Below, in pieces: positions 1 through 64,000 of a stretch of 64,000 nucleotides of DNA. Every line of letters starts with the position of its first letter. Position 1 is the first letter of the stretch. This DNA is from Alistipes sp. (GTDB taxonomy: Bacteria > Bacteroidota > Bacteroidia > Bacteroidales > Rikenellaceae): the NCBI GenBank assembly GCA_017631275.1, contig JAGBTQ010000004.1:1-64000 (forward strand). Reading direction: 5' to 3'. A model generated the notes under the pieces. That model was not told the DNA's origin and ran no database searches. It worked only from the letters and a program-made list of their open reading frames with translations. Made by a program: the position numbers and the translations under genes.

Positions 1-107
<107 letters not shown>

Positions 108-110
108 CAA

Positions 111-142
111 GCCGAATCCAATAAGGGTTCGGCTTTTTTTTT
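111..142 (+). terminator. Rho-independent terminator of the rrn operon
   Basis: GCCGAA (111-116) pairs with TTCGGC (128-133) and a run of T follows, just after the 5S rRNA. This is the expected end of the rRNA transcript. Confidence 0.85.
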
Positions 143-206
143 GTTTACACAAAGCCGAACCCTTCTTCGTCTTGAAGAGCCGGCTATTAGCCGGTTGTGT
201 TTACAT

Positions 207-249
207 TCCACCCCAAACCCCTGCCCTTGACAAGGGAGGGGCTTGTGGC
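207..249 (+). repeat. Palindromic spacer repeat, copy 1
   Basis: A 43-base unit with a central palindrome (CCCTTGACAAGGG) flanked by CCAAACCCC and GGGGCTTGTGG. An inverted copy is at 2038-2074, where the reverse complement reads CCAAACCTCCCTTTGATAAG and then GGAGGCTTGTGG. I know no function for it. Confidence 0.6.
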
Positions 250-485
250 AAGGCTGCGCCTTGCATAAGAATATGTGTTAACAGGCCGCACTATCCTTGG
301 CATCTTTTTTCGTTATCCCTTAGGTCATTACGTTGCTATGTACGATATCTGAAGTACTCTATGCAAAAATTAAGAGGAGCAAGATTATTTTTTATTAATT
401 ATGTGCTGTTGTCGTAGGAGACTTGTTGTTGTTCTGTGAACAACCTTGGTGAGGGCAGGAGGGTTGATAGGGTTAATAGGGGCGA

Positions 486-590
486 TGGGATAGCTTCGCT
501 TGATGGGGGAGATGGGATCGCTTCGCTTGATAGGATTGATGGGTAACGCTTCGCTGGATGGGGTCGATTTGAACGTTTCGCTTGATTGAT
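486..590 (+). repeat. Degenerate tandem GCTTCGCTTGAT repeats
   Basis: The block GCTTCGCTTGAT or close variants occur four times (about 495, 520, 547 and 577), spaced about 25-30 bases and joined by G-rich links such as GATGGG and GATAGG. The same unit recurs at 12244-12282. This belongs to the G-rich/C-rich spacer sequence that also follows the 128-nt elements elsewhere in the window. Confidence 0.6.
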
Positions 591-646
591 AACTATCGTT
601 CAGTGGCTACCTTTATAATCATTTGGGCTGTGATAAATATAAAAGA

Positions 647-680
647 CAAAGGAGGTATCTAAAAGGTCCCTCCTTTTTGT
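647..680 (+). terminator. Terminator-like hairpin with no gene before it
   Basis: CAAAGGAGG (647-655) can pair with CCTCCTTTTTG (669-679), and the right arm is T-rich. No gene lies directly upstream on this strand, so it may stop readthrough from the rrn operon or end an unrecognised small RNA. Confidence 0.5.
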
Positions 681-696
681 GTATTTTGGCTAATAT

Positions 697-824
697 GCAG
701 ATAATCAAGATGTTAACATCTTTCCGAATTGTTCCGAAATAGGCTTTGTAACTTGTTGATTATCAGCAAGTTGAAAAATGGGTAAAATTTAATTTTTCAT
801 AGTGTTGATAATCAGCGAGTTATC
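697..824 (+). repeat. Three spaced copies of a TGATWATCA-centred repeat
   Basis: Imperfect copies occur at about 697-716 (GCAGATAATCAAGATGTTAA), 753-772 (TTGTTGATTATCAGCAAGTT) and 802-824 (GTTGATAATCAGCGAGTTAT core). The spacing is about 50 bases. They lie just upstream of the promoter of the first lipoprotein gene, so protein binding sites are one possibility. I cannot assign a factor. Confidence 0.5.
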
Positions 825-856
825 CCCCCCCCTCGGAAAAGTTTGAGCCCGAAAAA

Positions 857-889
857 TTTGGTTTTGGAGGTCTTCGTACTCTACCTTTG
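857..889 (+). promoter_or_regulatory. Bacteroidota-type promoter for the lipoprotein pair
   Basis: TTTG at 857-860 and TACCTTTG at 882-889 are separated by 21 bases, matching the -33/-7 consensus of this phylum. The first start codon is at 948, so a leader of about 50 bases is expected. Confidence 0.75.
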
Positions 890-947
890 CAGTAGCGAAA
901 AGCAAAGAAACGAACAAACATTCAAAATCATTTAACATCTTATCATT

Positions 948-1412
948 ATGAATTACATTAAATTTTTATTCCTATCGCTCGCAGCAGTTGTTGCCATAGC
1001 GTGTAGTAAACCAGATCTCAATGAGATGCCAGCTGTTCAGCGATTTCCTGATGCGGCATACTATCAGGGCGACCTTGTTGAACAAGTGGGCGATGAGCAG
1101 AGTACACGCTTAGTACATGTCGAGTTTTATCAGCTTGTGACGGGTGGCTACTCTTTAGCTATTGGAGATGTAGGTACCGACATTCAGCATCAACCGGAAT
1201 ATATTCTTTTCAGCAGACTTGATGGCGAGTTGGATGCGGGCAAGATAACTTTCACAGCAGAGAATGTTGCTGGAATGATTAACCTCGACGAGCATACGTT
1301 TGCCTCACTTGATGCTGTACTTACACCGAACAGAGCCGTTATCACGCTCGATTTTGGCGACGATAGGGTGTGGACATGCGACATTCCTGCAGAAATTCAC
1401 ATGCTTGAATAG
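948..1412 (+). CDS. Small lipoprotein of unknown function
   Basis: The 154-residue product begins with a lipoprotein signal peptide: a hydrophobic stretch after MNYIK and the lipobox AIAC with Cys at residue 19, followed by SKPDLNE. I recognise no domain. The mature part is acidic and looks rich in short beta strands, for example YSLAIGDVG and AVITLDFGDD. It shares the promoter at 857-889 with the next lipoprotein gene, 42 bases downstream, so the two are probably co-transcribed. The start is chosen because it places the signal sequence at the N terminus. It is probably attached to a membrane; the role is unknown. Confidence 0.85.
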   Translation: MNYIKFLFLSLAAVVAIACSKPDLNEMPAVQRFPDAAYYQGDLVEQVGDEQSTRLVHVEFYQLVTGGYSLAIGDVGTDIQHQPEYILFSRLDGELDAGKITFTAENVAGMINLDEHTFASLDAVLTPNRAVITLDFGDDRVWTCDIPAEIHMLE

Positions 1413-1454
1413 TATAATACATATATTTAATAACTAATTAAAACATCTCTAATT

Positions 1455-1892
1455 ATGAAAAAGCTATTTTTTATTGCAGTTGTGGCATCATTAACATTTG
1501 TCGTTGGTTGTGAGCAAGAGATTATCCCTAATAAGATTTATGATAAGCCCTCTGTGGAGTTTTATGAGGAGTCTATGAGCGTATCAGCTGAGGGTGGCGA
1601 TCTCATTATCCCTGTTAACTCTACAGGCGTTGATAATGTTACAATCGCATTGCCTACTGGCGACAGCTGGATTATCGACGAGAACGGTGACATGACACCT
1701 GCCGACAGCTGGATTAAGCTCGTGAAGGTTATTAACGAGTATGACGATCCTACACGTGCATTGGCTAAGTGGGATTCTGGTATCAGCCTCCAAGTGGAGC
1801 CTAATTCAACTGGTTATGAGCGTACTGCGACTATTGTAGTTCATAGCTTTCAGGCGATAGATACTATAGTGCTTACACAGTCAGCGAAATAG
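1455..1892 (+). CDS. BACON-like domain lipoprotein
   Basis: The 145-residue product has a signal peptide with lipobox FVVGC and CEQE after cleavage, a context compatible with surface export in this phylum. The rest resembles one BACON-type Ig-like domain: an N-terminal VSAEGGD strand, a central DSWIKL segment, and the C-terminal TATIVVHS...TIVLTQ strand typical of that fold. BACON domains usually occur in larger surface proteins, so a single-domain lipoprotein is small for the family. It is probably the second gene of a two-gene operon. A truncated copy of the 128-nt repeat starts 4 bases after its stop. Confidence 0.8.
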   Translation: MKKLFFIAVVASLTFVVGCEQEIIPNKIYDKPSVEFYEESMSVSAEGGDLIIPVNSTGVDNVTIALPTGDSWIIDENGDMTPADSWIKLVKVINEYDDPTRALAKWDSGISLQVEPNSTGYERTATIVVHSFQAIDTIVLTQSAK

Positions 1893-1895
1893 TTT

Positions 1896-1936
1896 AATTT
1901 GTTGTGATACGTCATAATCTGTGGCACATCTTGACC
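1896..1936 (+). repeat. 128-nt palindromic element, truncated left end
   Basis: AATTTGTTGTGATACG, then AATCTGTGGCACATC, matches the left terminus of the element family (closest to the copy at 49177-49306). The middle and right arm are missing and replaced by unrelated sequence. Like the intact copies, it sits directly after a plus-strand gene in plus orientation. Confidence 0.6.
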
Positions 1937-1975
1937 CAAGAGCTGCTACCAGAACTCGAACTGCGGTCAGCAGAG

Positions 1976-2009
1976 CGAGCCTATCCTGGACAAAAAAATA
2001 AGAGCAACC
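1976..2009 (+). repeat. Decayed inverted copy of the tRNA-Leu 3' end and terminator
   Basis: CGAGCCTATCCTGGACA followed by AAAAAATAAGAGCAACC matches, with a few changes, the 3' end of the minus-strand tRNA-Leu (CGAGTCCTATCCTGGGCA, then ATAAATAAGAGCAGCC). It lies about 130 bases away in the opposite orientation. There is no complete tRNA here, only the T-arm/acceptor side and the first terminator arm. Confidence 0.6.
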
Positions 2010-2037
2010 CATCTTGGTCGTTCTATATTAGTCAACG

Positions 2038-2074
2038 CCACAAGCCTCCCTTATCAAAGGGAGGTTTGGAGGGA
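2038..2074 (-). repeat. Palindromic spacer repeat, copy 2 (inverted)
   Basis: This is the inverted relative of the unit at 207-249, with the same GGGAGGCTTGTGG end and CCAAACC start when read on the minus strand. The centre (CTTATCAAAG) is slightly changed. Confidence 0.55.
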
Positions 2075-2099
2075 TTGTATGTATAACTGCCCATGGGCA

Positions 2100-2136
2100 C
2101 AAAAATAAGAGCAACCAAAAGGCTGCTCTTATTTAT
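2100..2136 (-). terminator. Terminator of tRNA-Leu
   Basis: Read on the minus strand, AAATAAGAGCAGCC pairs with GGTTGCTCTTATTTTT around a TTTT loop. It begins just after the tRNA 3' end. Confidence 0.8.
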
Positions 2137-2138
2137 TG

Positions 2139-2219
2139 TGCCCAGGATAGGACTCGAACCTACATGCCGCAAAGCACTCGCACCTGAAACGAGCGCGTCT
2201 ACCATTTCGCCACCTGGGC
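2139..2219 (-). tRNA. tRNA-Leu (anticodon CAG)
   Basis: Read on the minus strand it starts GCCCAGGTGGCGAAATGG and ends CCTGGGCA. The acceptor arms GCCCAGG and CCTGGGC pair fully. The D-loop GGTAGACGC and a variable arm are typical of a class II leucine tRNA. The anticodon loop is TTCAGGT between CTCGT and GCGAG, giving anticodon CAG. The T-arm has GTTCGAGTCC. CCA is not encoded. Confidence 0.93.
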
Positions 2220-2263
2220 TTAAGTTTACTAAGACAAAAGTAGCATATTTTTTCTAAATTTTG

Positions 2264-2271
2264 TATATTTG
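2264..2271 (+). promoter_or_regulatory. -7 promoter element before lspA
   Basis: TATATTTG matches the TAnnTTTG element. No clear TTTG is seen at -33, only a T-rich tract near 2248. Confidence 0.5.
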
Positions 2272-2344
2272 TGCAAAATAATTTACCAAATAAAAACTAT
2301 GCCACGAGGCGATAACCATGCCACGAGGTGCAAAACTTAGAGAT

Positions 2345-2941
2345 ATGAGCAAACTAAAGCTTTCATTAGGACACAAAATTGCAATATGGACCGTCGCCCT
2401 TGTCCTCGTGGATCAGATTGTTAAGATATTGGTACACTGCAATATGGAGGTGGGCGATAGGATTGAGGTCTTCAAGTGGTTCAACCTCTGCTATGTCGAG
2501 AATCCAGGCTTCGCCTTCGGCATGCAGCTTGGTGGCGGTGGCGACGGCATCGACTGGGGAAAGATTGCGCTAAGCATCTTCCGTCTGGTGATGATTGGCG
2601 CACTTATCTACGGTATTCGCTACCTTATTAAGAAGGGCAGCGAGGTGCCTAAGGGCGTTATCTATGGCGCTATGCTTATTCTTGCAGGCGCTATTGGTAA
2701 TATGGTTGATAGTATGTTTTATGGTCTTTTCATCGAGGAGCAGGGCACTGGTTTTCTCACTGGTAAGGTCATAGATATGGTACATCTTCCGCTATTTAAG
2801 TGGGAGTCGTGTCCCAGCTTTTTGCGTTTCCTTGTGGGTGGCGATGGCTACTTTTTCGGTGCCGTATTCAACGTTGCCGACGCCTACATATCGTGTGCTG
2901 TAGTCTATTTACTTGTGTTCCATTATAAGTTTTTTAAGTAG
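2345..2941 (+). CDS. lspA: Lipoprotein signal peptidase (signal peptidase II)
   Basis: This inner-membrane aspartyl protease removes signal peptides from diacylglyceryl-modified prolipoproteins. From the ATG at 2345 it has 198 residues, normal for this phylum. It shows hydrophobic segments, the early VDQIVK motif, the NPGFAFG motif, and the two catalytic Asp in GNMVDS (D122) and FNVADAY (D169). An in-frame ATG at 2318 would add nine residues (MPRGAKLRD). I prefer 2345 because MSKLK leads directly into the first membrane segment. The bases around 2299 and 2318 are a short duplication (ATGCCACGAGG), and the 2299 ATG opens a 13-codon out-of-frame reading frame that overlaps the upstream start. 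It probably forms an operon with the next two genes and is needed for the many lipoproteins in this window. Confidence 0.95.
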   Translation: MSKLKLSLGHKIAIWTVALVLVDQIVKILVHCNMEVGDRIEVFKWFNLCYVENPGFAFGMQLGGGGDGIDWGKIALSIFRLVMIGALIYGIRYLIKKGSEVPKGVIYGAMLILAGAIGNMVDSMFYGLFIEEQGTGFLTGKVIDMVHLPLFKWESCPSFLRFLVGGDGYFFGAVFNVADAYISCAVVYLLVFHYKFFK

Positions 2942-2946
2942 TCGCC

Positions 2947-4017
2947 ATGCGTCGATTATGCATCATTATCGTATTGCTAATCAGTGCTTTGTGTGCTGAG
3001 GCTCAGCCCTTGTGGTCGGAGCTTACGCCCAGTGAGCAGATAGCCACAATACGCTCGCGCCGCACCCCTAAGGTTGTGCGCGAGGTGATGCTCTCAGACC
3101 TTGCGCTAAAGCAGCTCGATGCTCCGACACGTGCTCAACTTTTGCAGAGGGTGACGTCGCGTTGCATGGATCAAAATCTTGCGGCGCTATACCTATATAT
3201 ATATAATGCTCTGCGCGAGCCTAATGGCTCGATGGCACAAAGCGACGTGCGTATGATATCGTTATATGCCGAGCCTATCTTGAAGCTATGGGCTCAGGAC
3301 AGCACTTCGGGCAAGATATATAATTGGGCATATTCGCTTGGAAGCTACTCGGCAATGGGTGGCGAGGGTAAGGTTAGGCGAGTGGTTAAAAAGCTAACTA
3401 ACAAGAAGTTGTTGGCGAGCTATGGCTCTCAGGTATATCGTTTTAACTCAGCATATGGCATTGCTTATGCCTCGGTGTCGGCGGGTAAGAACTCCTTTAA
3501 CGACATCACGCCTCCTGCCGTGCTCTACGACACCTTTACGCCCGAAAGCGAGGATATCTATAACGCTGTGAATAGTGCGTCAACGCCCATTGTAGCATCT
3601 CTTGCTGATGCGCACTCTAATATAGATGTGGCTATGCGCGCGGAGTGCATGGCGTGGAATGGTGCCTACCACACAGCCATTAAGCACAATCTAGGTAAGG
3701 GAATATTTCTAACTCATACGCATCGTGCTGATGGTGAGTATCTTACCATTGCTGATGCTCACAGCGACTCATATACTCTCAACAATGAGATGTTTCTGCT
3801 CGACAATGGCTATTTTGTTGCTATCAAGCGCCTTGCCTCGCCCCATGGCATAATTGTTGGTAGGTTCTTGCAGCGTGGTGGCTTTGTGATCTTTGGCGAG
3901 CGAAACCTCGACTATGGCACAAAGATTCTCGGCGTTAAGTCTGCGGGTCAATCGATATATCTTCATGTGGAGGCTGAGGATAAGGCTCAGAAGTATCTAA
4001 ACTACACTATTCGTTAG
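2947..4017 (+). CDS. Exported protein of unknown function
   Basis: The 356-residue product has an N-terminal signal peptide (MRRL, a hydrophobic core, cleavage probably after AEA) and no lipobox, so it is probably periplasmic or outer-membrane associated. I do not recognise a family. Two parts can be seen: a helical region at about residues 25-200 (SELTPSEQIATIRSRR; repeated Leu/Ala) and a beta-rich C-terminal half from about residue 220 (LTHTHRADGEYLTIADAHSD, FVIFGERNLDYGTKIL). It lies 5 bases after lspA and 3 bases before xerC, so it is very likely co-transcribed with both. Confidence 0.85.
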   Translation: MRRLCIIIVLLISALCAEAQPLWSELTPSEQIATIRSRRTPKVVREVMLSDLALKQLDAPTRAQLLQRVTSRCMDQNLAALYLYIYNALREPNGSMAQSDVRMISLYAEPILKLWAQDSTSGKIYNWAYSLGSYSAMGGEGKVRRVVKKLTNKKLLASYGSQVYRFNSAYGIAYASVSAGKNSFNDITPPAVLYDTFTPESEDIYNAVNSASTPIVASLADAHSNIDVAMRAECMAWNGAYHTAIKHNLGKGIFLTHTHRADGEYLTIADAHSDSYTLNNEMFLLDNGYFVAIKRLASPHGIIVGRFLQRGGFVIFGERNLDYGTKILGVKSAGQSIYLHVEAEDKAQKYLNYTIR

Positions 4018-4020
4018 GCT

Positions 4021-4929
4021 ATGAACCTCATTGACAGGTTTTTAACGTGGCTTGAGGCGGAGCGTCGCTACTCGCCACTCACCGTGCGTAACTACCAGCG
4101 AGATATCGATGATTTTCTTGGCTGGATGTCGCTCACGCGTGATAGTTTTGTGCCTGATATGATTAAGCGTGAGCATGTCGAGGAGTGGATAATATATCTC
4201 GGTGACAAACGTAAACTCAAGGCCACATCGGTAAATCGCACCGTGGCGTCGCTGCGTACCTTGTGGCGCTGGTTACTGCATCATGGGCATGTCAAGCGAG
4301 ATGTGGTGAGCATGATACGCTCCACGAAGACCCCACGCCGTCTCCCCGTCTTTGTGCCCGACAGCCGAATGGCGGAGGTTGTCGAGGGTATTAAGGAGGA
4401 TCTTGCCTCGGGAGATTATGTGCGCGTGCGCGATGCCGTTGTTGTGGTGCTGTTTTACACCTCGGGCATGCGTCTTGCGGAGCTTCACGCCCTGAATGTT
4501 GGCGATATCTCTGCGGATTTCAGCCATATACGCGTTTTGGGTAAGGGAAACAAGGAGCGTATAGTGCCCCTTATCGCTCCCGTGCAGGAGATACTGAAAA
4601 AATATTGTGGTCAAAAATCTTCGCAAAATATTTGCATAGATCAAAAAAAAGCATTAATTTTATCAGAGAAAGAGGAGCGTTTGAGTCAGCGCACGTTGCA
4701 GCGTATTGTCGATCGTGTGCTCAAGGCCTCGGGGGTTCAGGGTAAAACCTCGCCCCACGTCTTGCGCCATACGTTTGCCACCCACCTGCTTAACATGGGT
4801 GCCGACCTTCGCGATATTCAGGAGCTCCTTGGTCATAGTTCTTTGAAGGCTACACAGGTATATACCCACAACGATGTGGAGCGCCTCAAGGCGGTATATT
4901 CGGAGGCTCACCCTCGTGAGCGAAGATAG
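4021..4929 (+). CDS. xerC: Tyrosine recombinase, XerC/XerD type
   Basis: The 302-residue length fits cellular Xer recombinases, which resolve chromosome dimers at dif during division. It has an N-terminal SAM-like core-binding domain (about 1-90) and a C-terminal catalytic domain. All catalytic residues are visible: R151 in SGMRLAEL, K175 in LGKGNKER, H246 and R249 in PHVLRH, H272 in LLGHSS, and the nucleophile Y281 in QVYTHND. It is followed by hpf, and no phage or transposon genes are adjacent, which argues for the housekeeping enzyme rather than a mobile integrase. Assignment to XerC rather than XerD is uncertain from sequence alone. Confidence 0.88.
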   Translation: MNLIDRFLTWLEAERRYSPLTVRNYQRDIDDFLGWMSLTRDSFVPDMIKREHVEEWIIYLGDKRKLKATSVNRTVASLRTLWRWLLHHGHVKRDVVSMIRSTKTPRRLPVFVPDSRMAEVVEGIKEDLASGDYVRVRDAVVVVLFYTSGMRLAELHALNVGDISADFSHIRVLGKGNKERIVPLIAPVQEILKKYCGQKSSQNICIDQKKALILSEKEERLSQRTLQRIVDRVLKASGVQGKTSPHVLRHTFATHLLNMGADLRDIQELLGHSSLKATQVYTHNDVERLKAVYSEAHPRERR

Positions 4930-4992
4930 GTGTAGCAACACTTTGCAGACAGTGGGGCGGCAGCGTTCGTCCCGCATTAGATATTAACTTAA

Positions 4993-5000
4993 TACTTTTG
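4993..5000 (+). promoter_or_regulatory. -7 promoter element directly before hpf
   Basis: TACTTTTG fits TAnnTTTG and ends four bases before the hpf ATG, which would give a leaderless mRNA. No good -33 element is seen, so the support is moderate. Confidence 0.45.
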
Positions 5001-5004
5001 ACCT

Positions 5005-5304
5005 ATGAACGTACAGATTCAGTCAGTGAAATTTGATGCAAGCAAGCAGCTGCTTGAGTTTATTCAGAAGAAGATGGATAGATTGGATCGCTTTGTCGAC
5101 GAACGTGCCGGTGACGTGGAGGTTGTTTTGCGCCTCGACCCCGACTCAGAGAAGGGCAACAAAGTAGTAGTTATCTCGCTCCACGTGCCAGGTGGCGACA
5201 TTCGTGTCGAGGAGCGTGCATTTACCTTCGAGGAGGCTATCGACAACTCGATGGACATTATCAAGCGCCAGTTGGAGAAGGCGAAGGCAAAGTTTGAGAA
5301 ATAA
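5005..5304 (+). CDS. hpf: Ribosome hibernation promoting factor, short form
   Basis: The 99-residue product matches the HPF/RaiA (YfiA) fold: it starts MNVQIQSVKFDAS, continues with a DVEVVLRLD strand, and ends with the EEAIDNSMDIIKRQLEKAK helix. It has no long-form C-terminal dimerisation domain. These proteins bind the 30S decoding region and inactivate ribosomes under stress or in stationary phase. The gene lies 75 bases after xerC, with its own possible promoter and a strong terminator at 5336-5369. Confidence 0.93.
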   Translation: MNVQIQSVKFDASKQLLEFIQKKMDRLDRFVDERAGDVEVVLRLDPDSEKGNKVVVISLHVPGGDIRVEERAFTFEEAIDNSMDIIKRQLEKAKAKFEK

Positions 5305-5335
5305 ATCGTTACATAGAGGCTATTAACCTAAATTT

Positions 5336-5369
5336 GCGGTCATCACTGTTGGTGACCGCCTTTTTTTTT
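5336..5369 (+). terminator. Rho-independent terminator of hpf
   Basis: GCGGTCA (5336-5342) pairs with TGACCGC (5353-5359), followed by nine or more T. Confidence 0.88.
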
Positions 5370-5370
5370 G

Positions 5371-5378
5371 TATCTTTG
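5371..5378 (+). promoter_or_regulatory. -7 promoter element of obg
   Basis: TATCTTTG follows directly on the T-run of the hpf terminator, with the obg start 34 bases further. TTG at 5349-5351 is a possible -33 element. Confidence 0.65.
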
Positions 5379-5412
5379 CGCCAAAGAGAAATATCAACTA
5401 ACTATTTGAAAT

Positions 5413-6429
5413 ATGGCAGGTTCGAATTTTGTCGATTATGTGAAGATTTTTGCTCGCTCAGGACATGGTGGCGCTGGCTCGTGTCACTTCCGTCGTGAGA
5501 AGTTTGTAGCCTTTGGCGGTCCCGATGGTGGTGACGGCGGCAAGGGCGGTAGCATCATTCTTCAGGGCGACAGCCAATATTGGACACTCATACACCTAAA
5601 ATATAAGCGCCACCAGTTTGCTGAGGATGGCGAGAATGGCCATGGAGCACGCTCTACGGGCGCTGATGCTAAGGATATCATCATTCCTGTGCCCCTCGGA
5701 ACTGTTGCCAAGCAGGTGATTACCGACGAGGAGACTGGCGAGACATATACTGAGACTGTGGGTGAGGTTACCGAGCACGGCGAGCAGCTTGTGTTGTTGA
5801 AGGGTGGCCGTGGCGGTCTTGGTAACTGGCACTTCCGCACAGCAACAAACCAGACTCCACGCTACGCACAGCCTGGCGAGGAGGGCAAGGAGGGTGCTTT
5901 TATCCTCGAGCTTAAGGTGTTGGCAGACGTAGGCTTGGTGGGCTTCCCTAATGCGGGTAAGTCTACATTGCTTTCGGTTGTTTCTGCTGCAAAGCCAAAG
6001 ATTGCTAACTATGCCTTTACCACGCTTGAGCCTAACCTCGGCATCGTGTCGGTGCGTGACGACCACTCGTTCGTGATGGCAGATATCCCTGGTATCATCG
6101 AGGGTGCGCACGAGGGTCGTGGCCTTGGTACTCGCTTCTTGCGCCACATCGAGCGTAACTCGGTGCTTCTGTTTATGGTGCCAGCCGACAGCGACGACAT
6201 TGCTAAGGACTACGATATCTTGCTTGGCGAGCTTACACAGTATAACCCAGAACTCCTTGATAAGCAGCGCCTATTGGCTATCACTAAGTGTGATATGCTC
6301 GACGACGAGCTTATCGAGCAGATGAAGGCGCATCTTCCTGAGGGCGTTAAGTCGATATTCATTTCGTCGGTTGCGAATATGAATATTACGCAGCTTAAGG
6401 ATATGTTGTGGAATGCCCTACAAGAGTAA
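5413..6429 (+). CDS. obg: GTPase Obg (CgtA)
   Basis: This essential GTPase binds the 50S subunit and links ribosome assembly to growth state. The 338-residue product has the glycine-rich Obg fold at 1-160 (repeated GG motifs such as [11 protein letters not shown]) and a G domain with P-loop GFPNAGKS (177-184), DIPG (224-227) and TKCD (291-294). The C-terminal extension found in some species is absent. It has its own promoter after the hpf terminator. The stop codon TAA overlaps the left end of a 128-nt repeat element by two bases. Confidence 0.96.
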
Positions 6430-6554
6430 TTTCTTGTGATAAGGGCGCATCTACTGCCGCTAGCAAATTGTTGTAGCAATGAGCAGTACTTCAAGTACAG
6501 CCCATCGCTCCAAAATTTCCCGAGCGTTGTATCTGCAATCCTTCTAACAACAAA
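6428..6554 (+). repeat. 128-nt palindromic element, copy 1 (stem type A)
   Basis: The left end AATTTCTTGTGATAAGG overlaps the obg stop, and the right end is CCTTCTAACAACAAAT. The two halves form a hairpin of about 60 bases per arm. The core AGCAATGAGCAGTACTTC pairs with AAGTACAGCCCATCGCT. The same stem type occurs at 36109 and 49307. Length 127. Confidence 0.85.
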
Positions 6555-6556
6555 TC

Positions 6557-6684
6557 ATTTCTTGTGGTAATGGGTCATCTTCGGCACCAAGCTCATTGCC
6601 CCGAAAGGGGATATACGTCAAGTATACCCCCTTGCGTGTCAATTTCGACTTGGCACCAAATCTAACCCATTCTAACAAGAAATT
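6557..6684 (+). repeat. 128-nt palindromic element, copy 2 (stem type C)
   Basis: It follows copy 1 after two bases. The left end ATTTCTTGTGGTAATGGG and right end CCCATTCTAACAAGAAATT match the family. The core is GGGGATATACGTCAAGTATA followed by CCCCC. It is nearly identical to the copy at 11950. Length 128. Confidence 0.85.
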
Positions 6685-6699
6685 AGTGCGCTTTGGAAT

Positions 6700-6790
6700 G
6701 TGGTAAGAGTTCATCTTCGGCACTGCATATACCCCATTCTGATAGGAAATTGTTTCTTGCGATATAGGGTCGTGCTAATTTCAGTGCGCC
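6700..6790 (+). repeat. Degenerate remnants of the 128-nt element
   Basis: About 6700-6751 looks like an element that has lost its apical part (GTGGTAAGAGTTCATCTTCGG, then CCCCATTCTGATAGGAAATT). About 6751-6775 is a second isolated left end (TTTCTTGCGATATAGGG). Both keep the plus orientation. Confidence 0.55.
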
Positions 6791-6797
6791 AATAATG

Positions 6798-6873
6798 AGA
6801 TAAAGACAGAAAGATGGTCGTGAGCAAATGCTAAGATTTGATGCTCGACGTCGTTCTGTTCTTTTATCTTTTT
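6798..6873 (+). repeat. Long imperfect hairpin upstream of the acyltransferase operon
   Basis: AGATAAAGACAGAAAGATGG on the left is nearly complementary to the right arm TTCTGTTCTTTTATCTTTTT, with GTCGTGAGCA opposing TGCTCGACG in between. The T-rich end could act as a terminator. It differs in sequence from the 128-nt family. No promoter consensus is obvious between it and the start at 6916. Confidence 0.5.
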
Positions 6874-6915
6874 AGCCTTAATGTCATTTGATATAAAACT
6901 ACTAAGTAACTAATA

Positions 6916-7707
6916 ATGAAAGGTCCATATTCGGCTCTATGGTGTTTGCTTGCCACTGCCTTTGCAATATTCTTCGTAGCCTCGGCATTTGGCGAGATGT
7001 CGCTCGGTGGCGTAAAACTGCAGAGCGCTGGCATCTACGATGAGCTAAGCTATCGTCAGTCTGTGGAGGTGGCAGAGGCTGTAGATACGTGCGCTATTGC
7101 CGACACGCTACGTATCGAGGAGCCAAAGTTTATTGTCGATACCCTCCCACAGCGCATACTCTTTGTTGGCGACTCGATGCTCGAGAGCCTCTCGCCACGT
7201 GTGGCAGCCTACGCCAAGCACAATGGTCATGTGCTCAACACGGTGATATGGTATGGCTCGACAACAAAGTCGTGGGGCACATCGCAGAAGATGGCGGAGT
7301 ATATAGCTCAGTACAATCCTACATTTATCATCGTGTCGCTTGGTGGCAACGAGATGTTTGTGCGCGACATTAAGAAGCGTCATCTTGAGCCACTTAAGAA
7401 CATATTGTCGCAGATTGGCAACATTCCATACCAGTGGATTGCGCCACCAAACTGGAAGCCCGATACAGGCATTAACGAGCTTTTGGCAGAGAATATCCCT
7501 GCCGATAGGTTGTTTGTGAGCAAGGACCTCAAAATAGCCCGCACCTCAGACAAGATTCACCCTACACGCACCGCAGCGTGTGGCTGGTTCGATATTATTG
7601 CTGAGTGGATGGCTCAAAATCAGTCCTATCGCATAAAGCTTGAGAAGCCTGATTATCAGACAGCTAAGCCTAATACACTTGTTGCACTCCCCGTACCTAC
7701 TAATTAG
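6916..7707 (+). CDS. SGNH-family hydrolase or O-acetyl-transfer partner
   Basis: The 263-residue product has an N-terminal membrane anchor or signal segment (about 8-25) and an SGNH fold from about residue 78. The family residues are visible: GDSM with nucleophile S87, the GGNE block with N145, and SDKIHPT with D212 and H215. The gene directly downstream, one base after its stop, encodes an MBOAT acyltransferase. In alginate-type and other polysaccharide acetylation systems an MBOAT protein moves acyl groups across the membrane and an SGNH protein transfers them to the polymer. The same role is inferred here; the polymer is unknown. Confidence 0.85.
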   Translation: MKGPYSALWCLLATAFAIFFVASAFGEMSLGGVKLQSAGIYDELSYRQSVEVAEAVDTCAIADTLRIEEPKFIVDTLPQRILFVGDSMLESLSPRVAAYAKHNGHVLNTVIWYGSTTKSWGTSQKMAEYIAQYNPTFIIVSLGGNEMFVRDIKKRHLEPLKNILSQIGNIPYQWIAPPNWKPDTGINELLAENIPADRLFVSKDLKIARTSDKIHPTRTAACGWFDIIAEWMAQNQSYRIKLEKPDYQTAKPNTLVALPVPTN

Positions 7708-7708
7708 C

Positions 7709-9181
7709 ATGGACCTATCTACACTCTGGACCAACATCCTACGTCTGTTGGCTTATGACCCAACACAGCCCATGCTCTTCTCGTCGGGCACATTCTGGGC
7801 GCTCTTCCTACTCTTTTTGCCTATCTATGCCAAGCTCAAGTGTCGCCGCATGGATATGGTAGTATATGTGGTGGCATTCAGCCTCTACTTCTACTATAAG
7901 TCGAGTGGAATCTTCTTTTTGCTGATACTCGCAACGTCGATACTCGACTATCTCTTGTCGCTCAAGCTCGCCACATGCCTTAAGGAGTGGCAGCGCAAGC
8001 TCTGCGTGGCGCTATCTGTCACAGCGTCGCTTAGCATACTTGGCTACTTTAAGTATGCCAACTTCTTTGCCATGAGCTGGGCGCACCTCGTGGGCACCAA
8101 CTTCCAGCCGATGGATATCATTCTGCCCGTCGGCATATCGTTCTACACCTTCCAGTCTATTAGCTACATCGTCGATGTCTATCGTCGTCGTGTGGAGCCT
8201 ACCGAGTCGTGGTTGGAGTATATCTTCTTCCTCTCGTTCTTCCCAGCGCTTGTTGCGGGCCCTATTGTGCGTGCCGATAACTTCCTGCCGCAGATCAAGG
8301 CTAACCGCACACCCTCGAAAGATGAGGTGTGGTGGGGCTTCTGGTTGATACTGCTTGGCGTTATCAAGAAGTCGCTCTTGGCAGACTATATCGCTCAGTA
8401 TAACGACATTATCTTCACCACGCCCGAGACCTACACGGGCTTCGAAAATCTTATGGCTATGCTCGGCTACACGATGCAGATATACTGCGACTTCTCGGGC
8501 TACTCGGACATGGCTATCGGTATCGCGCTAATCATGGGCTTTGTGCTACCTAAGAACTTTGACTTTCCCTATAAGTCGCAGAATGTCACCGAGTTTTGGC
8601 ACCGCTGGCACATATCGCTCTCGCAGTGGTTGCGCGACTACCTCTATATTCCGCTGGGTGGCAACCGTCATGGTAAGCTCAGAATGTATCTCAACAACTT
8701 CCTCACGATGCTTATCGGTGGCTTGTGGCATGGTGCCTCGTGGAAGTTTGTTGCGTGGGGTGGTGCTCATGGTGTGGCGCTCATTGTTCATAAGTCGATG
8801 CGCCCACTCCTCGACCGCATACCCAACAACGTCGTGGTGCGCTCTATGTCGTGGGCTATTACCTTTGCCTTTGCCATTGTCACCATGTCGCTCTTCCGTG
8901 TAAACGACATCGGCGATTTGTGGGTAATGCTCCAGAATGTAGCGACCAACTTCCACCTCGACTACCTCCCCGTCTTTGTCGATGTGCGCCTGGCGTGGTG
9001 CATATTCATGGCGGTGCTCCTCATCTCGCACTTTATGCCCGAGGGCTTCTGGGATAGGGTAGGCAGGCTCTTTGTCCGCATGCCGTGGCTTGCCAAGCTC
9101 GCAATATTTGTTGTTGTGGTGCAACTTGTGCTCCAATTCCGTAGCGAGGATGTGCCACCGTTTATCTACTTCCAGTTCTAA
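7709..9181 (+). CDS. MBOAT-family membrane O-acyltransferase
   Basis: The 490-residue multi-pass membrane protein resembles AlgI/DltB. Conserved motifs include FYTFQSISYIVDVYR (146-160), the AGPI motif (183-186), EFWHRWHISLSQWLRDYLYI (295-314), and the catalytic His in GGLWHG (H341). The ATG at 7709 is chosen because it follows the SGNH gene by one base; an in-frame ATG at 7640 would overlap that gene by 68 bases and would not extend the conserved region. It is inferred to load acyl groups for surface-polymer modification together with the upstream protein. Confidence 0.92.
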   Translation: MDLSTLWTNILRLLAYDPTQPMLFSSGTFWALFLLFLPIYAKLKCRRMDMVVYVVAFSLYFYYKSSGIFFLLILATSILDYLLSLKLATCLKEWQRKLCVALSVTASLSILGYFKYANFFAMSWAHLVGTNFQPMDIILPVGISFYTFQSISYIVDVYRRRVEPTESWLEYIFFLSFFPALVAGPIVRADNFLPQIKANRTPSKDEVWWGFWLILLGVIKKSLLADYIAQYNDIIFTTPETYTGFENLMAMLGYTMQIYCDFSGYSDMAIGIALIMGFVLPKNFDFPYKSQNVTEFWHRWHISLSQWLRDYLYIPLGGNRHGKLRMYLNNFLTMLIGGLWHGASWKFVAWGGAHGVALIVHKSMRPLLDRIPNNVVVRSMSWAITFAFAIVTMSLFRVNDIGDLWVMLQNVATNFHLDYLPVFVDVRLAWCIFMAVLLISHFMPEGFWDRVGRLFVRMPWLAKLAIFVVVVQLVLQFRSEDVPPFIYFQF

Positions 9182-9202
9182 GATATTGGTTATATCAAAA
9201 TA

Positions 9203-9238
9203 AGAAGGGCTGTTCACACATCGTGAACAGCCCTTCTT
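9203..9238. terminator. Bidirectional terminator between convergent genes
   Basis: AGAAGGGCTGTTCAC pairs perfectly with GTGAACAGCCCTTCT. It separates the MBOAT gene (+) from the TonB-domain gene (-). Confidence 0.88.
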
Positions 9239-9255
9239 CTCTTTAAGAACCCTAT

Positions 9256-9891
9256 TTACTTTGTGCAGAAGATTACGGGAAACACGTAGCTTACAGCAAC
9301 AGCCTCGCCCTTCTGCTTGGCGGGCACCCAGCGTGGTGACGATAGCAATACACGGCGTACCTCTTTGGTGAAAGCCTCACTACCATTTCCACCCTCTAAG
9401 AATATAATGCTATTTGGCTGGATATATCCGTGCTTGCCGATGATAAATTTCACCACAACCTTAACCTTATCCACTTTTAGATTTTTCATCTCTTCGGGGT
9501 AGCGAATGTTCTCCATTACCCACTGCTGGAATGTTACGATGTTACCACCCATAAACTCGCCAGGCTCCTCGGGGGCAATCCACACAAGATCATCTTTGAG
9601 GGTGATAAGTACAACGCCATTCGACGTGTCGCCAAACTGCTCATACTCTTTGAGTTGTTCAGCTTCTCGCACCACGGTGATAACATCGATATGACCTTGG
9701 TTTGTGAGCTCACGTACCTCCTCGGCAGAGACTGCGCACTCGTTAATGATGTAGAGAGGATCTTTCTGCTGTGTGTGGTCGCTAAATGATACAACGACAC
9801 ACTCGTTCAAAACTTTGGCTGGGGCATTTTGCTGTGCATAGGCTGTAAGTGCTGCAAGGGTAAAAGCGCCAATTATAAATATTCGTTTCAT
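9256..9891 (-). CDS. Exported protein with TonB C-terminal-like domain
   Basis: The 211-residue product has a signal peptide (MKRIFIIGAFTLAALTAYA). The middle (about 45-105, ending GVVLITLK) resembles the short plug-like repeat seen in outer-membrane receptor and BlaR-type proteins. The C-terminal part (about 110-208, with FQQWVMENIRYPEEM, VVVKFIIGKHGYI and SSPRWVPAKQKGE) matches the TonB C-terminal fold. There is no N-terminal proline-rich linker, so it is probably not an energy-transducing TonB. It has its own promoter upstream. Function unknown. Confidence 0.82.
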   Translation of the reverse strand: MKRIFIIGAFTLAALTAYAQQNAPAKVLNECVVVSFSDHTQQKDPLYIINECAVSAEEVRELTNQGHIDVITVVREAEQLKEYEQFGDTSNGVVLITLKDDLVWIAPEEPGEFMGGNIVTFQQWVMENIRYPEEMKNLKVDKVKVVVKFIIGKHGYIQPNSIIFLEGGNGSEAFTKEVRRVLLSSPRWVPAKQKGEAVAVSYVFPVIFCTK

Positions 9892-9942
9892 GGTTCATTG
9901 GTTTTTAGGTTAAACTTAGGGCAGCTGCATTTTTTGTTAGTG

Positions 9943-9975
9943 CAAAGGTAGTACGAGTAGTGCCCAATGTCCAAA
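9943..9975 (-). promoter_or_regulatory. Promoter of the TonB-domain gene
   Basis: On the minus strand TTTG (9972-9975) and TACCTTTG (9943-9950) are 21 bases apart, matching the consensus well. Confidence 0.75.
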
Positions 9976-10058
9976 TATTTTGTGTTAAACAGTGTTAAAC
10001 GATTTGTTAAATAGTGTTAAATCTGCGTGCGGGCAGTGTGTTGTTTTCTCTTTTTTCA

Positions 10059-10066
10059 TAACTTTG
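10059..10066 (+). promoter_or_regulatory. -7 promoter element directly before the histidine kinase
   Basis: TAACTTTG ends four bases before the ATG at 10071. The start site would fall on or next to the start codon, giving a leaderless transcript. The local sequence TTTGTAGTATGAAA is the same as at thiL. Confidence 0.6.
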
Positions 10067-10070
10067 TAGT

Positions 10071-11285
10071 ATGAAACGTAGTCGATTTATCTCTCTCTTT
10101 GTCCTCGCCATTCTATCCATGGCGCTACTCACTATGGTCGAGGTGGTGTGGAGCGTGCGCTCGTATCGCGAGATGAGAAATAGTTATAATCGACAGATTG
10201 AGAGCCTATTTGCTGAGGCGGCGTGGCGATATGCGGATAACTCTGATGGCACTACGAATATCAATTTAGGACCATTGGAGGCTCTCTATGCCCTCGTTGG
10301 TGAGCAGCTGCGCACATCCGCAATTCAGACTCGCTACAGCGTGGAGTTGTTGATGCCTCTTGGTGGCGAGCATGTGGTGGTGTCACGTCTTGGCGACGAT
10401 GATATTGTGACGCTACGTACGCTAAGCTTCGATAGCTCAGTGTCGCCCGTGACGCTTCGCCTCACGGTTGAAGACCCACACACAAAGATTTTGACAAGCA
10501 TGCGAGGCATGATCATAATATCTTTTCTTGCCACGTTACTGCTTTTATTTACCTTTATATATACGCTCAGGACTCTCTTTCGTGCTAAGACCCTGGAGCA
10601 TATTCGCCGTGACCTTACGCACAACATAACCCATGAGCTTCGCACGCCCATTGCCGCAGCGCGTGCCGCAGTAGATACGTTGCGTTCAACGCCCCTAATA
10701 GCCAAGAGCGATACCCTTCGTGAGGAGTATTTGGCAATGACCCACTCTGAGCTTGAGCGCCTTGGCGTTATGGTCGATTCTATTCTTCGTAGCTCGCTCG
10801 ACGATGAAGAGCCCGCGAAATTGCGCCCCGAGAGCGTTCAGCTACAAGCTATTGTTGATGATGTGTTATCGTCGCTAAGGCTTAAGTATAGCAGTCGTCA
10901 GATAGATTTTAGCTCCGACATTACAGATGATACAACTCTTTGGGTAGATAGGGCAAGCCTGCGTGTTATCCTCTTAAACCTCGTGGATAACAGCATAAAA
11001 TATAGCGAGGGTGTGGTGAAGATTAAGATTGTTGCCTCGTCTAAAGATGCTAAAACCCTCTTTAGCGTTGAAGATGAGGGTGTGGGTATCGATAACCGTG
11101 AGCAAGAACGTGTGTTTGATAAGTTTTATCGCGTGACGAGTGCCTATCGCCAGACGAGCCAGGGGTATGGCATTGGCCTATATCATGTACGTACGCTTGT
11201 GGAGCGTAATGGCGGAAGCATTGAGCTATGGTCTGCACCCAAGCGTGGTACAAAAATAACAGTAACACTACCAAAGTATGGCTAA
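10071..11285 (+). CDS. Sensor histidine kinase
   Basis: The 404-residue inner-membrane kinase has TM1 (about 8-28), a periplasmic sensor region of about 115 residues, TM2 (about 147-167), a HisKA domain with the phosphorylated H188 in NITHELRTP, and an ATP-binding domain with NSIKY (N box), DEGVGI (G1) and GIGLYHV (G2). The response regulator gene overlaps its end by 8 bases, so the pair is translationally coupled. The stimulus is not evident: the periplasmic part has no domain I recognise. Confidence 0.93.
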   Translation: MKRSRFISLFVLAILSMALLTMVEVVWSVRSYREMRNSYNRQIESLFAEAAWRYADNSDGTTNINLGPLEALYALVGEQLRTSAIQTRYSVELLMPLGGEHVVVSRLGDDDIVTLRTLSFDSSVSPVTLRLTVEDPHTKILTSMRGMIIISFLATLLLLFTFIYTLRTLFRAKTLEHIRRDLTHNITHELRTPIAAARAAVDTLRSTPLIAKSDTLREEYLAMTHSELERLGVMVDSILRSSLDDEEPAKLRPESVQLQAIVDDVLSSLRLKYSSRQIDFSSDITDDTTLWVDRASLRVILLNLVDNSIKYSEGVVKIKIVASSKDAKTLFSVEDEGVGIDNREQERVFDKFYRVTSAYRQTSQGYGIGLYHVRTLVERNGGSIELWSAPKRGTKITVTLPKYG

Positions 11286-11961
11286 GAGGGTAATTCTTGT
11301 TGTTGAGGACGATGCTACGCTACGGCGCATACTTCGTGATGTGCTCATTATCAAGGGGTACGAGCTCTTGGTTGCTGAGGATGGCGAGGAGGGTTGCCGT
11401 CTATTTAGCGAGCATGACGTAGATCTTGTGATTGCCGATGTTATGATGCCGCATGTCGATGGCTTCGAGATGGTGCGAAGAATGCGTGATAAGGGCACCA
11501 ATACGCAGTTTATATTTTTGTCGGCGTTAGATAGTGCCGAAGATGTTGTCGAGGGCTTCCGTGCGGGCGGTCACGACTATCTGCGTAAGCCGTTCGATAT
11601 GAACGAACTCATGGTGCGTGTCGAGTCGCTTCTTAGCCGTCTTGAGGTGCGCACATCTACCACAGATCAGCGCATAGGACGCGCCTTGTTTAATGCCGAG
11701 ACGGGCGAGCTTCGATGTGATGATAGGGTAGAGCACCTATCGTCACGAGAGGCAGCAATACTCAAGATATTGCTCGAACATAGGGGCGAGGTGGTGACCT
11801 ATCAGCAACTGCTTCTTGATCTTTGGGGTGATGATAGCTATTATAATCTTCGCTCGATGAATGTCTTTGTGTCGCACCTCAGAGCTAAACTTCAGCGCGT
11901 AGGCTCGGTGCACATAGCATCGGAGAGAGGGGTGGGGTATAAATTAGGTAATTTCTCGTGA
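11278..11961 (+). CDS. OmpR-family response regulator
   Basis: The 227-residue product has a receiver domain (1-120) with acidic pocket DD (11-12), phosphorylation site D54 in IADVMMP, and K104 in YLRKPFD. A winged-helix DNA-binding domain follows (about 130-226; RSMNVFVSHLRAKL). It is the partner of the kinase with which it overlaps. Odd point: the last codons and the stop (AAT TTC TCG TGA) lie inside the left end of a 128-nt repeat, so the repeat supplies the C-terminal NFS and the stop codon. Confidence 0.94.
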   Translation: MAKRVILVVEDDATLRRILRDVLIIKGYELLVAEDGEEGCRLFSEHDVDLVIADVMMPHVDGFEMVRRMRDKGTNTQFIFLSALDSAEDVVEGFRAGGHDYLRKPFDMNELMVRVESLLSRLEVRTSTTDQRIGRALFNAETGELRCDDRVEHLSSREAAILKILLEHRGEVVTYQQLLLDLWGDDSYYNLRSMNVFVSHLRAKLQRVGSVHIASERGVGYKLGNFS

Positions 11962-12078
11962 TAATGGGTCATCTTCGGCACCAAGCTCATTGCCCCGAAA
12001 GGGGATATACGCTAAGTATACCCCCTTGCGTGTCAATTTCGACTTGATACCAAATCTAACCCATTCTAACAAGAAATT
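11950..12078 (+). repeat. 128-nt palindromic element, copy 3 (stem type C)
   Basis: It starts within the response regulator gene (AATTTCTCGTGATAATGGG) and ends CCCATTCTAACAAGAAATT. It is almost identical to copy 2 at 6557, with core GATATACGCTAAGTATACCC. Length 129. Confidence 0.88.
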
Positions 12079-12205
12079 ATTTCTCATGATAAGGGCGCAT
12101 CTGCGACCTTTCAATCAAAGCCACCAATGGGACGTACGTCAAGTACTACCCATCGGTGGCTTTTTCATATCAAGGCCCCATCTGCAACCCTTCTGACAAG
12201 AAATT
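12079..12205 (+). repeat. 128-nt palindromic element, copy 4 (stem type B-like)
   Basis: It is directly adjacent to copy 3 (ATTTCTCATGATAAGGG to CCCTTCTGACAAGAAATT). The apical stem GCCACCAATGGG/CCCATCGGTGGC is that of the copies at 22874 and 28475, but the lower stem begins GCGCATCTGC as in type A. It therefore looks like a hybrid of two types. Length 127. Confidence 0.85.
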
Positions 12206-12330
12206 AGTGCGCTGAAGGAGGTGGGCAGGGGCATAGGATAAATAGGAGCGCTAACGCTTGATGGGTAACGCTTCGCTTGATGGGAATTTCCCATTTATCC
12301 CATTTATCCCATTTATCCCATCTGTCCTTA
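12206..12330 (+). repeat. Repeat tail with GCTTGATGGG units and CCCATTTAT tandem repeats
   Basis: After the block AGTGCGCTGAAGGAGGTG come GCTTCGCTTGATGGG units (12244-12282) and at least three tandem 9-base CCCATTTAT units (about 12288-12318). The remainder to 12454 is AT- and C-rich spacer with no gene. Confidence 0.65.
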
Positions 12331-12454
12331 GCGAAAAGATTAGCTGTTGGGCTTTGTGGATAAATCTCGATAGCGCCTCCCTAAATTTCTTAAACACTCT
12401 AAACTCACTATCTCGGCGTTCCCCATCTTCGCTAATTTCCCCTTTCACTCTACA

Positions 12455-12490
12455 AAAAAATATAGGGCTGTCAAAACAGCCCTATATCTT
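12455..12490. terminator. Terminator downstream of purC (bidirectional)
   Basis: TATAGGGCTGT (12461-12471) pairs with ACAGCCCTATA (12476-12486). An A-tract on the left gives a U-run for the minus-strand purC transcript. Confidence 0.85.
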
Positions 12491-12507
12491 TGTATGTAAC
12501 CCTGTTA

Positions 12508-13452
12508 TTACAAAGTCTTGAGATACTCAGCTACGTTGTTGGCAATGCGGGCCTCGACGTCGTCAGACTCGGCACGCACGAACTTCTCGCCAGTTACTGC
12601 CTCAAAGAGCTCGATATAGCGCTCAGTGATGCCTGCAACAACCTCCTCAGTCATCTCGGGCACCTGCTGACCCTCCTGACCCTGGAAGCCATTCTCCATC
12701 AACCACTCGCGAACAAACTCCTTAGAGAGCTGCTTCTGCTTCTCGCCACGTGCAAGGCGCTCCTCGTAGCCCTCCTTGTAGAAGTAGCGCGATGAGTCAG
12801 GAGTGTGGATCTCGTCCATAAGGTAGATCACGCCATTCTTCTTACCAAACTCATACTTGGTGTCCACCAAGATAAGGCCCATCTTATCGGCAATCTCGCT
12901 ACCACGCTGGAAGATAGCGCGTGTGTATGCCTCCAACTGCTCGTACTCCTCACGTGATACGAGGCCCTGACGGATGATCTCCTCCTTTGAGATATCCTCG
13001 TCGTGACCCTCGTCAGCCTTAGTTGTTGGGGTGATGATAGGCTCTGGGAACTTCTGGTTCTCGACCATGCCCTCAGGCATCTCTACGCCACAGATGGTGC
13101 GCTTGCCAGCCTTATACTCACGCCATGCGTGACCTGAGAGGTAGCCACGGATAACCATCTCCACCTTGTAAGGCTCGCAGCGGTGACCAACAGTAACCAT
13201 AGGATCGGGCACGCCAATCTTCCAGTTAGGGAGAATGTCGGTTGTTGCGTCGAGGAACTTAGCAGCAATCTGGTTAAGCACCTGACCCTTGAAAGGAATG
13301 CCCTTAGGCAACACCACGTCGAATGCTGAGATACGGTCTGAAACAACCATCACAAGGTAGTCGTCGTTGATGTTATACACGTCGCGCACCTTGCCTACGT
13401 AGTGGCCCTTCTGACCCTCAAACTCGAAATTGTTTTTAACAATAGCCTTCAT
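12508..13452 (-). CDS. purC: SAICAR synthetase (purine synthesis)
   Basis: It joins aspartate to CAIR using ATP in de novo purine synthesis, in the cytoplasm. The 314 residues fit the longer form of the enzyme. The motifs GKVRDVYNI (21-29), [34 protein letters not shown] and the FVREWL segment near the C terminus are all clear. It stands alone with its own promoter and terminator, and no neighbour belongs to the purine pathway. Confidence 0.96.
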
Positions 13453-13513
13453 ATATTTACTTGTTTTAGATTTGTTCTTTACAGCCTATCACGGAAAAAT
13501 TAGTCCTGATGCA

Positions 13514-13521
13514 CAAAAGTA
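13514..13521 (-). promoter_or_regulatory. -7 promoter element of purC
   Basis: The minus strand reads TACTTTTG (TAnnTTTG), about 60 bases upstream of the purC start. Confidence 0.5.
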
Positions 13522-13533
13522 ATAAAATTTTCC

Positions 13534-13541
13534 TAAATTTG
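13534..13541 (+). promoter_or_regulatory. -7 promoter element of the DUF2807 gene
   Basis: TAAATTTG lies 21 bases before the ATG, followed by GTAGTA as at other start sites in this window. It is back-to-back with the purC promoter. Confidence 0.55.
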
Positions 13542-13562
13542 TAGTACTAAAACCCTACGAAT

Positions 13563-14219
13563 ATGAAACATCATAGATTAATTTATCTGCTCGTTGCTCT
13601 CTTTTCGGTTTCGTGTATCGGTGTCTATCGTGCCGACGGACCCGTCGAGAGCCGTAGCGTGATGCTCACGGGCGGTGCCACAGCTATTGCCATAAGCCAT
13701 GGCGTGGATGTTGTTGTTGATGCTACACTGCCTATGAATGAGGTTCGCATAACAACACATAGCGATGTCGTAGATTTTGTTAAGGCGTATGTCGAGGAGC
13801 AGACGCTCTACATTAAGCTCGACGCCCCACGCGCCATATCGACAAATACGCTAGAGGTGCATATCCCTAAGTTCGACTACTCGTCGTTGGCAATATCGGC
13901 GGGCGCTGAGTTCTCGGATCGAGGCTACGGCGGTGCGGAGCTTGTTATAGCTGCCTCGGCAGGTGCTGAGGTAGATATAGCGGGCGAGGTAGATACACTC
14001 ATTGTGGCAGCCTCGGCAGGTGCCGACCTCTCGCTCGACGAGCTATGTGTTAAGCAAGCTACCATCTCTGCCTCGGCAGGAGCTGAGGTTGATGTATATG
14101 CTACCGAGTCGCTTGTGGCAAATGTCTCGGCGGGCGCTGATGTGAGCTATAAGGGCAATCCTCAGAATGTTGAGGTATCGACATCGGCAGGCGGTAGTGT
14201 TGAGCATGATAACGATTAA
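13563..14219 (+). CDS. DUF2807-family lipoprotein
   Basis: The 218-residue product has a signal peptide with lipobox VSC (Cys at about residue 18). The rest is the repetitive beta fold of the DUF2807 family ('head GIN' or putative auto-transporter adhesin): six or so turns marked by SAGA or SAGG (ISAGAEF, ASAGAEV, ASAGADL, SASAGAEV, VSAGADV, TSAGGSV), probably stacking as a beta helix. The molecular role of the family is not established. An MFS gene starts 10 bases downstream, so the two are probably co-transcribed. Confidence 0.9.
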   Translation: MKHHRLIYLLVALFSVSCIGVYRADGPVESRSVMLTGGATAIAISHGVDVVVDATLPMNEVRITTHSDVVDFVKAYVEEQTLYIKLDAPRAISTNTLEVHIPKFDYSSLAISAGAEFSDRGYGGAELVIAASAGAEVDIAGEVDTLIVAASAGADLSLDELCVKQATISASAGAEVDVYATESLVANVSAGADVSYKGNPQNVEVSTSAGGSVEHDND

Positions 14220-14229
14220 CTAACTTACT

Positions 14230-15438
14230 ATGGCTGAGGTTACTCGAGATAGGCTCTTTACGCGTGACTACATCTTTGTCTGCATCGCTGCATTCATGAT
14301 GTCGTTCTCGTTCTTTATCCTTGTGCCCACGCTACCGATGTATCTTAAGGATACCTTCGGCATTAGTCCGGCACTTGTGGGCGTGGTGCTCTCGTGCTAC
14401 GTCATAGCAGTGCTCTCAATACGCCCGATGACGGGCTTTATTGCCGACACGTTGCCCCGCAAGAAGGTATATATCGTCTCTTACGCCATCTTCGTAGCAT
14501 CGTTCCTCGGCTACTTCTTCATCACGCAGACCCTTGCTCTCTTTATCCTGCTACGTGTGTTGCATGGCTTCTCGTTTGGCATGCTCACCACGGCAGGTAA
14601 TACTCTTGTAATTGATGTTATGCCCTCGTCGCGCCGTGGCGAAGGCCTTGGATATTACGGCGTTACGAACAACCTTGCTATGGCTTTTGGCCCTATGGTC
14701 GGACTATTCGTAATTTCGTCGGGCAACTATACACTGCTCTTCCTTACATCGCTTATTACGGGTATTGTCGGTCTTGTGCTCGGTGCTTTGGTGCGTGCAC
14801 CACGCAAGAAGCTAGAGAAGACAGAGTTCAAGCTATCGGCAGATAGATTCTTCCTTAAGGAGGGCATTCGTGCATGCTTTGCCTTCTTCCTCCTTGCCAT
14901 TCCTTATGGCATGACCACAAGCTACATGGCGCTATATGCTGCTCAGTCGGGCATCACGCACAATGCAGGCTTGTTCTTCACGGTCATGGCAGCGGGACTC
15001 ATCACCTCGCGCCTAAACTCGGGCAAGCGTGTTGATCGTGGCTTTGTCACCGAGACAATATTGGTGGGTATTTGTATAGCTCTTGTTGGTGGCTTTGGCG
15101 AGGCGATACTCTCTACGGTGTCGTCGTGGAGCATCGCTGCGGGATATGTAACCTACTTCCTCACAGCCTTCCTCTTTGGCTATGGCTATGGTACTATGTT
15201 CCCCGCCTACAACACCCTCTTTATCAACCTAGCGCCCAACTCGCGCCGTGCCACAGCAAATGCAACCTATCTCACTGGCTGGGACGTGGGTATTGGTGGC
15301 GGTATGCTGCTCGGCGGCTATATCTCAGAGTTCGACTACTCATATTGCTACATGATTGGCGCAGTGCTCATATTCCTTGCTCTGCTGTTCTTTAAGTATG
15401 TAGTCACGCCGCACTTCCATCAGCATAAGCTGAGGTAA
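14230..15438 (+). CDS. Major facilitator superfamily transporter
   Basis: The 402-residue inner-membrane protein shows about 12 hydrophobic segments and the MFS loop 2-3 motif (GFIADTLPRKKVY, about 74-86). The N half also has LHGFSFGM and SSRRGEGLGYYG (about 130-140), often seen in drug or small-molecule exporters. The substrate cannot be named. It lies 10 bases after the DUF2807 lipoprotein and ends at a bidirectional terminator. Confidence 0.9.
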   Translation: MAEVTRDRLFTRDYIFVCIAAFMMSFSFFILVPTLPMYLKDTFGISPALVGVVLSCYVIAVLSIRPMTGFIADTLPRKKVYIVSYAIFVASFLGYFFITQTLALFILLRVLHGFSFGMLTTAGNTLVIDVMPSSRRGEGLGYYGVTNNLAMAFGPMVGLFVISSGNYTLLFLTSLITGIVGLVLGALVRAPRKKLEKTEFKLSADRFFLKEGIRACFAFFLLAIPYGMTTSYMALYAAQSGITHNAGLFFTVMAAGLITSRLNSGKRVDRGFVTETILVGICIALVGGFGEAILSTVSSWSIAAGYVTYFLTAFLFGYGYGTMFPAYNTLFINLAPNSRRATANATYLTGWDVGIGGGMLLGGYISEFDYSYCYMIGAVLIFLALLFFKYVVTPHFHQHKLR

Positions 15439-15449
15439 TAGATATCAAC

Positions 15450-15486
15450 AAAAAATGGTAATCACAATCGTGATTACCATTTTTAT
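15450..15486. terminator. Bidirectional terminator between convergent genes
   Basis: AAAAATGGTAATCAC pairs perfectly with GTGATTACCATTTTT. It serves the MFS gene (+) and the outer-membrane protein gene (-). Confidence 0.88.
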
Positions 15487-15504
15487 TTGTTTTATTGCTG
15501 CTGC

Positions 15505-16368
15505 TTAGAACGAAAAACCAGTCTTAAGCAGTGCGTAGTGGCGCTTGGTGGTTGGGTTGAAGGTGTAGCCCAATTGCACGGGGAAGGTTACACGGCCCAC
15601 CTCGAAGTCACGTGATAGGGTGACGTTGAGGTTTGTGACGTTGAAGCCAGTGACAGGAGGGTTCTCGGCATTGTAGTCGAGGAAGTACTCGCCATCTTCC
15701 ACAATCTGAGGGCCCGCAGTCCAGAATGGACCTGTCCATGGCGAAGCACCCGCTGTGAAGGTGATGTCGAAGAGCTCCTTTACGGGCTGAGTGTAAGCCA
15801 CCTCGAAGTATGACGAGAAGGCACGGCGCTTGCGTGAGCCGTCCTCGTTGTATAGCCAATCTGCCGAGTGGATAAATGTTGTGCCCCAGTGTAGGCGTAG
15901 GCGGTCAAAGAACGTATAGTCGATGGTGGCTGTGAGGTTGTGGTTGTTGCCATCGAGGAAGTTATTAGTCCAAAACTCCTTGCCCATGCCACACCATACG
16001 TCGTATACGGTGATAGAGAGGTTCTCGTAGTCGAAGCCAAGGGTCATGTCGAACTCCTGGTATGTGCTAATAGGCGATACGTTGAGCCATAGGTCGAGGT
16101 AGAAAGCGCCAAGACCGAGTGTCACACTTGGCTGGATTGATGGGTCGAACATCTTACCCGAGTATGACTGGTCGTAACCACGCCATAGGTAGTTTGAGGC
16201 GAGGTTAGCGCCTGCGCTCCACCAAAATAGACCCTCGTCGTCGCCCTCTGTATCCTCTGCTACGAGGCTAAGCTCTGTGGCTGGCTCGGGGGTAAAACTG
16301 AATGTTGTTGCCTGCGCCGAAACCGAAAGCGCAAGGGTGGCAAGGAGGAAAAATACCTTTCTTGTCAT
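15505..16368 (-). CDS. Outer-membrane beta-barrel protein
   Basis: The 287-residue product has a signal peptide (ending about AQA) and alternating aromatic beta strands through to a C-terminal F (LLKTGFSF), a typical outer-membrane insertion signal. The segment SAGANLASNYLWRGYDQS near 52-70 resembles the start of the barrel family with TIGR02001-like members. The substrate is unknown. It lies 37 bases before the potD start on the same strand, so it may be transcribed with the polyamine uptake operon as the last gene; a link to polyamine entry is only a guess. Confidence 0.82.
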   Translation of the reverse strand: MTRKVFFLLATLALSVSAQATTFSFTPEPATELSLVAEDTEGDDEGLFWWSAGANLASNYLWRGYDQSYSGKMFDPSIQPSVTLGLGAFYLDLWLNVSPISTYQEFDMTLGFDYENLSITVYDVWCGMGKEFWTNNFLDGNNHNLTATIDYTFFDRLRLHWGTTFIHSADWLYNEDGSRKRRAFSSYFEVAYTQPVKELFDITFTAGASPWTGPFWTAGPQIVEDGEYFLDYNAENPPVTGFNVTNLNVTLSRDFEVGRVTFPVQLGYTFNPTTKRHYALLKTGFSF

Positions 16369-16405
16369 TGTCTGTTGTTAGGTTTATGGTTTATAAATGA
16401 ATGAT

Positions 16406-17833
16406 TTAGCGATTTGAGTACTTCGCATACTTATGGCGACGCTTCATCGTCTTGCGGTGCTGGCGGTAGGCAGCAATCTTGCGTGCGATACCCCAGATGA
16501 GCATTGCTGAGAAGAATACGATGATACCCACGAGCATGCCCGTAGAGAGGTTGTCGCCCTTGACACGTGACCACATCTCAAGCATCTTGTCGGTGCGGTC
16601 GCCCGAGTCGTGCATCACGGCACAGCGGTCGATAACCGAGCGACAAGGGTAGAGCACAGGGTCGGTAAATACGCTATCCGAGCCCTCGATAGGTGTGCCG
16701 TCGGCGTGTACAAAGAGGTAGCTTAGGTCAATAGCCTCGTCGTAGTCCTCCTCGCTCGACATGTAGTCGAGCACCTCCTCGGTGGTTACCACGCTCACAT
16801 ATCCCGTAGCATCCATATTGCGGATAGCATTCTCGGGCTTACACATAAAGTTGATGAAGTAGCGTGCGGCACGCTTGTTCACGGCATACTTAGGTATAAC
16901 CCAGCCGTCGAACCACACCACGCTGCCCTCCTCGGGCACGGTGTATGCCAAATCTACGCCCACCTCCTGAGCCTCCTCGATAGCCCACACGGCATCGCCG
17001 CTCCACATAAGGTTGATCCACGCCTTCTCCTGCGTCATCATCTCCTTGCCGAAGTCGGCCTCCCAGCCTGCCACAAGCTCCTTCATGCGCTTGAGGTAGC
17101 TCTCGACCAGGGCGATAGACTCGTCCGACGAGTCGTACATAAGCTCACGTATGGTCTCTTGGCTGAGCATCTCATTCTCGCCAAGCTCGCCACTGGCACG
17201 CTTCTCTAAGGTCTTGGCATAGACCAATATAGGCGAATATACATCGCGGAAGGCATCCTTCACGAAGATCTTGTCCTGAAGCCTTTTGTCGAACATCAAG
17301 CCCCACGACATTGCCTCCTCCTCGGTAACGTGCTTAGCGTTGTAGAGGATACCTGTAGTACCCCACATATAACCTACCGAGTAGTCGTTAGGGTTTTGAC
17401 CCTCGGGAGCCTCCAATAGCGAAAATTGCTCCTTGATGTATGGCGATACGCAGCTAAAGTAGTTGATATTCTTAGCGTTAATCTCTGCCTCGAACTCAGG
17501 TGTGAGGATAGGCTGAAGCAACTCGTTGCGCATCATGCGCTCGATGATATACTCCGAGGGACACACTACGTCGAAGTCGGCATGACCATTCTCGATCTTG
17601 GCAAGCATAACCTCGTTAATGTCGAATGTCTGGTAGATAATCGACACCTTTTCACCTGTCTGCTCCTCGTACCACTCCTCGAACTCGGCAATAAGATCCT
17701 CGTCGATGTAGTCGCCCCAGTTATACACCTTTAGGGTGTGGGCACGCTCGTCGCTAATGCCATTACAGCCCACCATAACAATTGCAAGGAGCGCAACTAT
17801 AAGGCGACCAATGTTTAGAATATGTCTTTTCAT
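16406..17833 (-). CDS. potD: Polyamine ABC transporter substrate-binding lipoprotein
   Basis: This binding protein delivers spermidine or putrescine to the PotBC permease. It has a lipobox (VMVGC) and the PotD fold starting at LKVYNWGDYID. Conserved binding-protein segments include FDVVCPSEYII, YMWGTTGILYN, MWSGDAVWAI and WFDGWVIPK. At 475 residues it is over 100 longer than usual. Its C terminus has an added membrane segment (about 430-450, GMLVGIIVFFSAMLIWGIA) and a basic tail (RQHRKTMKRRHKYAKY), so it may be anchored at both ends. It lies 11 bases after potC. Confidence 0.92.
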   Translation of the reverse strand: MKRHILNIGRLIVALLAIVMVGCNGISDERAHTLKVYNWGDYIDEDLIAEFEEWYEEQTGEKVSIIYQTFDINEVMLAKIENGHADFDVVCPSEYIIERMMRNELLQPILTPEFEAEINAKNINYFSCVSPYIKEQFSLLEAPEGQNPNDYSVGYMWGTTGILYNAKHVTEEEAMSWGLMFDKRLQDKIFVKDAFRDVYSPILVYAKTLEKRASGELGENEMLSQETIRELMYDSSDESIALVESYLKRMKELVAGWEADFGKEMMTQEKAWINLMWSGDAVWAIEEAQEVGVDLAYTVPEEGSVVWFDGWVIPKYAVNKRAARYFINFMCKPENAIRNMDATGYVSVVTTEEVLDYMSSEEDYDEAIDLSYLFVHADGTPIEGSDSVFTDPVLYPCRSVIDRCAVMHDSGDRTDKMLEMWSRVKGDNLSTGMLVGIIVFFSAMLIWGIARKIAAYRQHRKTMKRRHKYAKYSNR

Positions 17834-17844
17834 TAGAGTCGATA

Positions 17845-18669
17845 CTATTTTTTAGGTTTTAGCTGTCGCTGCTGCTCCTCGGCAAGCTTAGCCTGACGGT
17901 TGGCACGATAGTTTACCACGATAAGCAACACCACCACAACTACAAGAATGATTGTAGATAGGGCACGTAGCTCAGGCGTAAGACCGCCCTTGCGAGCATC
18001 GGCATAGATATATGTCGATAGGGTTTGCAAGCCGTCGGTACCATTCGTAAAGATTGTCACGGCAAAGTCGTCGATAGAGAGCGTGAAGGCGAGGATAAAG
18101 CCAGAAATCATGCCTGGACGAATCTCAGGAATGATAACACGGCGCATAGCCTGCATAGGTGTCGCTCCGAGGTCGAGCGCCGCCTCGTAGATGTTAGGGT
18201 TCATCTGCGTGAGGCGTGGCATGATGCTAAGAACAACGTATGGCGTGCAGAAGGCGATATGGGCAAGAATTACTGTGGTGTAGCCCTGCGTAATGCCCAA
18301 CGACACGAACAACAAAAACAACGAGATACCGGTGATGATATCGGGGTTGAGGATAGGAATGTTGTTTACGAAGTTGATAGCGCGGCGCTTGCCGTAGCGT
18401 AGGTCATGAATGCCAATAGCGGCAATGGTGCCAAGTATGGTAGAGACTGTCGCTGCGGTGAGTGCAATGATAAATGTATTTTTGAGGGCATCGACCAACG
18501 AGTAGCGCACACCACCCGAAAAGAGCGATGTGTAGAGCTCTGTCGAGAAGCCCGTCCAGTTGCCCAGCACCTTCGACTCGGTGAACGAGAAGATGGCGAT
18601 GATGATGATTGGTGCGTAGAGCATAACGAGCAGCAGCACCAAGTAGCCGTATGATAGTACTCTTCTCAT
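17845..18669 (-). CDS. potC: Polyamine ABC transporter permease
   Basis: The 274-residue inner-membrane permease has six predicted segments and the EAA loop (EAALDLGATPMQAMRRVIIPEI, about 161-182) that contacts PotA. Its start codon overlaps the potB stop by one base (TAATG), which indicates translational coupling. Confidence 0.94.
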   Translation of the reverse strand: MRRVLSYGYLVLLLVMLYAPIIIIAIFSFTESKVLGNWTGFSTELYTSLFSGGVRYSLVDALKNTFIIALTAATVSTILGTIAAIGIHDLRYGKRRAINFVNNIPILNPDIITGISLFLLFVSLGITQGYTTVILAHIAFCTPYVVLSIMPRLTQMNPNIYEAALDLGATPMQAMRRVIIPEIRPGMISGFILAFTLSIDDFAVTIFTNGTDGLQTLSTYIYADARKGGLTPELRALSTIILVVVVVLLIVVNYRANRQAKLAEEQQRQLKPKK

Positions 18670-19463
18670 TATATCAATCCCTCGTTAGAGCCGTCCTCCG
18701 ACGATGAGTCGGTGAAGAGCGATGTTATACCAATGATTATGAGCATGATGAGCGAGAGCGCTGCACCATAGTGCCACATGCCGTTGTTGATGTTCTCCTG
18801 AATGGTTGTACCAAAGAGCTTGATGTTGTTCATTGTCAAGAGCTCCGATATGGCGAACGTCGAGATTGTTGGCATGAATACCATCATAATGCCGCTCACA
18901 ACGCCGGGCATAGAGAGTGGGAATACCACACGTGTAAATACCTGGCGTGGTGTTGCTCCAAGGTCCTCGGCAGCCTCAATGAGCGAGTGGTCCATCTTCT
19001 GCATAACGTTGTAGATAGGGTATACCATGAACGGAAGGAAGTTGTAGACCATACCGAAGATGAGTGCTCCCTCGCCCAGTGGAAGACGCAAAAAGTCGAA
19101 GAGGGCGACAGTGGCAAGCGTGCGCACAAGCACGTTAATCCACATCGGGAGGATAAAGAGCATGACCACAACACGTGCCGTAGAGAGTCGTATGCGTGAT
19201 AGAATGTAGGCTGCGGGATAGCCCAAGATGATACATATGATGGTGGTTATCAGGGCAATGCCTATCGAGTAGATGAAGGTGTTGGCAGCTTCGGGCTGGT
19301 TGATGAAGCGCTCGAAGTTCTCCAACGAAAACTCTCCACTCTTCGACTGAAAGGCATAGACCATGATAAGAATAAGCGGCAACACAACAAATATCGCAAG
19401 GAATATCACATACGGAATACTCCATGTGCGTCGTCGTGAAAAGTATTTTACCACACTATTCAT
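18669..19463 (-). CDS. potB: Polyamine ABC transporter permease
   Basis: The 264-residue inner-membrane permease has the EAA loop EAAEDLGATPRQVFTRVVFPL (about 177-197). It pairs with PotC to form the channel, lies 31 bases after potA and overlaps potC by one base. Confidence 0.94.
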   Translation of the reverse strand: MNSVVKYFSRRRTWSIPYVIFLAIFVVLPLILIMVYAFQSKSGEFSLENFERFINQPEAANTFIYSIGIALITTIICIILGYPAAYILSRIRLSTARVVVMLFILPMWINVLVRTLATVALFDFLRLPLGEGALIFGMVYNFLPFMVYPIYNVMQKMDHSLIEAAEDLGATPRQVFTRVVFPLSMPGVVSGIMMVFMPTISTFAISELLTMNNIKLFGTTIQENINNGMWHYGAALSLIMLIIIGITSLFTDSSSEDGSNEGLI

Positions 19464-19494
19464 TCTGTCGAAATAAGCTTATTGGTTCGTAATA

Positions 19495-20877
19495 TTACTT
19501 CTTAGTTAGGCGCAATGCCTCGGGCGCAATCTTGATACCCACCTCGTCGAGATCCTCCCATACGTCGTGAGTATCAACATATACGTTCTCGTTCTCGTCG
19601 GTACGCACGGTGAGGTGGTAACGGTCGCCCTTGTAGAGGATAAAGCGTATTGTACCCCACGATGTGCCGTCCTCCGAGTCGTCGGTAAGCTCCACAGCGT
19701 CGAAGTCGAAGGCTACATCAACCTCGTCGCCCGCCACGATGCCCTCGTGCTCACGGCACTCGAAGCTCTCGCCAAGAATCTCGACGTGTGTCGAGTCGAG
19801 CATCTTACCCTCAACATGGTTCTCGGTGTGCTCCTTGTGCATCACGTGGATGTCGGCAGGCTTGATCATCATGCCCACCTCGCTGCCTACCTCGAACGAG
19901 TTGTAGTCCTGAATCATTATCTCGTAGCCGTCAGGTGTCTCCACAAACATCTCGTAGTGAACACCCTTGAAGATGCATGAGCGCACCTTGCCGTGGAACA
20001 TTGCTGCCTCGGCATTGCGAATGATATATACGTCCTCGGGGCGAATGACAACATCCACAGGGGTATTCTCGCCGAAGCCCTCGTCGATACACTCAAACTC
20101 CTTGTCCATGAACTTTACAAGGCGGTCGCGCACCATTGTGGCATTGAGGATGTTGCTCTCGCCGATAAAGTCGGCAACAAAGGCGTTGCATGGCTCGTTA
20201 TAGATGTCGGTAGGCGAGCCAATCTGCTGAATCTTACCCTCGTTCATCACAACGATGGTGTCCGACAAGGTTAGTGCCTCCTCCTGGTCGTGCGTCACAT
20301 AGACGAATGTGATGCCGAGTGAGCGGTGCATCTCCTTGAGCTCCATCTGCATATCCTTACGCATCTTTAGGTCGAGAGCTGCCAAAGGCTCGTCGAGGAG
20401 CAACACCTGAGGGCGGTTGACAATAGCACGCGCGATAGCCACACGCTGCTGCTGACCACCCGACAACGACTGCACATCGCGGTGCTCGTAGTCGGTCATG
20501 CCCACCATCTTAAGTGCTCGGTGTACACGCTGCTCGATCTCCTTCTTATCAACCTTTTGAAGCTTTAGACCAAAGGCGATATTGTCGAAAACATTGTAAT
20601 TTGGGAATAGGGCGTAGCGCTGGAATACGGTGTTCACAGGACGCAAGTGTGGAGGAATGTCGGTCATTACCTCGCCGCCAATCTTGATTTCACCCTTTGT
20701 GGCGCTATTGAAGCCCGCCAAAAGACGCAGTAGTGTGGTCTTGCCACAACCCGAAGGGCCGAGAATAGTTAGAAACTCACCCTTCTTTACTGACAAACTG
20801 ACATCGTCGAGAACCACCTTGTCGGGGAACGTCTTGGTGATGTTCTTGAGCTCGATGATGTAATTTGATTTCACCAT
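19495..20877 (-). CDS. potA: Polyamine ABC transporter ATP-binding protein
   Basis: This ATPase subunit powers uptake. Walker A is GPSGCGKTT (about 38-46), the signature LSGGQQQR, Walker [13 protein letters not shown], and the switch His in [10 protein letters not shown]. At 460 residues it is longer than the usual 350-380. The C-terminal part appears to hold two TOBE-like units (about 290-350 and 380-455) rather than one. It is the first gene of potABCD and has a leader of about 140 bases. Confidence 0.94.
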
Positions 20878-21021
20878 GTATGCAATAAAGTATTAGTAGT
20901 TAATAAACCCCATGCCTCGAGAGAAACTCGGCGAAACGAGCCCTATTTTTAGCGTAATTTCGTTTTGTTGCTCTGTTGCACAAAAAATCTACAAACTATA
21001 TACTTGCGTATATATTGTCTG

Positions 21022-21029
21022 CAAATATA
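21022..21029 (-). promoter_or_regulatory. -7 promoter element of potABCD
   Basis: The minus strand reads TATATTTG, about 145 bases upstream of the potA start. CAAA on the plus strand at 21044-21047 is too close to be an ideal -33 element. Confidence 0.5.
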
Positions 21030-21311
21030 CGAATTTTTAGCAACAAAATCCATACAGCCAATTATTTTTTAATTTTTTACTTCAACTCTCACATCTTGCT
21101 AATGGTGCTTATTGCTGATATACACGCTGTTATCTCTGCTTTGCTGTGCGCGAAATATTTTGAATTTCAGGGCAAAATCCTTACGAAAAATAGTCGAATA
21201 GTTAGCAGCTATGTCGCCCTGTTTTTATGCCCAAAAAATAGAGCGAAATAGGGTGGTTATTGTTGCAAATATGGCTATTTATTTTGTGGTGTGAGCTTTC
21301 TTGAAAATGGT

Positions 21312-21342
21312 TTTGAAATTTAGAGTTTATTTTATATCTTTG
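21312..21342 (+). promoter_or_regulatory. Promoter of proS
   Basis: TTTG (21312-21315) and TATCTTTG (21335-21342) are separated by 19 bases; the start codon is 49 bases downstream. Confidence 0.7.
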
Positions 21343-21390
21343 TCGCCGATTATTATATAATGTATTGGAGAATAATTTAATACTAAAGAT

Positions 21391-22875
21391 ATGGCAGTTG
21401 AACTTAAAGATTTGACCAAGAGCGACGAGAACTACTCGCAGTGGTACAACGACTTGGTTATCAAAGCGGGCTTGGCTGAGAACTCAGCAGTCCGTGGCTG
21501 TATGGTGATTAAGCCTTATGGCTATGCTATTTGGGAGAAGATGCGTGATGTGCTTGATCGCATGTTCAAGGAGACAGGCCACGAGAATGCCTACTTCCCA
21601 CTATTTATCCCTAAGTCATTCTTCTCTCGCGAGGCAAGCCACGTTGAGGGCTTCGCTAAGGAGTGCGCTGTAGTTACTCACTACCGCCTAAAGAACGACG
21701 AGGAGGGTAAGGGTGTTGTTGTTGACCCTGCTGCACGCCTCGAGGAGGAGCTTATCGTGCGCCCAACATCAGAGACAATCATCTGGAACACCTACAAGAA
21801 CTGGATTACATCATACCGCGACCTTCCAATCTTGTGCAACCAGTGGGCAAACGTGGTTCGCTGGGAGATGCGTACCCGCCTCTTCTTGCGTACTGCCGAG
21901 TTCTTGTGGCAGGAGGGACACACCGCTCACGCCACAGCCCAGGAGGCTATCGAGGAGACCGAGCGCATGATCAACGTTTACCGCACCTTCGCCGAGGAGT
22001 GGATGGGCGTGCCTGTTATCGTAGGTCATAAGTCGCCAAACGAGCGCTTTGCAGGTGCTGTCGATACCCTCACTATCGAGGCGTTGATGCAGGACGGTAA
22101 GGCTTTGCAGAGCGGTACTTCGCACTTCCTTGGTCAGAACTTCGCTAAGGCATTCGACGTGCAGTACACCTCTAAGGAGGGCAAGCAGGAGTATGTGTGG
22201 GCAACATCATGGGGCGTATCAACACGTCTTATGGGTGCTCTTATTATGGCTCACTCTGATAATAATGGTCTTGTGTTGCCTCCAAAGTTGGCGCCTATTC
22301 AGGTTGTCATGGTGCCTATCTACAAGGGTGAGGAGCAGCGCCAGCAGGTTGTTGAGCGCTTCGAGCAGATGGCTAAGGAGCTTCGTGCTAAGGGCGTATC
22401 TGTTAAGGTTGATGCTCGCGACAATGTTCGCTCAGGCTTTAAGTTCGCTGAGTACGAACTTAAGGGTGTGCCTGTGCGCCTTGCACTCGGCCCACGCGAC
22501 CTTGAGAATGGCACTATCGAGCTTGCTCGCCGTGATACCCTCACTAAGGAGGTTGTTTCGCAGGAGGGCCTCACTGACCGCCTCGTAGCGCTTCTCGACG
22601 AGATCCAGCAGAACATCTTCCAGAAGGCTCTCGACTACCGTAACTCTATGATTACTAAGGTCGATACATGGGAGGAGTTCCAGGAGGTGCTAAACACTAA
22701 GGGTGGTTTCATCTCAGCACACTGGGACGGCACACCTGAGACCGAGCAGGCAATCAAAGAGGCTACCAAGGCAACTATCCGTTGTATCCCTATGGACGTT
22801 GTTGAGGAGGAGGGTACATGTGTATTCTCGGGTAAGCCGTCGAAGTTCCGCGTATTGTTCGCCAAGAGCTATTAA
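21391..22875 (+). CDS. proS: Prolyl-tRNA synthetase
   Basis: The class II enzyme charges tRNA-Pro. At 494 residues it is of the shorter eukaryote/archaeon-like type without the bacterial editing insertion. It shows [10 protein letters not shown], the motif 2 region [23 protein letters not shown], the motif 3 region [19 protein letters not shown], and an anticodon-binding domain from about 290 ([10 protein letters not shown]). It ends with the C-terminal domain of this type (CIPMDV...[15 protein letters not shown]). The stop overlaps a 128-nt repeat. Confidence 0.96.
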
Positions 22876-23001
22876 TTTGTTGTGATAAGGGGTCGATTGC
22901 GGCCCCTAGAAAAAATGCCACCAATGGGACGTACATCTAGTACTGCCCATCGGTGGCATTTTTGCCGAGTGTGGCACTCGGCACCCTTCTGATAACAAAT
23001 T
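22874..23001 (+). repeat. 128-nt palindromic element, copy 5 (stem type B)
   Basis: It begins in the proS stop codon (AATTTGTTGTGATAAGGGG) and ends CCCTTCTGATAACAAATT. The apical stem GCCACCAATGGG/CCCATCGGTGGC encloses GTACATCTAGTAC. It is nearly identical to copy 6 at 28475. Length 128. Confidence 0.88.
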
Positions 23002-23240
23002 TATCTCGCTAATTGAGGTGGATTTTATAGGGAAGATAGGGAAAATATGGAAAATAGGGAAGATAGGGCTATGATACCCTCGTTTTATCAGCCCCATCTA
23101 TCCCATCAGCCCTATTAAACGTAGTGCCCTCCCTAATCTCCTTAAATTCCCTAAACTCCCTAAACTCCTATTTCGGCGATCCCCATCTATCCCATCTATC
23201 TCATTTGTCCCATCTTATAAATCCTATGTAAAGCGCATCA
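23002..23240 (+). repeat. Purine/pyrimidine-rich tail following copy 5
   Basis: The block TATCTCGCTAATTGAGGTG is followed by purine-rich GGGAAGATAGGGAAAATA repeats (about 23032-23070), then pyrimidine-rich CCCATCTATCCCATCAGCCC and CCCTAAACTCCCTAAACTCC units to about 23222. It contains no gene. Together with copy 5 it matches 28475-28850 along its whole length. Confidence 0.7.
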
Positions 23241-23280
23241 TACTTTTCACCTTTCCCCTTTCACTTTTAACTTTTTTTTG

Positions 23281-23288
23281 TATCTTTG
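23281..23288 (+). promoter_or_regulatory. -7 promoter element of the DPP IV-like gene
   Basis: TATCTTTG follows a T-rich tract and lies 31 bases before the start codon. Confidence 0.6.
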
Positions 23289-23319
23289 TCTTTTAAGACA
23301 ATAATTTAACCTAAATACT

Positions 23320-25755
23320 ATGATTAAGAAACTATCTCTATTGTTGGTTGCTGTGGCTACGCTTGCCTCATCGGCAGAGCTAACAGCCTCAGAGCCAGAG
23401 GCTGTGAAGCCTAACTACAACCTTGCAGAGCAGTTCTCGCCTGCAAAGATTCGTCGCATGGTGCCTCAGACCGTGATTCGCCCTAACTGGTTTAAGTCGG
23501 GCGAGAAGTATTGGTACAAGTGGCAGACACGCGATGCCATTACCTACTATGTTGTTGACGCTAAGTCGGGTAAGCAGACCGAGCTATGGTCTATGGCAGA
23601 GCTCGCTGAGAAGGTAACCCTCGACTCGGGTCACCCATTTGATGCTCAGCACCTTCCTATCTCAAATATTGAGCTTAAGGAGGATAAGTATGTTCAGTTT
23701 GACATTACCCCAGCTGCGGCATATGTCGAGAATAACAAGTACACACCAAAGGACGAGAAGGGCAAGACTCTTGTGTTGCACTACGAGTGGGACTTGGCTA
23801 AGCGTGAGCTTAAGCGTGTGGAGCGCCTAAAGCGTCTGCCTGAGTGGGCAAATGTATCGCCAGATGGCAAGATTGCTGTATATCAGAAGGATAATAACTT
23901 GTGGTATATGACAATGGAGGATGTCGAGAAGTTTGCGGTGAATGCTAAGGACTCGACAATTGTTGAGCACCAGATTACTACCGATGCAACGTTCGATACC
24001 GCCTACCACTGGTTTGAGGACTGCATCGAGCAGGTTAAGGAGGGTGAGCGCTACCGCGTATTGTTGCAGTGGTCGCCCGACTCAAAGCACTTTGCTACAG
24101 TGCGCAGCAACACCTCTATGCTTATCGACTTCTGGGTTATCAACATCCTCAAGAAGCGCCCTGAGCTATTTACCTACAAGTATCAGATGCCTGGCGAGCA
24201 GAGCCCCGACTTCTGGTTGGAGTTGTTCGACACTGAGAAGTTTGAACGTAGAAAGGTTGACTTGGATAAGTACAAGGAGCAGATGGTATTCATCTGTAGC
24301 GAGCCTCATGCTCATGCCGACAAGTACGAGCGCCCTGTGCGCGTAACATGGCTTGGCGATAACGACAAGTTCTATGTTGTGCGTCAGAGCCGTGACATCA
24401 AGCGTGCCGACCTCTGCGTTGTAGATGTAGCATCGGCAACTGCTAAGGAGCTTGTACACGAAGAGATGCAGACATCTATCGAGTGGCAGTATCCTACGTT
24501 GGTAAACAACGAAAGCGAGTTTATCCAGTGGTCGGAGCGCACAGGCTGGGCTCACCTCTATCGCTACTCGGCTGATGGCGAGCTAATTAACCAGATTACT
24601 AAGGGCGAGTGGCACGTATCAAATGTTCTTGGCGTTGACGACGCTAAGCGTGTTATCTACTTCACTGCTACTGGCTACAACAAGGACGAGAACCCATACT
24701 ATTTGCACCTCTTCCGCGTAAACTACGACGGTACAGGTCTTAAGCAGCTCGACCCTACCGGCTTCAATGGCGAGTTCTCGTTGTCAGACAACCGCCGCTA
24801 CTTCACAACAACCTACTCGCGCGTAGATACAGCTCCAGTATCTGAGCTCTACACAACTGAGGGTAAGAAGCTCCTAACGATGCAGACTGTCGATATGCAG
24901 CCATTGTTCGATGCTGGATATAAGTTCCCAGAGCCTTTTGTTGTTAAGGCAGCCGACGGCATCACCGACCTTCATGGCGTGATGTACAAGCCTTACGACT
25001 TCGACCCTACGAAGAAGTATCCAATTATCGAGTACGTATATCCAGGTCCTCAGACCGAGGCTGTCGAGCAGTCGTGGTATGGTGGCATGAACCGCACAGA
25101 CCGTCTTGCGCAGATGGGCTTCATCGTGATTACCGTGGGTAACCGTGGTGGCCACCCCGATCGCTCGAAGTGGTATCACAACTATGGCTACGGTAATATG
25201 CGCGACTATGGTCTTAAGGATAAGGTTGTTGCAGCACAGCAGCTCGCAGCGCGCCACAGCTTCATCGATATCGACCGTGTAGGTATCCATGGTCACTCGG
25301 GTGGTGGATTCATGTCAACAGCAGCTATCTTGATGTATCCAGACTTCTTCGATGTTGCAGTGTCGTGCGCAGGTAACCACGACAACAATATCTACAACCG
25401 TTGGTGGTCGGAGAAGCACCACGGTATTATGGAGGTAGAGAAGGACGGCGAGGTAAAGTTCGAGTACGAGATTACTGCCAACCCTGAGATTGCCTCACGC
25501 CTCAAGGGTAACCTCTTGTTGGTGCATGGCGATATCGACGAGAATGTTCACCCTGGTAACACTTTGCGTGTTGTCGATGCCTTGATTCGTGCTAACAAGC
25601 GCTTCGATATGCTCCTCTTGCCTGGCCAGCGTCATGGCTTTGGCGACATGAACGAGTACTTCTTCTGGCGCATGGCAGACTACTTCTCTGAGCACTTGTT
25701 GGGTACACGTTGCCAGAGTGTTGACATTCCTGAGCTAAATAACGACATTCACTAA
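23320..25755 (+). CDS. Exported dipeptidyl peptidase IV-like serine peptidase (S9)
   Basis: The 811-residue product has a signal peptide (ending about SSA) and no lipobox, so it is probably periplasmic. Residues about 60-560 form the DPP IV N-terminal beta-propeller region; the alpha/beta hydrolase domain follows. The catalytic triad is visible: S660 in GHSGGG, D740 in HGDIDENVH, H772 in QRHGFG. DPP IV enzymes release X-Pro or X-Ala dipeptides from peptide N termini and often support growth on peptides. Its own promoter is at 23281 and its terminator at 25773. It lies inside the segment bounded by two copies of a composite repeat. Confidence 0.93.
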   Translation: MIKKLSLLLVAVATLASSAELTASEPEAVKPNYNLAEQFSPAKIRRMVPQTVIRPNWFKSGEKYWYKWQTRDAITYYVVDAKSGKQTELWSMAELAEKVTLDSGHPFDAQHLPISNIELKEDKYVQFDITPAAAYVENNKYTPKDEKGKTLVLHYEWDLAKRELKRVERLKRLPEWANVSPDGKIAVYQKDNNLWYMTMEDVEKFAVNAKDSTIVEHQITTDATFDTAYHWFEDCIEQVKEGERYRVLLQWSPDSKHFATVRSNTSMLIDFWVINILKKRPELFTYKYQMPGEQSPDFWLELFDTEKFERRKVDLDKYKEQMVFICSEPHAHADKYERPVRVTWLGDNDKFYVVRQSRDIKRADLCVVDVASATAKELVHEEMQTSIEWQYPTLVNNESEFIQWSERTGWAHLYRYSADGELINQITKGEWHVSNVLGVDDAKRVIYFTATGYNKDENPYYLHLFRVNYDGTGLKQLDPTGFNGEFSLSDNRRYFTTTYSRVDTAPVSELYTTEGKKLLTMQTVDMQPLFDAGYKFPEPFVVKAADGITDLHGVMYKPYDFDPTKKYPIIEYVYPGPQTEAVEQSWYGGMNRTDRLAQMGFIVITVGNRGGHPDRSKWYHNYGYGNMRDYGLKDKVVAAQQLAARHSFIDIDRVGIHGHSGGGFMSTAAILMYPDFFDVAVSCAGNHDNNIYNRWWSEKHHGIMEVEKDGEVKFEYEITANPEIASRLKGNLLLVHGDIDENVHPGNTLRVVDALIRANKRFDMLLLPGQRHGFGDMNEYFFWRMADYFSEHLLGTRCQSVDIPELNNDIH

Positions 25756-25772
25756 AATCACTTTATCATAGA

Positions 25773-25806
25773 ACAAGGGGATAAGTCATCGGCTTATCCC
25801 CTTGTT
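25773..25806. terminator. Bidirectional terminator between convergent genes
   Basis: ACAAGGGGATAAG pairs with CTTATCCCCTTGT; it serves the DPP IV-like gene and the terminase gene. Confidence 0.88.
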
Positions 25807-25808
25807 TG

Positions 25809-27239
25809 TTATATAAACTTCACTCTTTGAATCTTTCTCTCGCTGCTGCTTATCTCCTTCTCGATGATGCCTGTGAGAGCGTCGGCAGCATCGTCGTGGC
25901 TGTTTGCTTTGAGCTCTCGCTTAAATGTGGTAAGGTGGGCGTAGAACTCGGGCCATAGCAGATGCCAGTTGTTGGGCATACGCAGTGTATGGAGTACCGT
26001 TGCCGAGTTCGACAATATGCGAGCCACCTTGTTGCCACTCTGGTGAAACCACTCGACCTTCACTCGTGGCAGCTGCCGTTGCAGGGCTCGGGCAAAGCCT
26101 CGTCCGCCGTTGTTGCTCTCAACATAGGCTATGCGCGTGTCGTTCTTTGTTAGCATTGCTGCCACCAGCCTCTCGCTAATCTCCATAGGCTCTGTGGTAT
26201 ATACCACGTCGGTTAGGTATATCACACCGTCGCTATCCACGGCGTAGCACACCGAACATAGATAGTCGCTGCCCGTGTCGGCGGTGTCGGTGTAGTTGCC
26301 CCGCTTTACAATATCTCGTGGAAGCGTCGAGTACTCACGAAAGCTGCTACTATAGAGCAACCCTTCGCGCGAGGCTGGGTGCCCTTGATACATCGCCTCG
26401 AAGCGCTGTGGGTCGAGCTTGCGCCTCTTTAGTAGCAGATCTCTTGAGTGTTGCTTCTGCCATAGTGCCTCGCCCTCGTTGCGGGGATCTATCTCCGTTG
26501 CGGGCGATGTCTTGAGCGCCTCGAAGTTGAGGTATAGCCACTCGCCATCCTCCACCTTGTCGATGTCTTCGAACGAGTGTAACTCTCTATAGCTCTCAGT
26601 TGCCATGAGTCTGCCTATGAGATCCTCCTCGTGCCAGCGCGTGAATACTATAAGCTCGCGCGAGGTGTTGTGCATGCGTGTTCGCACCACCGAGGTGTAC
26701 CACTCCCAGCAGTTGCCACGCACCACGGGTGAGTTTGCCTCCATGGCATCTTTGTATAGGTCGTCGAGGATAAAGCAATCTACACGGTTGCCCGTTAGTG
26801 AGCCCTCACGACCCACAGAGAGCAGCTCGCCCTTGTGCCCAATGATCTCAACCTCGTCCGATGTGCGTATATATCCTGCGGGCTTAGTGCCCTGCTTTAT
26901 GGTTGTGTCGGGAAATATCTCAGCATACTCCCTCGACTCGATTATGCGCTGCACACGGCGGTTAAACTTCGAGGCGAGCGTGCCTGAGTATGAGGCTATG
27001 GCTATGCGTAGGTCGGGGTCGAGCCCGAGCATGTAGGCTGGTAGTATGGTAGAGGCTCCTACCGACTTGCCGTGCTGGGGCGGAACCGAGACTATAAGCT
27101 TGCGTATGCGCCCCTGGGCAAAGGCCTCTAATACCTGGTAGTAGGTCCGATGAAACGAGCTAAGCTCCAAAAAGGGATAGACATGTTGTGCAAAACCATC
27201 GAATGATGGCTTTGCCGTATTTGAATTTGGGGTATTCAT
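25809..27239 (-). CDS. Phage-type terminase large subunit (TerL)
   Basis: The 476-residue product has the complete two-domain architecture of a DNA-packaging motor. The ATPase has Walker A PPQHGKS (53-59), Walker B CFILDD (155-160) and the coupling motif FTRWHEEDLIG (199-209). The RNase H-like nuclease has acidic D319/D321 in YTDTADTGSDY, E374 in VESNNGG, and D449/D450 in HDDAADALTG. No key residue is missing, so it looks intact rather than decaying. No small terminase, portal, capsid or tail gene is nearby. The only phage-like neighbours are a small protein upstream and a cI-like repressor in divergent orientation. It is either a relic under selection or a domesticated gene. Confidence 0.93.
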   Translation of the reverse strand: MNTPNSNTAKPSFDGFAQHVYPFLELSSFHRTYYQVLEAFAQGRIRKLIVSVPPQHGKSVGASTILPAYMLGLDPDLRIAIASYSGTLASKFNRRVQRIIESREYAEIFPDTTIKQGTKPAGYIRTSDEVEIIGHKGELLSVGREGSLTGNRVDCFILDDLYKDAMEANSPVVRGNCWEWYTSVVRTRMHNTSRELIVFTRWHEEDLIGRLMATESYRELHSFEDIDKVEDGEWLYLNFEALKTSPATEIDPRNEGEALWQKQHSRDLLLKRRKLDPQRFEAMYQGHPASREGLLYSSSFREYSTLPRDIVKRGNYTDTADTGSDYLCSVCYAVDSDGVIYLTDVVYTTEPMEISERLVAAMLTKNDTRIAYVESNNGGRGFARALQRQLPRVKVEWFHQSGNKVARILSNSATVLHTLRMPNNWHLLWPEFYAHLTTFKRELKANSHDDAADALTGIIEKEISSSERKIQRVKFI

Positions 27240-27305
27240 ATTATAAATATATGTATTCGAAAAATTTGGTGGTGCTTGCCACGATGCTGGCGACTAAAGC
27301 ACCTG

Positions 27306-27350
27306 AGGCTTGGGGGAGGCATCGCTCCAAGGTGGGAATAAGCCAAGCCT
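27306..27350 (-). repeat. Hairpin between the small protein gene and terL
   Basis: AGGCTTGG (27306-27313) is complementary to CCAAGCCT (27343-27350), within the 129-base gap between the two minus-strand genes. It lacks a clear U-run, so it may be an attenuator or processing site rather than a terminator. Confidence 0.45.
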
Positions 27351-27368
27351 TGTTGGGTCGTTTTGAAA

Positions 27369-27659
27369 TTAGTTTAGCGCAACCTCTACGAGCTCACGAA
27401 ACGAGAAGTCGTTCATTATCTCCTCGCTACCCTCGGTGGTGTGACACTCCCACCACACGGGAATAACGCCTGTAATCTCGGTTGTCGTGCGCTCTAAGTT
27501 TTGCGCCTTGCTACGCTGCACTATGAGCGTGCAGACGAGCCTTAGCTCCACGTCGCCTGCTATGCAACTCACGCTGCCCGAGAAGAACTCTTTTCTGCCA
27601 ATTGCCGCCACTAATCTCTCCGCTAACTCAAGGTAAAGTTGATGAGAAACTTCGTACAT
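27369..27659 (-). CDS. Small protein upstream of terL, function unknown
   Basis: The 96-residue product has no signal peptide and no family I recognise. It begins with a helical segment (YLELAERLVAAIG), then beta-rich sequence (GDVELRLVCTLIVQRS, ITGVIPVWWECHTT) and an acidic end (FSFRELVEVALN). It has its own promoter, placed back-to-back with the repressor promoter, and is followed by terL on the same strand. The position would suit a small terminase-like or regulatory partner of TerL, but sequence gives no direct support for that. Confidence 0.7.
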   Translation of the reverse strand: MYEVSHQLYLELAERLVAAIGRKEFFSGSVSCIAGDVELRLVCTLIVQRSKAQNLERTTTEITGVIPVWWECHTTEGSEEIMNDFSFRELVEVALN

Positions 27660-27714
27660 GACTGATAATTTGTGATTTTGTTTAATAAATTATTGGAATT
27701 TAAAATAAATTGCT

Positions 27715-27722
27715 TAACTTTG
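27715..27722 (+). promoter_or_regulatory. -7 promoter element of the repressor gene
   Basis: TAACTTTG followed by GTAG; it lies six bases from the opposing -7 element at 27728, so both promoters share one control region. This layout would let the repressor control both directions. Confidence 0.6.
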
Positions 27723-27727
27723 TAGTG

Positions 27728-27735
27728 CAAATATA
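27728..27735 (-). promoter_or_regulatory. -7 promoter element of the 96-residue protein and terL
   Basis: The minus strand reads TATATTTG about 68 bases upstream of the small gene's start; it faces away from the repressor promoter. Confidence 0.6.
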
Positions 27736-27795
27736 CGTTCAATAACTTAATTTGCCAATAGTTTAGTACAAAAATTTAATATAAAATCTTTTTAT

Positions 27796-28476
27796 ATGGA
27801 GACAATCGGAATGCGTGTTCGTCTTATGCGCAAGCAGCTTAACATGACTCAAGATCAACTATCTCAGCGACTTGGCATCGGTAAGGCTGCCCTCTCGATG
27901 ATCGAGACGGGCAAGGCAGGCTTGTCGCAACGCAATAAAAATATCTTGGTTCAGGATTTGAACATTAATCCCGATTGGTTGGAGTTGGGCGAGGGTAAGA
28001 TGTTTAATGCCGAGCCCGATATGACCTCATATCTTCACCGCACCGATAAGTCGCTACCTTTGCAGAGCGTGCCTCTCTACTCAATCGAGGGCACTGCGGG
28101 ACTTGTGCCTATCTTCGATGCTAAGAGCGAGATTACCCCATCTAACTTTATACATATCCCCAACCTTCCTAAGTGCGACGGTGCGATATATGTTCAGGGC
28201 GACTCGATGTATCCGCTCCTTAAGAGTGGCGACATTGTGCTCTACAAGCAGCTTAGCGACGTGCGCGATGTTTTTTGGGGCGATATGTATCTTCTCTCCA
28301 TTGAGATCGACGGCGAGGAGTATATCACTGTCAAGTATGTTCAGAAGTCCGAGCACGACGGCTACATCAAGCTCGTAAGCCAGAACCAGCACCACGCCGA
28401 CAAAGAGGTTGAGATCAGCCGCATACGTGCCATAGCTCTTATAAAGGCCTCAGTTCGTATGCACACCATCGGGTAA
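27796..28476 (+). CDS. cI/LexA-like repressor (HTH plus S24 peptidase)
   Basis: The 226-residue product has an N-terminal XRE helix-turn-helix (about 5-62; MTQDQLSQRLGIGKAALSMIE) and a C-terminal S24 domain with the Ser of GDSMYP (about residue 137) and the Lys in EYITVKYV (about 180). This is the architecture of phage repressors that self-cleave when RecA is activated. It is transcribed divergently from the small protein and terL, with overlapping promoters, so it probably represses them and responds to DNA damage. Its stop overlaps a 128-nt repeat. Confidence 0.92.
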   Translation: METIGMRVRLMRKQLNMTQDQLSQRLGIGKAALSMIETGKAGLSQRNKNILVQDLNINPDWLELGEGKMFNAEPDMTSYLHRTDKSLPLQSVPLYSIEGTAGLVPIFDAKSEITPSNFIHIPNLPKCDGAIYVQGDSMYPLLKSGDIVLYKQLSDVRDVFWGDMYLLSIEIDGEEYITVKYVQKSEHDGYIKLVSQNQHHADKEVEISRIRAIALIKASVRMHTIG

Positions 28477-28603
28477 TTTCTTGTGATAAGGGGTCGATTG
28501 CGGCCCCTAGAAAAAATGCCACCAATGGGACGTACAACTAGTACTACCCATCGGTGGCATTTTTGCCGAGTGTAGCACTCGGCACCCTTCTGACAAGAAA
28601 TTA
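28475..28603 (+). repeat. 128-nt palindromic element, copy 6 (stem type B)
   Basis: It starts within the repressor stop codon (AATTTCTTGTGATAAGGGG) and ends CCCTTCTGACAAGAAATT. The ends are almost perfect inverted repeats. The apical loop is GTACAACTAGTAC. Length 129. Confidence 0.9.
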
Positions 28604-28850
28604 TATCTCGCTGATTGAGGTGGGCAAAGGGAAGATAGGGACGATAAGGAGAATAGGGAAAATAGGGAGAATAGGGAAGATAGGGGAAATAGGACTATGA
28701 TATCCTCGTCTTATCGACCCCATCGATCCCATCAGCCCTATCAAACGTAGCGCCCTCCCTAATCTCCTTAAATTCCCTATTCTCCCTATCTTCCCCATCT
28801 ATCCCATTCGTCCCATCTATCTCATAAAATAAACTCCGTGCGAAGCACAC
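28604..28850 (+). repeat. Purine/pyrimidine-rich tail following copy 6
   Basis: The block TATCTCGCTGATTGAGGTG is followed by GGGAAGATAGGG-type purine repeats (about 28630-28695) and then CCCATCGATCCCATCAGCCC and ATTCCCTATTCTCCCTATC-type pyrimidine repeats. It is homologous to 23002-23240. No gene is seen up to the yidC terminator. Confidence 0.7.
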
Positions 28851-28890
28851 CTTACCTTTCACCTCTTACCTTTCACTTTTCACCTCTCAC

Positions 28891-28925
28891 AAAAAAAATG
28901 GGTACCCCTCACGGAATACCCAATT
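28891..28925 (-). terminator. Terminator of yidC
   Basis: On the minus strand TTGGGTA pairs with TACCCA around a short loop and is followed by eight T. Confidence 0.8.
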
Positions 28926-28949
28926 TTTGTTGCTATGCAAACCACGATT

Positions 28950-30875
28950 TTAGTGACGCTGGCGGCGCTGCTCGCGGTTGATTGTCATCTGATCCTGCTG
29001 CTGGCGCAAGGCCTCCTCGTAACGCTCCTGGAAGCGTGACTTCTTCTTAGGCTTATGCGCAAGGAGCTTAGCGCGTACCTTCTCGTCATCAACAGTGCGA
29101 CGAATGAGGTACATGATAAGCATTGTGAACATCTGCGATAGGAAGTAGTAGTAGCACAAGCCCGACGAGTAGTTGTTCATGAAGCAGAGCATCATAAGAG
29201 GCATGAAATATACCATCATAAACTTCATCATGCCGGCACCTGGCTGGCCCGCAGTGGTTGCCGACTGCTGCTTGTAGCTAATGAACGAGTAACCGAACAG
29301 TGCCACAGCCATGAGCAGTGCGAACAAGCTCACGTGGTCGCCATAGAATGGAATGTTGAATGGCAACTTAAGCACGCTATCGTATGACGAGAGGTCGTTA
29401 GCCCAAAGGAAGCCCTCGCCACGAAGCTCGATACTTGCAGGGAAGAAGCGGAACATAGCCCATAGGATAGGCATCTGAATGAGCAGTGGAAGACAGCCAC
29501 CCATAGGGTTGATACCCGCCTTCTGGTAGAGCTCCATCGTTGCCTGCTGCTTCTTCATAGCGTCGTCAGGGTTTGGATACTTCTTGGCAATAGCCTCCAT
29601 CTCAGGACGTATAGCACGCATTTTAGCCGTTGACATATAGCTCTTATATGTGAGTGGCAAGATTACGAGCTTAACGATGATTGTAAGTATCAAGATGATA
29701 AGACCGAAGCCGAGACCATGGTTGCTGAGCCACTGGAAGATGGGCACAGTACCGTAGCGGTTTACCCAGCCTATAAGCCAGCCGCCGAGAGGAATAATCT
29801 CGTCGAGATGTACCTCCTCGCCATTAAACTCCACGTCGCTCATCACCTTAAGGTCGTTAGGACCGTAGTAGAAGGCGTAGTCGTACGCTGTCTTGTCCTT
29901 GCTTAGAGGTAGGCTTATTGTTGACGAAAACTCCTTCATGAAGTCCTTGCCCTCCTTTGTCGAGTTCTTAAACTCGGCATCCATGCTAAGCTCCTCTGGT
30001 GAGATGAAGGCAGAGGTGAAGTACTGCTGCTTGTAGGCTATCCAGCTAACATTCTCAAGCTTCTCCTTTTTGCCCGATGCGTCGAACTCCTCCATGCTGC
30101 CCTCCTCGAAGTAGATGATGTTGGTAGCAATGTTCTCGTTCTGGTAGCTACGCTCGTTCTTGTTTGAGCGGCTGCGCCATGTTAGCTTAAGCTCCTCAGA
30201 CGATGCAAGATGATTTGCAATGTTCTTCTGCTCGATGCTAAAGTCGATGAGGTAGTCGCGTGAAGGGTTGCCTGTGTTGTAGATCTTATATACATAAGTA
30301 AGTGCACTCTCAGCCGATAGGTTGAGTGTCATGCGTACAACATCGGCACTCTCCTCCTTTGTCTGCTCCACGGCAAATGTAAAGTCGTCAGAGTTAAATG
30401 CCGTGTTGTCGTTCACCGACTTAAGCTCTACGCCAAATACCTCATGCTCAGGCTGCATCATCTCCACCTGCTCGGTGCGCTCGCCCTCGGCAAAGCGTGT
30501 GTAGCGTGGGTCGAGAAGTGTGACGTTGGCAATCTTACCACCCTTGGTGTTAAACTCTACCTTGATAAGGTCGTTGCTCACGGCAATAATCTCGCCCTGG
30601 GCGTTGCGTGCCTCAGTAAGCTCTGAACCATACTTATATAGCTCGGCATTAGCGATGCGAACACGCTCCAACGAGTCGCGCATGTTGCGCTCCTCCTGGC
30701 TAAGGTTCTCTAATGCTGCACGCTCCTCGGCTTGCTTCTCAGCAAGCGCCTTCTGCATCTCAATTTGGCCCTTCTTCCACTCCTCGTACTTAGCGGCTTT
30801 CTTGCTCTCGTAGAACGAGAAGCCGACAAATACGGCTACCATCAGCACAAGGCCAATAATCGTTTTCTTATCCAT
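28950..30875 (-). CDS. yidC: Membrane protein insertase YidC
   Basis: It inserts and folds inner-membrane proteins with or without SecYEG. The 641-residue product has an N-terminal membrane segment (about 4-20), a coiled charged stretch (about 24-70), a large periplasmic beta domain (about 80-360), and the conserved 60K/Oxa1 membrane domain from about 375, including KMRAIRPEMEAIAKKY and NPMGGCLPLLIQMPILWAMF. The C terminus is very basic, as expected for ribosome contact. It lies 42 bases after pyrG in the same operon. Confidence 0.95.
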   Translation of the reverse strand: MDKKTIIGLVLMVAVFVGFSFYESKKAAKYEEWKKGQIEMQKALAEKQAEERAALENLSQEERNMRDSLERVRIANAELYKYGSELTEARNAQGEIIAVSNDLIKVEFNTKGGKIANVTLLDPRYTRFAEGERTEQVEMMQPEHEVFGVELKSVNDNTAFNSDDFTFAVEQTKEESADVVRMTLNLSAESALTYVYKIYNTGNPSRDYLIDFSIEQKNIANHLASSEELKLTWRSRSNKNERSYQNENIATNIIYFEEGSMEEFDASGKKEKLENVSWIAYKQQYFTSAFISPEELSMDAEFKNSTKEGKDFMKEFSSTISLPLSKDKTAYDYAFYYGPNDLKVMSDVEFNGEEVHLDEIIPLGGWLIGWVNRYGTVPIFQWLSNHGLGFGLIILILTIIVKLVILPLTYKSYMSTAKMRAIRPEMEAIAKKYPNPDDAMKKQQATMELYQKAGINPMGGCLPLLIQMPILWAMFRFFPASIELRGEGFLWANDLSSYDSVLKLPFNIPFYGDHVSLFALLMAVALFGYSFISYKQQSATTAGQPGAGMMKFMMVYFMPLMMLCFMNNYSSGLCYYYFLSQMFTMLIMYLIRRTVDDEKVRAKLLAHKPKKKSRFQERYEEALRQQQDQMTINREQRRQRH

Positions 30876-30917
30876 CTAAAAATTGTTAATTGTTTTATGT
30901 CCTCTATTTAAAAATTA

Positions 30918-32540
30918 CTATTTCTTCTCATCACGGTAAGCGATAGCCTCCTTCACAAAGCGCACGAAGAGTGGGTGTGGGTTGGCCGCTGTTGAGTGAT
31001 ACTCTGGGTGGTACTGTGTACCAACGAACCAGCGGTGTGAAGGGATCTCAACAACCTCTACAAGGCCTGTGTCAGGGTTAAGACCCACAGCCTTCATGCC
31101 TGCAGCCTCGAAGTCGGCGAGGAACGAGCTGTTGAACTCGTAGCGGTGGCGGTGACGCTCCACGATATCCTGTGTGCCATAAGCCTCCTCTACGCGTGAG
31201 CCCTTCGCAAGGTGGCAAGGATAGCCACCAAGACGCATTGTGCCACCCTTGGCAGTAACCTTCTTCTGCTCCTCCATAAGGTCGATAACGGCGTGCTTGG
31301 TCTGTGCCATCTCGCTTGAGTTAGCATCAGCCCAGCCCAAAACGTTGCGTGCATACTCGATTACCGAGCACTGCATACCGAGGCAGATGCCGAAGAAAGG
31401 CACGTTGTTCTCGCGAGCATAGCGCACAGCAACCAACTTACCCTCGATACCGCGATTACCGAAGCCTGGGGCAACCATCACTGCCGACATCTTGCCGAGG
31501 TGCTCCTGCACGTTGTCGATAGTCAGACGCTCCGAGTTGATGTAGTGGAGCTTAACCTTAACCTCGTTTACAGCACCAGCGTGGATAAACGACTCGCTGA
31601 TAGACTTGTAGGCGTCAGGAAGCTCGGTGTACTTACCAACCAAGGCGATATCTACAACGCTCTTAGGGTTCTTCACGCGCTCAACAAATGCCTCCCACTC
31701 GGTGAGATCTGGCTCCTGGCCACACTCCAAGCCGAGCTTCTCAAGCAATACGCCGTCGAGGTTCTGAGCATGCATGCGCAAAGGTACCTCATAAATTGTT
31801 GGCACGTCGATAGACTCAACAACAGCCTCAGGTGCTACGTTGCAGAACAGAGCCACCTTGCGACGGATGTCGGCGCTAAGCACGTGCTCTGAGCGAAGAA
31901 CGAGGATATCTGGCTGAAGACCATACGACAAGAGCTCCTTTACGGAGTGCTGCGTAGGCTTTGTCTTAAGCTCGCCCGATGCTGCCATGTAAGGAATGAG
32001 TGTGAGGTGTACCAACACGGTGTTCTGGTAGCCAAGCTGATAGCGAAGCTGACGTACCGACTCGATGAATGGCAACGACTCGATGTCGCCTACAGTACCA
32101 CCAATCTCGGTGATAATAACATCGTACTTCTTGGTTGCGCCAAGTAGCTGCACACGACGCTTAATCTCGTCGGTGATGTGAGGGATAACCTGCACGGTCT
32201 TGCCCAAGAACTCGCCGCTACGCTCCTTGTCGATAACGCACTGGTAGATCTTACCTGTGGTAACGTTGTTGTTCTTAGTTGTCTGTATCGATGTGAAACG
32301 CTCGTAGTGGCCGAGGTCAAGGTCGGTCTCTGTGCCATCCTCTGTAACATAGCACTCGCCATGCTCATAGGGGTTGAGCGTACCGGGGTCAACATTGATG
32401 TATGGGTCGAGCTTCTGAATGGTTACCGAGTAGCCACGAGCCTGAAGTAGGCGTGCTATTGATGCAGAGATAATGCCCTTACCCAATGACGAGGCAACGC
32501 CTCCAGTCACAAAAATGTACTTTGGTTTAGATAGTTTCAT
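30918..32540 (-). CDS. pyrG: CTP synthase
   Basis: It converts UTP to CTP with ATP and glutamine. The 540-residue product has the synthetase domain (KYIFVTGGVASSLGKG at the N terminus; EIGGTVGDIES) and a class I glutamine amidotransferase domain from about 295, with nucleophile Cys in GICLGMQC and His/Glu in YHPEY near the C terminus. It lies between the DUF349 gene (50-base gap) and yidC (42-base gap) on one strand. Confidence 0.97.
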   Translation of the reverse strand: MKLSKPKYIFVTGGVASSLGKGIISASIARLLQARGYSVTIQKLDPYINVDPGTLNPYEHGECYVTEDGTETDLDLGHYERFTSIQTTKNNNVTTGKIYQCVIDKERSGEFLGKTVQVIPHITDEIKRRVQLLGATKKYDVIITEIGGTVGDIESLPFIESVRQLRYQLGYQNTVLVHLTLIPYMAASGELKTKPTQHSVKELLSYGLQPDILVLRSEHVLSADIRRKVALFCNVAPEAVVESIDVPTIYEVPLRMHAQNLDGVLLEKLGLECGQEPDLTEWEAFVERVKNPKSVVDIALVGKYTELPDAYKSISESFIHAGAVNEVKVKLHYINSERLTIDNVQEHLGKMSAVMVAPGFGNRGIEGKLVAVRYARENNVPFFGICLGMQCSVIEYARNVLGWADANSSEMAQTKHAVIDLMEEQKKVTAKGGTMRLGGYPCHLAKGSRVEEAYGTQDIVERHRHRYEFNSSFLADFEAAGMKAVGLNPDTGLVEVVEIPSHRWFVGTQYHPEYHSTAANPHPLFVRFVKEAIAYRDEKK

Positions 32541-32590
32541 GACATCTATGTTTTTTAGTGCTTCTTAATTTTTATCGTAGTGTAGTCTTG

Positions 32591-34537
32591 TTAGTTGTTC
32601 TCCTGAGCGTCGATAAGCTTGATCTTCTCTATGACCTGCTGCATATCGCGCTTTGTGCGCTCAATCTTCTCGCGCACGTCAGCGATGAGGGCCTCGGCAT
32701 TCTTCGACTTTGAGAAGAAACCGATGTTGTTCTCCAATGTGGCGATGTCTTGCTCCATCTGGCGCACCTTGTTGAATAGCTTCTCGCGCTCCGAGCGTAG
32801 CTCCTTGCCTCCCTTCATGTTCTGCACGCGCTCCTTGAAGCGGTTCATCGAGCGGTCACGCTCCGATGAGCGTAGCACGCCAAACATGCCATCGACAATT
32901 GCTTTGTACTCCTTCTGCAAGGCATCCTTCTGCTTGATAGGCACAAAGCCAATCTGGCTCCAGCGGCGCTGGAAATCCTTGATAAGGTCGAAGCCACCAG
33001 CCTTAACATCTGCTGCACGCATCTCCTCCAAGAGGGCCTGTTTTAGCTTGAGATTCTCGTCGTGCTCCGAGTCGATAGCCGAGAAGTGCTCAGCCTTGCG
33101 CTCGAAGAACTTGTCGCAAGCGGCACGGAAACGCTTCCATACAGTGTCGGAGTGGCGGCGTGCCACAGGACCTACCTGCTTCCACTTTGCCTGAAGTGCT
33201 ATAAGCTCATCTGTTGCGTGCTTCCAATCCTCCGATACCGATAGTGCCTCAGCCTGCTCGCAGAGCTCGTTTTTCAGGGCGAGGTTGTGCTCCATCTCAT
33301 TCTTCACACCAGCGTAGAACTCGCGCTTACGCTCGAAGAACTTGTCGCAAGCGGCACGGAAACGCTCATAAATGCGGTTGTTATCCTTCTTTGGTGCGTA
33401 GCCAATGGTCTTCCATGTCTTCTGTACCTCCAAAAGCTCCTCGCTGAGCTTGTTCCACTCTTTGCGCGATAGGGTAGGCTGCGCGGTGAATGCCTCCACC
33501 TTCTCGCAGAGCTCACTCTTGAGAGCAAGGTTCTTTGTCTGCTCAGCCTTGATGCTCTCGAAATACTCCTGATGACGCTTGTTGATACGGCTCGATGCCT
33601 CCTTGAAGCGCTCCCAGAGGGTCTCTTTGAATTCAACGGCAACAGGACCTGTCTCGCGCCACTCGTCGTGAAGTTTCTGAAGCTTGCGGAACGACTCAAC
33701 AATCTGGCTGTCGAGGGTTAGTGCCTCAGCCTGCTCGCATAGCGAAATCTTTATCTCGTAGTTCTTCTTAAGGTCGAGGTCGCGAAGCTCCTTGTTGATC
33801 TTGATAAAGTTGTAGAAGTTCTCGACATGGAGGTTGTATGTCTCCCACAAATCCTTTACGTTAGCCTGTGGCACAAGACCTGTCTCCTTCCAGCGTGTCT
33901 GAAGCTCGCGGAAACGGGTGAAGGTAGTTGTCATCGTCTCGTCAGAGTTCACCAACTCCTTGAGTTCCTCGATAATCTGGAGCTTTATTTTTAGGTTCTG
34001 CTCCTTGTCTGCCTCCATCTGTGCAATGTGCTTGTTGCGCTCGTCGCGGTATATTGCAAATAGCTCCTTGAAGCGCTGCTCATGCTCACTCTCCGATGGT
34101 GTGAACGCCTCCTCCGAGCCGCCCGCCTCGATGAATGCCTTGCGCTCAGCCTCCACCTTAGTGCGGTGAAGCTTGTAGAAAGCTATTTTGATGGCCTCAA
34201 CTGTTGGGCGCAGAGTCTGCACTGCCTCCGACTCAAGCTTCGAGGCAAAAAGAGCAATGAGCTCAGCCTCGTTAAGTGCCGAGATAATGTCGTTCGACGT
34301 GGCCTGTGCCTCCTCCTCTTCGGTGGTCTCCTCGCCGATGCTTAGTCCTGCCTCGTCGGCAGCCAGTGCCGCCTCCTCGTCAGCAAACTCAGCGCTGAAG
34401 TTTGGTCGCTCGAGCTCCGTTGTGTCGTGAGCCTCGGTGTTTGTCTCGGTAGTCGTAGAAGTAGTCTGCGCATCTTCGGCAATGTTGCCGACAAGCTCCT
34501 CAGGAGCCGTTAGGTTGATTTTTTCAGTAGCCATCAC
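32591..34537 (-). CDS. DUF349-repeat protein
   Basis: The 648-residue product starts with an acidic, low-complexity region (about 1-115, many E, A and T), then carries about five DUF349 repeats (about 170-570), each about 75 residues with a W..TG or W...GP motif (for example RWKETGLVPQ, EWRETGPVAVEF, KQVGPVARR). It ends with a coiled coil (about 575-645). No signal peptide is present, so it is probably cytoplasmic. The function of the family in this phylum is not established. It is the first gene of the operon with pyrG and yidC. Confidence 0.9.
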   Translation of the reverse strand: MMATEKINLTAPEELVGNIAEDAQTTSTTTETNTEAHDTTELERPNFSAEFADEEAALAADEAGLSIGEETTEEEEAQATSNDIISALNEAELIALFASKLESEAVQTLRPTVEAIKIAFYKLHRTKVEAERKAFIEAGGSEEAFTPSESEHEQRFKELFAIYRDERNKHIAQMEADKEQNLKIKLQIIEELKELVNSDETMTTTFTRFRELQTRWKETGLVPQANVKDLWETYNLHVENFYNFIKINKELRDLDLKKNYEIKISLCEQAEALTLDSQIVESFRKLQKLHDEWRETGPVAVEFKETLWERFKEASSRINKRHQEYFESIKAEQTKNLALKSELCEKVEAFTAQPTLSRKEWNKLSEELLEVQKTWKTIGYAPKKDNNRIYERFRAACDKFFERKREFYAGVKNEMEHNLALKNELCEQAEALSVSEDWKHATDELIALQAKWKQVGPVARRHSDTVWKRFRAACDKFFERKAEHFSAIDSEHDENLKLKQALLEEMRAADVKAGGFDLIKDFQRRWSQIGFVPIKQKDALQKEYKAIVDGMFGVLRSSERDRSMNRFKERVQNMKGGKELRSEREKLFNKVRQMEQDIATLENNIGFFSKSKNAEALIADVREKIERTKRDMQQVIEKIKLIDAQENN

Positions 34538-34598
34538 TTTGAAGTTTTAGATTGGTTATCGTACGCTCGCGCTTGCGCACTACACGCATTTATTCGTG

Positions 34599-34606
34599 CA
34601 AATATA
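34599..34606 (-). promoter_or_regulatory. -7 promoter element of the DUF349-pyrG-yidC operon
   Basis: The minus strand reads TATATTTG, 61 bases upstream of the start; no ideal -33 element is seen. Confidence 0.5.
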
Positions 34607-34832
34607 ATAAATCTTTTTCAAAGGTGGAAGTGTCCTTCGATTTTTATTTTGTTTGTAACCATTGCGATATGCGAAAAACGGTATAATTGTGGTGTATTTG
34701 CGAAATCGAAATTAGACAATATTTTAACTCTTGTTGGGCATAAAAAGTGATGCTTTTTCTCTTTGAAAAAACTGTTATAAAAAAAACACTAAATAATAAT
34801 GGTAAATTGTTGGAAAGTCGGCGTAAAATTAC

Positions 34833-34840
34833 TATCTTTG
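34833..34840 (+). promoter_or_regulatory. -7 promoter element of ackA
   Basis: TATCTTTG followed by TTGAG; a start site near 34847 would give a leader of about 60 bases. Confidence 0.6.
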
Positions 34841-34849
34841 TTGAGTTTT

Positions 34850-34870
34850 AAAGGGGTGCGCCCCCTTTTT
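34850..34870 (+). terminator. Hairpin with T-run in the ackA leader (possible attenuator)
   Basis: AAAGGGG (34850-34856) pairs with CCCCTTT (34862-34868) around a short loop and ends in T. It has the form of a small terminator inside the predicted 5' leader, so it could limit readthrough into ackA. There is no evidence of an alternative fold. Confidence 0.4.
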
Positions 34871-34906
34871 CGAAGAGTCAACTATTTAAACTAAAACTAT
34901 ATCAAC

Positions 34907-36109
34907 ATGGTAATTCTTGTTCTCAACTGCGGTAGCTCGTCTATCAAGTACCAGGTACTCGATGTTCAGGAGCAGTCGCAGACTCTACTTGCCAAGGGCT
35001 TGGTAGAGCGTATCGGTTTGGCTGAAGGCGATCTTACTCACAAGCCTCAGGGTAAGGATAAGTTTGAGCTTCACTGCCCAATTCCTGACCACACAACAGG
35101 TATCCGTCTTGTTCTCGACGCACTTACCGACGAGAAGCACGGCGTAATCAAGTCGCTCGACGAGCTTAAGGCTGCTGGTCACCGTGTAGCACATGGTGGT
35201 GAGTTCTTCCACGATAGCTGCCTCGTTGACGAGGAGGTTAAGGCTAAGATCGAGTCGTTGTACACCATCGCTCCTTTGCACAACCCTGCAAACCTTGAGG
35301 GTATCCTCTCAATGGAGAAGGTGTTGCCAGGTATCAAGCAGGTGGCTGTATTCGACACATCATTCCACCACACTATCCCTGCAATCAACTACTTGTACGC
35401 TATCCCTTACGAGTACTACGAGAAGTATCGCGTACGTAAGTATGGCTTCCACGGCACAAGCCACAAGTTTGTTGCACGCGTAGGTGCTGAGATGTTCGGC
35501 CTCGACTTTGAGAACTCAAAAATCGTTACTTGCCACATCGGTAACGGTGCATCAGTAACAGCTATTAAGAACGGTAAGTCGTTCGACACATCTATGGGCT
35601 TCTCTCCACTCGATGGTCTTGTGATGGGTACACGCGCTGGTTCTATGGATGTTAGCGCTGCAACATACATCGCACAGAAGGAGGGTATGTCTTACGCTGA
35701 GCTCGACAACATGCTCAACAAGAAGTCGGGTGTTCAGGGTCTTACAGGCATCTCAAGCGATATGCGCGATATCGACGCTGCTTACGACGAGGGTAATGAG
35801 CGCGCTATCATCGCTCGCGACATGTATGGCAATCGCATCAAGAAGTTCGTGGGTGAGTATGCTGCTGAGATGGGTGGTGTTGACCTTGTAATCTTCACTG
35901 GTGGTGTTGGTGAGAACTCTCCAGAGGTTCGTGAGTACGTTTTGCGTAACATGGAGTTCATGGGTCTTGAGTTCGACGAGGTTCGCAACCGCGGTAAGCG
36001 TGGCACCGACTATGAGATTTCTAAGGAGGGCTCACGTGTTAAGGCTGCCGTAATCTGCACTGACGAGGAGTTGGTAATCGCTAAGGATACATTCCGTTTG
36101 GTAAAATAA
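34907..36109 (+). CDS. ackA: Acetate kinase
   Basis: It converts acetyl phosphate and ADP to acetate and ATP in fermentation. The 400 residues are normal length. The N-terminal phosphate-binding motif VLNCGSSSIKYQ, the central CHIGNGASVTAI and the GISSDMRDI and TGGVGENS segments are diagnostic. It is followed by ptb and buk; pta, its usual partner, is not in the window. The TAA stop adjoins a 128-nt repeat. Confidence 0.96.
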   Translation: MVILVLNCGSSSIKYQVLDVQEQSQTLLAKGLVERIGLAEGDLTHKPQGKDKFELHCPIPDHTTGIRLVLDALTDEKHGVIKSLDELKAAGHRVAHGGEFFHDSCLVDEEVKAKIESLYTIAPLHNPANLEGILSMEKVLPGIKQVAVFDTSFHHTIPAINYLYAIPYEYYEKYRVRKYGFHGTSHKFVARVGAEMFGLDFENSKIVTCHIGNGASVTAIKNGKSFDTSMGFSPLDGLVMGTRAGSMDVSAATYIAQKEGMSYAELDNMLNKKSGVQGLTGISSDMRDIDAAYDEGNERAIIARDMYGNRIKKFVGEYAAEMGGVDLVIFTGGVGENSPEVREYVLRNMEFMGLEFDEVRNRGKRGTDYEISKEGSRVKAAVICTDEELVIAKDTFRLVK

Positions 36110-36236
36110 ATTTGTTGTGATAATAGCGCATCTGCTGCCGCTAACAAAATGCTGAAGCAATGGGCGGTACCTCAAAGTACAGCCCATCGCTCCAAAGTTT
36201 GCCGAGCGTTGCATCTGCACTATTCTAACAACAAAT
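36109..36236 (+). repeat. 128-nt palindromic element, copy 7 (stem type A)
   Basis: It begins on the last base of the ackA stop (AATTTGTTGTGATAATAGCG) and ends ATTCTAACAACAAAT. The core AGCAATGGGCGGTACCTC pairs with AAAGTACAGCCCATCGCT. Length 128. The spacer from here to the ptb start at 36356 has no gene and no clear promoter. Confidence 0.86.
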
Positions 36237-36355
36237 CAAGTGGACTAAAGAGGGCGAACTTGAAAATCTGCTCTTTTAATCCGGCTCTCCAATAAAGGGA
36301 GGGCAAAACTTAAAACGACAAATATTAACTAACAACATAAAAAACTTAAACTACT

Positions 36356-37258
36356 ATGATTAAGCATTTGGACGAGCTCGTAGCGGCAGCTGTCGCACGT
36401 GGTAAGAAGAAGATGATTGTTGCTTACGGTCAGGATACTCACTCTATCGGTGCTACCGATATGGCTATCAAGGCTGGCCTTGCTGATGTAACACTTGTTG
36501 GTGATCCAGAGGAGATTAAGAAGTCTTGCGAGGCTGAGGGTGTAGATATCAACCAGTATACTATCATTCCTGAGTCTGAGGATGTTAAGGCTGTTGAGAT
36601 CGCAGTTAAGGCTGTTCACAATGGCGAGTACGACGTCTTGATGAAGGGTGTTGTACCTACTGACAAGTATATGCGTGGTATCTTGAACAAGGAGTGGGGC
36701 TTGTTGCCACAGGGTACTGTTCTTAGCCACGTTACTGTATTGGAGGTTCCTGCTTACCACAAGCTTCTTGTTGTAAGCGACGTAGCTGTTCTTCCATGCC
36801 CATCACTCGAGCAGAAGAAGCAGATTGCTAAGTATCTTATCCAGACTGCTAATAACCTCGGTATCGAGCAGCCTAAGGTTGCTTTGTTGGCACCATCAGA
36901 GCAGCTTCTTCCAAAGGTGGTTAGCTCAGTTGAGGCTAAGGAGCTCTCTGACCTCGGTCAGGCAGGTGAGCTTGGCAACGCTTTGTTCCAGGGTCCTTTG
37001 GCATTGGACGTAGCTATCGACGAGGAGTCAGTTAAGATTAAGAAGCTTACAGGTCCTGTTGCTGGTGATGCTGACTGTATGTTGTTCCCTAACCTCGAGT
37101 CAGGTAACGTATTCTTCAAGGCTTGCTCTAAGTTTGGTGGTGCTGAGCTTGCAGCTATGGTTGCTGGTCCTACTGCTCCATGTGTGCTTACTTCACGTGG
37201 CGACTCAACTAAGACTAAGCTTTACTCTATCGCACTCGCTTGCTTGTCAGCAAAATAA
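36356..37258 (+). CDS. ptb: Phosphate butyryltransferase (short PTA/PTB family)
   Basis: It converts butyryl-CoA (or branched acyl-CoA) and phosphate to the acyl phosphate. The 300-residue length and start (MIKHLDELVAAAVARGKKK) fit Ptb rather than the longer Pta. The conserved region TAPCVLTSRGDSTKTKLYSI lies near the C terminus. It is followed 28 bases later by buk, and the pair forms the classic route from acyl-CoA to acid plus ATP. Substrate choice between butyrate and branched acids is inferred only from gene order. Confidence 0.93.
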   Translation: MIKHLDELVAAAVARGKKKMIVAYGQDTHSIGATDMAIKAGLADVTLVGDPEEIKKSCEAEGVDINQYTIIPESEDVKAVEIAVKAVHNGEYDVLMKGVVPTDKYMRGILNKEWGLLPQGTVLSHVTVLEVPAYHKLLVVSDVAVLPCPSLEQKKQIAKYLIQTANNLGIEQPKVALLAPSEQLLPKVVSSVEAKELSDLGQAGELGNALFQGPLALDVAIDEESVKIKKLTGPVAGDADCMLFPNLESGNVFFKACSKFGGAELAAMVAGPTAPCVLTSRGDSTKTKLYSIALACLSAK

Positions 37259-37286
37259 TTTTTAACTAAGTTAATAGTCTAACAAT

Positions 37287-38354
37287 ATGGCTTACAGAAT
37301 ATTGACAATTAACCCAGGCTCTACCTCAACTAAGGTTGCTGTGTTTGAGGACATGGAGCAGGTTAAGACATTGAAGCTTAGCCACTCAACAGAGGAGATC
37401 TCTCGTTTTGCCTCTGTTGCCGACCAGCTCGAGTGGCGTTTGCAGATTATTCTCGATGCAATGAAGGCTGATGGCATCGAGCTTAAGTCGTTGGACGCTG
37501 TTATCGGCCGTGGTGGTTTGATGCGCCCTATCGAGGGTGGTGTTTACCGCGTTGGTGAGGCTATGATTGCCGACCTCGTAGCACCTAAGCGTCAGCACGC
37601 AAGTAACCTTGGCGCTTTGATCGCTCGTCGCATTGCTGACGAGGCAGGTGTTGAGGCTTACATCGCTGATCCAGTTGTTGTTGATGAGCTTCAGGATATG
37701 GCACGTGTTAGCGGTCTTAAGGAGCTTCCACGTCGCTCTATCTTCCACGCCTTGAACCAGAAGGCTATTGCTCGTCGCTATGCTAAGGAGATTGGCCGTC
37801 CTTACGAGGAGCTCAACCTTGTTGTTGTTCACATGGGTGGCGGTATCTCAGTATCTGCTCACCTCCAGGGTCGTGTTGTTGATACTAACAACGCCCTTGA
37901 CGGTGATGGTCCATTGGCTCCAGAGCGCGCTGGTTGTCTTCCAGCTGGCGACCTTGTAGATCTCTGTTTCTCAGGCAAGTACGACAAGGCTGAGATTAAG
38001 AAGTTGTTGGCAGGTAAGGGTGGTCTTGTTGACCATGTTAACTGCAACAACGTTCAGGAGCTCAACGAGGTGCGTGCAGCAAATGGCGACCAGGAGGCAC
38101 GCTTCATGCTCGACGCTATGGCTTACTCAGTAGCTAAGTACATCGGCGAGATGGCTGTAGTTCTTAAGGGTAAGATTGATGCTATCCTTCTTACAGGTGG
38201 TATCGCTTGGAACGACTGCGTAAACGATGTTATCATCGACTACTGCCAGTTCCTCGCTCCTATCAAGATCTATCCTGGCGAGAACGAGCTTGAGTCGTTG
38301 GCTGAGAATGCTCTTCGAGTATTGAAGGGTGAGACAGTTGCCAAAGAGTATTAA
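37287..38354 (+). CDS. buk: Butyrate kinase
   Basis: It transfers phosphate from butyryl phosphate to ADP. The 355-residue ASKHA-fold enzyme has the N-terminal motif TINPGSTSTKVAV and the central VVHMGGGISVSAH, plus LTGGIAWND near the C terminus. It is related to, but distinct from, the upstream acetate kinase. It belongs to the ptb-buk operon and ends directly before a 128-nt repeat. Confidence 0.95.
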   Translation: MAYRILTINPGSTSTKVAVFEDMEQVKTLKLSHSTEEISRFASVADQLEWRLQIILDAMKADGIELKSLDAVIGRGGLMRPIEGGVYRVGEAMIADLVAPKRQHASNLGALIARRIADEAGVEAYIADPVVVDELQDMARVSGLKELPRRSIFHALNQKAIARRYAKEIGRPYEELNLVVVHMGGGISVSAHLQGRVVDTNNALDGDGPLAPERAGCLPAGDLVDLCFSGKYDKAEIKKLLAGKGGLVDHVNCNNVQELNEVRAANGDQEARFMLDAMAYSVAKYIGEMAVVLKGKIDAILLTGGIAWNDCVNDVIIDYCQFLAPIKIYPGENELESLAENALRVLKGETVAKEY

Positions 38355-38481
38355 AATTTACCGTGATAAGGCATCATCTGCGGCGTCTTACTTGCTTGCA
38401 AATTCCTCATTTACCTTAAGTAAACTGCGGATTTGCAATCTGCGATAAGCCACCACATCTAATGCCTTCTAACGATAAATT
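38355..38481 (+). repeat. 128-nt palindromic element, copy 8 (stem type F)
   Basis: AATTTACCGTGATAAGG begins on the base after the buk stop; the right end is CCTTCTAACGATAAATT. The stem GCAAATTCCTCATTTAC opposes GTAAACTGCGGATTTGC, a sequence unlike the other types. The outer ends have changed in a matching way (TTACCG/CGATAA). Length 127. Confidence 0.82.
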
Positions 38482-38554
38482 GAGTGCGCTGATTGAGGTG
38501 TGTGATTACACGCTGATTTAGGCGTTATACAAATTTTCGCTAAATTTTTAGGCG

Positions 38555-38971
38555 ATGAAAATCTTAATTATCAACGGTGCGAACCTCAATTTGTTGGGGC
38601 GTCGCCAACCCGAGATATACGGACACGAGAGCTTCGAGGACTACCTCGAGGCTCTTCGTGCACGTTATTCGGAGCATATCATTGATTACTACCAGTCAAA
38701 CGTCGAGGGCGAGCTTGTGACAAGGCTTCAGGAGGCCGACGGCGAGTACGACGGCGTGGTGCTCAATGCCGGAGGTTATACCCACACCTCTGTAGTGTTG
38801 CACGATGCGGTGGCGGCAGTTGCCGTGCCTGTAGTCGAGGTGCACATATCTTCAATTCTTAGTCGCGAGGAGTTTCGCCATGTCTCGATGATTGCACCCG
38901 TAGCTGTGGGTACAATCATGGGCTTTGGCCTTAAGTCCTACGACCTTGCTATTAAGCATTTCGTCGAGTAG
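38555..38971 (+). CDS. aroQ: 3-dehydroquinate dehydratase, type II
   Basis: It forms 3-dehydroshikimate in the shikimate pathway. At 138 residues it is a normal type II dodecameric enzyme. The motif LIINGANLNLLGRRQPEIYG contains the catalytic Tyr; NAGGYTHTSV and VEVHIS contain the conserved Asn and His; R and the GFGLKSYDLA end are also present. It is followed three bases later by the flippase gene. Confidence 0.95.
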   Translation: MKILIINGANLNLLGRRQPEIYGHESFEDYLEALRARYSEHIIDYYQSNVEGELVTRLQEADGEYDGVVLNAGGYTHTSVVLHDAVAAVAVPVVEVHISSILSREEFRHVSMIAPVAVGTIMGFGLKSYDLAIKHFVE

Positions 38972-38973
38972 TC

Positions 38974-40422
38974 GTGGCTGAGAAGTTGGAGCATAGGGTA
39001 GTAAGTGGCGTGGCGTGGAGCTTCTCGGAGAAGCTCCTATCTATGGTCGTGCAGATGGCTGTGAGCATCATCGTGGCGCGTCAGCTTGCCCCCACCGACT
39101 TTGGCGTGATGGCTATCCTCACCTTCTTTACCTCTGTTGCTCTCACGATTGTCGATAGTGGCTTCTCGCAGACTCTTATACGCAAGGAGAGTCCCACTGA
39201 TGGCGAGTATCGCTCGGTGCTCGGCTTCAATGTAGCGATGTCTGCTATTTTGTATGTTGTGCTTGTTGCGCTGGCATATCCCTTGGCTACGTTCTACGAC
39301 CAGCCGATAATCTCGGATATTGCCCCCGTGTTGTTTCTTGTTTTGCCTATCAACTCGCTCTGCGTGGTGCAGACGGTGATGTTCACACGCGAGTTTAGGT
39401 TTAAGCTTCTCTCAAAAATTGTATTTCTCTCGTCGCTCATTAGCGGCGTGGTGGCCGTTGTCATGGCGCTTGCGGGGTGTGGCATATGGTCGCTCGTGGC
39501 GCAGCGCTTGCTTATGATGGGCATCAAGGCGATGGCATTCTGGTGGATACGTCGTTGGCGTAGCCGTGAGCGTTTCAGCATGGCGCTACTGCGTAGCATG
39601 GCACCCTTTAGCCTACGACTGCTTGCCACCGACCTAATTGCGGCTATATATAATAATGTGGCGCAGCTCTTCATTGGCAAGATCTACTCGGCGCACTCGC
39701 TCGGCTTCTATTCACAGGCGCAGAAGCTAAAGGATCTTCCCGTGACATCTACGGTGCAAGCCGTTCAGGGTGTGACATATCCTGCTCTTGCCAAGATTTC
39801 CGAAACGGACGATAAGTTTATGGCGGGCTACCTGCGCATCATCAACCTCTTGTCGTTTGTCATCTTCCCCATCATGCTTGGCTTTGTAGCCATCGCCCCC
39901 GAGATGTTTATGCTGTTGTTGGGCGAGAAGTGGATGCCCACAGTGCCCTACTTCGAGATATTGGCGCTCTCAGGCTTGTTCTACCCCTTGGCGGTGGTAT
40001 CATATAATATAATAAAGGTACGTAGCGACGGACGTATTATTGTGCGTCTTGAGGTGGTAAAGCGTGTTATCATGACCGCCATGCTCGCCATAACCATTCC
40101 GCTCGGCATCGAGGCTGTGGCGTGGGGTATGACAGCAATGGCTGCCGTAGAGTTTATCATAAACCTAGCAGCAGCCATGCGTTATGTCGATGTGGGCATT
40201 ACCTCTATTCTTCGAGAGCTGCTCCCTCAGTCTATCGTAGTGGCGATTATGTTTGTTGTGCTCTATCTGCTCAACCCCTATCTCTCGGCGTTCTCGTGCG
40301 GCGTGCATCTATTATTAGATGTCGCTATCGGTGCTATCTCCTATCTGGCACTCTCGCACACATTCCGCCTTAGGGCCTTGCGTGAGGGCGTTACGCTTCT
40401 TCGCGAACTTCTAAAACGATAG
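38974..40422 (+). CDS. Wzx-type polysaccharide flippase (MOP superfamily)
   Basis: The 482-residue inner-membrane protein has about 12-14 hydrophobic segments and the N-terminal pattern of WzxC/MurJ-like exporters (SGVAWSFSEKLLSMVVQMAVSIIVARQLAPTDFGVMA, about 12-48). These proteins move lipid-linked oligosaccharides across the membrane. The start is a GTG at 38974, two bases after the aroQ stop; it keeps the full family N terminus. No glycosyltransferases are nearby, so the exported polymer is unknown. Confidence 0.9.
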   Translation: MAEKLEHRVVSGVAWSFSEKLLSMVVQMAVSIIVARQLAPTDFGVMAILTFFTSVALTIVDSGFSQTLIRKESPTDGEYRSVLGFNVAMSAILYVVLVALAYPLATFYDQPIISDIAPVLFLVLPINSLCVVQTVMFTREFRFKLLSKIVFLSSLISGVVAVVMALAGCGIWSLVAQRLLMMGIKAMAFWWIRRWRSRERFSMALLRSMAPFSLRLLATDLIAAIYNNVAQLFIGKIYSAHSLGFYSQAQKLKDLPVTSTVQAVQGVTYPALAKISETDDKFMAGYLRIINLLSFVIFPIMLGFVAIAPEMFMLLLGEKWMPTVPYFEILALSGLFYPLAVVSYNIIKVRSDGRIIVRLEVVKRVIMTAMLAITIPLGIEAVAWGMTAMAAVEFIINLAAAMRYVDVGITSILRELLPQSIVVAIMFVVLYLLNPYLSAFSCGVHLLLDVAIGAISYLALSHTFRLRALREGVTLLRELLKR

Positions 40423-40425
40423 ATT

Positions 40426-41097
40426 ATGCGCCTTAGGTTACTCCTTAGTGCCCTTACTAAATATCTCGTGGGCGTGGTTATGGTGGGTGCTCTTGTGATG
40501 CTCCCAGCGGGCTCTGTGGAGTATTGGCAGGGGTGGCTCTTTATGGCAGTGCTCTTTATCCCTATCTTTATTGCTGGTGTGGTTATGCTCGTGCGCTCGC
40601 CCGAGCTTCTCGAGAAGCGCCTTAGTGCCAAGGAGAGGGCTTCGGAGCAGAGCCTTGTTGTTAAGCTTAGTGGCTTACTCTTTGTCGCTGTCTTTGTGAT
40701 TGCGGGTTTTAACTGGCGCTATGGCTGGTGCATGTTGCCCGAGTGGGTAGTGTGGAGTGCTGTGGTGCTCTTCTTGGCGGGCTATATGCTCTATGCTGAG
40801 GTGTTGCGCGAGAACGTATATCTATCCCGCACTATCGAGGTGCAAGCGGGGCAAAAGGTCATCGATACGGGTCTTTATGCCGTCGTGCGCCACCCGATGT
40901 ACACAGCCACCATACTCCTCTTCTTGGCTATGCCCCTTTTGCTATCCTCGCCACTGTCGTTTGCACTAATGCTACTCTATATCCCTCTTGTCATTAAGCG
41001 CATCAAGCATGAGGAGGCGCTTCTTGAACGAGAATTAGAGGGCTATAGCGACTATATGCGTCGTGTGAAGTATAGGCTTATTCCCTATATCTACTAA
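40426..41097 (+). CDS. Isoprenylcysteine carboxyl methyltransferase-like membrane protein
   Basis: The 223-residue protein has several membrane segments and the C-terminal ICMT/PEMT signature: DTGLYAVVRHPMYTA (about 147-161) and a later EEALLERELEGYSDYMRRVKYRLIP, the cofactor-binding region. Bacterial members are presumed methyltransferases of unknown substrate. It lies three bases after the flippase gene, and its 3' end overlaps the convergent thiL gene by four bases. Confidence 0.87.
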   Translation: MRLRLLLSALTKYLVGVVMVGALVMLPAGSVEYWQGWLFMAVLFIPIFIAGVVMLVRSPELLEKRLSAKERASEQSLVVKLSGLLFVAVFVIAGFNWRYGWCMLPEWVVWSAVVLFLAGYMLYAEVLRENVYLSRTIEVQAGQKVIDTGLYAVVRHPMYTATILLFLAMPLLLSSPLSFALMLLYIPLVIKRIKHEEALLERELEGYSDYMRRVKYRLIPYIY

Positions 41098-42029
41098 AAG
41101 TGCGTAAATCCCTTTAACTCCAACTCTCGGGGTGTGCCATTTTCAAGCCATGTTAGGCTATCGCCCTCGGTGATGGTTCCAATCTTTGTGAGCGTTGTGC
41201 CCGTAGCTGCAAAGAGCTCCTCGGCAACGGTGTCGAACGAGGCGCTATCCACGGTAAGTAGCAACTCATAGTCCTCGCCACCTGTCGTGGCAAAGCGTAT
41301 GTCGTAGTCGGTAGGTATCGCGTCCAAGTTTATCTCTGCACCCACCTCTGATAGCTCCATGATATGCTTTATGTCTGAGGCTATGCCGTCCGATACGTCC
41401 ATCATGGCATGCACCTCGCTGCGTGTGCCGAGCCATGCGCCCTCTATGGTGCGTGCCTGAGCACGTCGGTGTATCTTTGCTGCTGCGGTGTTCAGGTCGC
41501 CAAACATGATATCCACAAGACCCTTTGACGATGCGCCGAGCTTGCCCGTAACACATACCGCGTCGCCCACCTTAGCCGCCGAGCGTCGCTTGATGTTGCT
41601 CATTGGTGCACGACCTATGGCAACCACGTTTATCGCTATCTTATCGCGTGAGGCTGTGGTGTCGCCACCCACCAGCGCCACGCCTCTCTCGGCTGATGCC
41701 TCGTAATATCCACGCATAAATCTCTCTGCCCACTCGCCCCGTGCTGACTCTGGCAAGGCGATACTTAGGAGCGTAGCCACAGGCTTCGCACCCATGGCTG
41801 CTACGTCCGAGATGTTTACCATAAGGCTCTTGTGTCCGACCTCCTCGGGGTCAGATGCTGAGCGCAAGAAGTGTACATCCTCGATAAGCATGTCGGTGGT
41901 CATGACTAACGCCTCGCCACCTAAGTCCAACACTGTGCAGTCGTCGCCAATAGGCTCAAATCCCGAGTGGGGTAGTGCGCCAAACATTGCGGCTATGTCG
42001 CCGATAAATCCAAATTCCGATTTTTTCAT
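41094..42029 (-). CDS. thiL: Thiamine-monophosphate kinase
   Basis: It phosphorylates thiamine phosphate to thiamine diphosphate. The 311 residues have the expected motifs: the GDDCTVL metal-binding segment (28-34), TTDMLIEDVHF, LVGGDTTAS, CVTGKLGAS, MDVSDGIASD and GGEDYELL. It is isolated from other thiamine genes. The -7 promoter element lies four bases upstream of the ATG, so a leaderless mRNA is predicted. Confidence 0.95.
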   Translation of the reverse strand: MKKSEFGFIGDIAAMFGALPHSGFEPIGDDCTVLDLGGEALVMTTDMLIEDVHFLRSASDPEEVGHKSLMVNISDVAAMGAKPVATLLSIALPESARGEWAERFMRGYYEASAERGVALVGGDTTASRDKIAINVVAIGRAPMSNIKRRSAAKVGDAVCVTGKLGASSKGLVDIMFGDLNTAAAKIHRRAQARTIEGAWLGTRSEVHAMMDVSDGIASDIKHIMELSEVGAEINLDAIPTDYDIRFATTGGEDYELLLTVDSASFDTVAEELFAATGTTLTKIGTITEGDSLTWLENGTPRELELKGFTHF

Positions 42030-42033
42030 ACTA

Positions 42034-42041
42034 CAAAGGTA
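42034..42041 (-). promoter_or_regulatory. -7 promoter element directly before thiL
   Basis: The minus strand reads TACCTTTG, then GTAGTATGAAA, with four bases between the element and the ATG, as before the histidine kinase gene. Confidence 0.6.
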
Positions 42042-42061
42042 GCGATTTTTTTAAAAGAAAT

Positions 42062-42098
42062 TAGGGAGGTCAAGGAATAATTCTCCCTAACCTCCCTA
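42062..42098 (-). terminator. Terminator-like hairpin after the lipoprotein pair
   Basis: TAGGGAGGT (42062-42070) and ACCTCCCTA (42090-42098) pair perfectly. On the minus strand a T-rich tract follows. It lies 22 bases after the stop of the lipoprotein gene at 42120. Confidence 0.6.
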
Positions 42099-42119
42099 TG
42101 AGTGTTGTAATCGTTGCCG

Positions 42120-43508
42120 TTAGTTGATAGCAAAGCGGTATGCAGCACGCACGCTATATGCCTTGTCGCGTGTTGACTCAAGGCAAACAACGCTGTCTTC
42201 CATAAAGGCTACTGCTACAGCACTTGTCTTGTCAAGACCTGTTGATGACCAGTAGTAGGTCTCAACGAATGGCTCGCCACCATTCTCCGAGAGGAGCTTA
42301 TTGTAGTGTGCAACGCTTGGACTGTCGAACTTGAGAGTGCCGCCAGATACTGCGTCCCACATCCACTGCATCTCCTGCTGTGATGGTAGGAACCAGCCCT
42401 CGCCATGCTCCACACACCACTTGAATGCTGGGTAGTCGTCAATGTTGCGGTTGTCACGGCTTGGGTGGAAGATGTCCTCAGTAATCCATGCGCCCCATGC
42501 AGAGTTAGCATAGCTAAGATCTACCTGCTCGTTAGACCAAGCCAAATCCTCCTCGTCCATAGACATTACGTAGCAGAACATCGTGCCTGAAGCAGTGTGC
42601 TCCTTAATAGCAAAGATTACACCCTTCACGCCATTCTCATTATAGAGCATACCAGGCTCATACTTGCCCTCCCAATTAGGGTCGTAGGCATCTACATTGG
42701 TGCTCTCGCCAGTCACCTTATCCTGGTAGCGAGCACGGAATGAGTGTGTGCCAACCTCTGATGTCTTAAACTTATTGCTGCTGAGTACCTCGCTAGTATT
42801 AACGTTGTAGATCTCAGCCTCTGAGGTTACATCCTCCTCGCCAAAGGTCACGGTGAAGATAGCCTCCTCAGTGCCGTCTGCCTTGATGCGGTTAGGGCTT
42901 ACCGAAAGGCGAAGCTCCTTAACCTCAGGTGCTGGAACGGCATTTGCAACCACCGCTACCTCGTTCGATAGCCACTTGCCCTCATACATCGCCTGGAACT
43001 TAAACTCGCCAGTAACGTCCGATGTGAAGGTGTTGCCCTCGACCTTAATGTTGTAGTTGAGGTTGGTAATCTCGTAGTTGTCGGTCACAACCTCGCCATC
43101 TACCTTCACGGTAAATGTCACAGTATCTGTGCTGTCGGCAATAATCTCGCTCTTGTCAGCCTCAAGCGTGATGATCTTCTCAACCTCCTTGGCTGTAACC
43201 TCAACCACGTCAGATGACTCCTGTCCGTAGATAGCCTTAAACTGATACTTGCCAGGCTCTGTTGTGGTGAATGTGTTGCCCGAGAGGATAGAGTTATCCT
43301 TAAGTGAGATAATCTGAATGTCGGCATTCTCCACGCCATCAACCTTAGCTGTGAATGTTGCCTTGTCTGCGCCATTAGCCAATATCTCGCTCTTGTCAAC
43401 GCTGAGTGTTGGCTTCTGAGCCTCTGGCTGTGGCTCTACTGTAGGCTCGCACGCCGTAAAACCGAGTGCGAGGGCTACAATAGCAAATATGCTTAAAAAC
43501 TTTTTCAT
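42120..43508 (-). CDS. Surface lipoprotein with Ig-like repeats and a DUF1566-like C-terminal domain
   Basis: The 462-residue product has a lipobox (GFTAC, Cys 20) followed by EPTVE, suggesting surface export. Three Ig-like repeats follow (about 35-110, 112-190 and 196-270), each with the pattern LSVDKSEILANGADKATF, EVTD or EDVTS, and a G-F-A-Y ending. The C-terminal domain (about 285-462) has WFLPSQQEMQWMW, YYWSST and VRAAYRF, the signature of DUF1566/Lcl, a C-type-lectin-like fold. A binding role at the cell surface is likely; the ligand is unknown. It lies 17 bases after the next upstream lipoprotein gene. Confidence 0.85.
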   Translation of the reverse strand: MKKFLSIFAIVALALGFTACEPTVEPQPEAQKPTLSVDKSEILANGADKATFTAKVDGVENADIQIISLKDNSILSGNTFTTTEPGKYQFKAIYGQESSDVVEVTAKEVEKIITLEADKSEIIADSTDTVTFTVKVDGEVVTDNYEITNLNYNIKVEGNTFTSDVTGEFKFQAMYEGKWLSNEVAVVANAVPAPEVKELRLSVSPNRIKADGTEEAIFTVTFGEEDVTSEAEIYNVNTSEVLSSNKFKTSEVGTHSFRARYQDKVTGESTNVDAYDPNWEGKYEPGMLYNENGVKGVIFAIKEHTASGTMFCYVMSMDEEDLAWSNEQVDLSYANSAWGAWITEDIFHPSRDNRNIDDYPAFKWCVEHGEGWFLPSQQEMQWMWDAVSGGTLKFDSPSVAHYNKLLSENGGEPFVETYYWSSTGLDKTSAVAVAFMEDSVVCLESTRDKAYSVRAAYRFAIN

Positions 43509-43525
43509 TCTGAGTAAGTGTTAAA

Positions 43526-45061
43526 TTACTGAGCCTGATCAAACATCTCAGGAGTTACGCGTACAGCATACTGTGTAGCTGTGTTCTCCTCGTTGATAAC
43601 CTCAAAGAAGAATACGTAATCATCTTTATCTACGCCAGGGAACGAAACGGTAGTGCCCTCTGCTGTCTTTGCAGCTGCCAATGTATCTGCAGATACAGAA
43701 GTGCGGAACATGAAGAATGCCTGAATCTGTGACCAGTCGTTTGGATCCCAATACTTAGCAAAGTCGTAGTTAGCCCAAAGCTGAGCACCAATCTTAAGGT
43801 CTGTAGCATACTGGTTGGTCTTAACACCAAAGTTTACGTTGTACTTGAAGCCGTCCTTAGTAATTACTGCGTCAGAAACCTCGAGTGAAGCAAGGATGTC
43901 TGTTGAAGGAGATGCAGTTCTGAATGGTACTGCAACATAGTTGTAGTCGTAAACCGAAGTTGGGTCAACCGTTGTAGGATCCACATAGAACAATACTACT
44001 ACATAGTCAGTGTCGTTCTTAAGAGTCTGGTATGCTGAGATTGTTGCTGCACCCTTGCGACCAAGCTTATCCTCCTGGATAATGTCGCCGAAGCTGAAGC
44101 CCTGCTCCACAGCGATGTTGTTAAGACCAAAGTAGCTACGCATAACGATGTTTGCACGAGCCTCATTTGCCAATGTCTCATCATATGACTTCTTAGTCCA
44201 GATGTAGTATGTCCACTGCTGATCAGCCTTTGCAGGTGTTACATCGAGGTTGAAGTTTGTGTGGTTTGTCACGAGGTTGCTCGTTGTGAACAATGTACTT
44301 GAATCAATAGGCTCGCCCTTAGGTGTTGAAAACGCATAGCGGAAGAGCTTCATCTCATCAACCTTGTTGTGCATAGCCTCCCAGTTCTCGAAGTTGAATG
44401 CTACTACAAGGTAGTCAGTCTCGGCAGCAAGTCTGCAATCGAGGGTTGTTCTTCCCTGAGTAATCCAGTCGCCGCTGCTAGGGTTCTCGATGATGTACTC
44501 GAAAATCTGATAGTCGTTGTTGTAGATGTTAAAAGCATCAAGCTCCATCTTTGTGATAACACGGAAGTAGTAGCGGTTAGCTGCTGAGTTAGGAGTAGCT
44601 GTAACCGATGCAGATGTTGCGGTGATGTCCTTAACCTCAAACTCTACATCGAAGAGCTCTGGGGCAATAGGCGCCTCAGCCTTAGATGTGGTGATGTCAA
44701 GGCGGCTAAGCTTATCTGTCGATGTGATGTAGAAGGCGATAAGAGCGTAGTCGGTCTCAGGCAAAAGGTTGTTTGCGCCGATAAGCTGAGTGCCCTTACG
44801 TGTCTTGAATGACTCGCTATTTACAGCCTCGTCAATAATCTCTGCATCGCTCTTATCTGCGATGTCGGCAGCTGCAACAATCGCAGCGTAGTAGTTAGCA
44901 GCGGCATCTGCTGGCGTAATCTTCACCTGGATAGATGAGGCAGTCACGTTTGGCTCGCCAAAGCTAAAGCCGGTGTTGTCGTTGCCGCCCTGCTGTGATG
45001 GCTCGCAGCTAACGCCAACCAGCGCCAAGAGCGCAAGCATCATCGAAAAAAGTTTTCTCAT
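43526..45061 (-). CDS. Surface lipoprotein with Fn3-like repeats
   Basis: From the ATG at 45061 the product has 511 residues, with a signal peptide and lipobox GVSC followed by EPSQQ. An in-frame ATG 45 bases upstream would put 15 residues in front of the signal peptide, so 45061 is preferred. The mature part looks like repeated Fn3- or Ig-like units beginning at about residues 34, 140, 260 and 390 (each with an NYYAAIVAA, NRYYFRVI, QWTYYIWTK or DLKIGAQLW strand and an ETDYALIAF- or DTDYVVVLF-type strand). The same unit style occurs in the lipoprotein at 49732. Function unknown. Confidence 0.82.
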   Translation of the reverse strand: MRKLFSMMLALLALVGVSCEPSQQGGNDNTGFSFGEPNVTASSIQVKITPADAAANYYAAIVAAADIADKSDAEIIDEAVNSESFKTRKGTQLIGANNLLPETDYALIAFYITSTDKLSRLDITTSKAEAPIAPELFDVEFEVKDITATSASVTATPNSAANRYYFRVITKMELDAFNIYNNDYQIFEYIIENPSSGDWITQGRTTLDCRLAAETDYLVVAFNFENWEAMHNKVDEMKLFRYAFSTPKGEPIDSSTLFTTSNLVTNHTNFNLDVTPAKADQQWTYYIWTKKSYDETLANEARANIVMRSYFGLNNIAVEQGFSFGDIIQEDKLGRKGAATISAYQTLKNDTDYVVVLFYVDPTTVDPTSVYDYNYVAVPFRTASPSTDILASLEVSDAVITKDGFKYNVNFGVKTNQYATDLKIGAQLWANYDFAKYWDPNDWSQIQAFFMFRTSVSADTLAAAKTAEGTTVSFPGVDKDDYVFFFEVINEENTATQYAVRVTPEMFDQAQ

Positions 45062-45251
45062 AGTTACCAATGGTTTTTTAGTTAGTATTAATATTTTTAT
45101 TCTCAAAATTCACTTGCTTTATCTAGCATTACTTGCGTAGCAAGTCGTCACAAAGATAGTGATATTATCTGTAATTCACCAAATTCGCATAAAAATTATT
45201 TGTTGGCGTGTTAAAAAAATGCGAGGAGTTGCTAGTTTCATGAAAAAATAT

Positions 45252-45259
45252 TAATTTTG
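45252..45259 (+). promoter_or_regulatory. -7 promoter element of argR
   Basis: TAATTTTG implies a start site near 45266, which excludes an ATG at 45257 as the real start of argR. Confidence 0.6.
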
Positions 45260-45322
45260 TACGTTGTTTATGCAATAATTATGAGTGCTCATGCGCTTAA
45301 TATACAAATTAGTGGAGAACCT

Positions 45323-45787
45323 ATGAATCAGAAAACACAACGCCTATCAGTAATTCGCAAAATCATTCGCTCAGAGTTTATATCATCTCAGGAGGAGCTT
45401 ATCGCTCGCCTCGAGGAGCATGGCGTAAAGATCACGCAGTCAACACTTTCGCGTGACCTTAAGTTTATGCATGTGGCTAAGGTTCCACACAAGGAGAAGG
45501 GCTACATCTATGTTCTTCCAAACAACACCCGCAACGACCATTCAATCTCGACCAACGTGTCGGACAACATCATAGACATTGCATTTTCTGGCAATATGTG
45601 CGTGATAACCACCAAGCCTGGTTATGCAAGCGCTATCTCGGTGCCTATCGACAGCAAGGGTATCTCTGAGGTGCTCGGCACCATCGCTGGCGACAACACC
45701 ATTTTGATGATTCTTCGTGAGGGCTTCGATATGAATTCGTTGATGGATCAGCTTTATATGCTCTTTCCCTCAATCCGCAACCTTTAA
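45323..45787 (+). CDS. argR: Arginine repressor ArgR
   Basis: It controls arginine synthesis and catabolism genes, binding ARG boxes as an arginine-dependent hexamer. From the ATG at 45323 it has 154 residues, the usual length, with GGAG nine bases upstream. Upstream in-frame ATGs at 45257 and 45281 are less likely, because 45257 lies inside the promoter element. The winged helix has SQEELIARLEEHGVKITQ and the recognition motif STLSRDLK; the C-terminal domain has the arginine-binding GTIAGDNTILMI. Its stop overlaps a 128-nt repeat. Confidence 0.92.
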   Translation: MNQKTQRLSVIRKIIRSEFISSQEELIARLEEHGVKITQSTLSRDLKFMHVAKVPHKEKGYIYVLPNNTRNDHSISTNVSDNIIDIAFSGNMCVITTKPGYASAISVPIDSKGISEVLGTIAGDNTILMILREGFDMNSLMDQLYMLFPSIRNL

Positions 45788-45914
45788 TTTCTTGTGATAA
45801 GGGGTCATCTTCGACCTATCCCAAAAGTTGAGCACCCGAGGCTGTACTAAGTGTACTATCCTCGGGTGCTCACTTTTGCGATAAGCCAAATCTAACCCCT
45901 TCTGACAAGAAATT
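45786..45914 (+). repeat. 128-nt palindromic element, copy 9 (stem type D)
   Basis: It begins within the argR stop codon (AATTTCTTGTGATAAGGGG) and ends CCCCTTCTGACAAGAAATT. The apical stem GAGCACCCGAGG pairs perfectly with CCTCGGGTGCTC and encloses CTGTACTAAGTGTACTAT. Length 129. Confidence 0.9.
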
Positions 45915-46040
45915 AGTGCGCTGATTGAGGTGGTAGATTAGGGAGTTTAGTGATAGTCTTTCCCTAAGTTCCTTAAATTCCTTATTCTCCCTATCTTTCC
46001 TATCTTCCCTATTCTCCCTATCGTTTCCATCTCAGCGCCA
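45915..46040 (+). repeat. Repeat tail following copy 9
   Basis: AGTGCGCTGATTGAGGTGG is followed by a short purine block (GATTAGGGAG) and pyrimidine-rich TTCCCTATTCTCCCTATC-type units, reaching to the end of the convergent TonB-like gene. Confidence 0.65.
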
Positions 46041-46045
46041 TTAAC

Positions 46046-46882
46046 CTACTGAGCCACAAACGTATAGGTGATTGTGCCCTTGTGGGGTGCGGGGGCTGAG
46101 CCGTCGATATTAAATCGAGTGTTGTAGTTGCGGGCGGCCTGGATAGCGATAGCGTTGAGGCTCGAATTTGTCGATGACGACACGCGAGCATTTGTAACTG
46201 CGCCATTGCGGTCCAACCAGACGTCGAGCACCACCACGCCACCACCACGTGCCGTATAGGCAGGGATATACAAATTGTTATGGTTGCGCACAGGGTCGGT
46301 GAAGCAGTAGCTCACGGTACATGCACCCTGATACTTGCCCTTATTCTCATTCTCGCTCTTCGAGTCGCCCGTATCTTCGCCACCGCCCTTGCCACTCTTG
46401 CCTGAGCCCTTCACCGAGCTGGTGCCCTCCTCAAGGTCGCTGCGGCTGCCGTCCATGCCATCGTTGATATCCTCCACAACCTGCTCGTTCTCGGTCTCCT
46501 GCTCGGCACTGCCCGACGAGTCCTCACTCTCTGATGCTTCGTTAGATGCCAGGTTGCGCACATTCTGCATGCGCTGGTATAGCTCCTCGGCACTAACCTG
46601 GGGCTTTGTCTCGGGCACCTTCTCCTCCTTAAACTCCTCGGGGATAATCTCGATAAGATACTCAAGGTCAATGCGCTCGACATGGTAGCGTGCTGTGGCA
46701 AGCACCGTGCCCGCAAGCACAAATACGGCAAATACCACAAGAAGTCCAATGCGGTGGTTGAACAACCACTCGCCCATGCTCTCCTTGCGCGTGTCGCCAA
46801 GGTTGATGCGTGCATGGTGTCGAGGTGCACTCTTGCGTTGGTCGCCTCTATTTATATCTCTTTTATTTGAGTTGTTCTGCAT
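46046..46882 (-). CDS. TonB-family protein
   Basis: The 278-residue product has a short basic cytoplasmic N terminus, one membrane segment (about 46-63), a long charged low-complexity periplasmic linker (about 75-185; rich in E, S and G rather than the usual proline), and a C-terminal TonB-like domain (about 190-277; VVVLDVWLDRNGAVTNARV, then GTITYTFVAQ). It probably transmits proton-motive energy to an outer-membrane receptor, although ExbB/ExbD are not adjacent. It is divergent from lpxC-fabZ. Confidence 0.85.
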   Translation of the reverse strand: MQNNSNKRDINRGDQRKSAPRHHARINLGDTRKESMGEWLFNHRIGLLVVFAVFVLAGTVLATARYHVERIDLEYLIEIIPEEFKEEKVPETKPQVSAEELYQRMQNVRNLASNEASESEDSSGSAEQETENEQVVEDINDGMDGSRSDLEEGTSSVKGSGKSGKGGGEDTGDSKSENENKGKYQGACTVSYCFTDPVRNHNNLYIPAYTARGGGVVVLDVWLDRNGAVTNARVSSSTNSSLNAIAIQAARNYNTRFNIDGSAPAPHKGTITYTFVAQ

Positions 46883-46902
46883 AGTAATGGTAATATTCTG
46901 AG

Positions 46903-46910
46903 CAAAAATA
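46903..46910 (-). promoter_or_regulatory. Possible -7 element of the TonB-like gene
   Basis: The minus strand reads TATTTTTG (TAnnTTTG), 20 bases upstream of the start. Confidence 0.4.
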
Positions 46911-46933
46911 GTAATTTTTTTTGAGAAAATTTA

Positions 46934-46941
46934 TATCTTTG
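46934..46941 (+). promoter_or_regulatory. -7 promoter element of lpxC-fabZ
   Basis: TATCTTTG followed by CAACGATATA, 26 bases before the ATG. Confidence 0.65.
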
Positions 46942-46967
46942 CAACGATATACCAAAAATTTATTAGT

Positions 46968-48353
46968 ATGGCTATTAAACAACGTACACTTGCCCAGCCA
47001 ATTTCATTCGAGGGTAAGGGCTTGCACACAGGTTTGCAGGTTAAGATGACGGTTAATCCCGCAGACGATAATACAGGTATAATTTTCCGACGTGTTGACC
47101 TTGAGGGTTGCCCCGAGGTTCCTGCCTTGTACGACTATGTGACCGACACATCACGTGGCACAACAATCGAGAAGGGTGAGGCTAAGGTGAGCACCATCGA
47201 GCATATCATGTCGGCATTATGGACTTTAGAGGTAGATAACGCAATAGTAGATATCAACGCTCCCGAAACACCTATCATGGACGGCTCGGCACGTGAGTAT
47301 GCCCAGCGCATCATCGAGGTGGGCACAGTGGAGCAGACCGCTGAGCGCAAATATTATGAGGTTACAGAGAAGCAGGTATATACACTCCCAGAGAAGGGCG
47401 TAGCTATCGTTCTCTATCCCGACGACGAGTTCTCAGTATCGGTACATGTTGACTACAACTCAAAGGTTGTGGGCAACCAGTATGCTGTCTATAACCCAGC
47501 AGACAACTATGCCGAGAAGATATCTATGTGTCGCACATTTGTCTTCTTGCACGAGCTCGAGCCACTTATGAAGATGAACCTCATCAAGGGTGGCGACCTC
47601 GACAATGCTATCGTGGTTGTTGAGAACCCTGTATCTGACGAGCAGCTTGAGCACCTCAAAAAAATATTTGGCAAGGAGGATATCCACATTACAGGTGGTT
47701 ACCTGAACAACCAGCAGCTACGTGCCAACAATGAGTTTGCACGCCACAAGCTCCTCGACCTCCTCGGCGACTTCGCACTTCTTGGCATGCGCATCAAGGG
47801 TCGTGTATGGGCTACCCGTCCAGGCCACTTCGCTAACACCGAGTTTATGAAGGATCTCGGCCGCCAGATACGCCGTAGCGGCGACCGTCCTATGTTCAAA
47901 TATAGCGCTAAGCAGCAGCCTCTGTTGGACATCAACCAGATTAAGAGCCTTCTTCCACACCGTCCTCCATTCTTGCTTGTTGACCGTGTCTTCCACATCG
48001 GCAAGAACGACATCGGCGGTATCAAGCAGGTATCTATGAATGAGCCATTCTTCGTGGGTCACTTCCCCGAGGAGCCCGTTATGCCTGGTGTGCTCATCAT
48101 CGAGGCATTGGCGCAGTGCTGTGGCATCCTTGTGTTAAATGGCGTTGAGGATCCCGAGAGCTACTCTACATACTTCCTCAAGGCAGACGGCGTGAAGTGG
48201 AAGCGCAAGGTCGTTCCTGGCGACACCCTACAGTTGGAGTGCCACATTGGCGACTTCCGTCGTGGCATCTGCACCGCCGAGTGTAAGGCATTTGTGGGTG
48301 GTCAGCTTGCTTGCGAGGCAGTGCTCACAGCGCAGATTGTGAAGAATCGCTAA
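46968..48353 (+). CDS. lpxC/fabZ: Bifunctional LpxC deacetylase and FabZ dehydratase
   Basis: The 461-residue fusion is typical of Bacteroidota. The LpxC part (1 to about 300) removes acetate from UDP-3-O-acyl-GlcNAc, the committed step of lipid A synthesis; its zinc ligands are visible in TIEHIMSAL and in the HKLLDLLGDFAL motif. The FabZ part (about 315-461) dehydrates 3-hydroxyacyl-ACP; it has LLPHRPPFLLVDRV and the catalytic GHFPEEPVMPGVLIIEA. The fusion joins two enzymes that draw on the same hydroxyacyl-ACP pool. lpxA follows after 39 bases. Confidence 0.97.
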   Translation: MAIKQRTLAQPISFEGKGLHTGLQVKMTVNPADDNTGIIFRRVDLEGCPEVPALYDYVTDTSRGTTIEKGEAKVSTIEHIMSALWTLEVDNAIVDINAPETPIMDGSAREYAQRIIEVGTVEQTAERKYYEVTEKQVYTLPEKGVAIVLYPDDEFSVSVHVDYNSKVVGNQYAVYNPADNYAEKISMCRTFVFLHELEPLMKMNLIKGGDLDNAIVVVENPVSDEQLEHLKKIFGKEDIHITGGYLNNQQLRANNEFARHKLLDLLGDFALLGMRIKGRVWATRPGHFANTEFMKDLGRQIRRSGDRPMFKYSAKQQPLLDINQIKSLLPHRPPFLLVDRVFHIGKNDIGGIKQVSMNEPFFVGHFPEEPVMPGVLIIEALAQCCGILVLNGVEDPESYSTYFLKADGVKWKRKVVPGDTLQLECHIGDFRRGICTAECKAFVGGQLACEAVLTAQIVKNR

Positions 48354-48392
48354 TGCTTTAATTATCTACGACACAAACAATTAATACAATAT

Positions 48393-49178
48393 ATGATTAG
48401 TAACTTAGCCTACGTTCACCCCGATGCAAAGATCGGTAAGAATGTTACAATCGAGCCTTTTGCCTATGTCGAGGGCGACGTAGTCATTGGCGACGATTGC
48501 TGGATCGGCCCCCACGCCATTATCTACAATGGTGCACGACTCGGAAAGGGTAATAAGGTGCACCCCGGAGCATGCATCGCATGTCTTCCTCAAGACCTTA
48601 AGTTTGCTGGCGAAGAGACAACAGCCGTTATTGGCGACTATAACGATATTCGTGAGTGTGTGACCATTGCACGTGGTACCGCCTCACGTGGCACCACTGT
48701 TGTTGGCGACCACAACCTGCTTATGGCATATGTTCACGTGGCGCACGACGATGTTGTGGGCTCGCACTGCGTAATTGCCAACCGTGTGTCGCTTGCTGGC
48801 GAGGTAGAGGTCGGCGATTGGGTGGTTATCGGTGGCCATACAGCTATCCACCAGTGGATACATGTTGGCGACCACGCAATGATTCAGGGTGGTGCACTCC
48901 TCACGCAGGACGTTCCTCCATTTATCATCGTAACAAATGGCGAGGCACGCTATGCTGGTATCAATAAAGTTGGTCTTTCACGTCGTGGCTTCACTGCCGA
49001 GCAGATCGAGTCTATCCACAACACTTGCCGTGTATTGTTCCAGAGCGACCTCAGCTACCTTTCAGGTTGCGAGAAGGCTGAGAACGAGATTCCAGAGACT
49101 CCTGAGCGCAACAAGCTCATCGAGTTTATACGTAATTCTAAGCGAGGTGTCATCAAGCAATACCAATCTCGCCGATAA
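48393..49178 (+). CDS. lpxA: UDP-GlcNAc acyltransferase
   Basis: It performs the first step of lipid A synthesis, adding a 3-hydroxyacyl chain to UDP-GlcNAc. The 261-residue product is a left-handed beta helix of hexapeptide repeats (IGKNVTIEPFAYVEGDVVIGDDCWIGPHA) with the catalytic His in AYVHVAHDD, followed by a C-terminal helical part (LSRRGFTAEQIESIHN). It is in an operon with lpxC-fabZ. The stop overlaps a 128-nt repeat, and a second copy follows. Confidence 0.96.
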   Translation: MISNLAYVHPDAKIGKNVTIEPFAYVEGDVVIGDDCWIGPHAIIYNGARLGKGNKVHPGACIACLPQDLKFAGEETTAVIGDYNDIRECVTIARGTASRGTTVVGDHNLLMAYVHVAHDDVVGSHCVIANRVSLAGEVEVGDWVVIGGHTAIHQWIHVGDHAMIQGGALLTQDVPPFIIVTNGEARYAGINKVGLSRRGFTAEQIESIHNTCRVLFQSDLSYLSGCEKAENEIPETPERNKLIEFIRNSKRGVIKQYQSRR

Positions 49179-49306
49179 TTTGTTGTGATAAGCCGCAATC
49201 TGCGGCACATCGTAAAAAGTTAATCACCACGGGCTGTACGTTTTGTACTATCCCGTGGTGATTACTTTTTCGATGCACCACATCTCACGGCTTCTAACAA
49301 CAAATT
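49177..49306 (+). repeat. 128-nt palindromic element, copy 10 (stem type E)
   Basis: It begins within the lpxA stop codon (AATTTGTTGTGATAAG) and ends CTTCTAACAACAAATT. The apical stem AATCACCACGGG pairs perfectly with CCCGTGGTGATT and encloses CTGTACGTTTTGTACTAT. Length 130. Confidence 0.9.
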
Positions 49307-49435
49307 CTTTCTCGTGATAAGGGCGCATCTGCCGCCGCTAGCAAAAAAAGTCCCGACAATGAGCAGTACTTCTTGTACAGCCCATCGCCTCGAAATTCGC
49401 CGAGCGTTGTATCTGATAACTTCTAACAAGAAATT
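49307..49435 (+). repeat. 128-nt palindromic element, copy 11 (stem type A)
   Basis: It is directly adjacent to copy 10, starting CTTTCTCGTGATAAGGG and ending CTTCTAACAAGAAATT. The core is AATGAGCAGTACTTCTTGTA followed by CAGCCCATCG. Length about 129. Confidence 0.86.
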
Positions 49436-49731
49436 TATCTCGCTAATTGAGGTAGAATTTATAGGGAAGATAGGGAAGTGATACCCTCGCCTCATCGACC
49501 CTATTTTCCCTAAACTCCCTATCGTCCCTATCTGACCCCTTCTCACTACAATTCGGTGTGAGGTATAGTCAAAAGAGACAGAAGGGGCAAAAGAGGAAAA
49601 AGGGTCTAAAGAGTATTACAACCCTTTCAGACCCTTTTAGACCCAAATGGTGGTGATTTGCTTGATAGGGTAGATAGTGTTGTGTTGCTATCGCCTTATC
49701 AACCCTATTTACCCTATCAGCCCTATTCTAA
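49436..49731 (+). repeat. Repeat tail following copy 11
   Basis: TATCTCGCTAATTGAGGTAG is followed by GGGAAGATAGGGAAG, pyrimidine-rich blocks, a purine tract (about 49571-49612; GAAGGGGCAAAAGAGGAAAA) and CCCTATTTACCCTATCAGCC near 49700-49727. No gene is seen. It runs to the end of the convergent lipoprotein gene. Confidence 0.65.
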
Positions 49732-51894
49732 TTAATATAGCGTTACTTTGCCGCCGGCAGCGTAGTAGCTATGGATCTTGAGCTTGCCTGCAGTGTCAAG
49801 CACTACGGCTACAAGAACGTCGCCACCCCATGTGCCGCTATACTCCTGCAATGCCTCGTACTTAGGATCCCACGAGCTACCGCCGTCCTCATACTTGAGT
49901 GGATAGCCAACCTTAGCCTCCTTATATGAGCCGAGCACCTTATTCTCTGGCCACTCCGAGAAGGCATACTTTACGTTATCCTCAATCTCGGCAATTGTGC
50001 CGTTGAAACGTATGATCCACACCTTGTCGGCATTTGCCGAGCGATTGTCGGTGTTCACAGTAAGGCTAATTCTATCACTATCATCCTCCTGGCCAGTAAT
50101 AGTAACGACCATATCCACGGTACCTGTGCCATCGAACTTATGTTTATACTCCTCTACAATCTCCTCGATAGTTGTGTAGTACTCGGTAGCGTGACCTGCC
50201 AACGTAGCTACGCAGACCATCTCGCCAGCCTTGCCCTTATCGTCAATAGCCACGGCATACATATAGTACTTGCTACCTGGGTGATAGATAGCCACCTCAG
50301 CAGTAGCCACGCCATCAACCAAGGCGTACTCCTCACGGTAGTTCTGATACTCAGTAGCGTCCATGATAAACTCAAGGTTCTCGGCATATGCTGCGTGGTC
50401 GTTCTCAGGGGCAGCATAAAGGCGCACCTTAGTGGCATTGCTATCAGCCATGAGCTTAACGGTAACTATCTCGTGTGATGTCTGCTCCAAAATCTCTGCG
50501 CCAGTAATCTTTGCTATGCCCGAGAGCTTAGGTACTACGGTAGTAAACTTTTCGAAGGTAACCTCGCCCACCTTGCCATCTTTGATAGCGATAGCATAGG
50601 CGTAGTATGTCTCGCCGATGCCGAGGTTGCCCACGGTAAACTCGATAGGCTCGCTATAGATAGTTGGTATGGCGTGAGTCATGGTCATAAGGTAGTTGCT
50701 AATCTCCTCGTCGCTCTTACCCTCGAAGTCGAAAGGATTGTCAGTGTCAACCTTAGTTACTTCAGGGTCCATATATCCCACGATAATCTTGCATGCCTCC
50801 TTAGCGCTTACCTCTACCTTTGCCGATGTCTCAGCGATGTCGGTAACGTTCACTGCCACCTCCACGTTGCCGTTGAGCGTTGCTGTAGGCGCCACAAACT
50901 CCTTGGTAGTAACGTTGTATCTGCCCTCAGCATCCTCGCCATATACGGCAATGGTGTATGATGTGCCTGGCACGAGCATGATGCCGGCATTCTCCTCGCT
51001 TGTGATTAGTGAGTTGCGCACCAAGTCCTGCTCCGAGAATGTCTTGCTCTCGGTAGCTGTGTTATATACTGCAAATGGGTAGTCGGCATCAGGATTTAGT
51101 GAGCGCTGTGCCTCCTCGATAAATATGTTGCGGTTGTATGCATCGGTGTGCACTGCACCCACGGCATACTTCACGCAGTGGCTCTTCATGCTAATCACAG
51201 CGTCGAGCGAGAACTGTGTGAGGTTCTCAATAGCAATCTCAACCACAGGCGAGATAGTCATAAACTCAGCCTCGACCTCGGTGCCAATGCCGTGAGCATT
51301 CTGCGCCGCGAATACAAAGATATACTCTCGGTCGTACTCCACCTTGATGCTTACCTCAGCCTCTGCGTTGCCCTCGTGCTGCTCGTACTCCGCTGGCGAC
51401 TCGGCATCGGTTTTGATGCCCCAGTACCAGTGTGCAGTATTCTCCGAAGGTGTCACCTTGTAGCTTAGCGTCATTGTAGCCTCGTCGAACATAGGCTTCG
51501 AGATAGTGATTGTTGCCACCTCAAGGTCTGATGCCTGAACAAACTCTTTTGTCACAACATCGCTCTGACCCGCCTTATTCTCGGCATAGGCAGAGATGGT
51601 GTACTCAACGGTGTACTTAACCTCGAACTCAATCTCCTGAGCTGCAGCACCATCCACCTTTGTATATTCGGCAGTGTTGCCCTCGCTCTCTACTTTGTAG
51701 TACCATGCTGTGGCATCTGTTGATGGCACAATCATCACACTTGCGGTAGATTTTTCAGCATCGAATTCAACCTCGAGAATGCCGATTGTTGGCTTCTCAA
51801 CAGGAGTCTCCACAGGCTCCTTCTCGCAACTAACGCCCACAAACGCGAGGCACATAGCCACAATAGCAAATGCTACTTTTTTAAGTGTTTTCAT
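49732..51894 (-). CDS. Large surface lipoprotein with Fn3-like repeats
   Basis: The 720-residue product has a lipobox (VGVSC, Cys 23) followed by EKEPVE. Repeated Ig/Fn3-like units follow, starting at about residues 40, 130, 225, 340 and 455 (for example EVEFDAEKSTASVMIVPSTD and TISKPMFDEATMTLSYKVTP, each ending in a KEFV-like strand). The last 150 residues form a different, non-repeat domain. It is the last gene of the susC operon, 32 bases after the lipocalin-like gene. A binding or scaffold role at the surface is likely. Confidence 0.83.
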   Translation of the reverse strand: MKTLKKVAFAIVAMCLAFVGVSCEKEPVETPVEKPTIGILEVEFDAEKSTASVMIVPSTDATAWYYKVESEGNTAEYTKVDGAAAQEIEFEVKYTVEYTISAYAENKAGQSDVVTKEFVQASDLEVATITISKPMFDEATMTLSYKVTPSENTAHWYWGIKTDAESPAEYEQHEGNAEAEVSIKVEYDREYIFVFAAQNAHGIGTEVEAEFMTISPVVEIAIENLTQFSLDAVISMKSHCVKYAVGAVHTDAYNRNIFIEEAQRSLNPDADYPFAVYNTATESKTFSEQDLVRNSLITSEENAGIMLVPGTSYTIAVYGEDAEGRYNVTTKEFVAPTATLNGNVEVAVNVTDIAETSAKVEVSAKEACKIIVGYMDPEVTKVDTDNPFDFEGKSDEEISNYLMTMTHAIPTIYSEPIEFTVGNLGIGETYYAYAIAIKDGKVGEVTFEKFTTVVPKLSGIAKITGAEILEQTSHEIVTVKLMADSNATKVRLYAAPENDHAAYAENLEFIMDATEYQNYREEYALVDGVATAEVAIYHPGSKYYMYAVAIDDKGKAGEMVCVATLAGHATEYYTTIEEIVEEYKHKFDGTGTVDMVVTITGQEDDSDRISLTVNTDNRSANADKVWIIRFNGTIAEIEDNVKYAFSEWPENKVLGSYKEAKVGYPLKYEDGGSSWDPKYEALQEYSGTWGGDVLVAVVLDTAGKLKIHSYYAAGGKVTLY

Positions 51895-51926
51895 AGTGAT
51901 ATAGTTTTAGTTTAGATTGTTTAAGC

Positions 51927-52370
51927 TTAGTTTAGTTCGGGTATCTGGTCGATGTGCTTAAATAGCATCTGCTCATCGTCGGTTGTCCATGCCATATATT
52001 CGCCACTTTTATCCGTAAAGAGGGCGTTGTAGCTCTTGTTCCAGTCGCCCACACCATTGTCATACAGACCCGAGATTATCACCTTGTCGTTCTCGTCCTT
52101 AGTGATGTAAAACGAACCCGTCTTGTGCTGAGTGTACATCGAGCCGAGGTTGTCCCACATCTCGAAGCGCTGGCTCTTGTCAAACTCGATGTAGAGGTGT
52201 GTGCCCTCCTCAAGCGCCTTGCCATTCCACTCTACGAGCTCCCATGCACCCGCTATTGTGCGGTACGACACCTCAGGATAGGGTAGTGGTGGGTCGTTGT
52301 TGATAGGCTTCTCGCAGCTAAACATTAGCAGCGTACTTGCCATTAAAAGTAGTAGTTTTAAGTGCTTCAT
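51927..52370 (-). CDS. Small lipocalin-like lipoprotein
   Basis: From the ATG at 52370 it has 147 residues with lipobox LMFSC and EKPIN after it. The upstream in-frame ATG at 52424 would place 18 charged residues before the signal peptide and is rejected. The mature part (IAGAWELVEWNGKALEEGTHLYIEFDKSQRFEMW) resembles lipocalin-like or DUF domains that begin with GxW. It lies two bases from the DUF1573 gene. Confidence 0.8.
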   Translation of the reverse strand: MKHLKLLLLMASTLLMFSCEKPINNDPPLPYPEVSYRTIAGAWELVEWNGKALEEGTHLYIEFDKSQRFEMWDNLGSMYTQHKTGSFYITKDENDKVIISGLYDNGVGDWNKSYNALFTDKSGEYMAWTTDDEQMLFKHIDQIPELN

Positions 52371-52372
52371 TG

Positions 52373-53155
52373 TTATCTCTTTATCGTTATTTTTATCGCT
52401 CTTTCGGTGGGTCGTCCTGAGCAACCCTCCAATATTAGTATTGTCTGAATATCCTCAGTTGCAGTGCGCTTAGGGGTGTAGCTTATCACTATGTCGCCCT
52501 CCTGGTTTGGTTTTAGCACCGTAGGCTCAACGCGTAGCGAAAGCCCCTCTACGGTCGATTGTGTAGTTATGCTAAGCTCCCTTGTGCTGGTGTTGGCTAC
52601 GGCTATGCGCTCGGTGCGTGTTGCCCCCACACGTGTGTTGTCTAAGGTCACCGTGTTGCGACTTAGCCTAAGTTCGCCCGCTGAGTAGGGTAGGTGCGCA
52701 AACTTGTTGCTTTGTGCCATTGTTCCCGTCACGGTTAGTCGCTCTGTGGGACTCTTTGCATCGAGCGTGGTGTAGACAAAGATGTCTAGCTTCACCTTGC
52801 TTGTGCGCCCCGAGGCGTTGAACACAGCCACTACCTCTATCTCCTCGTTGGGCCTAAGTACCTTGGGCTTGGTTACGACCTTTAAGCAGCTGCATGTCGA
52901 GCGTAGCTCGGTTATTGCCACCGTCGTTGCCGAGGTGTTCTTAAGTGTAAAGCTAACCTCGCGTTGTACATCTTGCTCGATGGTGCCCATCTCAACGACG
53001 CTCCTTTCGGCACGCACCGCACGCTTAGCTATTGTCGATAACGAGGGGTTTACCACCTTGTCAATCTCTGCGCGCGAGGGTAGCTGGGCGTGAAGCATTG
53101 TGGTGCTTATGCCAAGCGCAATTGTGCATAGGAGTATGTGACGTATTATAGCCAT
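52373..53155 (-). CDS. Exported DUF1573 protein
   Basis: The 260-residue product has a signal peptide (ending about LHA) and two Ig-like DUF1573/ASH-type repeats: VVEMGTIEQDVQREVSFTLKNTS with TCSCLKV (about 52-135), and a second at about 155-255 (VTLDNTRVGATRTERIAVANTS). Such domains are common in periplasmic or surface proteins of this phylum; their function is not established. Its start overlaps the subtilisin gene by 10 bases, so translation is coupled. Confidence 0.87.
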   Translation of the reverse strand: MAIIRHILLCTIALGISTTMLHAQLPSRAEIDKVVNPSLSTIAKRAVRAERSVVEMGTIEQDVQREVSFTLKNTSATTVAITELRSTCSCLKVVTKPKVLRPNEEIEVVAVFNASGRTSKVKLDIFVYTTLDAKSPTERLTVTGTMAQSNKFAHLPYSAGELRLSRNTVTLDNTRVGATRTERIAVANTSTRELSITTQSTVEGLSLRVEPTVLKPNQEGDIVISYTPKRTATEDIQTILILEGCSGRPTERAIKITIKR

Positions 53156-55179
53156 CCGTTGTCGTTTGCTCCCTTGCGCACAGTTATTGTTGAGGTGTGG
53201 GTTTTGTCTGCCACCACACTAAGTGTTGTCTGTCCCTCGCTCTTAGCCTTGATTATAAGGGTATTATCGTCGAGAGTAACCTTCACAACATTGCTATCTA
53301 CGACTGTGGCACTCTTCGCCTCGGTGATTTTGTAGTCGTCAAGCTTGAGTGTAACACTCTCTTCTGGTGCAAGGTATAGGTTTGGTAGGCGCATATCGCG
53401 ACCCGAACCGTCAATCGCCTTTAGTAGTGCGCCAGCATCTATGAGATGACCCATCTTGCCACAATAATCGCTAAGGTTCATCTTTATTGGCGTAGCACCT
53501 GCCGAGGTGTGGCGCATGTAGTATAGCTTCTCACCCACGAAATACTCCTCGATGTCGCGTCCTGTGGTATACATCAGTGCCTTGAACTCCTCCCACGTGA
53601 AGTGGCGCTTCTGCTGCTTGGCATAGGCAAGGCCGAGTGCTGCCACGCCCGACACGTGAGGACATGCCATCGACGTACCCTCGTAGTAGCCATAGCCCGC
53701 AACGCCATTGAGCACAAGCGTCGAGTATATTCCGCCCTGCTCCTTAAGTACTCCATTTTCGTCATAGGCATCGTCTGCTAAGCCTGGTGTGCCGTAGTAC
53801 TCGAGGTCGCCACCAGGGGCACACAACAACACCTCAGAGCCATAGTTTGAGTATGATGCAGGGGTGTAGTCGGCTGCGATAGCCGATACCGAGATACACT
53901 TTGAGTATGCCGCAGGGAACGACGATTGTGCCGCATACTCGTTGCCCGAAGCAAAGATTGCAAGACCGCCGTTAATCACGCCATTTGGCGAGCCAGCATT
54001 GTGAATAAAGTAGTCCAACGCCTCCTTTTCGAGAGGGTATGTCGCTGCCCACTCCTCCTCGGTTGCAGGGCCTGGTGTGTAGCCCATTATCATGTTTGAC
54101 TTTGCCGAGTTGTAGCCCCATGAGCACTGCAAGATTACCGCTCCGTTGTCGGCAGCATACTTCATAGCACGTGCCTCCATAGCAAGCGAGCACGAGTTCA
54201 TGCCGTCAAATAGCTGAAGGGTCATAATCTTTACACCCCTCTTACCTTTGCCACCACCAGCGATGCCCGCCACGCCTATGCCATTGTCGTTCACCGCAGC
54301 GATAGTTCCCGCCACGTGTGTGCCGTGACCTGTGCTGCCGTTCGATGTCCACGACGTAATAGGTGTGTTGCGCACGAAGTTATAGCCATACTTATCATCG
54401 ACATATCCATTGCCGTCGGCATCGATGCCAGCGTCGTACTCCTCGCCTTCATTAATCCAAATGTTGTCGGCAAGGTCGGGGTGGCTCCACATCACCGCCT
54501 CGTCCATCACCGCCACGATTATCTCCTCGTCGCCTGTGCATAGCTCCCATGCCTCTGCGCAGCCAGCATCAGCACCTGCTACCACACTTGCCCATGGCTG
54601 TGTAAATGGCGCTGTGCCACGGTTTACGTAGCACCACTGACGATATATCTCTGGGTCGTTGAAAGGCCACTCCGAGCTACGTGTGGCATCTGCCGCAGCC
54701 TCCTCACAACTTATAAAGTGGGGCTTTGAGGTGGGGTTATATGCTCGCTTAATAGGGCGGTTGCACTGTAGCTTATCTACCTCGCCAAGCTGCGATAGGC
54801 GCTCTACGACGCTCTGCAAATCCTCTTCGGGGTTAAACTTCACGATATACCATAGGTGCAAGCCATTCTCGCGTGTGCGCTCCTCATGACGGCTATCCAC
54901 GGGGAATAGTCGCTCAAAGTGGTAGGCATCCAAAATCTCCAACACCTCGTCGGTTGAGGGTATGCCCGAGCGTGTGGCAACGCCCCCTGAGCGTGTCATC
55001 GTAGCATCGAGTATTGACTCCATCTCAGCCCTAAACTTGATGATAACCTCGCCCTGGGTAGCATCCTCGGGGAGTGTCACAGGCGTTGTTGGGTTGTCAG
55101 AGGGGATAATCACTGTCTCCTCGTTGTAGCATGCCGAAAACATAAGCAGTGCTACAATTATATATAAGTACCTATTCAT
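53146..55179 (-). CDS. Subtilisin-like serine protease lipoprotein (S8)
   Basis: The 677-residue product has a lipobox (MFSAC, Cys 17, then YNEE). A prodomain-like region (about 40-150) contains EVIIKFRAEM and LHLWYIVKF. The S8 domain has D226 in VAVMDEAV, H285 in GHGTHVAG, oxyanion N413 in FASGNE and S503 in GTSMACPHVSG. The Asp motif (MDEAV) differs from the usual D-T/S-G, but all catalytic residues are present. A C-terminal Ig-like domain (about 590-668; SVTLKLDDYKITEAKS, then TVRKG) follows. It is inferred to degrade protein at the surface for the SusCD pair, or to process operon partners. Confidence 0.93.
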   Translation of the reverse strand: MNRYLYIIVALLMFSACYNEETVIIPSDNPTTPVTLPEDATQGEVIIKFRAEMESILDATMTRSGGVATRSGIPSTDEVLEILDAYHFERLFPVDSRHEERTRENGLHLWYIVKFNPEEDLQSVVERLSQLGEVDKLQCNRPIKRAYNPTSKPHFISCEEAAADATRSSEWPFNDPEIYRQWCYVNRGTAPFTQPWASVVAGADAGCAEAWELCTGDEEIIVAVMDEAVMWSHPDLADNIWINEGEEYDAGIDADGNGYVDDKYGYNFVRNTPITSWTSNGSTGHGTHVAGTIAAVNDNGIGVAGIAGGGKGKRGVKIMTLQLFDGMNSCSLAMEARAMKYAADNGAVILQCSWGYNSAKSNMIMGYTPGPATEEEWAATYPLEKEALDYFIHNAGSPNGVINGGLAIFASGNEYAAQSSFPAAYSKCISVSAIAADYTPASYSNYGSEVLLCAPGGDLEYYGTPGLADDAYDENGVLKEQGGIYSTLVLNGVAGYGYYEGTSMACPHVSGVAALGLAYAKQQKRHFTWEEFKALMYTTGRDIEEYFVGEKLYYMRHTSAGATPIKMNLSDYCGKMGHLIDAGALLKAIDGSGRDMRLPNLYLAPEESVTLKLDDYKITEAKSATVVDSNVVKVTLDDNTLIIKAKSEGQTTLSVVADKTHTSTITVRKGANDNGWL

Positions 55180-55182
55180 AGC

Positions 55183-56847
55183 TTAGTTTGTTTCGTCGTT
55201 AAACTCGTAGCGTGAGCGGTAGAGAGGGTATGCCTCGAAGTAGTACTCCGTAGAAGTTGGTACATTGTCGAAGCCAACCGCCAAGCCCTCGCTGTCGTAG
55301 CCCTTCTCCTGCTGAGGATATACCAGCACCTCGGGACCCCACTCCAAGAGGCGTGGGTGGTAGAGTAGCCAGTCGGGGAGCTTGCCCGTCATGAAGTTGA
55401 GGTTTATGCTCAGCTTGCGAGCGTTTGGAAGGATGCGTGGGAGCTTGTTCTCCACTGCCCAATTTAGAGTGTCGCCACGGTTTACAACATCCTCCTTAGA
55501 GTATGCTCTTACGCCCTCCTCGCCTGGGTTAAAGTCGGGTAGAGTACCCTCGATGTAGTTGTATGATAGAGTGAGCTCCTCGAGGTTCTCCCACAACAAC
55601 AATCGTCGTATATCCTCCTTCTCTCGCATGTTTACGTATATGCCGGCATTGTTTACGTTAGTAAGGCTACTAAGTGCCGTGCGACGGTTGCTCGATAGGT
55701 CGAGCGACTTAAGATGTGGGAAGTTCTCAGAGTTGATAACCTCGGGGATAGATGTTAAGTTGTTAGAGTTAAGATCGAGAGTTTCGAGGGTGTCGCCCAG
55801 CTCTGCAAAGTTTGATGGTAGCGACACAAGACCCATGGCGCCGATGCGCAAATCCTTAAGATAGTCGAGCGTTGCAACCTCCTCGCATAGCTTAATGCTC
55901 TTTGTCGTTGAGTTGATGTTGCCATAGAGCGACAATGTCTCAAGATATTTGAGGTGCTTAATCTCGGTAGGAATGTCGTCATCGGTGCTGAAGAAGCTTA
56001 GGTCGAGGTCACGCACACGACCAACAGCCTCGGGGCATGGTAGGCCTCTGTCGGTTGACTCCCATAGACGCACTGACTCCCAGCGGTGCATAGGCTCGCT
56101 CGACGAGATGACACCCTCCACCCAGCACTCCATCTTGTTGTAGATTGTAACTATGGCCAACGAGTCGCCCTGACGGCAATCCTCGATAAGTGGACCCGCC
56201 GCCTGACGAATCTTGATTGAGGCGGGCGCTGAAAGCGTTTGGCCACCCTTGGGCGTAAGCACAAGTGTTGTCTCACGCGGTGTTGGGTCGCTGTTCATCT
56301 TCCAGTCGATGTGCAGACGTGTTGAGCGTGGGCGTGCTCCGCAGTCGAGGTTTAGTTTGTAGTCGCCAATAGTGAGCCACTCGGCGTTGCTCACCACGTC
56401 AAACTCGACGTTGGCAACAATCTCTACCTCTACCCATCTGTTGGCACGTATTGCCGATGCGTCAATGACTATCTCTTGTTTATCAGGGCTGATGCTGTGC
56501 TCGAAGCCCTCCTGCTTAACGTCAATCTTGCTTAGTAGCTGACCTGCAGAGGTGAAGTTTATCGTTGCCGAGCGTGGGTCGTTTATGAGTGTCGAGTCGA
56601 TCTTTACGCGGCACTCCACCTCGCCACGGCCGTTGGCTGGCGATATCATAAGCCAGGGGGCATCGGTCTGCACCGACCATGCCTTGTCTGAGCGAATGGT
56701 TATCAGGTGCTCGCCACCCGTAGCCTTTGCCTCGATTGTCGAGCTATCGCTCTCAAAGCCCTCGATAGTGGGCTCTATATTTTGCTGGCAGCCACCTAAC
56801 ATAAGGGCAGCTGTGCCAAGAAGTATCTGTAGTCGTTTCATAGTCAT
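55183..56847 (-). CDS. BACON and leucine-rich-repeat lipoprotein
   Basis: The 554-residue product has a lipobox (LMLGGC, then QQNIE), two BACON-like domains (about 35-115 and 118-215; SDKAWSVQTDAPWLMISP is diagnostic), and leucine-rich repeats (about 290-480; LETLDLNSNNLTSIPEVI and LKSLDLSSNRRTALSSL). The LRR is plain and non-cysteine, suited to protein binding. It is three bases from both neighbours' coding regions, so it is tightly coupled within the operon. Confidence 0.88.
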   Translation of the reverse strand: MTMKRLQILLGTAALMLGGCQQNIEPTIEGFESDSSTIEAKATGGEHLITIRSDKAWSVQTDAPWLMISPANGRGEVECRVKIDSTLINDPRSATINFTSAGQLLSKIDVKQEGFEHSISPDKQEIVIDASAIRANRWVEVEIVANVEFDVVSNAEWLTIGDYKLNLDCGARPRSTRLHIDWKMNSDPTPRETTLVLTPKGGQTLSAPASIKIRQAAGPLIEDCRQGDSLAIVTIYNKMECWVEGVISSSEPMHRWESVRLWESTDRGLPCPEAVGRVRDLDLSFFSTDDDIPTEIKHLKYLETLSLYGNINSTTKSIKLCEEVATLDYLKDLRIGAMGLVSLPSNFAELGDTLETLDLNSNNLTSIPEVINSENFPHLKSLDLSSNRRTALSSLTNVNNAGIYVNMREKEDIRRLLLWENLEELTLSYNYIEGTLPDFNPGEEGVRAYSKEDVVNRGDTLNWAVENKLPRILPNARKLSINLNFMTGKLPDWLLYHPRLLEWGPEVLVYPQQEKGYDSEGLAVGFDNVPTSTEYYFEAYPLYRSRYEFNDETN

Positions 56848-56850
56848 CTG

Positions 56851-59460
56851 TTAGTCGAGATTTAGGGCGTCACAGCCACGAATATCCTGTGTTGAGTCGT
56901 AGATAAGCTCGTAGTAGCCCATCTCGATATATGGACATACCGATGATAGGTCTATCGAGATATTTGGGTTATCCTTAATCTCGAATAGGAGGATGTATGG
57001 CGAGATAGTGTCGTCGATACGGCGTAGGTCGTTCGAGCCGATGTAGAATGCTGCCATGCTCTTGTGTGTACCGATGCCTGTTGGCCACTCCTTGAGTGTG
57101 CGGTTACCCTCGTCGTCGCGCTGCTGGCGTATGCTTAGCACCGTAAGTCTATCTACTGATAGTGGGGCATAGGGGAACTCCTCAAAGGCATTGCTCGAGA
57201 GGTCGATACCGTAGAGGTATGGTACGTTCGATATGCTGAAGTCGTTGTAGGGCAGCTCCTTAAGGCGGTTGAAGCTGAGGTCTATTGTTGTCAACATCTC
57301 GCTATTAGCTCCAGTGAGTGCGCCCTCTTCGATTGTGCGCATGCCGTTTGCGCTGAGCATAAGTGTCTGAATGCTTGAGCCCGACTGCATTATGCGCTTA
57401 GGAAGGCTTGTGAGGCGATTATCGGCAAGGTTTAGCGTCTCGGTGTTTATGCCTCGCCACTGGTCGCCATTCTCCAACTCCGAGATCTCGTTTGACGAGA
57501 AGTTGGCAGTGAGCATCGTATATATCGAGCGTGCCGAGAAGAGGTCGGGGAGCTTCTTAAGACGGTTGTTCGCGCATGTGAATGTCTCAAGCTGACTCAA
57601 GCCGCAGAAGTAGTCGCCCTCCTCAATGGTAATTGTCGATATGTTGTTATAGTCGAAGATAAGCGTTGCTGGCGATATCTCCTTACCAAACGAGTGTATC
57701 ACCTCAAGCTTGTTTGAGCTACAATCCAGATATCCGAGCTTTGTCATGCGCTTCATATAGTCGTGCTCAGGTGTCTCGCGTAGGTTGTTGTAGCTAAGGT
57801 AGAGAATCTGTATCTCGTCGCCAGACTCTCCGTCGATGAAGGCCTCCCAGTCGCTCTTTAGCTGCTCGCCCGATATGCCATAGTTCATAGCCACGTTGAG
57901 CGACTGTAGCTTAGGTAGGTTAGCCAAGAACTCCATGGGCAGACGCTTGAGGTTAGGACAGTTGTATATCTCAACGTCCATCAGCCCCTCGAAGTTTGCC
58001 CAGCTCCACGATGCCTGCTCCTCGTAGTATGGCGACTCCTCATCTACGTTGATGAAGAACTCCTCGGCAGTAATTGGGGCGTTGGCTATGAAGAACTGTT
58101 CGAGCTTTGTTAGGCGCATGATGGCACGCGATATACCGGCGATGCCATTTGTTAGGTTGCCAAATGCTACGTCCTTGCGCTCGATGCGATATAGTGCCTC
58201 GCGCTCATCCTCTGTCATCAGCGCGCGCTGAAGCTCAGGCGAGAGGTCACGACGCACATCGCGCTTAATCACTCGTTCGTGGTAGTCCATGGCGCTGATG
58301 CGTGCCGATGAGTTGTCGTAGCCGCCGATAAGCTCGTTGTGGTTGCCAAGATATAGTGTCTGTAGCTCTGTTAGCTGACCAATAGCCTCGGGCACGATGC
58401 CCTTAGCACCAAAGCCGGCAAGATTAAGACCCACAACACGACCCTCGGCGTTGAGCGTTACGCCAGGCTGCTCACCCCACATGTCGATATCCTTGTTGAA
58501 GTCCCAGTTTGTGCCGGCGTTGTACTCCTCGCCGTAGAAGGTCCAGTTCTTGCCATCGAGGGCCTCCCATATCTCGCGTAGTGCCTCGTAGTCCTTGATG
58601 CGCTCGCTTGTCTTCGACAATATCACGGGCACAGCAACCATGCTACTTAGGTTGTCCTCAACGGTAAACTCTATTTTGAGATCCTCGATAGAGGCAATCT
58701 CAAGGCTCATTTTGCCCTTGCTGTCGGAGTATGTGGTGTAGGCTGTTACGACATAGTCGCCCGCCTCCAACCAATACTGAGCACCACAAATCATATATGC
58801 CGAACGGCCGTTGCGCTCGTATAGCTCCTCGTCGAAGGAGCCCTCGACAAATGTCTCGTAGTAGATTGTTGGCATTGCCTCGAAGGTTGTTCGCTTGCCT
58901 GTGAACTTATCCTTCACGGTGATATCTACCGACCTAACGCTGCTAAAGGCGTAGTCGCCCTCAGCCTCGTAGCGTGTTTCGTCAAACGCCTTCAGTAGGG
59001 CAAAGCCCACGATGCCTCGCTCGATGGTAGGTATGCCAATCTTCTTAATCTCAAGACCTCCGGCAATAACCTCAAAATCGCCACAGCCATCGCCCGTGAG
59101 AATCTCATTGTCCTTGTCATCGTAGAGGTAGTAGCCGATAACCTCGTAGCTACCCGCCATAAGACGTAGCTTCTCGCTCTGTACGCCCCACTCTGCCGAT
59201 TGTTCATCGTAGCTCATTAGGGGCAATGTCTGGCTGATTGTCGAGCCATTATGTTGCATCACAACCGTAATCTTTGCCGCCTCCGATAACCACTCCAGCT
59301 CGTATGTGGCACGTGTTGAGGCCTCCATCTGTGCCTCTTTCAAAAGACGGAACTGTACGTAGCCATACTCTGCATCGAGGCTCTCTGTCCTCTTCTCGCA
59401 ACCCACAAGCGTTGCACAGAGCATGCTTAATAGAACTATTATCGTGTTTCTCATAATCAT
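56851..59460 (-). CDS. Large leucine-rich-repeat lipoprotein
   Basis: The 869-residue product has a lipobox (TLVGC, then EKRTE), an N-terminal beta domain (about 30-280), and an LRR array from about 340 to 830 (LTELQTLYLGNHNEL, LPKLQSLNVAMNYGI, LDCSSNKLEVIHSFG, LNLADNRLTSLPKRI, IDLSFNRLKELPYND). A second ATG two codons in is an alternative start. It is the largest protein of the operon, with the architecture of a surface protein-ligand receptor. Confidence 0.88.
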   Translation of the reverse strand: MIMRNTIIVLLSMLCATLVGCEKRTESLDAEYGYVQFRLLKEAQMEASTRATYELEWLSEAAKITVVMQHNGSTISQTLPLMSYDEQSAEWGVQSEKLRLMAGSYEVIGYYLYDDKDNEILTGDGCGDFEVIAGGLEIKKIGIPTIERGIVGFALLKAFDETRYEAEGDYAFSSVRSVDITVKDKFTGKRTTFEAMPTIYYETFVEGSFDEELYERNGRSAYMICGAQYWLEAGDYVVTAYTTYSDSKGKMSLEIASIEDLKIEFTVEDNLSSMVAVPVILSKTSERIKDYEALREIWEALDGKNWTFYGEEYNAGTNWDFNKDIDMWGEQPGVTLNAEGRVVGLNLAGFGAKGIVPEAIGQLTELQTLYLGNHNELIGGYDNSSARISAMDYHERVIKRDVRRDLSPELQRALMTEDEREALYRIERKDVAFGNLTNGIAGISRAIMRLTKLEQFFIANAPITAEEFFINVDEESPYYEEQASWSWANFEGLMDVEIYNCPNLKRLPMEFLANLPKLQSLNVAMNYGISGEQLKSDWEAFIDGESGDEIQILYLSYNNLRETPEHDYMKRMTKLGYLDCSSNKLEVIHSFGKEISPATLIFDYNNISTITIEEGDYFCGLSQLETFTCANNRLKKLPDLFSARSIYTMLTANFSSNEISELENGDQWRGINTETLNLADNRLTSLPKRIMQSGSSIQTLMLSANGMRTIEEGALTGANSEMLTTIDLSFNRLKELPYNDFSISNVPYLYGIDLSSNAFEEFPYAPLSVDRLTVLSIRQQRDDEGNRTLKEWPTGIGTHKSMAAFYIGSNDLRRIDDTISPYILLFEIKDNPNISIDLSSVCPYIEMGYYELIYDSTQDIRGCDALNLD

Positions 59461-59475
59461 CTTAAGTTTTTGTCG

Positions 59476-61077
59476 CTAAAAGGCGGGTGGTGTGACAACT
59501 AATATTTTTTGTGCTATGTTGTTTAGCTTGAATACGATAATCACATTCTCACCATTCCAGCCACCCTTAGGGCCCCAGAGGTGCACGGATAGCTCCTCGT
59601 CGGTGTTGTCGCCAATGTAGTACTCGCCCTCGCTAACCTTTAGCGCGCGCTCGCCATGCACAACCTCCACTCCAGCAATGCCATTGTCGTGACCTGAGTT
59701 ATTCCAACCCTCGATAAGTGGGTTTACGATAACGCCAGGTGTCTTGCCAGCAATAGGGTTCACAAAGTCGCACTTGAAGATAGCCTCTGTGCCATACTTC
59801 GCTGTTAGACTCTCATCGGCATAAGGCTCGCAGTATATCTCAAGAGATGATAGCGAGTGGTAGGCATACATAGTCTTTGTACCATCTATGTCGTGCTGCA
59901 CGAAGTCGATAAGCACAAACTTAGTGTAGTCACTGATGATTGTAGGCAAAGGAATACCTGCCGATGTATCCTCCTCGAAAATAGAGCTAAAATTGCCCGC
60001 AAGACTCTCGTAAATGCCGCTTGGTAGAGCCATGACCACACCATAGCGAGGCTTGCCCGTATGTGCGTTGATGCGTAGTGTCATGCGCTCCTTGTCGAAC
60101 TCTATCCAGCGCTCGGCGTCGCCCTCGTCGAAGCACTCGAAAGAGGGTATGCCTCGCTCGATATGCTCCTCGAGAAGCAGAATGTGGTAGTTGTTATCCT
60201 CCGATACGATTTTGTATTGTAGCTCGTCACTAAATGTTGTTGTTAGGTCGGTAGCCTCGTCGTAGTTGCGCAGTGTCTTGCCGTCGAGCGACACCTCCCA
60301 GCCGTATGAGTTGGTAGTAGGTCCTGTGAAGGTTAGGTGGTTTTTGCCCATGCCGTCATATATCAGGGCATAACGGAAGCTTACGCTATTATCTCTGTTT
60401 GCGAAGGTGAGATACTTGTTGTCCTGAGTGCCAATTTTGATGTTCTCGCGCTCGCCATCGCGAACTATGCGTAGTAGGGCAGTTATGCGCTCTCCGGCTC
60501 TACCACTTATGGCGTTGGTTACGATAATTCTACCGCTGGCATCACGCTCGGCAACCTCCACCCACTCGGGTAGGTTTGTTGCAGCAAACATAAAGTTAGC
60601 CTCAAGGCTTGTCTCGATGTATGTGTCGTAGCCAATCTCAAGGGTGTTGGTGGCGTTGCCCTCAGCATCGTAGAGCTTGACATATAGATCTTTCGAGCTG
60701 CGCTCCACCGTAGCCAGTGTGCCACACTCCTCGCCAATACGTATTGTGATGGTGGCTACAGACGACTCCTCAGTTTGGTTAAGGTCGCTAATCTTGAGCA
60801 TCACGCTCACATTGCCCGCCTTGCCTGCCATCTCCTGCATCTCGCCATTAGGCGTGATAAACTTGCACCATAGGGCATTCGACGATAGGTGCCATGCGCC
60901 CTCGGCGCTAAAGCTGAGCTGTGGCTTGTCGCCCGCATCGCAGAATATGGTCTGCTCATGAGGAAGTGTCACTTCGTTGTTGACCTCCCCCTGGCACGAT
61001 ATGCCAAGCGTGGAGAGTAGTACCACCGCCACAGAGCATACCATTTTTAATGACTCTCTTATCATATCTTGTTTCAT
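59476..61077 (-). CDS. Surface lipoprotein, possible DUF5003/BACON-like
   Basis: The 533-residue product has a signal peptide and lipobox GISC, then QGEVN. The N-terminal region (about 40-220) has two BACON-like Ig units (EGAWHLSSNALWCKFITP and NLPEWVEVAERD). The rest is beta-rich and I do not recognise it firmly; DUF5003 is a tentative label because such proteins occur next to LRR lipoproteins. It lies 15 bases from each neighbour. Confidence 0.78.
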   Translation of the reverse strand: MKQDMIRESLKMVCSVAVVLLSTLGISCQGEVNNEVTLPHEQTIFCDAGDKPQLSFSAEGAWHLSSNALWCKFITPNGEMQEMAGKAGNVSVMLKISDLNQTEESSVATITIRIGEECGTLATVERSSKDLYVKLYDAEGNATNTLEIGYDTYIETSLEANFMFAATNLPEWVEVAERDASGRIIVTNAISGRAGERITALLRIVRDGERENIKIGTQDNKYLTFANRDNSVSFRYALIYDGMGKNHLTFTGPTTNSYGWEVSLDGKTLRNYDEATDLTTTFSDELQYKIVSEDNNYHILLLEEHIERGIPSFECFDEGDAERWIEFDKERMTLRINAHTGKPRYGVVMALPSGIYESLAGNFSSIFEEDTSAGIPLPTIISDYTKFVLIDFVQHDIDGTKTMYAYHSLSSLEIYCEPYADESLTAKYGTEAIFKCDFVNPIAGKTPGVIVNPLIEGWNNSGHDNGIAGVEVVHGERALKVSEGEYYIGDNTDEELSVHLWGPKGGWNGENVIIVFKLNNIAQKILVVTPPAF

Positions 61078-61091
61078 TTATTCGCTGCTTA

Positions 61092-61976
61092 TTAGAAACC
61101 CTCACGCATGATGCGCTCAGCCTCCTCGTCTGATATCCACTCGAGGATGTTGATGTAGTTACCCACGGTACCTACCTCATCGACATACATCACCGTATAT
61201 AGAAGTAGGAAGCCCTCGCAGGTGCTGTAGTACGACACGCTGCCTGTTGGGTTATCCACCATGAGCTTGCCGTTGCCGTAGATAGTGCCGAAGGCCTCGC
61301 CTGTAGTGCCGAGTACCTGTGCACCATAGAGCGATGCAAGAGGACTTAGGCGATCCTCCGTGCTGAGCTTAACACGTATGTCGTAGCCCTCGTAAAACAT
61401 ATCATCAATAACGATAACGTTCTGCTCCTTATCGAGGTGAGTGCGCACCAAGCGTGCGTCGGTGTTCATATACTGCATCGACCATGTTGAGGTGAGCACA
61501 GCATAGCCTACAAAGTTGTTGATGTCGAACTCGCAGCAGCGCTGCAAAGTAACCACGGTTGAGGTGCTATACTCGTTCATGATGTCCTTCTGGTCGAGCA
61601 CCAAGCTTAGCTTAACCTCGACAGGGGCGTTGGGCGAGAGGGCACTTGCAATGCCACGTATGCGGAGCGCTGTGGCAAGCTCGCCAGCCTTGATAGTTAG
61701 GGTGTGCGACTCTATCTCGTAGTGCATATCCTCGATAGCGCTACTCTCGGTGATAAGCACCTCGACACCTATGTGGCGGTCGTAGTCTGCCGTGCGTGAT
61801 GCCGACACGGGAATCTCGAACCACTCCTCGTCGTTGATTACGCCCAGGGTGTGGCTCTCTGTAGAGAACATTATAAAGTTGCGACCCTCGTATATTGGTC
61901 TTTCGTTCTCACAACCCACAATCATAAGGCTGAGGAGTGCAAAGAGCAGAGTTCCAAGTTTTGATACGTGTTTCAT
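61092..61976 (-). CDS. Lipoprotein with DUF4843-like N-terminal domain
   Basis: The 294-residue product has a lipobox (MIVGC, then ENERP). Residues about 35-150 resemble DUF4843, a Calx-beta-like fold (EWFEIPVSASRTADYDRHIGV, then MHYEIESHTLTIKAGE). The C-terminal part (about 160-294) is possibly DUF4984-like. Such proteins often follow susD, as here (16-base gap). Likely a surface accessory protein of the SusCD complex. Confidence 0.82.
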   Translation of the reverse strand: MKHVSKLGTLLFALLSLMIVGCENERPIYEGRNFIMFSTESHTLGVINDEEWFEIPVSASRTADYDRHIGVEVLITESSAIEDMHYEIESHTLTIKAGELATALRIRGIASALSPNAPVEVKLSLVLDQKDIMNEYSTSTVVTLQRCCEFDINNFVGYAVLTSTWSMQYMNTDARLVRTHLDKEQNVIVIDDMFYEGYDIRVKLSTEDRLSPLASLYGAQVLGTTGEAFGTIYGNGKLMVDNPTGSVSYYSTCEGFLLLYTVMYVDEVGTVGNYINILEWISDEEAERIMREGF

Positions 61977-61992
61977 AGTCTATACTTTGAGG

Positions 61993-63516
61993 CTATTTAT
62001 TACTTTCGTTAGGTTCTATCATCGAGCCTGGCGACTCGAGCTCGTGCTGAGGTATTGGCCACACGAAGCGCACATCGTCGGCATCTATTTTGAGCTCTGA
62101 GCCATGCTCCAACGACTGTTCCTGAGGCCTACGCTCGAAGCCCTTGTGCCAGCGCTTAAGGTCGCTAAGGCGGAAGCCCTCCATGTAGAGCTCCTTGATT
62201 CGCTCCTCCTCGATTGTCTGCATGGCATTTGCCTCGGTGATAGTCACGCTACCACTAAACGAGGCGTAGCGTGCAGCAAGCAACTCGCCAAGGTCGTTGC
62301 CTGCCGAAGAGTAGTTGCCCTTCATTGCATATGCCTCGGCACGTATTAGATACTGCTCGGCAAGGCGCAAAGGCTTTGGCATCGACACGTGGAGAATCTG
62401 CTGAGAGAAGAAGTCCATGTTGCCAAAGTACTTCATAAGAAGTGGCCATGTAAGACCGTGGCTATGTCCTGTCTGATATGTCTGGAAGTAGGTCGAGGCA
62501 CGTAGGTCTGCCCCATTATAGAGGTTGAGCACCCACTCCGAAGGCACATAGTCGGGCTTGAGTGTCGAGTAGTCGTAGTTGCAGAAGATGCGACCCAAAG
62601 CACCACCATACGACGTAGGAGTAAAGCCCACCTTCCAGATAATCTCTGTAGCATCGTCATATTGCCACATATAGGCAAAGTGGCTGAGCTCCGAGGTGAC
62701 CATAGTTGTGGTCGATGAGAGGATGTAGTAGCCGCTGTCGATAACACGTGATGAATAGTCGATAGCTGCGTCGTAGTCCTTCATATATAGCGCCACGCGA
62801 GCACGCAGGGCGTAGGCGGTATATTCGTTGAAGTATGGCGAACCAAACAGACCGCTCATAGGCACACTCGAGTTCACCTCCATAAGCTTTGCTGCTAGGT
62901 CTAGGTCCTCGATAACTCTCTCATACGACTTCTGGAGCGATGAGCGAATCATAGGCTCGTCGGTGTTGTACTTTGTGACAAGCACCACACCAAGCTCCTC
63001 CTCAGCCTCCGCCTTGCTCTCGTAGCTCTTGCAGTATAGCTTTATAAGCTCGCTATATGCCAGAGCACGGGCGAAGTATGCCTCGCCACATATCTGGTTG
63101 AAGTGCTCGATGTCTGCCTCCTCGACAAGGGTTGCCTCGACACGTGGGGCATACTCCAAGAGGTAGTTGGCACGTGCAATAACTGTGTAGAGCGCAGCAT
63201 AAACAGATGTTATCTCCGAGTTTGTGGCGAGAATATCCCAGCGCCAGATGTTGCCATAGGTGTTGGTATAGCCATTTATGGCATGCACCAAGTCGCACTG
63301 CACGTCGGGAAGTAGCGTGAGGTAGCCACTATAGAGGGCACTGCTCTTGAAACTGTCGTAAACGCCAATAGCCGCCTGATCCAAATCATCGAGGGTGTTG
63401 ATAGCCTTATCCTGAGGTATCGCATAGTCGGGATACTTCTCGAGGCATGAGGCGAGGGTGGTTGTGGCAATAAGCACGACCACCAATTTGCAGAGTGTAG
63501 TATATAGCTTTCTCAT
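61993..63516 (-). CDS. SusD/RagB-family substrate-binding lipoprotein
   Basis: The 507-residue product has a lipobox (LASC, then LEKYP) and the all-helical TPR-based SusD fold: NTYGNIWRWDILATNSE near the N terminus, AEAYFARALAYSELIKLYC (about 150-170), and the C-terminal RIKELYMEGFRLSDLKRWH signature. It forms the lid of the SusC transporter and captures substrate. It lies 12 bases after susC. RagB-type relatives can bind peptides, and the protease genes downstream favour that here. Confidence 0.95.
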   Translation of the reverse strand: MRKLYTTLCKLVVVLIATTTLASCLEKYPDYAIPQDKAINTLDDLDQAAIGVYDSFKSSALYSGYLTLLPDVQCDLVHAINGYTNTYGNIWRWDILATNSEITSVYAALYTVIARANYLLEYAPRVEATLVEEADIEHFNQICGEAYFARALAYSELIKLYCKSYESKAEAEEELGVVLVTKYNTDEPMIRSSLQKSYERVIEDLDLAAKLMEVNSSVPMSGLFGSPYFNEYTAYALRARVALYMKDYDAAIDYSSRVIDSGYYILSSTTTMVTSELSHFAYMWQYDDATEIIWKVGFTPTSYGGALGRIFCNYDYSTLKPDYVPSEWVLNLYNGADLRASTYFQTYQTGHSHGLTWPLLMKYFGNMDFFSQQILHVSMPKPLRLAEQYLIRAEAYAMKGNYSSAGNDLGELLAARYASFSGSVTITEANAMQTIEEERIKELYMEGFRLSDLKRWHKGFERRPQEQSLEHGSELKIDADDVRFVWPIPQHELESPGSMIEPNESNK

Positions 63517-63528
63517 TGCGTGCGCTGT

Positions 63529-64000
63529 TTAGAAGGTTAGGTCGATACCCATTGAGTATTGACGCGACATTGGGTACTGGGCCTGATATACGTTGCCCGA
63601 TGCCTCAGGGTCGATGCCCGTGAAGGCGGTAAACGTAAAGAGGTTTTGCGCCTGAACATATATGCGTGCCGAGGTGAAGAACTTGCTTTTGCGAAGTAGG
63701 TTAGATGGCAGCGAGTAGCTCAACATTACATTTTTGAGGCGTAGGAACGAGGCATTCTCCAAGAAGCGAGAGTCCATCTGTGGCGTTACGCCATAGCGTG
63801 GAATATCGGTAATGTCGCCCGGCTGCTTCCAGCCATCGTAGAGTATGCGGCGCGACTGGTTGTAGGTCGAGTATAGACCATTGCTCTCCTCGAAGAAGCG
63901 GTCGTTGTTGAACATCCATCTGTCGGCAACCCATGCAAATTGTGCCGAGAGCGACAATCCTCGCCACGATAGTGCTGTGCCGAAGCCGCCCTGCCATGGT
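63529..64000 (-). CDS. SusC/RagA-family TonB-dependent receptor (C-terminal part)
   Basis: Only the last 157 or so codons lie in the window; the gene continues past the right edge. The fragment has beta-barrel strands such as NASFLRLKNVMLSYSLPSNLL and ARIYVQAQNLFTFTAFTGIDPE, and ends YSMGIDLTF, with the C-terminal F that aids outer-membrane insertion. This is the usual C terminus of SusC proteins. It forms the import channel for the SusD protein next to it. Confidence 0.93.
   Translation of the reverse strand, partial: PWQGGFGTALSWRGLSLSAQFAWVADRWMFNNDRFFEESNGLYSTYNQSRRILYDGWKQPGDITDIPRYGVTPQMDSRFLENASFLRLKNVMLSYSLPSNLLRKSKFFTSARIYVQAQNLFTFTAFTGIDPEASGNVYQAQYPMSRQYSMGIDLTF

What the first reader, a model, noticed from the sequence alone, without database searches (positions are those of the whole stretch)
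6428..49435. Family of eleven 127-130 nt palindromic elements at gene 3' ends
Near-complete copies lie at 6428, 6557, 11950, 12079, 22874, 28475, 36109, 38355, 45786, 49177 and 49307, with remnants at 1896 and 6700-6790. All share the left end AATTTsTTGTGATAAGG and right end CCTTCTRACAAsAAATT. Each can fold into one hairpin along its whole length. They follow obg, a response regulator, proS, a repressor, ackA, buk, argR and lpxA, with no functional theme. The ends are not the attC consensus and no transposase is encoded. I know no named family with these ends.
Basis: partly seen in the sequence, partly recalled or inferred. Interest (0 to 1): 0.88.

Follow-up and report, generated by a model that had tools for sequence, protein, structure and literature searches.

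The report
Stop-codon hairpins folded on antisense strand
Gut bacteria related to Alistipes carry many copies of a roughly 130-letter DNA hairpin that nearly always sits directly on a gene's stop signal, and evolution keeps the fold of the strand opposite the gene; no known repeat family that was checked here behaves like this.

Summary
Eleven near-complete copies sit where stated and belong to a genome-wide family: at least 138 distinct copies in the window's own genome, G000. (1) Position: 102 of 104 assessable first copies in G000, and 74 of 80 in other genomes of the genus, start within 12 nt of the upstream gene's stop codon and point with the gene; the same test on the other strand at the right end gives 6 of 74 and 0 of 28. 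(2) Strand: the constrained fold is that of the antisense strand. Mismatches inside stems are A.C on the sense strand (G.U on the antisense) 67:9 and 75:8, against 14:32 in ordinary 3' hairpins of the same genomes. Antisense folding is more stable in 219 of 246. (3) Turnover: at one stop codon, related species carry nothing, a copy with another core, or another hairpin family. An antisense model also finds the architecture, with other outer stems, in seven further Bacteroidales families. No Rfam, plasmid or phage match; no IS200-type transposase (37 genomes) or integron integrase above cut-off (23); attC boxes 0 of 246. Best reading: a new family of small mobile hairpins working as a folded antisense strand; how it finds stop codons is unknown.

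The parts
6428..6556 (+). copy 1, first of a tandem pair; obgE stop TAA at 6427-6429 = T + AA of the element; the folded strand is '-'
   Evidence: antisense MFE -50.9, sense -32.2
6557..6684 (+). copy 2, tandem follower
6685..6800 (+). internally deleted remnants of further copies
   Evidence: sequence by eye
11950..12078 (+). copy 3, first of a tandem pair; response-regulator ORF runs to a TGA inside the left end (stop at +12)
12079..12205 (+). copy 4, tandem follower
22874..23001 (+). copy 5; proS stop TAA at 22873-22875 shared with the left end
28475..28602 (+). copy 6; stop TAA at 28474-28476; G139, a close relative, has a copy with a different core at the same stop
36109..36237 (+). copy 7, between ackA and a phosphate butyryltransferase-like gene; 17 of 26 relatives read have only 26-59 nt there
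38355..38481 (+). copy 8, directly after the butyrate kinase stop TAA (38352-38354); G139 has another hairpin family there
45786..45914 (+). copy 9; argR stop TAA at 45785-45787
   Evidence: antisense MFE -80.8, sense -62.8
49177..49306 (+). copy 10, first of a tandem pair; lpxA stop TAA at 49176-49178
49307..49435 (+). copy 11, tandem follower, decayed
1896..1940 (+). left-end remnant 4 nt after the TAG of the ORF 1455-1892; its right limit is approximate

Best explanation
SHOWN: a large dispersed family of hairpins, about 130 nt, anchored on stop codons in the direction of the gene, in which the pairing of the antisense strand is conserved: outer stem of 10 bp, 3x3 internal loop, second stem of about 9 bp, GA/GA loop, long variable stem, small apical GTAC stem and a loop of about 5 nt. 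INFERRED: these are small non-autonomous mobile modules. They arrive again and again at the bases directly after (or inside) the stop codon, pushing older copies downstream where they decay, and the working form is the folded antisense single strand. I think it most likely that this strand is recombined as a folded single strand, in the logic of integron attC sites but with unrelated ends, by a trans-acting enzyme not identified here. Insertion at the stop is tolerated because the left end supplies stop codons in two of three frames (TAA at once, TGA 12 nt in; the third frame runs on about 46 nt) and the protein end mostly stays as it was. The step that makes it find stop codons is unknown.
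For: Stop anchoring: 102 of 104 assessable first copies in G000 (4 of 108 set aside) and 74 of 80 in other genomes of the genus (9 of 89 set aside); the same test on the other strand at the right end of the array gives 6 of 74 and 0 of 28; first hairpins of 9 bp or more in element-free gene ends fall in that range in 16 of 74. Antisense fold: A.C:G.T 67:9 and 75:8, strand-randomised control 53:49, ordinary 3' hairpins 14:32; substitutions T>C 30 and G>A 29 against C>T 11 and A>G 10, so not a one-way deamination bias (direction taken from the commonest Watson-Crick pair in the same context, hence rough); antisense MFE mean -66.6 against -53.9, more stable in 219 of 246 although these copies were found with a sense-strand model; 92.3% of cells paired, 37 of 50 pairs with compensatory changes, covariation 0.44 against 0.17 shuffled. 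The bias holds where the next gene lies in the same direction (34:1) as well as convergent (23:6), so it is not simply the 3' UTR of a convergent neighbour. Mobility: empty, differently filled and filled sites at the ackA, buk and argR stops, with the protein end mostly unchanged; stop-proximal copy more stable in 24 of 30 adjacent pairs, Wilcoxon p 8e-4. Same architecture with other outer stems elsewhere in the order.
Against: No enzyme found. Y1 transposase (PF01797) in 0 of 37 genus genomes; integron integrase above cut-off in 0 of 23 genus genomes; reverse transcriptase in 9 of 23 genus genomes, with none in G000 and the element-rich G011, G020 and G021 (these four are 78-88% complete). 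Tyrosine recombinases below the integron cut-off are present nearly everywhere (36 of 37) and were not tested further. No target-site duplication beyond chance, n=78. The share of G.U (238 of 2091 cells; in three pairs 26-28 of 42 sequences) suits RNA at least as well as single-stranded DNA. Change of family at one site could be gene conversion between copies rather than insertion. The antisense structure was drawn from the alignment on which it was counted, with G.U allowed, although the A.C/G.T test treats both mismatches alike. A related hairpin outside the order sits at a tRNA end, not at a stop codon.
Confidence: 0.42

Rival explanations
1. Antisense RNA element: the antisense strand is transcribed and its hairpin acts as RNA at the 3' boundary of the gene (stopping or processing antisense transcripts, or as a structured RNA), and copies spread by gene conversion.
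For: G.U, not A.C, is tolerated on that strand and three pairs are mostly G.U, as in RNAs; a sharp position at the gene border; conserved internal loops. A -7-like box TAnnTTTG is enriched on the antisense strand, 38 against 9.9 in shuffles and 11 in sense, mostly in the element's own ends.
Against: Pairs of -33 and -7 boxes are not enriched: TTTG form 0 in antisense and 3 in sense, TTG form 2 and 5, over 106 arrays (promoter consensus recalled). The asymmetry is as strong where no convergent gene would supply antisense RNA. It does not explain empty and exchanged sites by itself.
Confidence: 0.27
2. Sense-strand transcription terminator or mRNA 3'-end stabiliser copied from gene to gene.
For: Sense folding is also strong (mean -53.9). 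A T-run of 4 or more lies in the right arm of the core in 170 of 246 and an A-run in the left arm in 153 of 246 (fixed windows, no control). Arrays have a convergent neighbour in 65 of 106 against 16 of 49 genes of the window (4 of 8 with and 12 of 41 without the element). Ordinary hairpins also often start near the stop (16 of 74).
Against: The wobble bias is on the wrong strand; ordinary 3' hairpins in the same genomes show the expected sense bias. The terminator scan of 36000-50000 found none in the five copies there. The ackA copy lies in a gap that is 26-59 nt in 17 of 26 relatives, probably an operon.
Confidence: 0.14
3. Ordinary MITE moved by a DDE transposase, seen at stop codons only because other insertions are lost.
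For: Inverted ends, high copy number, small size, patchy distribution in the genus.
Against: No target-site duplication; 102 of 104 and 74 of 80 first copies point with the gene at its stop, few elsewhere in the 3' space; internal pairs co-vary throughout, not only the ends. A larger element with these ends was not searched for.
Confidence: 0.1
4. Divergent integron attC sites (or a REP family moved by a Y1 transposase).
For: Works alike: hairpin of the antisense (bottom) strand at the stop codon, tandem modules, variable terminal part.
Against: R boxes RYYYAAC/GTTRRRY in 0 of 246 copies; no integron integrase above cut-off in 23 genus genomes; no Y1 transposase in 37; the named host genes are core chromosomal genes, not cassettes.
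Confidence: 0.04

Closest known systems
Integron attC sites (bottom-strand hairpins; abstract and passages of PMC2727003 seen; other features recalled)
   Same: Structure more than sequence is conserved; folded strand is antisense to the gene; site follows the gene closely (recalled); unpaired spacer between two outer stems; variable apical part; tandem modules.
   Different: No RYYYAAC/GTTRRRY boxes (0 of 246); no integron integrase above cut-off in 23 genus genomes; host genes named here are core genes; inner pairs co-vary along the whole hairpin.
ERIC/IRU/RU-1, 127 bp (passages of the review PMC2229807; length from the abstract of PMC2759123 in the listing)
   Same: Size, dispersed between genes, co-transcribed with neighbours, orientation matters for its effect on transcripts.
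   Different: ERIC has TIRs of 7 bp, TA at the ends and target duplications (table); here no duplication, nearly every first copy on a stop codon in gene direction, antisense fold. Different host group.
REP/BIME with Y1 (RAYT) transposases
   Same: Extragenic palindromes in many copies.
   Different: REPs are 20-40 bp (abstract of PMC3733652 in the listing); no Y1 transposase in 37 genus genomes.
Palindromic candidate RNAs of Bacteroidetes from human microbiomes, such as HMP2_4205, 132 bp (passages of PMC8040213)
   Same: Palindromic, similar length, mostly Bacteroidetes, reported on both strands.
   Different: Sequences could not be compared (supplements not available here); 230 of 250 were predicted terminators; the passages seen describe no stop-codon anchoring or strand bias ('stop codon' does not occur in the text).
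BrickBuilt MITE of Porphyromonas gingivalis (passages of PMC4596501)
   Same: Non-coding dispersed repeat with inverted ends in Bacteroidales.
   Different: Contains 23-nt tandem repeats, ends of another sequence, target duplications in three of four intact copies.

Membership tests
Integron attC | R'' RYYYAAC at the 5' end and R' GTTRRRY at the 3' end of the top strand | tested here: not met
   0 of 246 copies in either end, nor in the reverse arrangement; consensus recalled
Integron attC | bottom strand is the folded, selected strand | tested here: met
   (67:9, 75:8), control. In attC the strand choice is ascribed to extrahelical bases (abstract), which were not tested here
Integron attC | integron integrase in the genome or relatives | tested here: not met
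   TIGR02249 over cut-off in 0 of 23 genus genomes and 1 of 37 in all
REP / RAYT | Y1 (IS200-type) transposase in the genome | tested here: not met
   PF01797 in 0 of 37 genus genomes, in 19 of 24 genomes of other families in the same search
MITE (incl. ERIC, Correia, RUP) | terminal inverted repeats | tested here: met
MITE (incl. ERIC, Correia, RUP) | target-site duplication | tested here: not met
   direct repeats at 78 single copies match shuffled pairing
MITE (incl. ERIC, Correia, RUP) | related autonomous transposon with the same ends | not tested
   no search for paired ends at transposon distance was made
Known Rfam family | score above gathering cut-off | tested here: not met
   window at gathering: only 5S rRNA and tRNA; part of the window and seven other loci at relaxed thresholds: none over gathering except tRNA
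Intrinsic terminator | hairpin of the sense RNA followed by a T-run | tested here: inconclusive
   T-run of 4 or more in 170 of 246 right arms, no control; none of five copies passes the scan; the wobble bias is antisense

The most novel reading that the evidence does not exclude
A new class of mobile genetic element of Bacteroidales, with a conserved RNA-like architecture but lineage-specific outer stems, that inserts immediately after stop codons by a mechanism coupled to the gene's 3' boundary or to translation termination, and whose active form is the folded antisense strand.
Probability: 0.3. Interest if true: 0.93.

Novelty: new variant of a known kind. Interest (0 to 1): 0.78.

Why it matters
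Stop codons carry no meaning for ordinary DNA transposition, yet these elements begin on them in 176 of 184 assessable cases. Either a mobile element reads gene ends, which would be a new way of choosing a target, or the 3' boundary of genes in these bacteria has a structured function on the antisense strand that no annotation shows. The two readings make different predictions for strand-specific RNA-seq and for resequencing. The exchange between close relatives also reshapes the 3' regions of core genes in gut bacteria.

Tried and rejected
Rejected or unsupported: attC, Y1/REP, reverse-transcriptase mobility as a general requirement (0 matches in G000, G011, G020, G021, all incomplete genomes; the element-bearing G003 and G006 do have one), deamination bias as cause of the A.C excess, 3' UTR of the convergent gene, a full antisense promoter, target duplication, plasmid or phage origin (no match; one exact pattern and one copy as query). 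A de novo scan for stop-anchored inverted repeats with loose settings was not discriminating (relatives 54 of 276 at the stop, 37-41 of 276 at four control offsets); it is not used as evidence. Family 2 hairpins (GGAGCCAACTAATTTGG) show no clear strand preference (1 of 3); family 3 prefers antisense in 5 of 7 and family 1b in 6 of 6, several of them the same site in related species. The 31 of 31 antisense preference in other families is biased because an antisense model found them. From the 187 rows, 108 copies were kept: second strands of the same places were dropped, and L186 as a likely duplicate of L104 (same coordinates and score). In one search matches ending more than 25 residues short of the protein end or near a locus end were left out. 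Paper searches; no paper on this family was found in them, which covers only the open-licence library.
Full report
What is there. The eleven copies are real. The left-end pattern occurs 21 times in the window with up to three mismatches, against 0.18 expected. A model from the eleven copies, R1, gives 150 rows in the own genome at E<=0.001; after removing the second strand of the same palindromes, 138 distinct copies remain. Only 150 of 683 candidates were scored, so this is a lower bound. They form 108 arrays: 80 single, 26 double, 2 triple. The best matches to the window's acetate kinase in named genomes are MAGs called Alistipes sp. from sheep, water deer and yak gut; Alistipes belongs to Rikenellaceae, Bacteroidales. 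In the genus, 24 of 36 relatives have at least one match at E<=0.001, several only a single weak one, and none of 24 genomes of other families of the order with R1; in 268 genomes of the family 116 match at E<=1e-4, in 3 of 22 genera.

Stop-codon anchoring. For each first copy I took the longest same-strand open frame covering the point 60 nt upstream. In G000, 104 of 108 could be assessed; in 102 the frame's stop ends between 11 nt before and 12 nt after the element's first base, in 2 at +46 and +47. In 66 the stop is TAA made of a T and the element's first AA; in 8 the frame runs into the TGA at +12. In other genomes of the genus, 108 copies were extracted, 89 were first copies, 80 assessable, and 74 lie within 12 nt. 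Two yardsticks: the same test on the other strand at the right end of the array gives 6 of 74 and 0 of 28 assessable cases, so the anchoring is one-sided and the copies point with the gene; and the first perfect hairpin of 9 bp or more behind genes without the element starts in the G000 range in 16 of 74.

The antisense strand is the folded one. I aligned each copy with its own reverse complement, scoring all mismatches alike, and counted single mismatches flanked by two Watson-Crick pairs on each side, once per sequence context. Sense-strand A.C outnumbers G.T 67:9 in G000 and 75:8 in 108 copies from other genomes; reversing half of the latter at random gives 53:49. A.C leads at 21 positions and G.T at 5 in each set. 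Ordinary hairpins behind genes in the same genomes show the opposite, 14:32, as expected for sense RNA. Both kinds of change that give a wobble on the antisense strand are equally common, T>C 30 and G>A 29, against 11 and 10, so this is no one-way deamination bias. By RNA folding the antisense strand is more stable in 219 of 246 copies and the sense in 24, means -66.6 and -53.9 kcal/mol, though all of these were found with a sense model. On 42 diverse antisense sequences the structure has 92.3% paired cells, 37 of 50 pairs with changes on both sides, and covariation 0.44 against 0.17 in shuffles and at most 0.11 in slid versions; the structure was drawn from the same alignment. The bias does not depend on the neighbour: 34:1 where the next gene points the same way, 23:6 where it converges.

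Turnover at one site. G139 is 94% identical to G000 over the phosphotransbutyrylase-butyrate kinase genes. At the stop at 28476 both genomes have a copy, but with different cores; at lpxA and argR the cores differ too. Behind butyrate kinase G000 has this family and G139 another hairpin family, TAAAGTTATCTG. The ackA junction was read in 27 of 30 loci, G000 and 26 relatives: 17 have a gap of 26-59 nt without a hairpin element, G139 has this family, 6 have hairpins of the GGAGCCAACTAATTTGG kind or like it, and 2 have other sequence (my sorting by eye). In four of the six, read, AckA ends in VGAN. Apart from that, the protein ends of the eight genes compared agree with and without the element, except one or two residues in some relatives and ArgR in two. 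In 30 adjacent tandem pairs of G000 the copy nearer the stop has the more stable antisense fold in 24, as expected if new copies arrive at the stop. In some copies a 9-12 nt piece of an older left end precedes the new one.

Wider distribution. The antisense model R2 finds matches in 9 of 343 other genomes sampled from the order, in seven families. Copies read there have outer stems of other sequence, still paired, with the same loops. Of 31 copies, 22 have an upstream frame of 80 codons or more; 17 of these lie within 15 nt of its stop, and two of the five misses are tandem followers (my count). A third model, R3, gives 2 of 394 further genomes sampled from the phylum. One of these, L320, begins at the 3' end of a tRNA-Ser gene, not at a stop. 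Nothing was found in viral contigs (exact pattern), plasmids or phages (one copy as query).

What moves it. Y1 transposase 0 of 37 genus genomes; integron integrase above cut-off 0 of 23, other tyrosine recombinases present and untested; reverse transcriptase 9 of 23, none in G000 and three element-rich genomes, all incomplete. attC boxes 0 of 246; no target duplication. Antisense -7-like boxes are enriched in the element ends but without a -33 partner. Thus the enzyme is unknown, and the choice between a folded single DNA strand and an antisense RNA stays open. The G.U share leans to RNA; the empty and exchanged sites lean to a mobile module. I give the mobile module 0.42 and the antisense RNA 0.27.

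Known families. Rfam gave nothing above cut-off apart from 5S rRNA and tRNA. ERIC, NEMIS, RUP, REP and attC share single features but fail on tested ones (membership table). Nine answered paper searches gave no description of this family; candidate palindromic RNAs in PMC8040213 could include relatives and could not be compared.

Noticed in passing
window 23002-23270, 28603-28830, 45915-46049, 49436-49727: Behind the elements lie other repeats: a tail like GTGCGCTGATTGAGGTGG (motif CTRATYKADGT in 53 of 106 arrays) followed by hairpins built of 9-nt GGGAAGATA-like units or of ATGGG-AGCGCTTCGCTTG units. The 3' intergenic space looks like layers of successive hairpin families.
   Followed up: partly
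L207, L219, L221, L222 (ackA 3' ends): A second hairpin family whose left end encodes the last residues of the host protein: AckA ends in VGAN instead of TK/VK where it is present.
   Followed up: partly
L203 15578-15856: In G139 the copy behind ackA is duplicated with its flank; the second copy lacks the left outer stem.
   Followed up: no
L320 350-471 and L321: Outside the order, a related hairpin abuts the 3' end of a tRNA-Ser gene; L320 has weak hits to the sRNA families sX4 and sX9, far below cut-off.
   Followed up: partly
L203 2805-3911 and 6859-8181: G139 carries two ORFs (368 and 440 codons) in the gaps behind the genes matching 23320-25755 and 27796-28476; G000 has no matching stretch there.
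   Followed up: no
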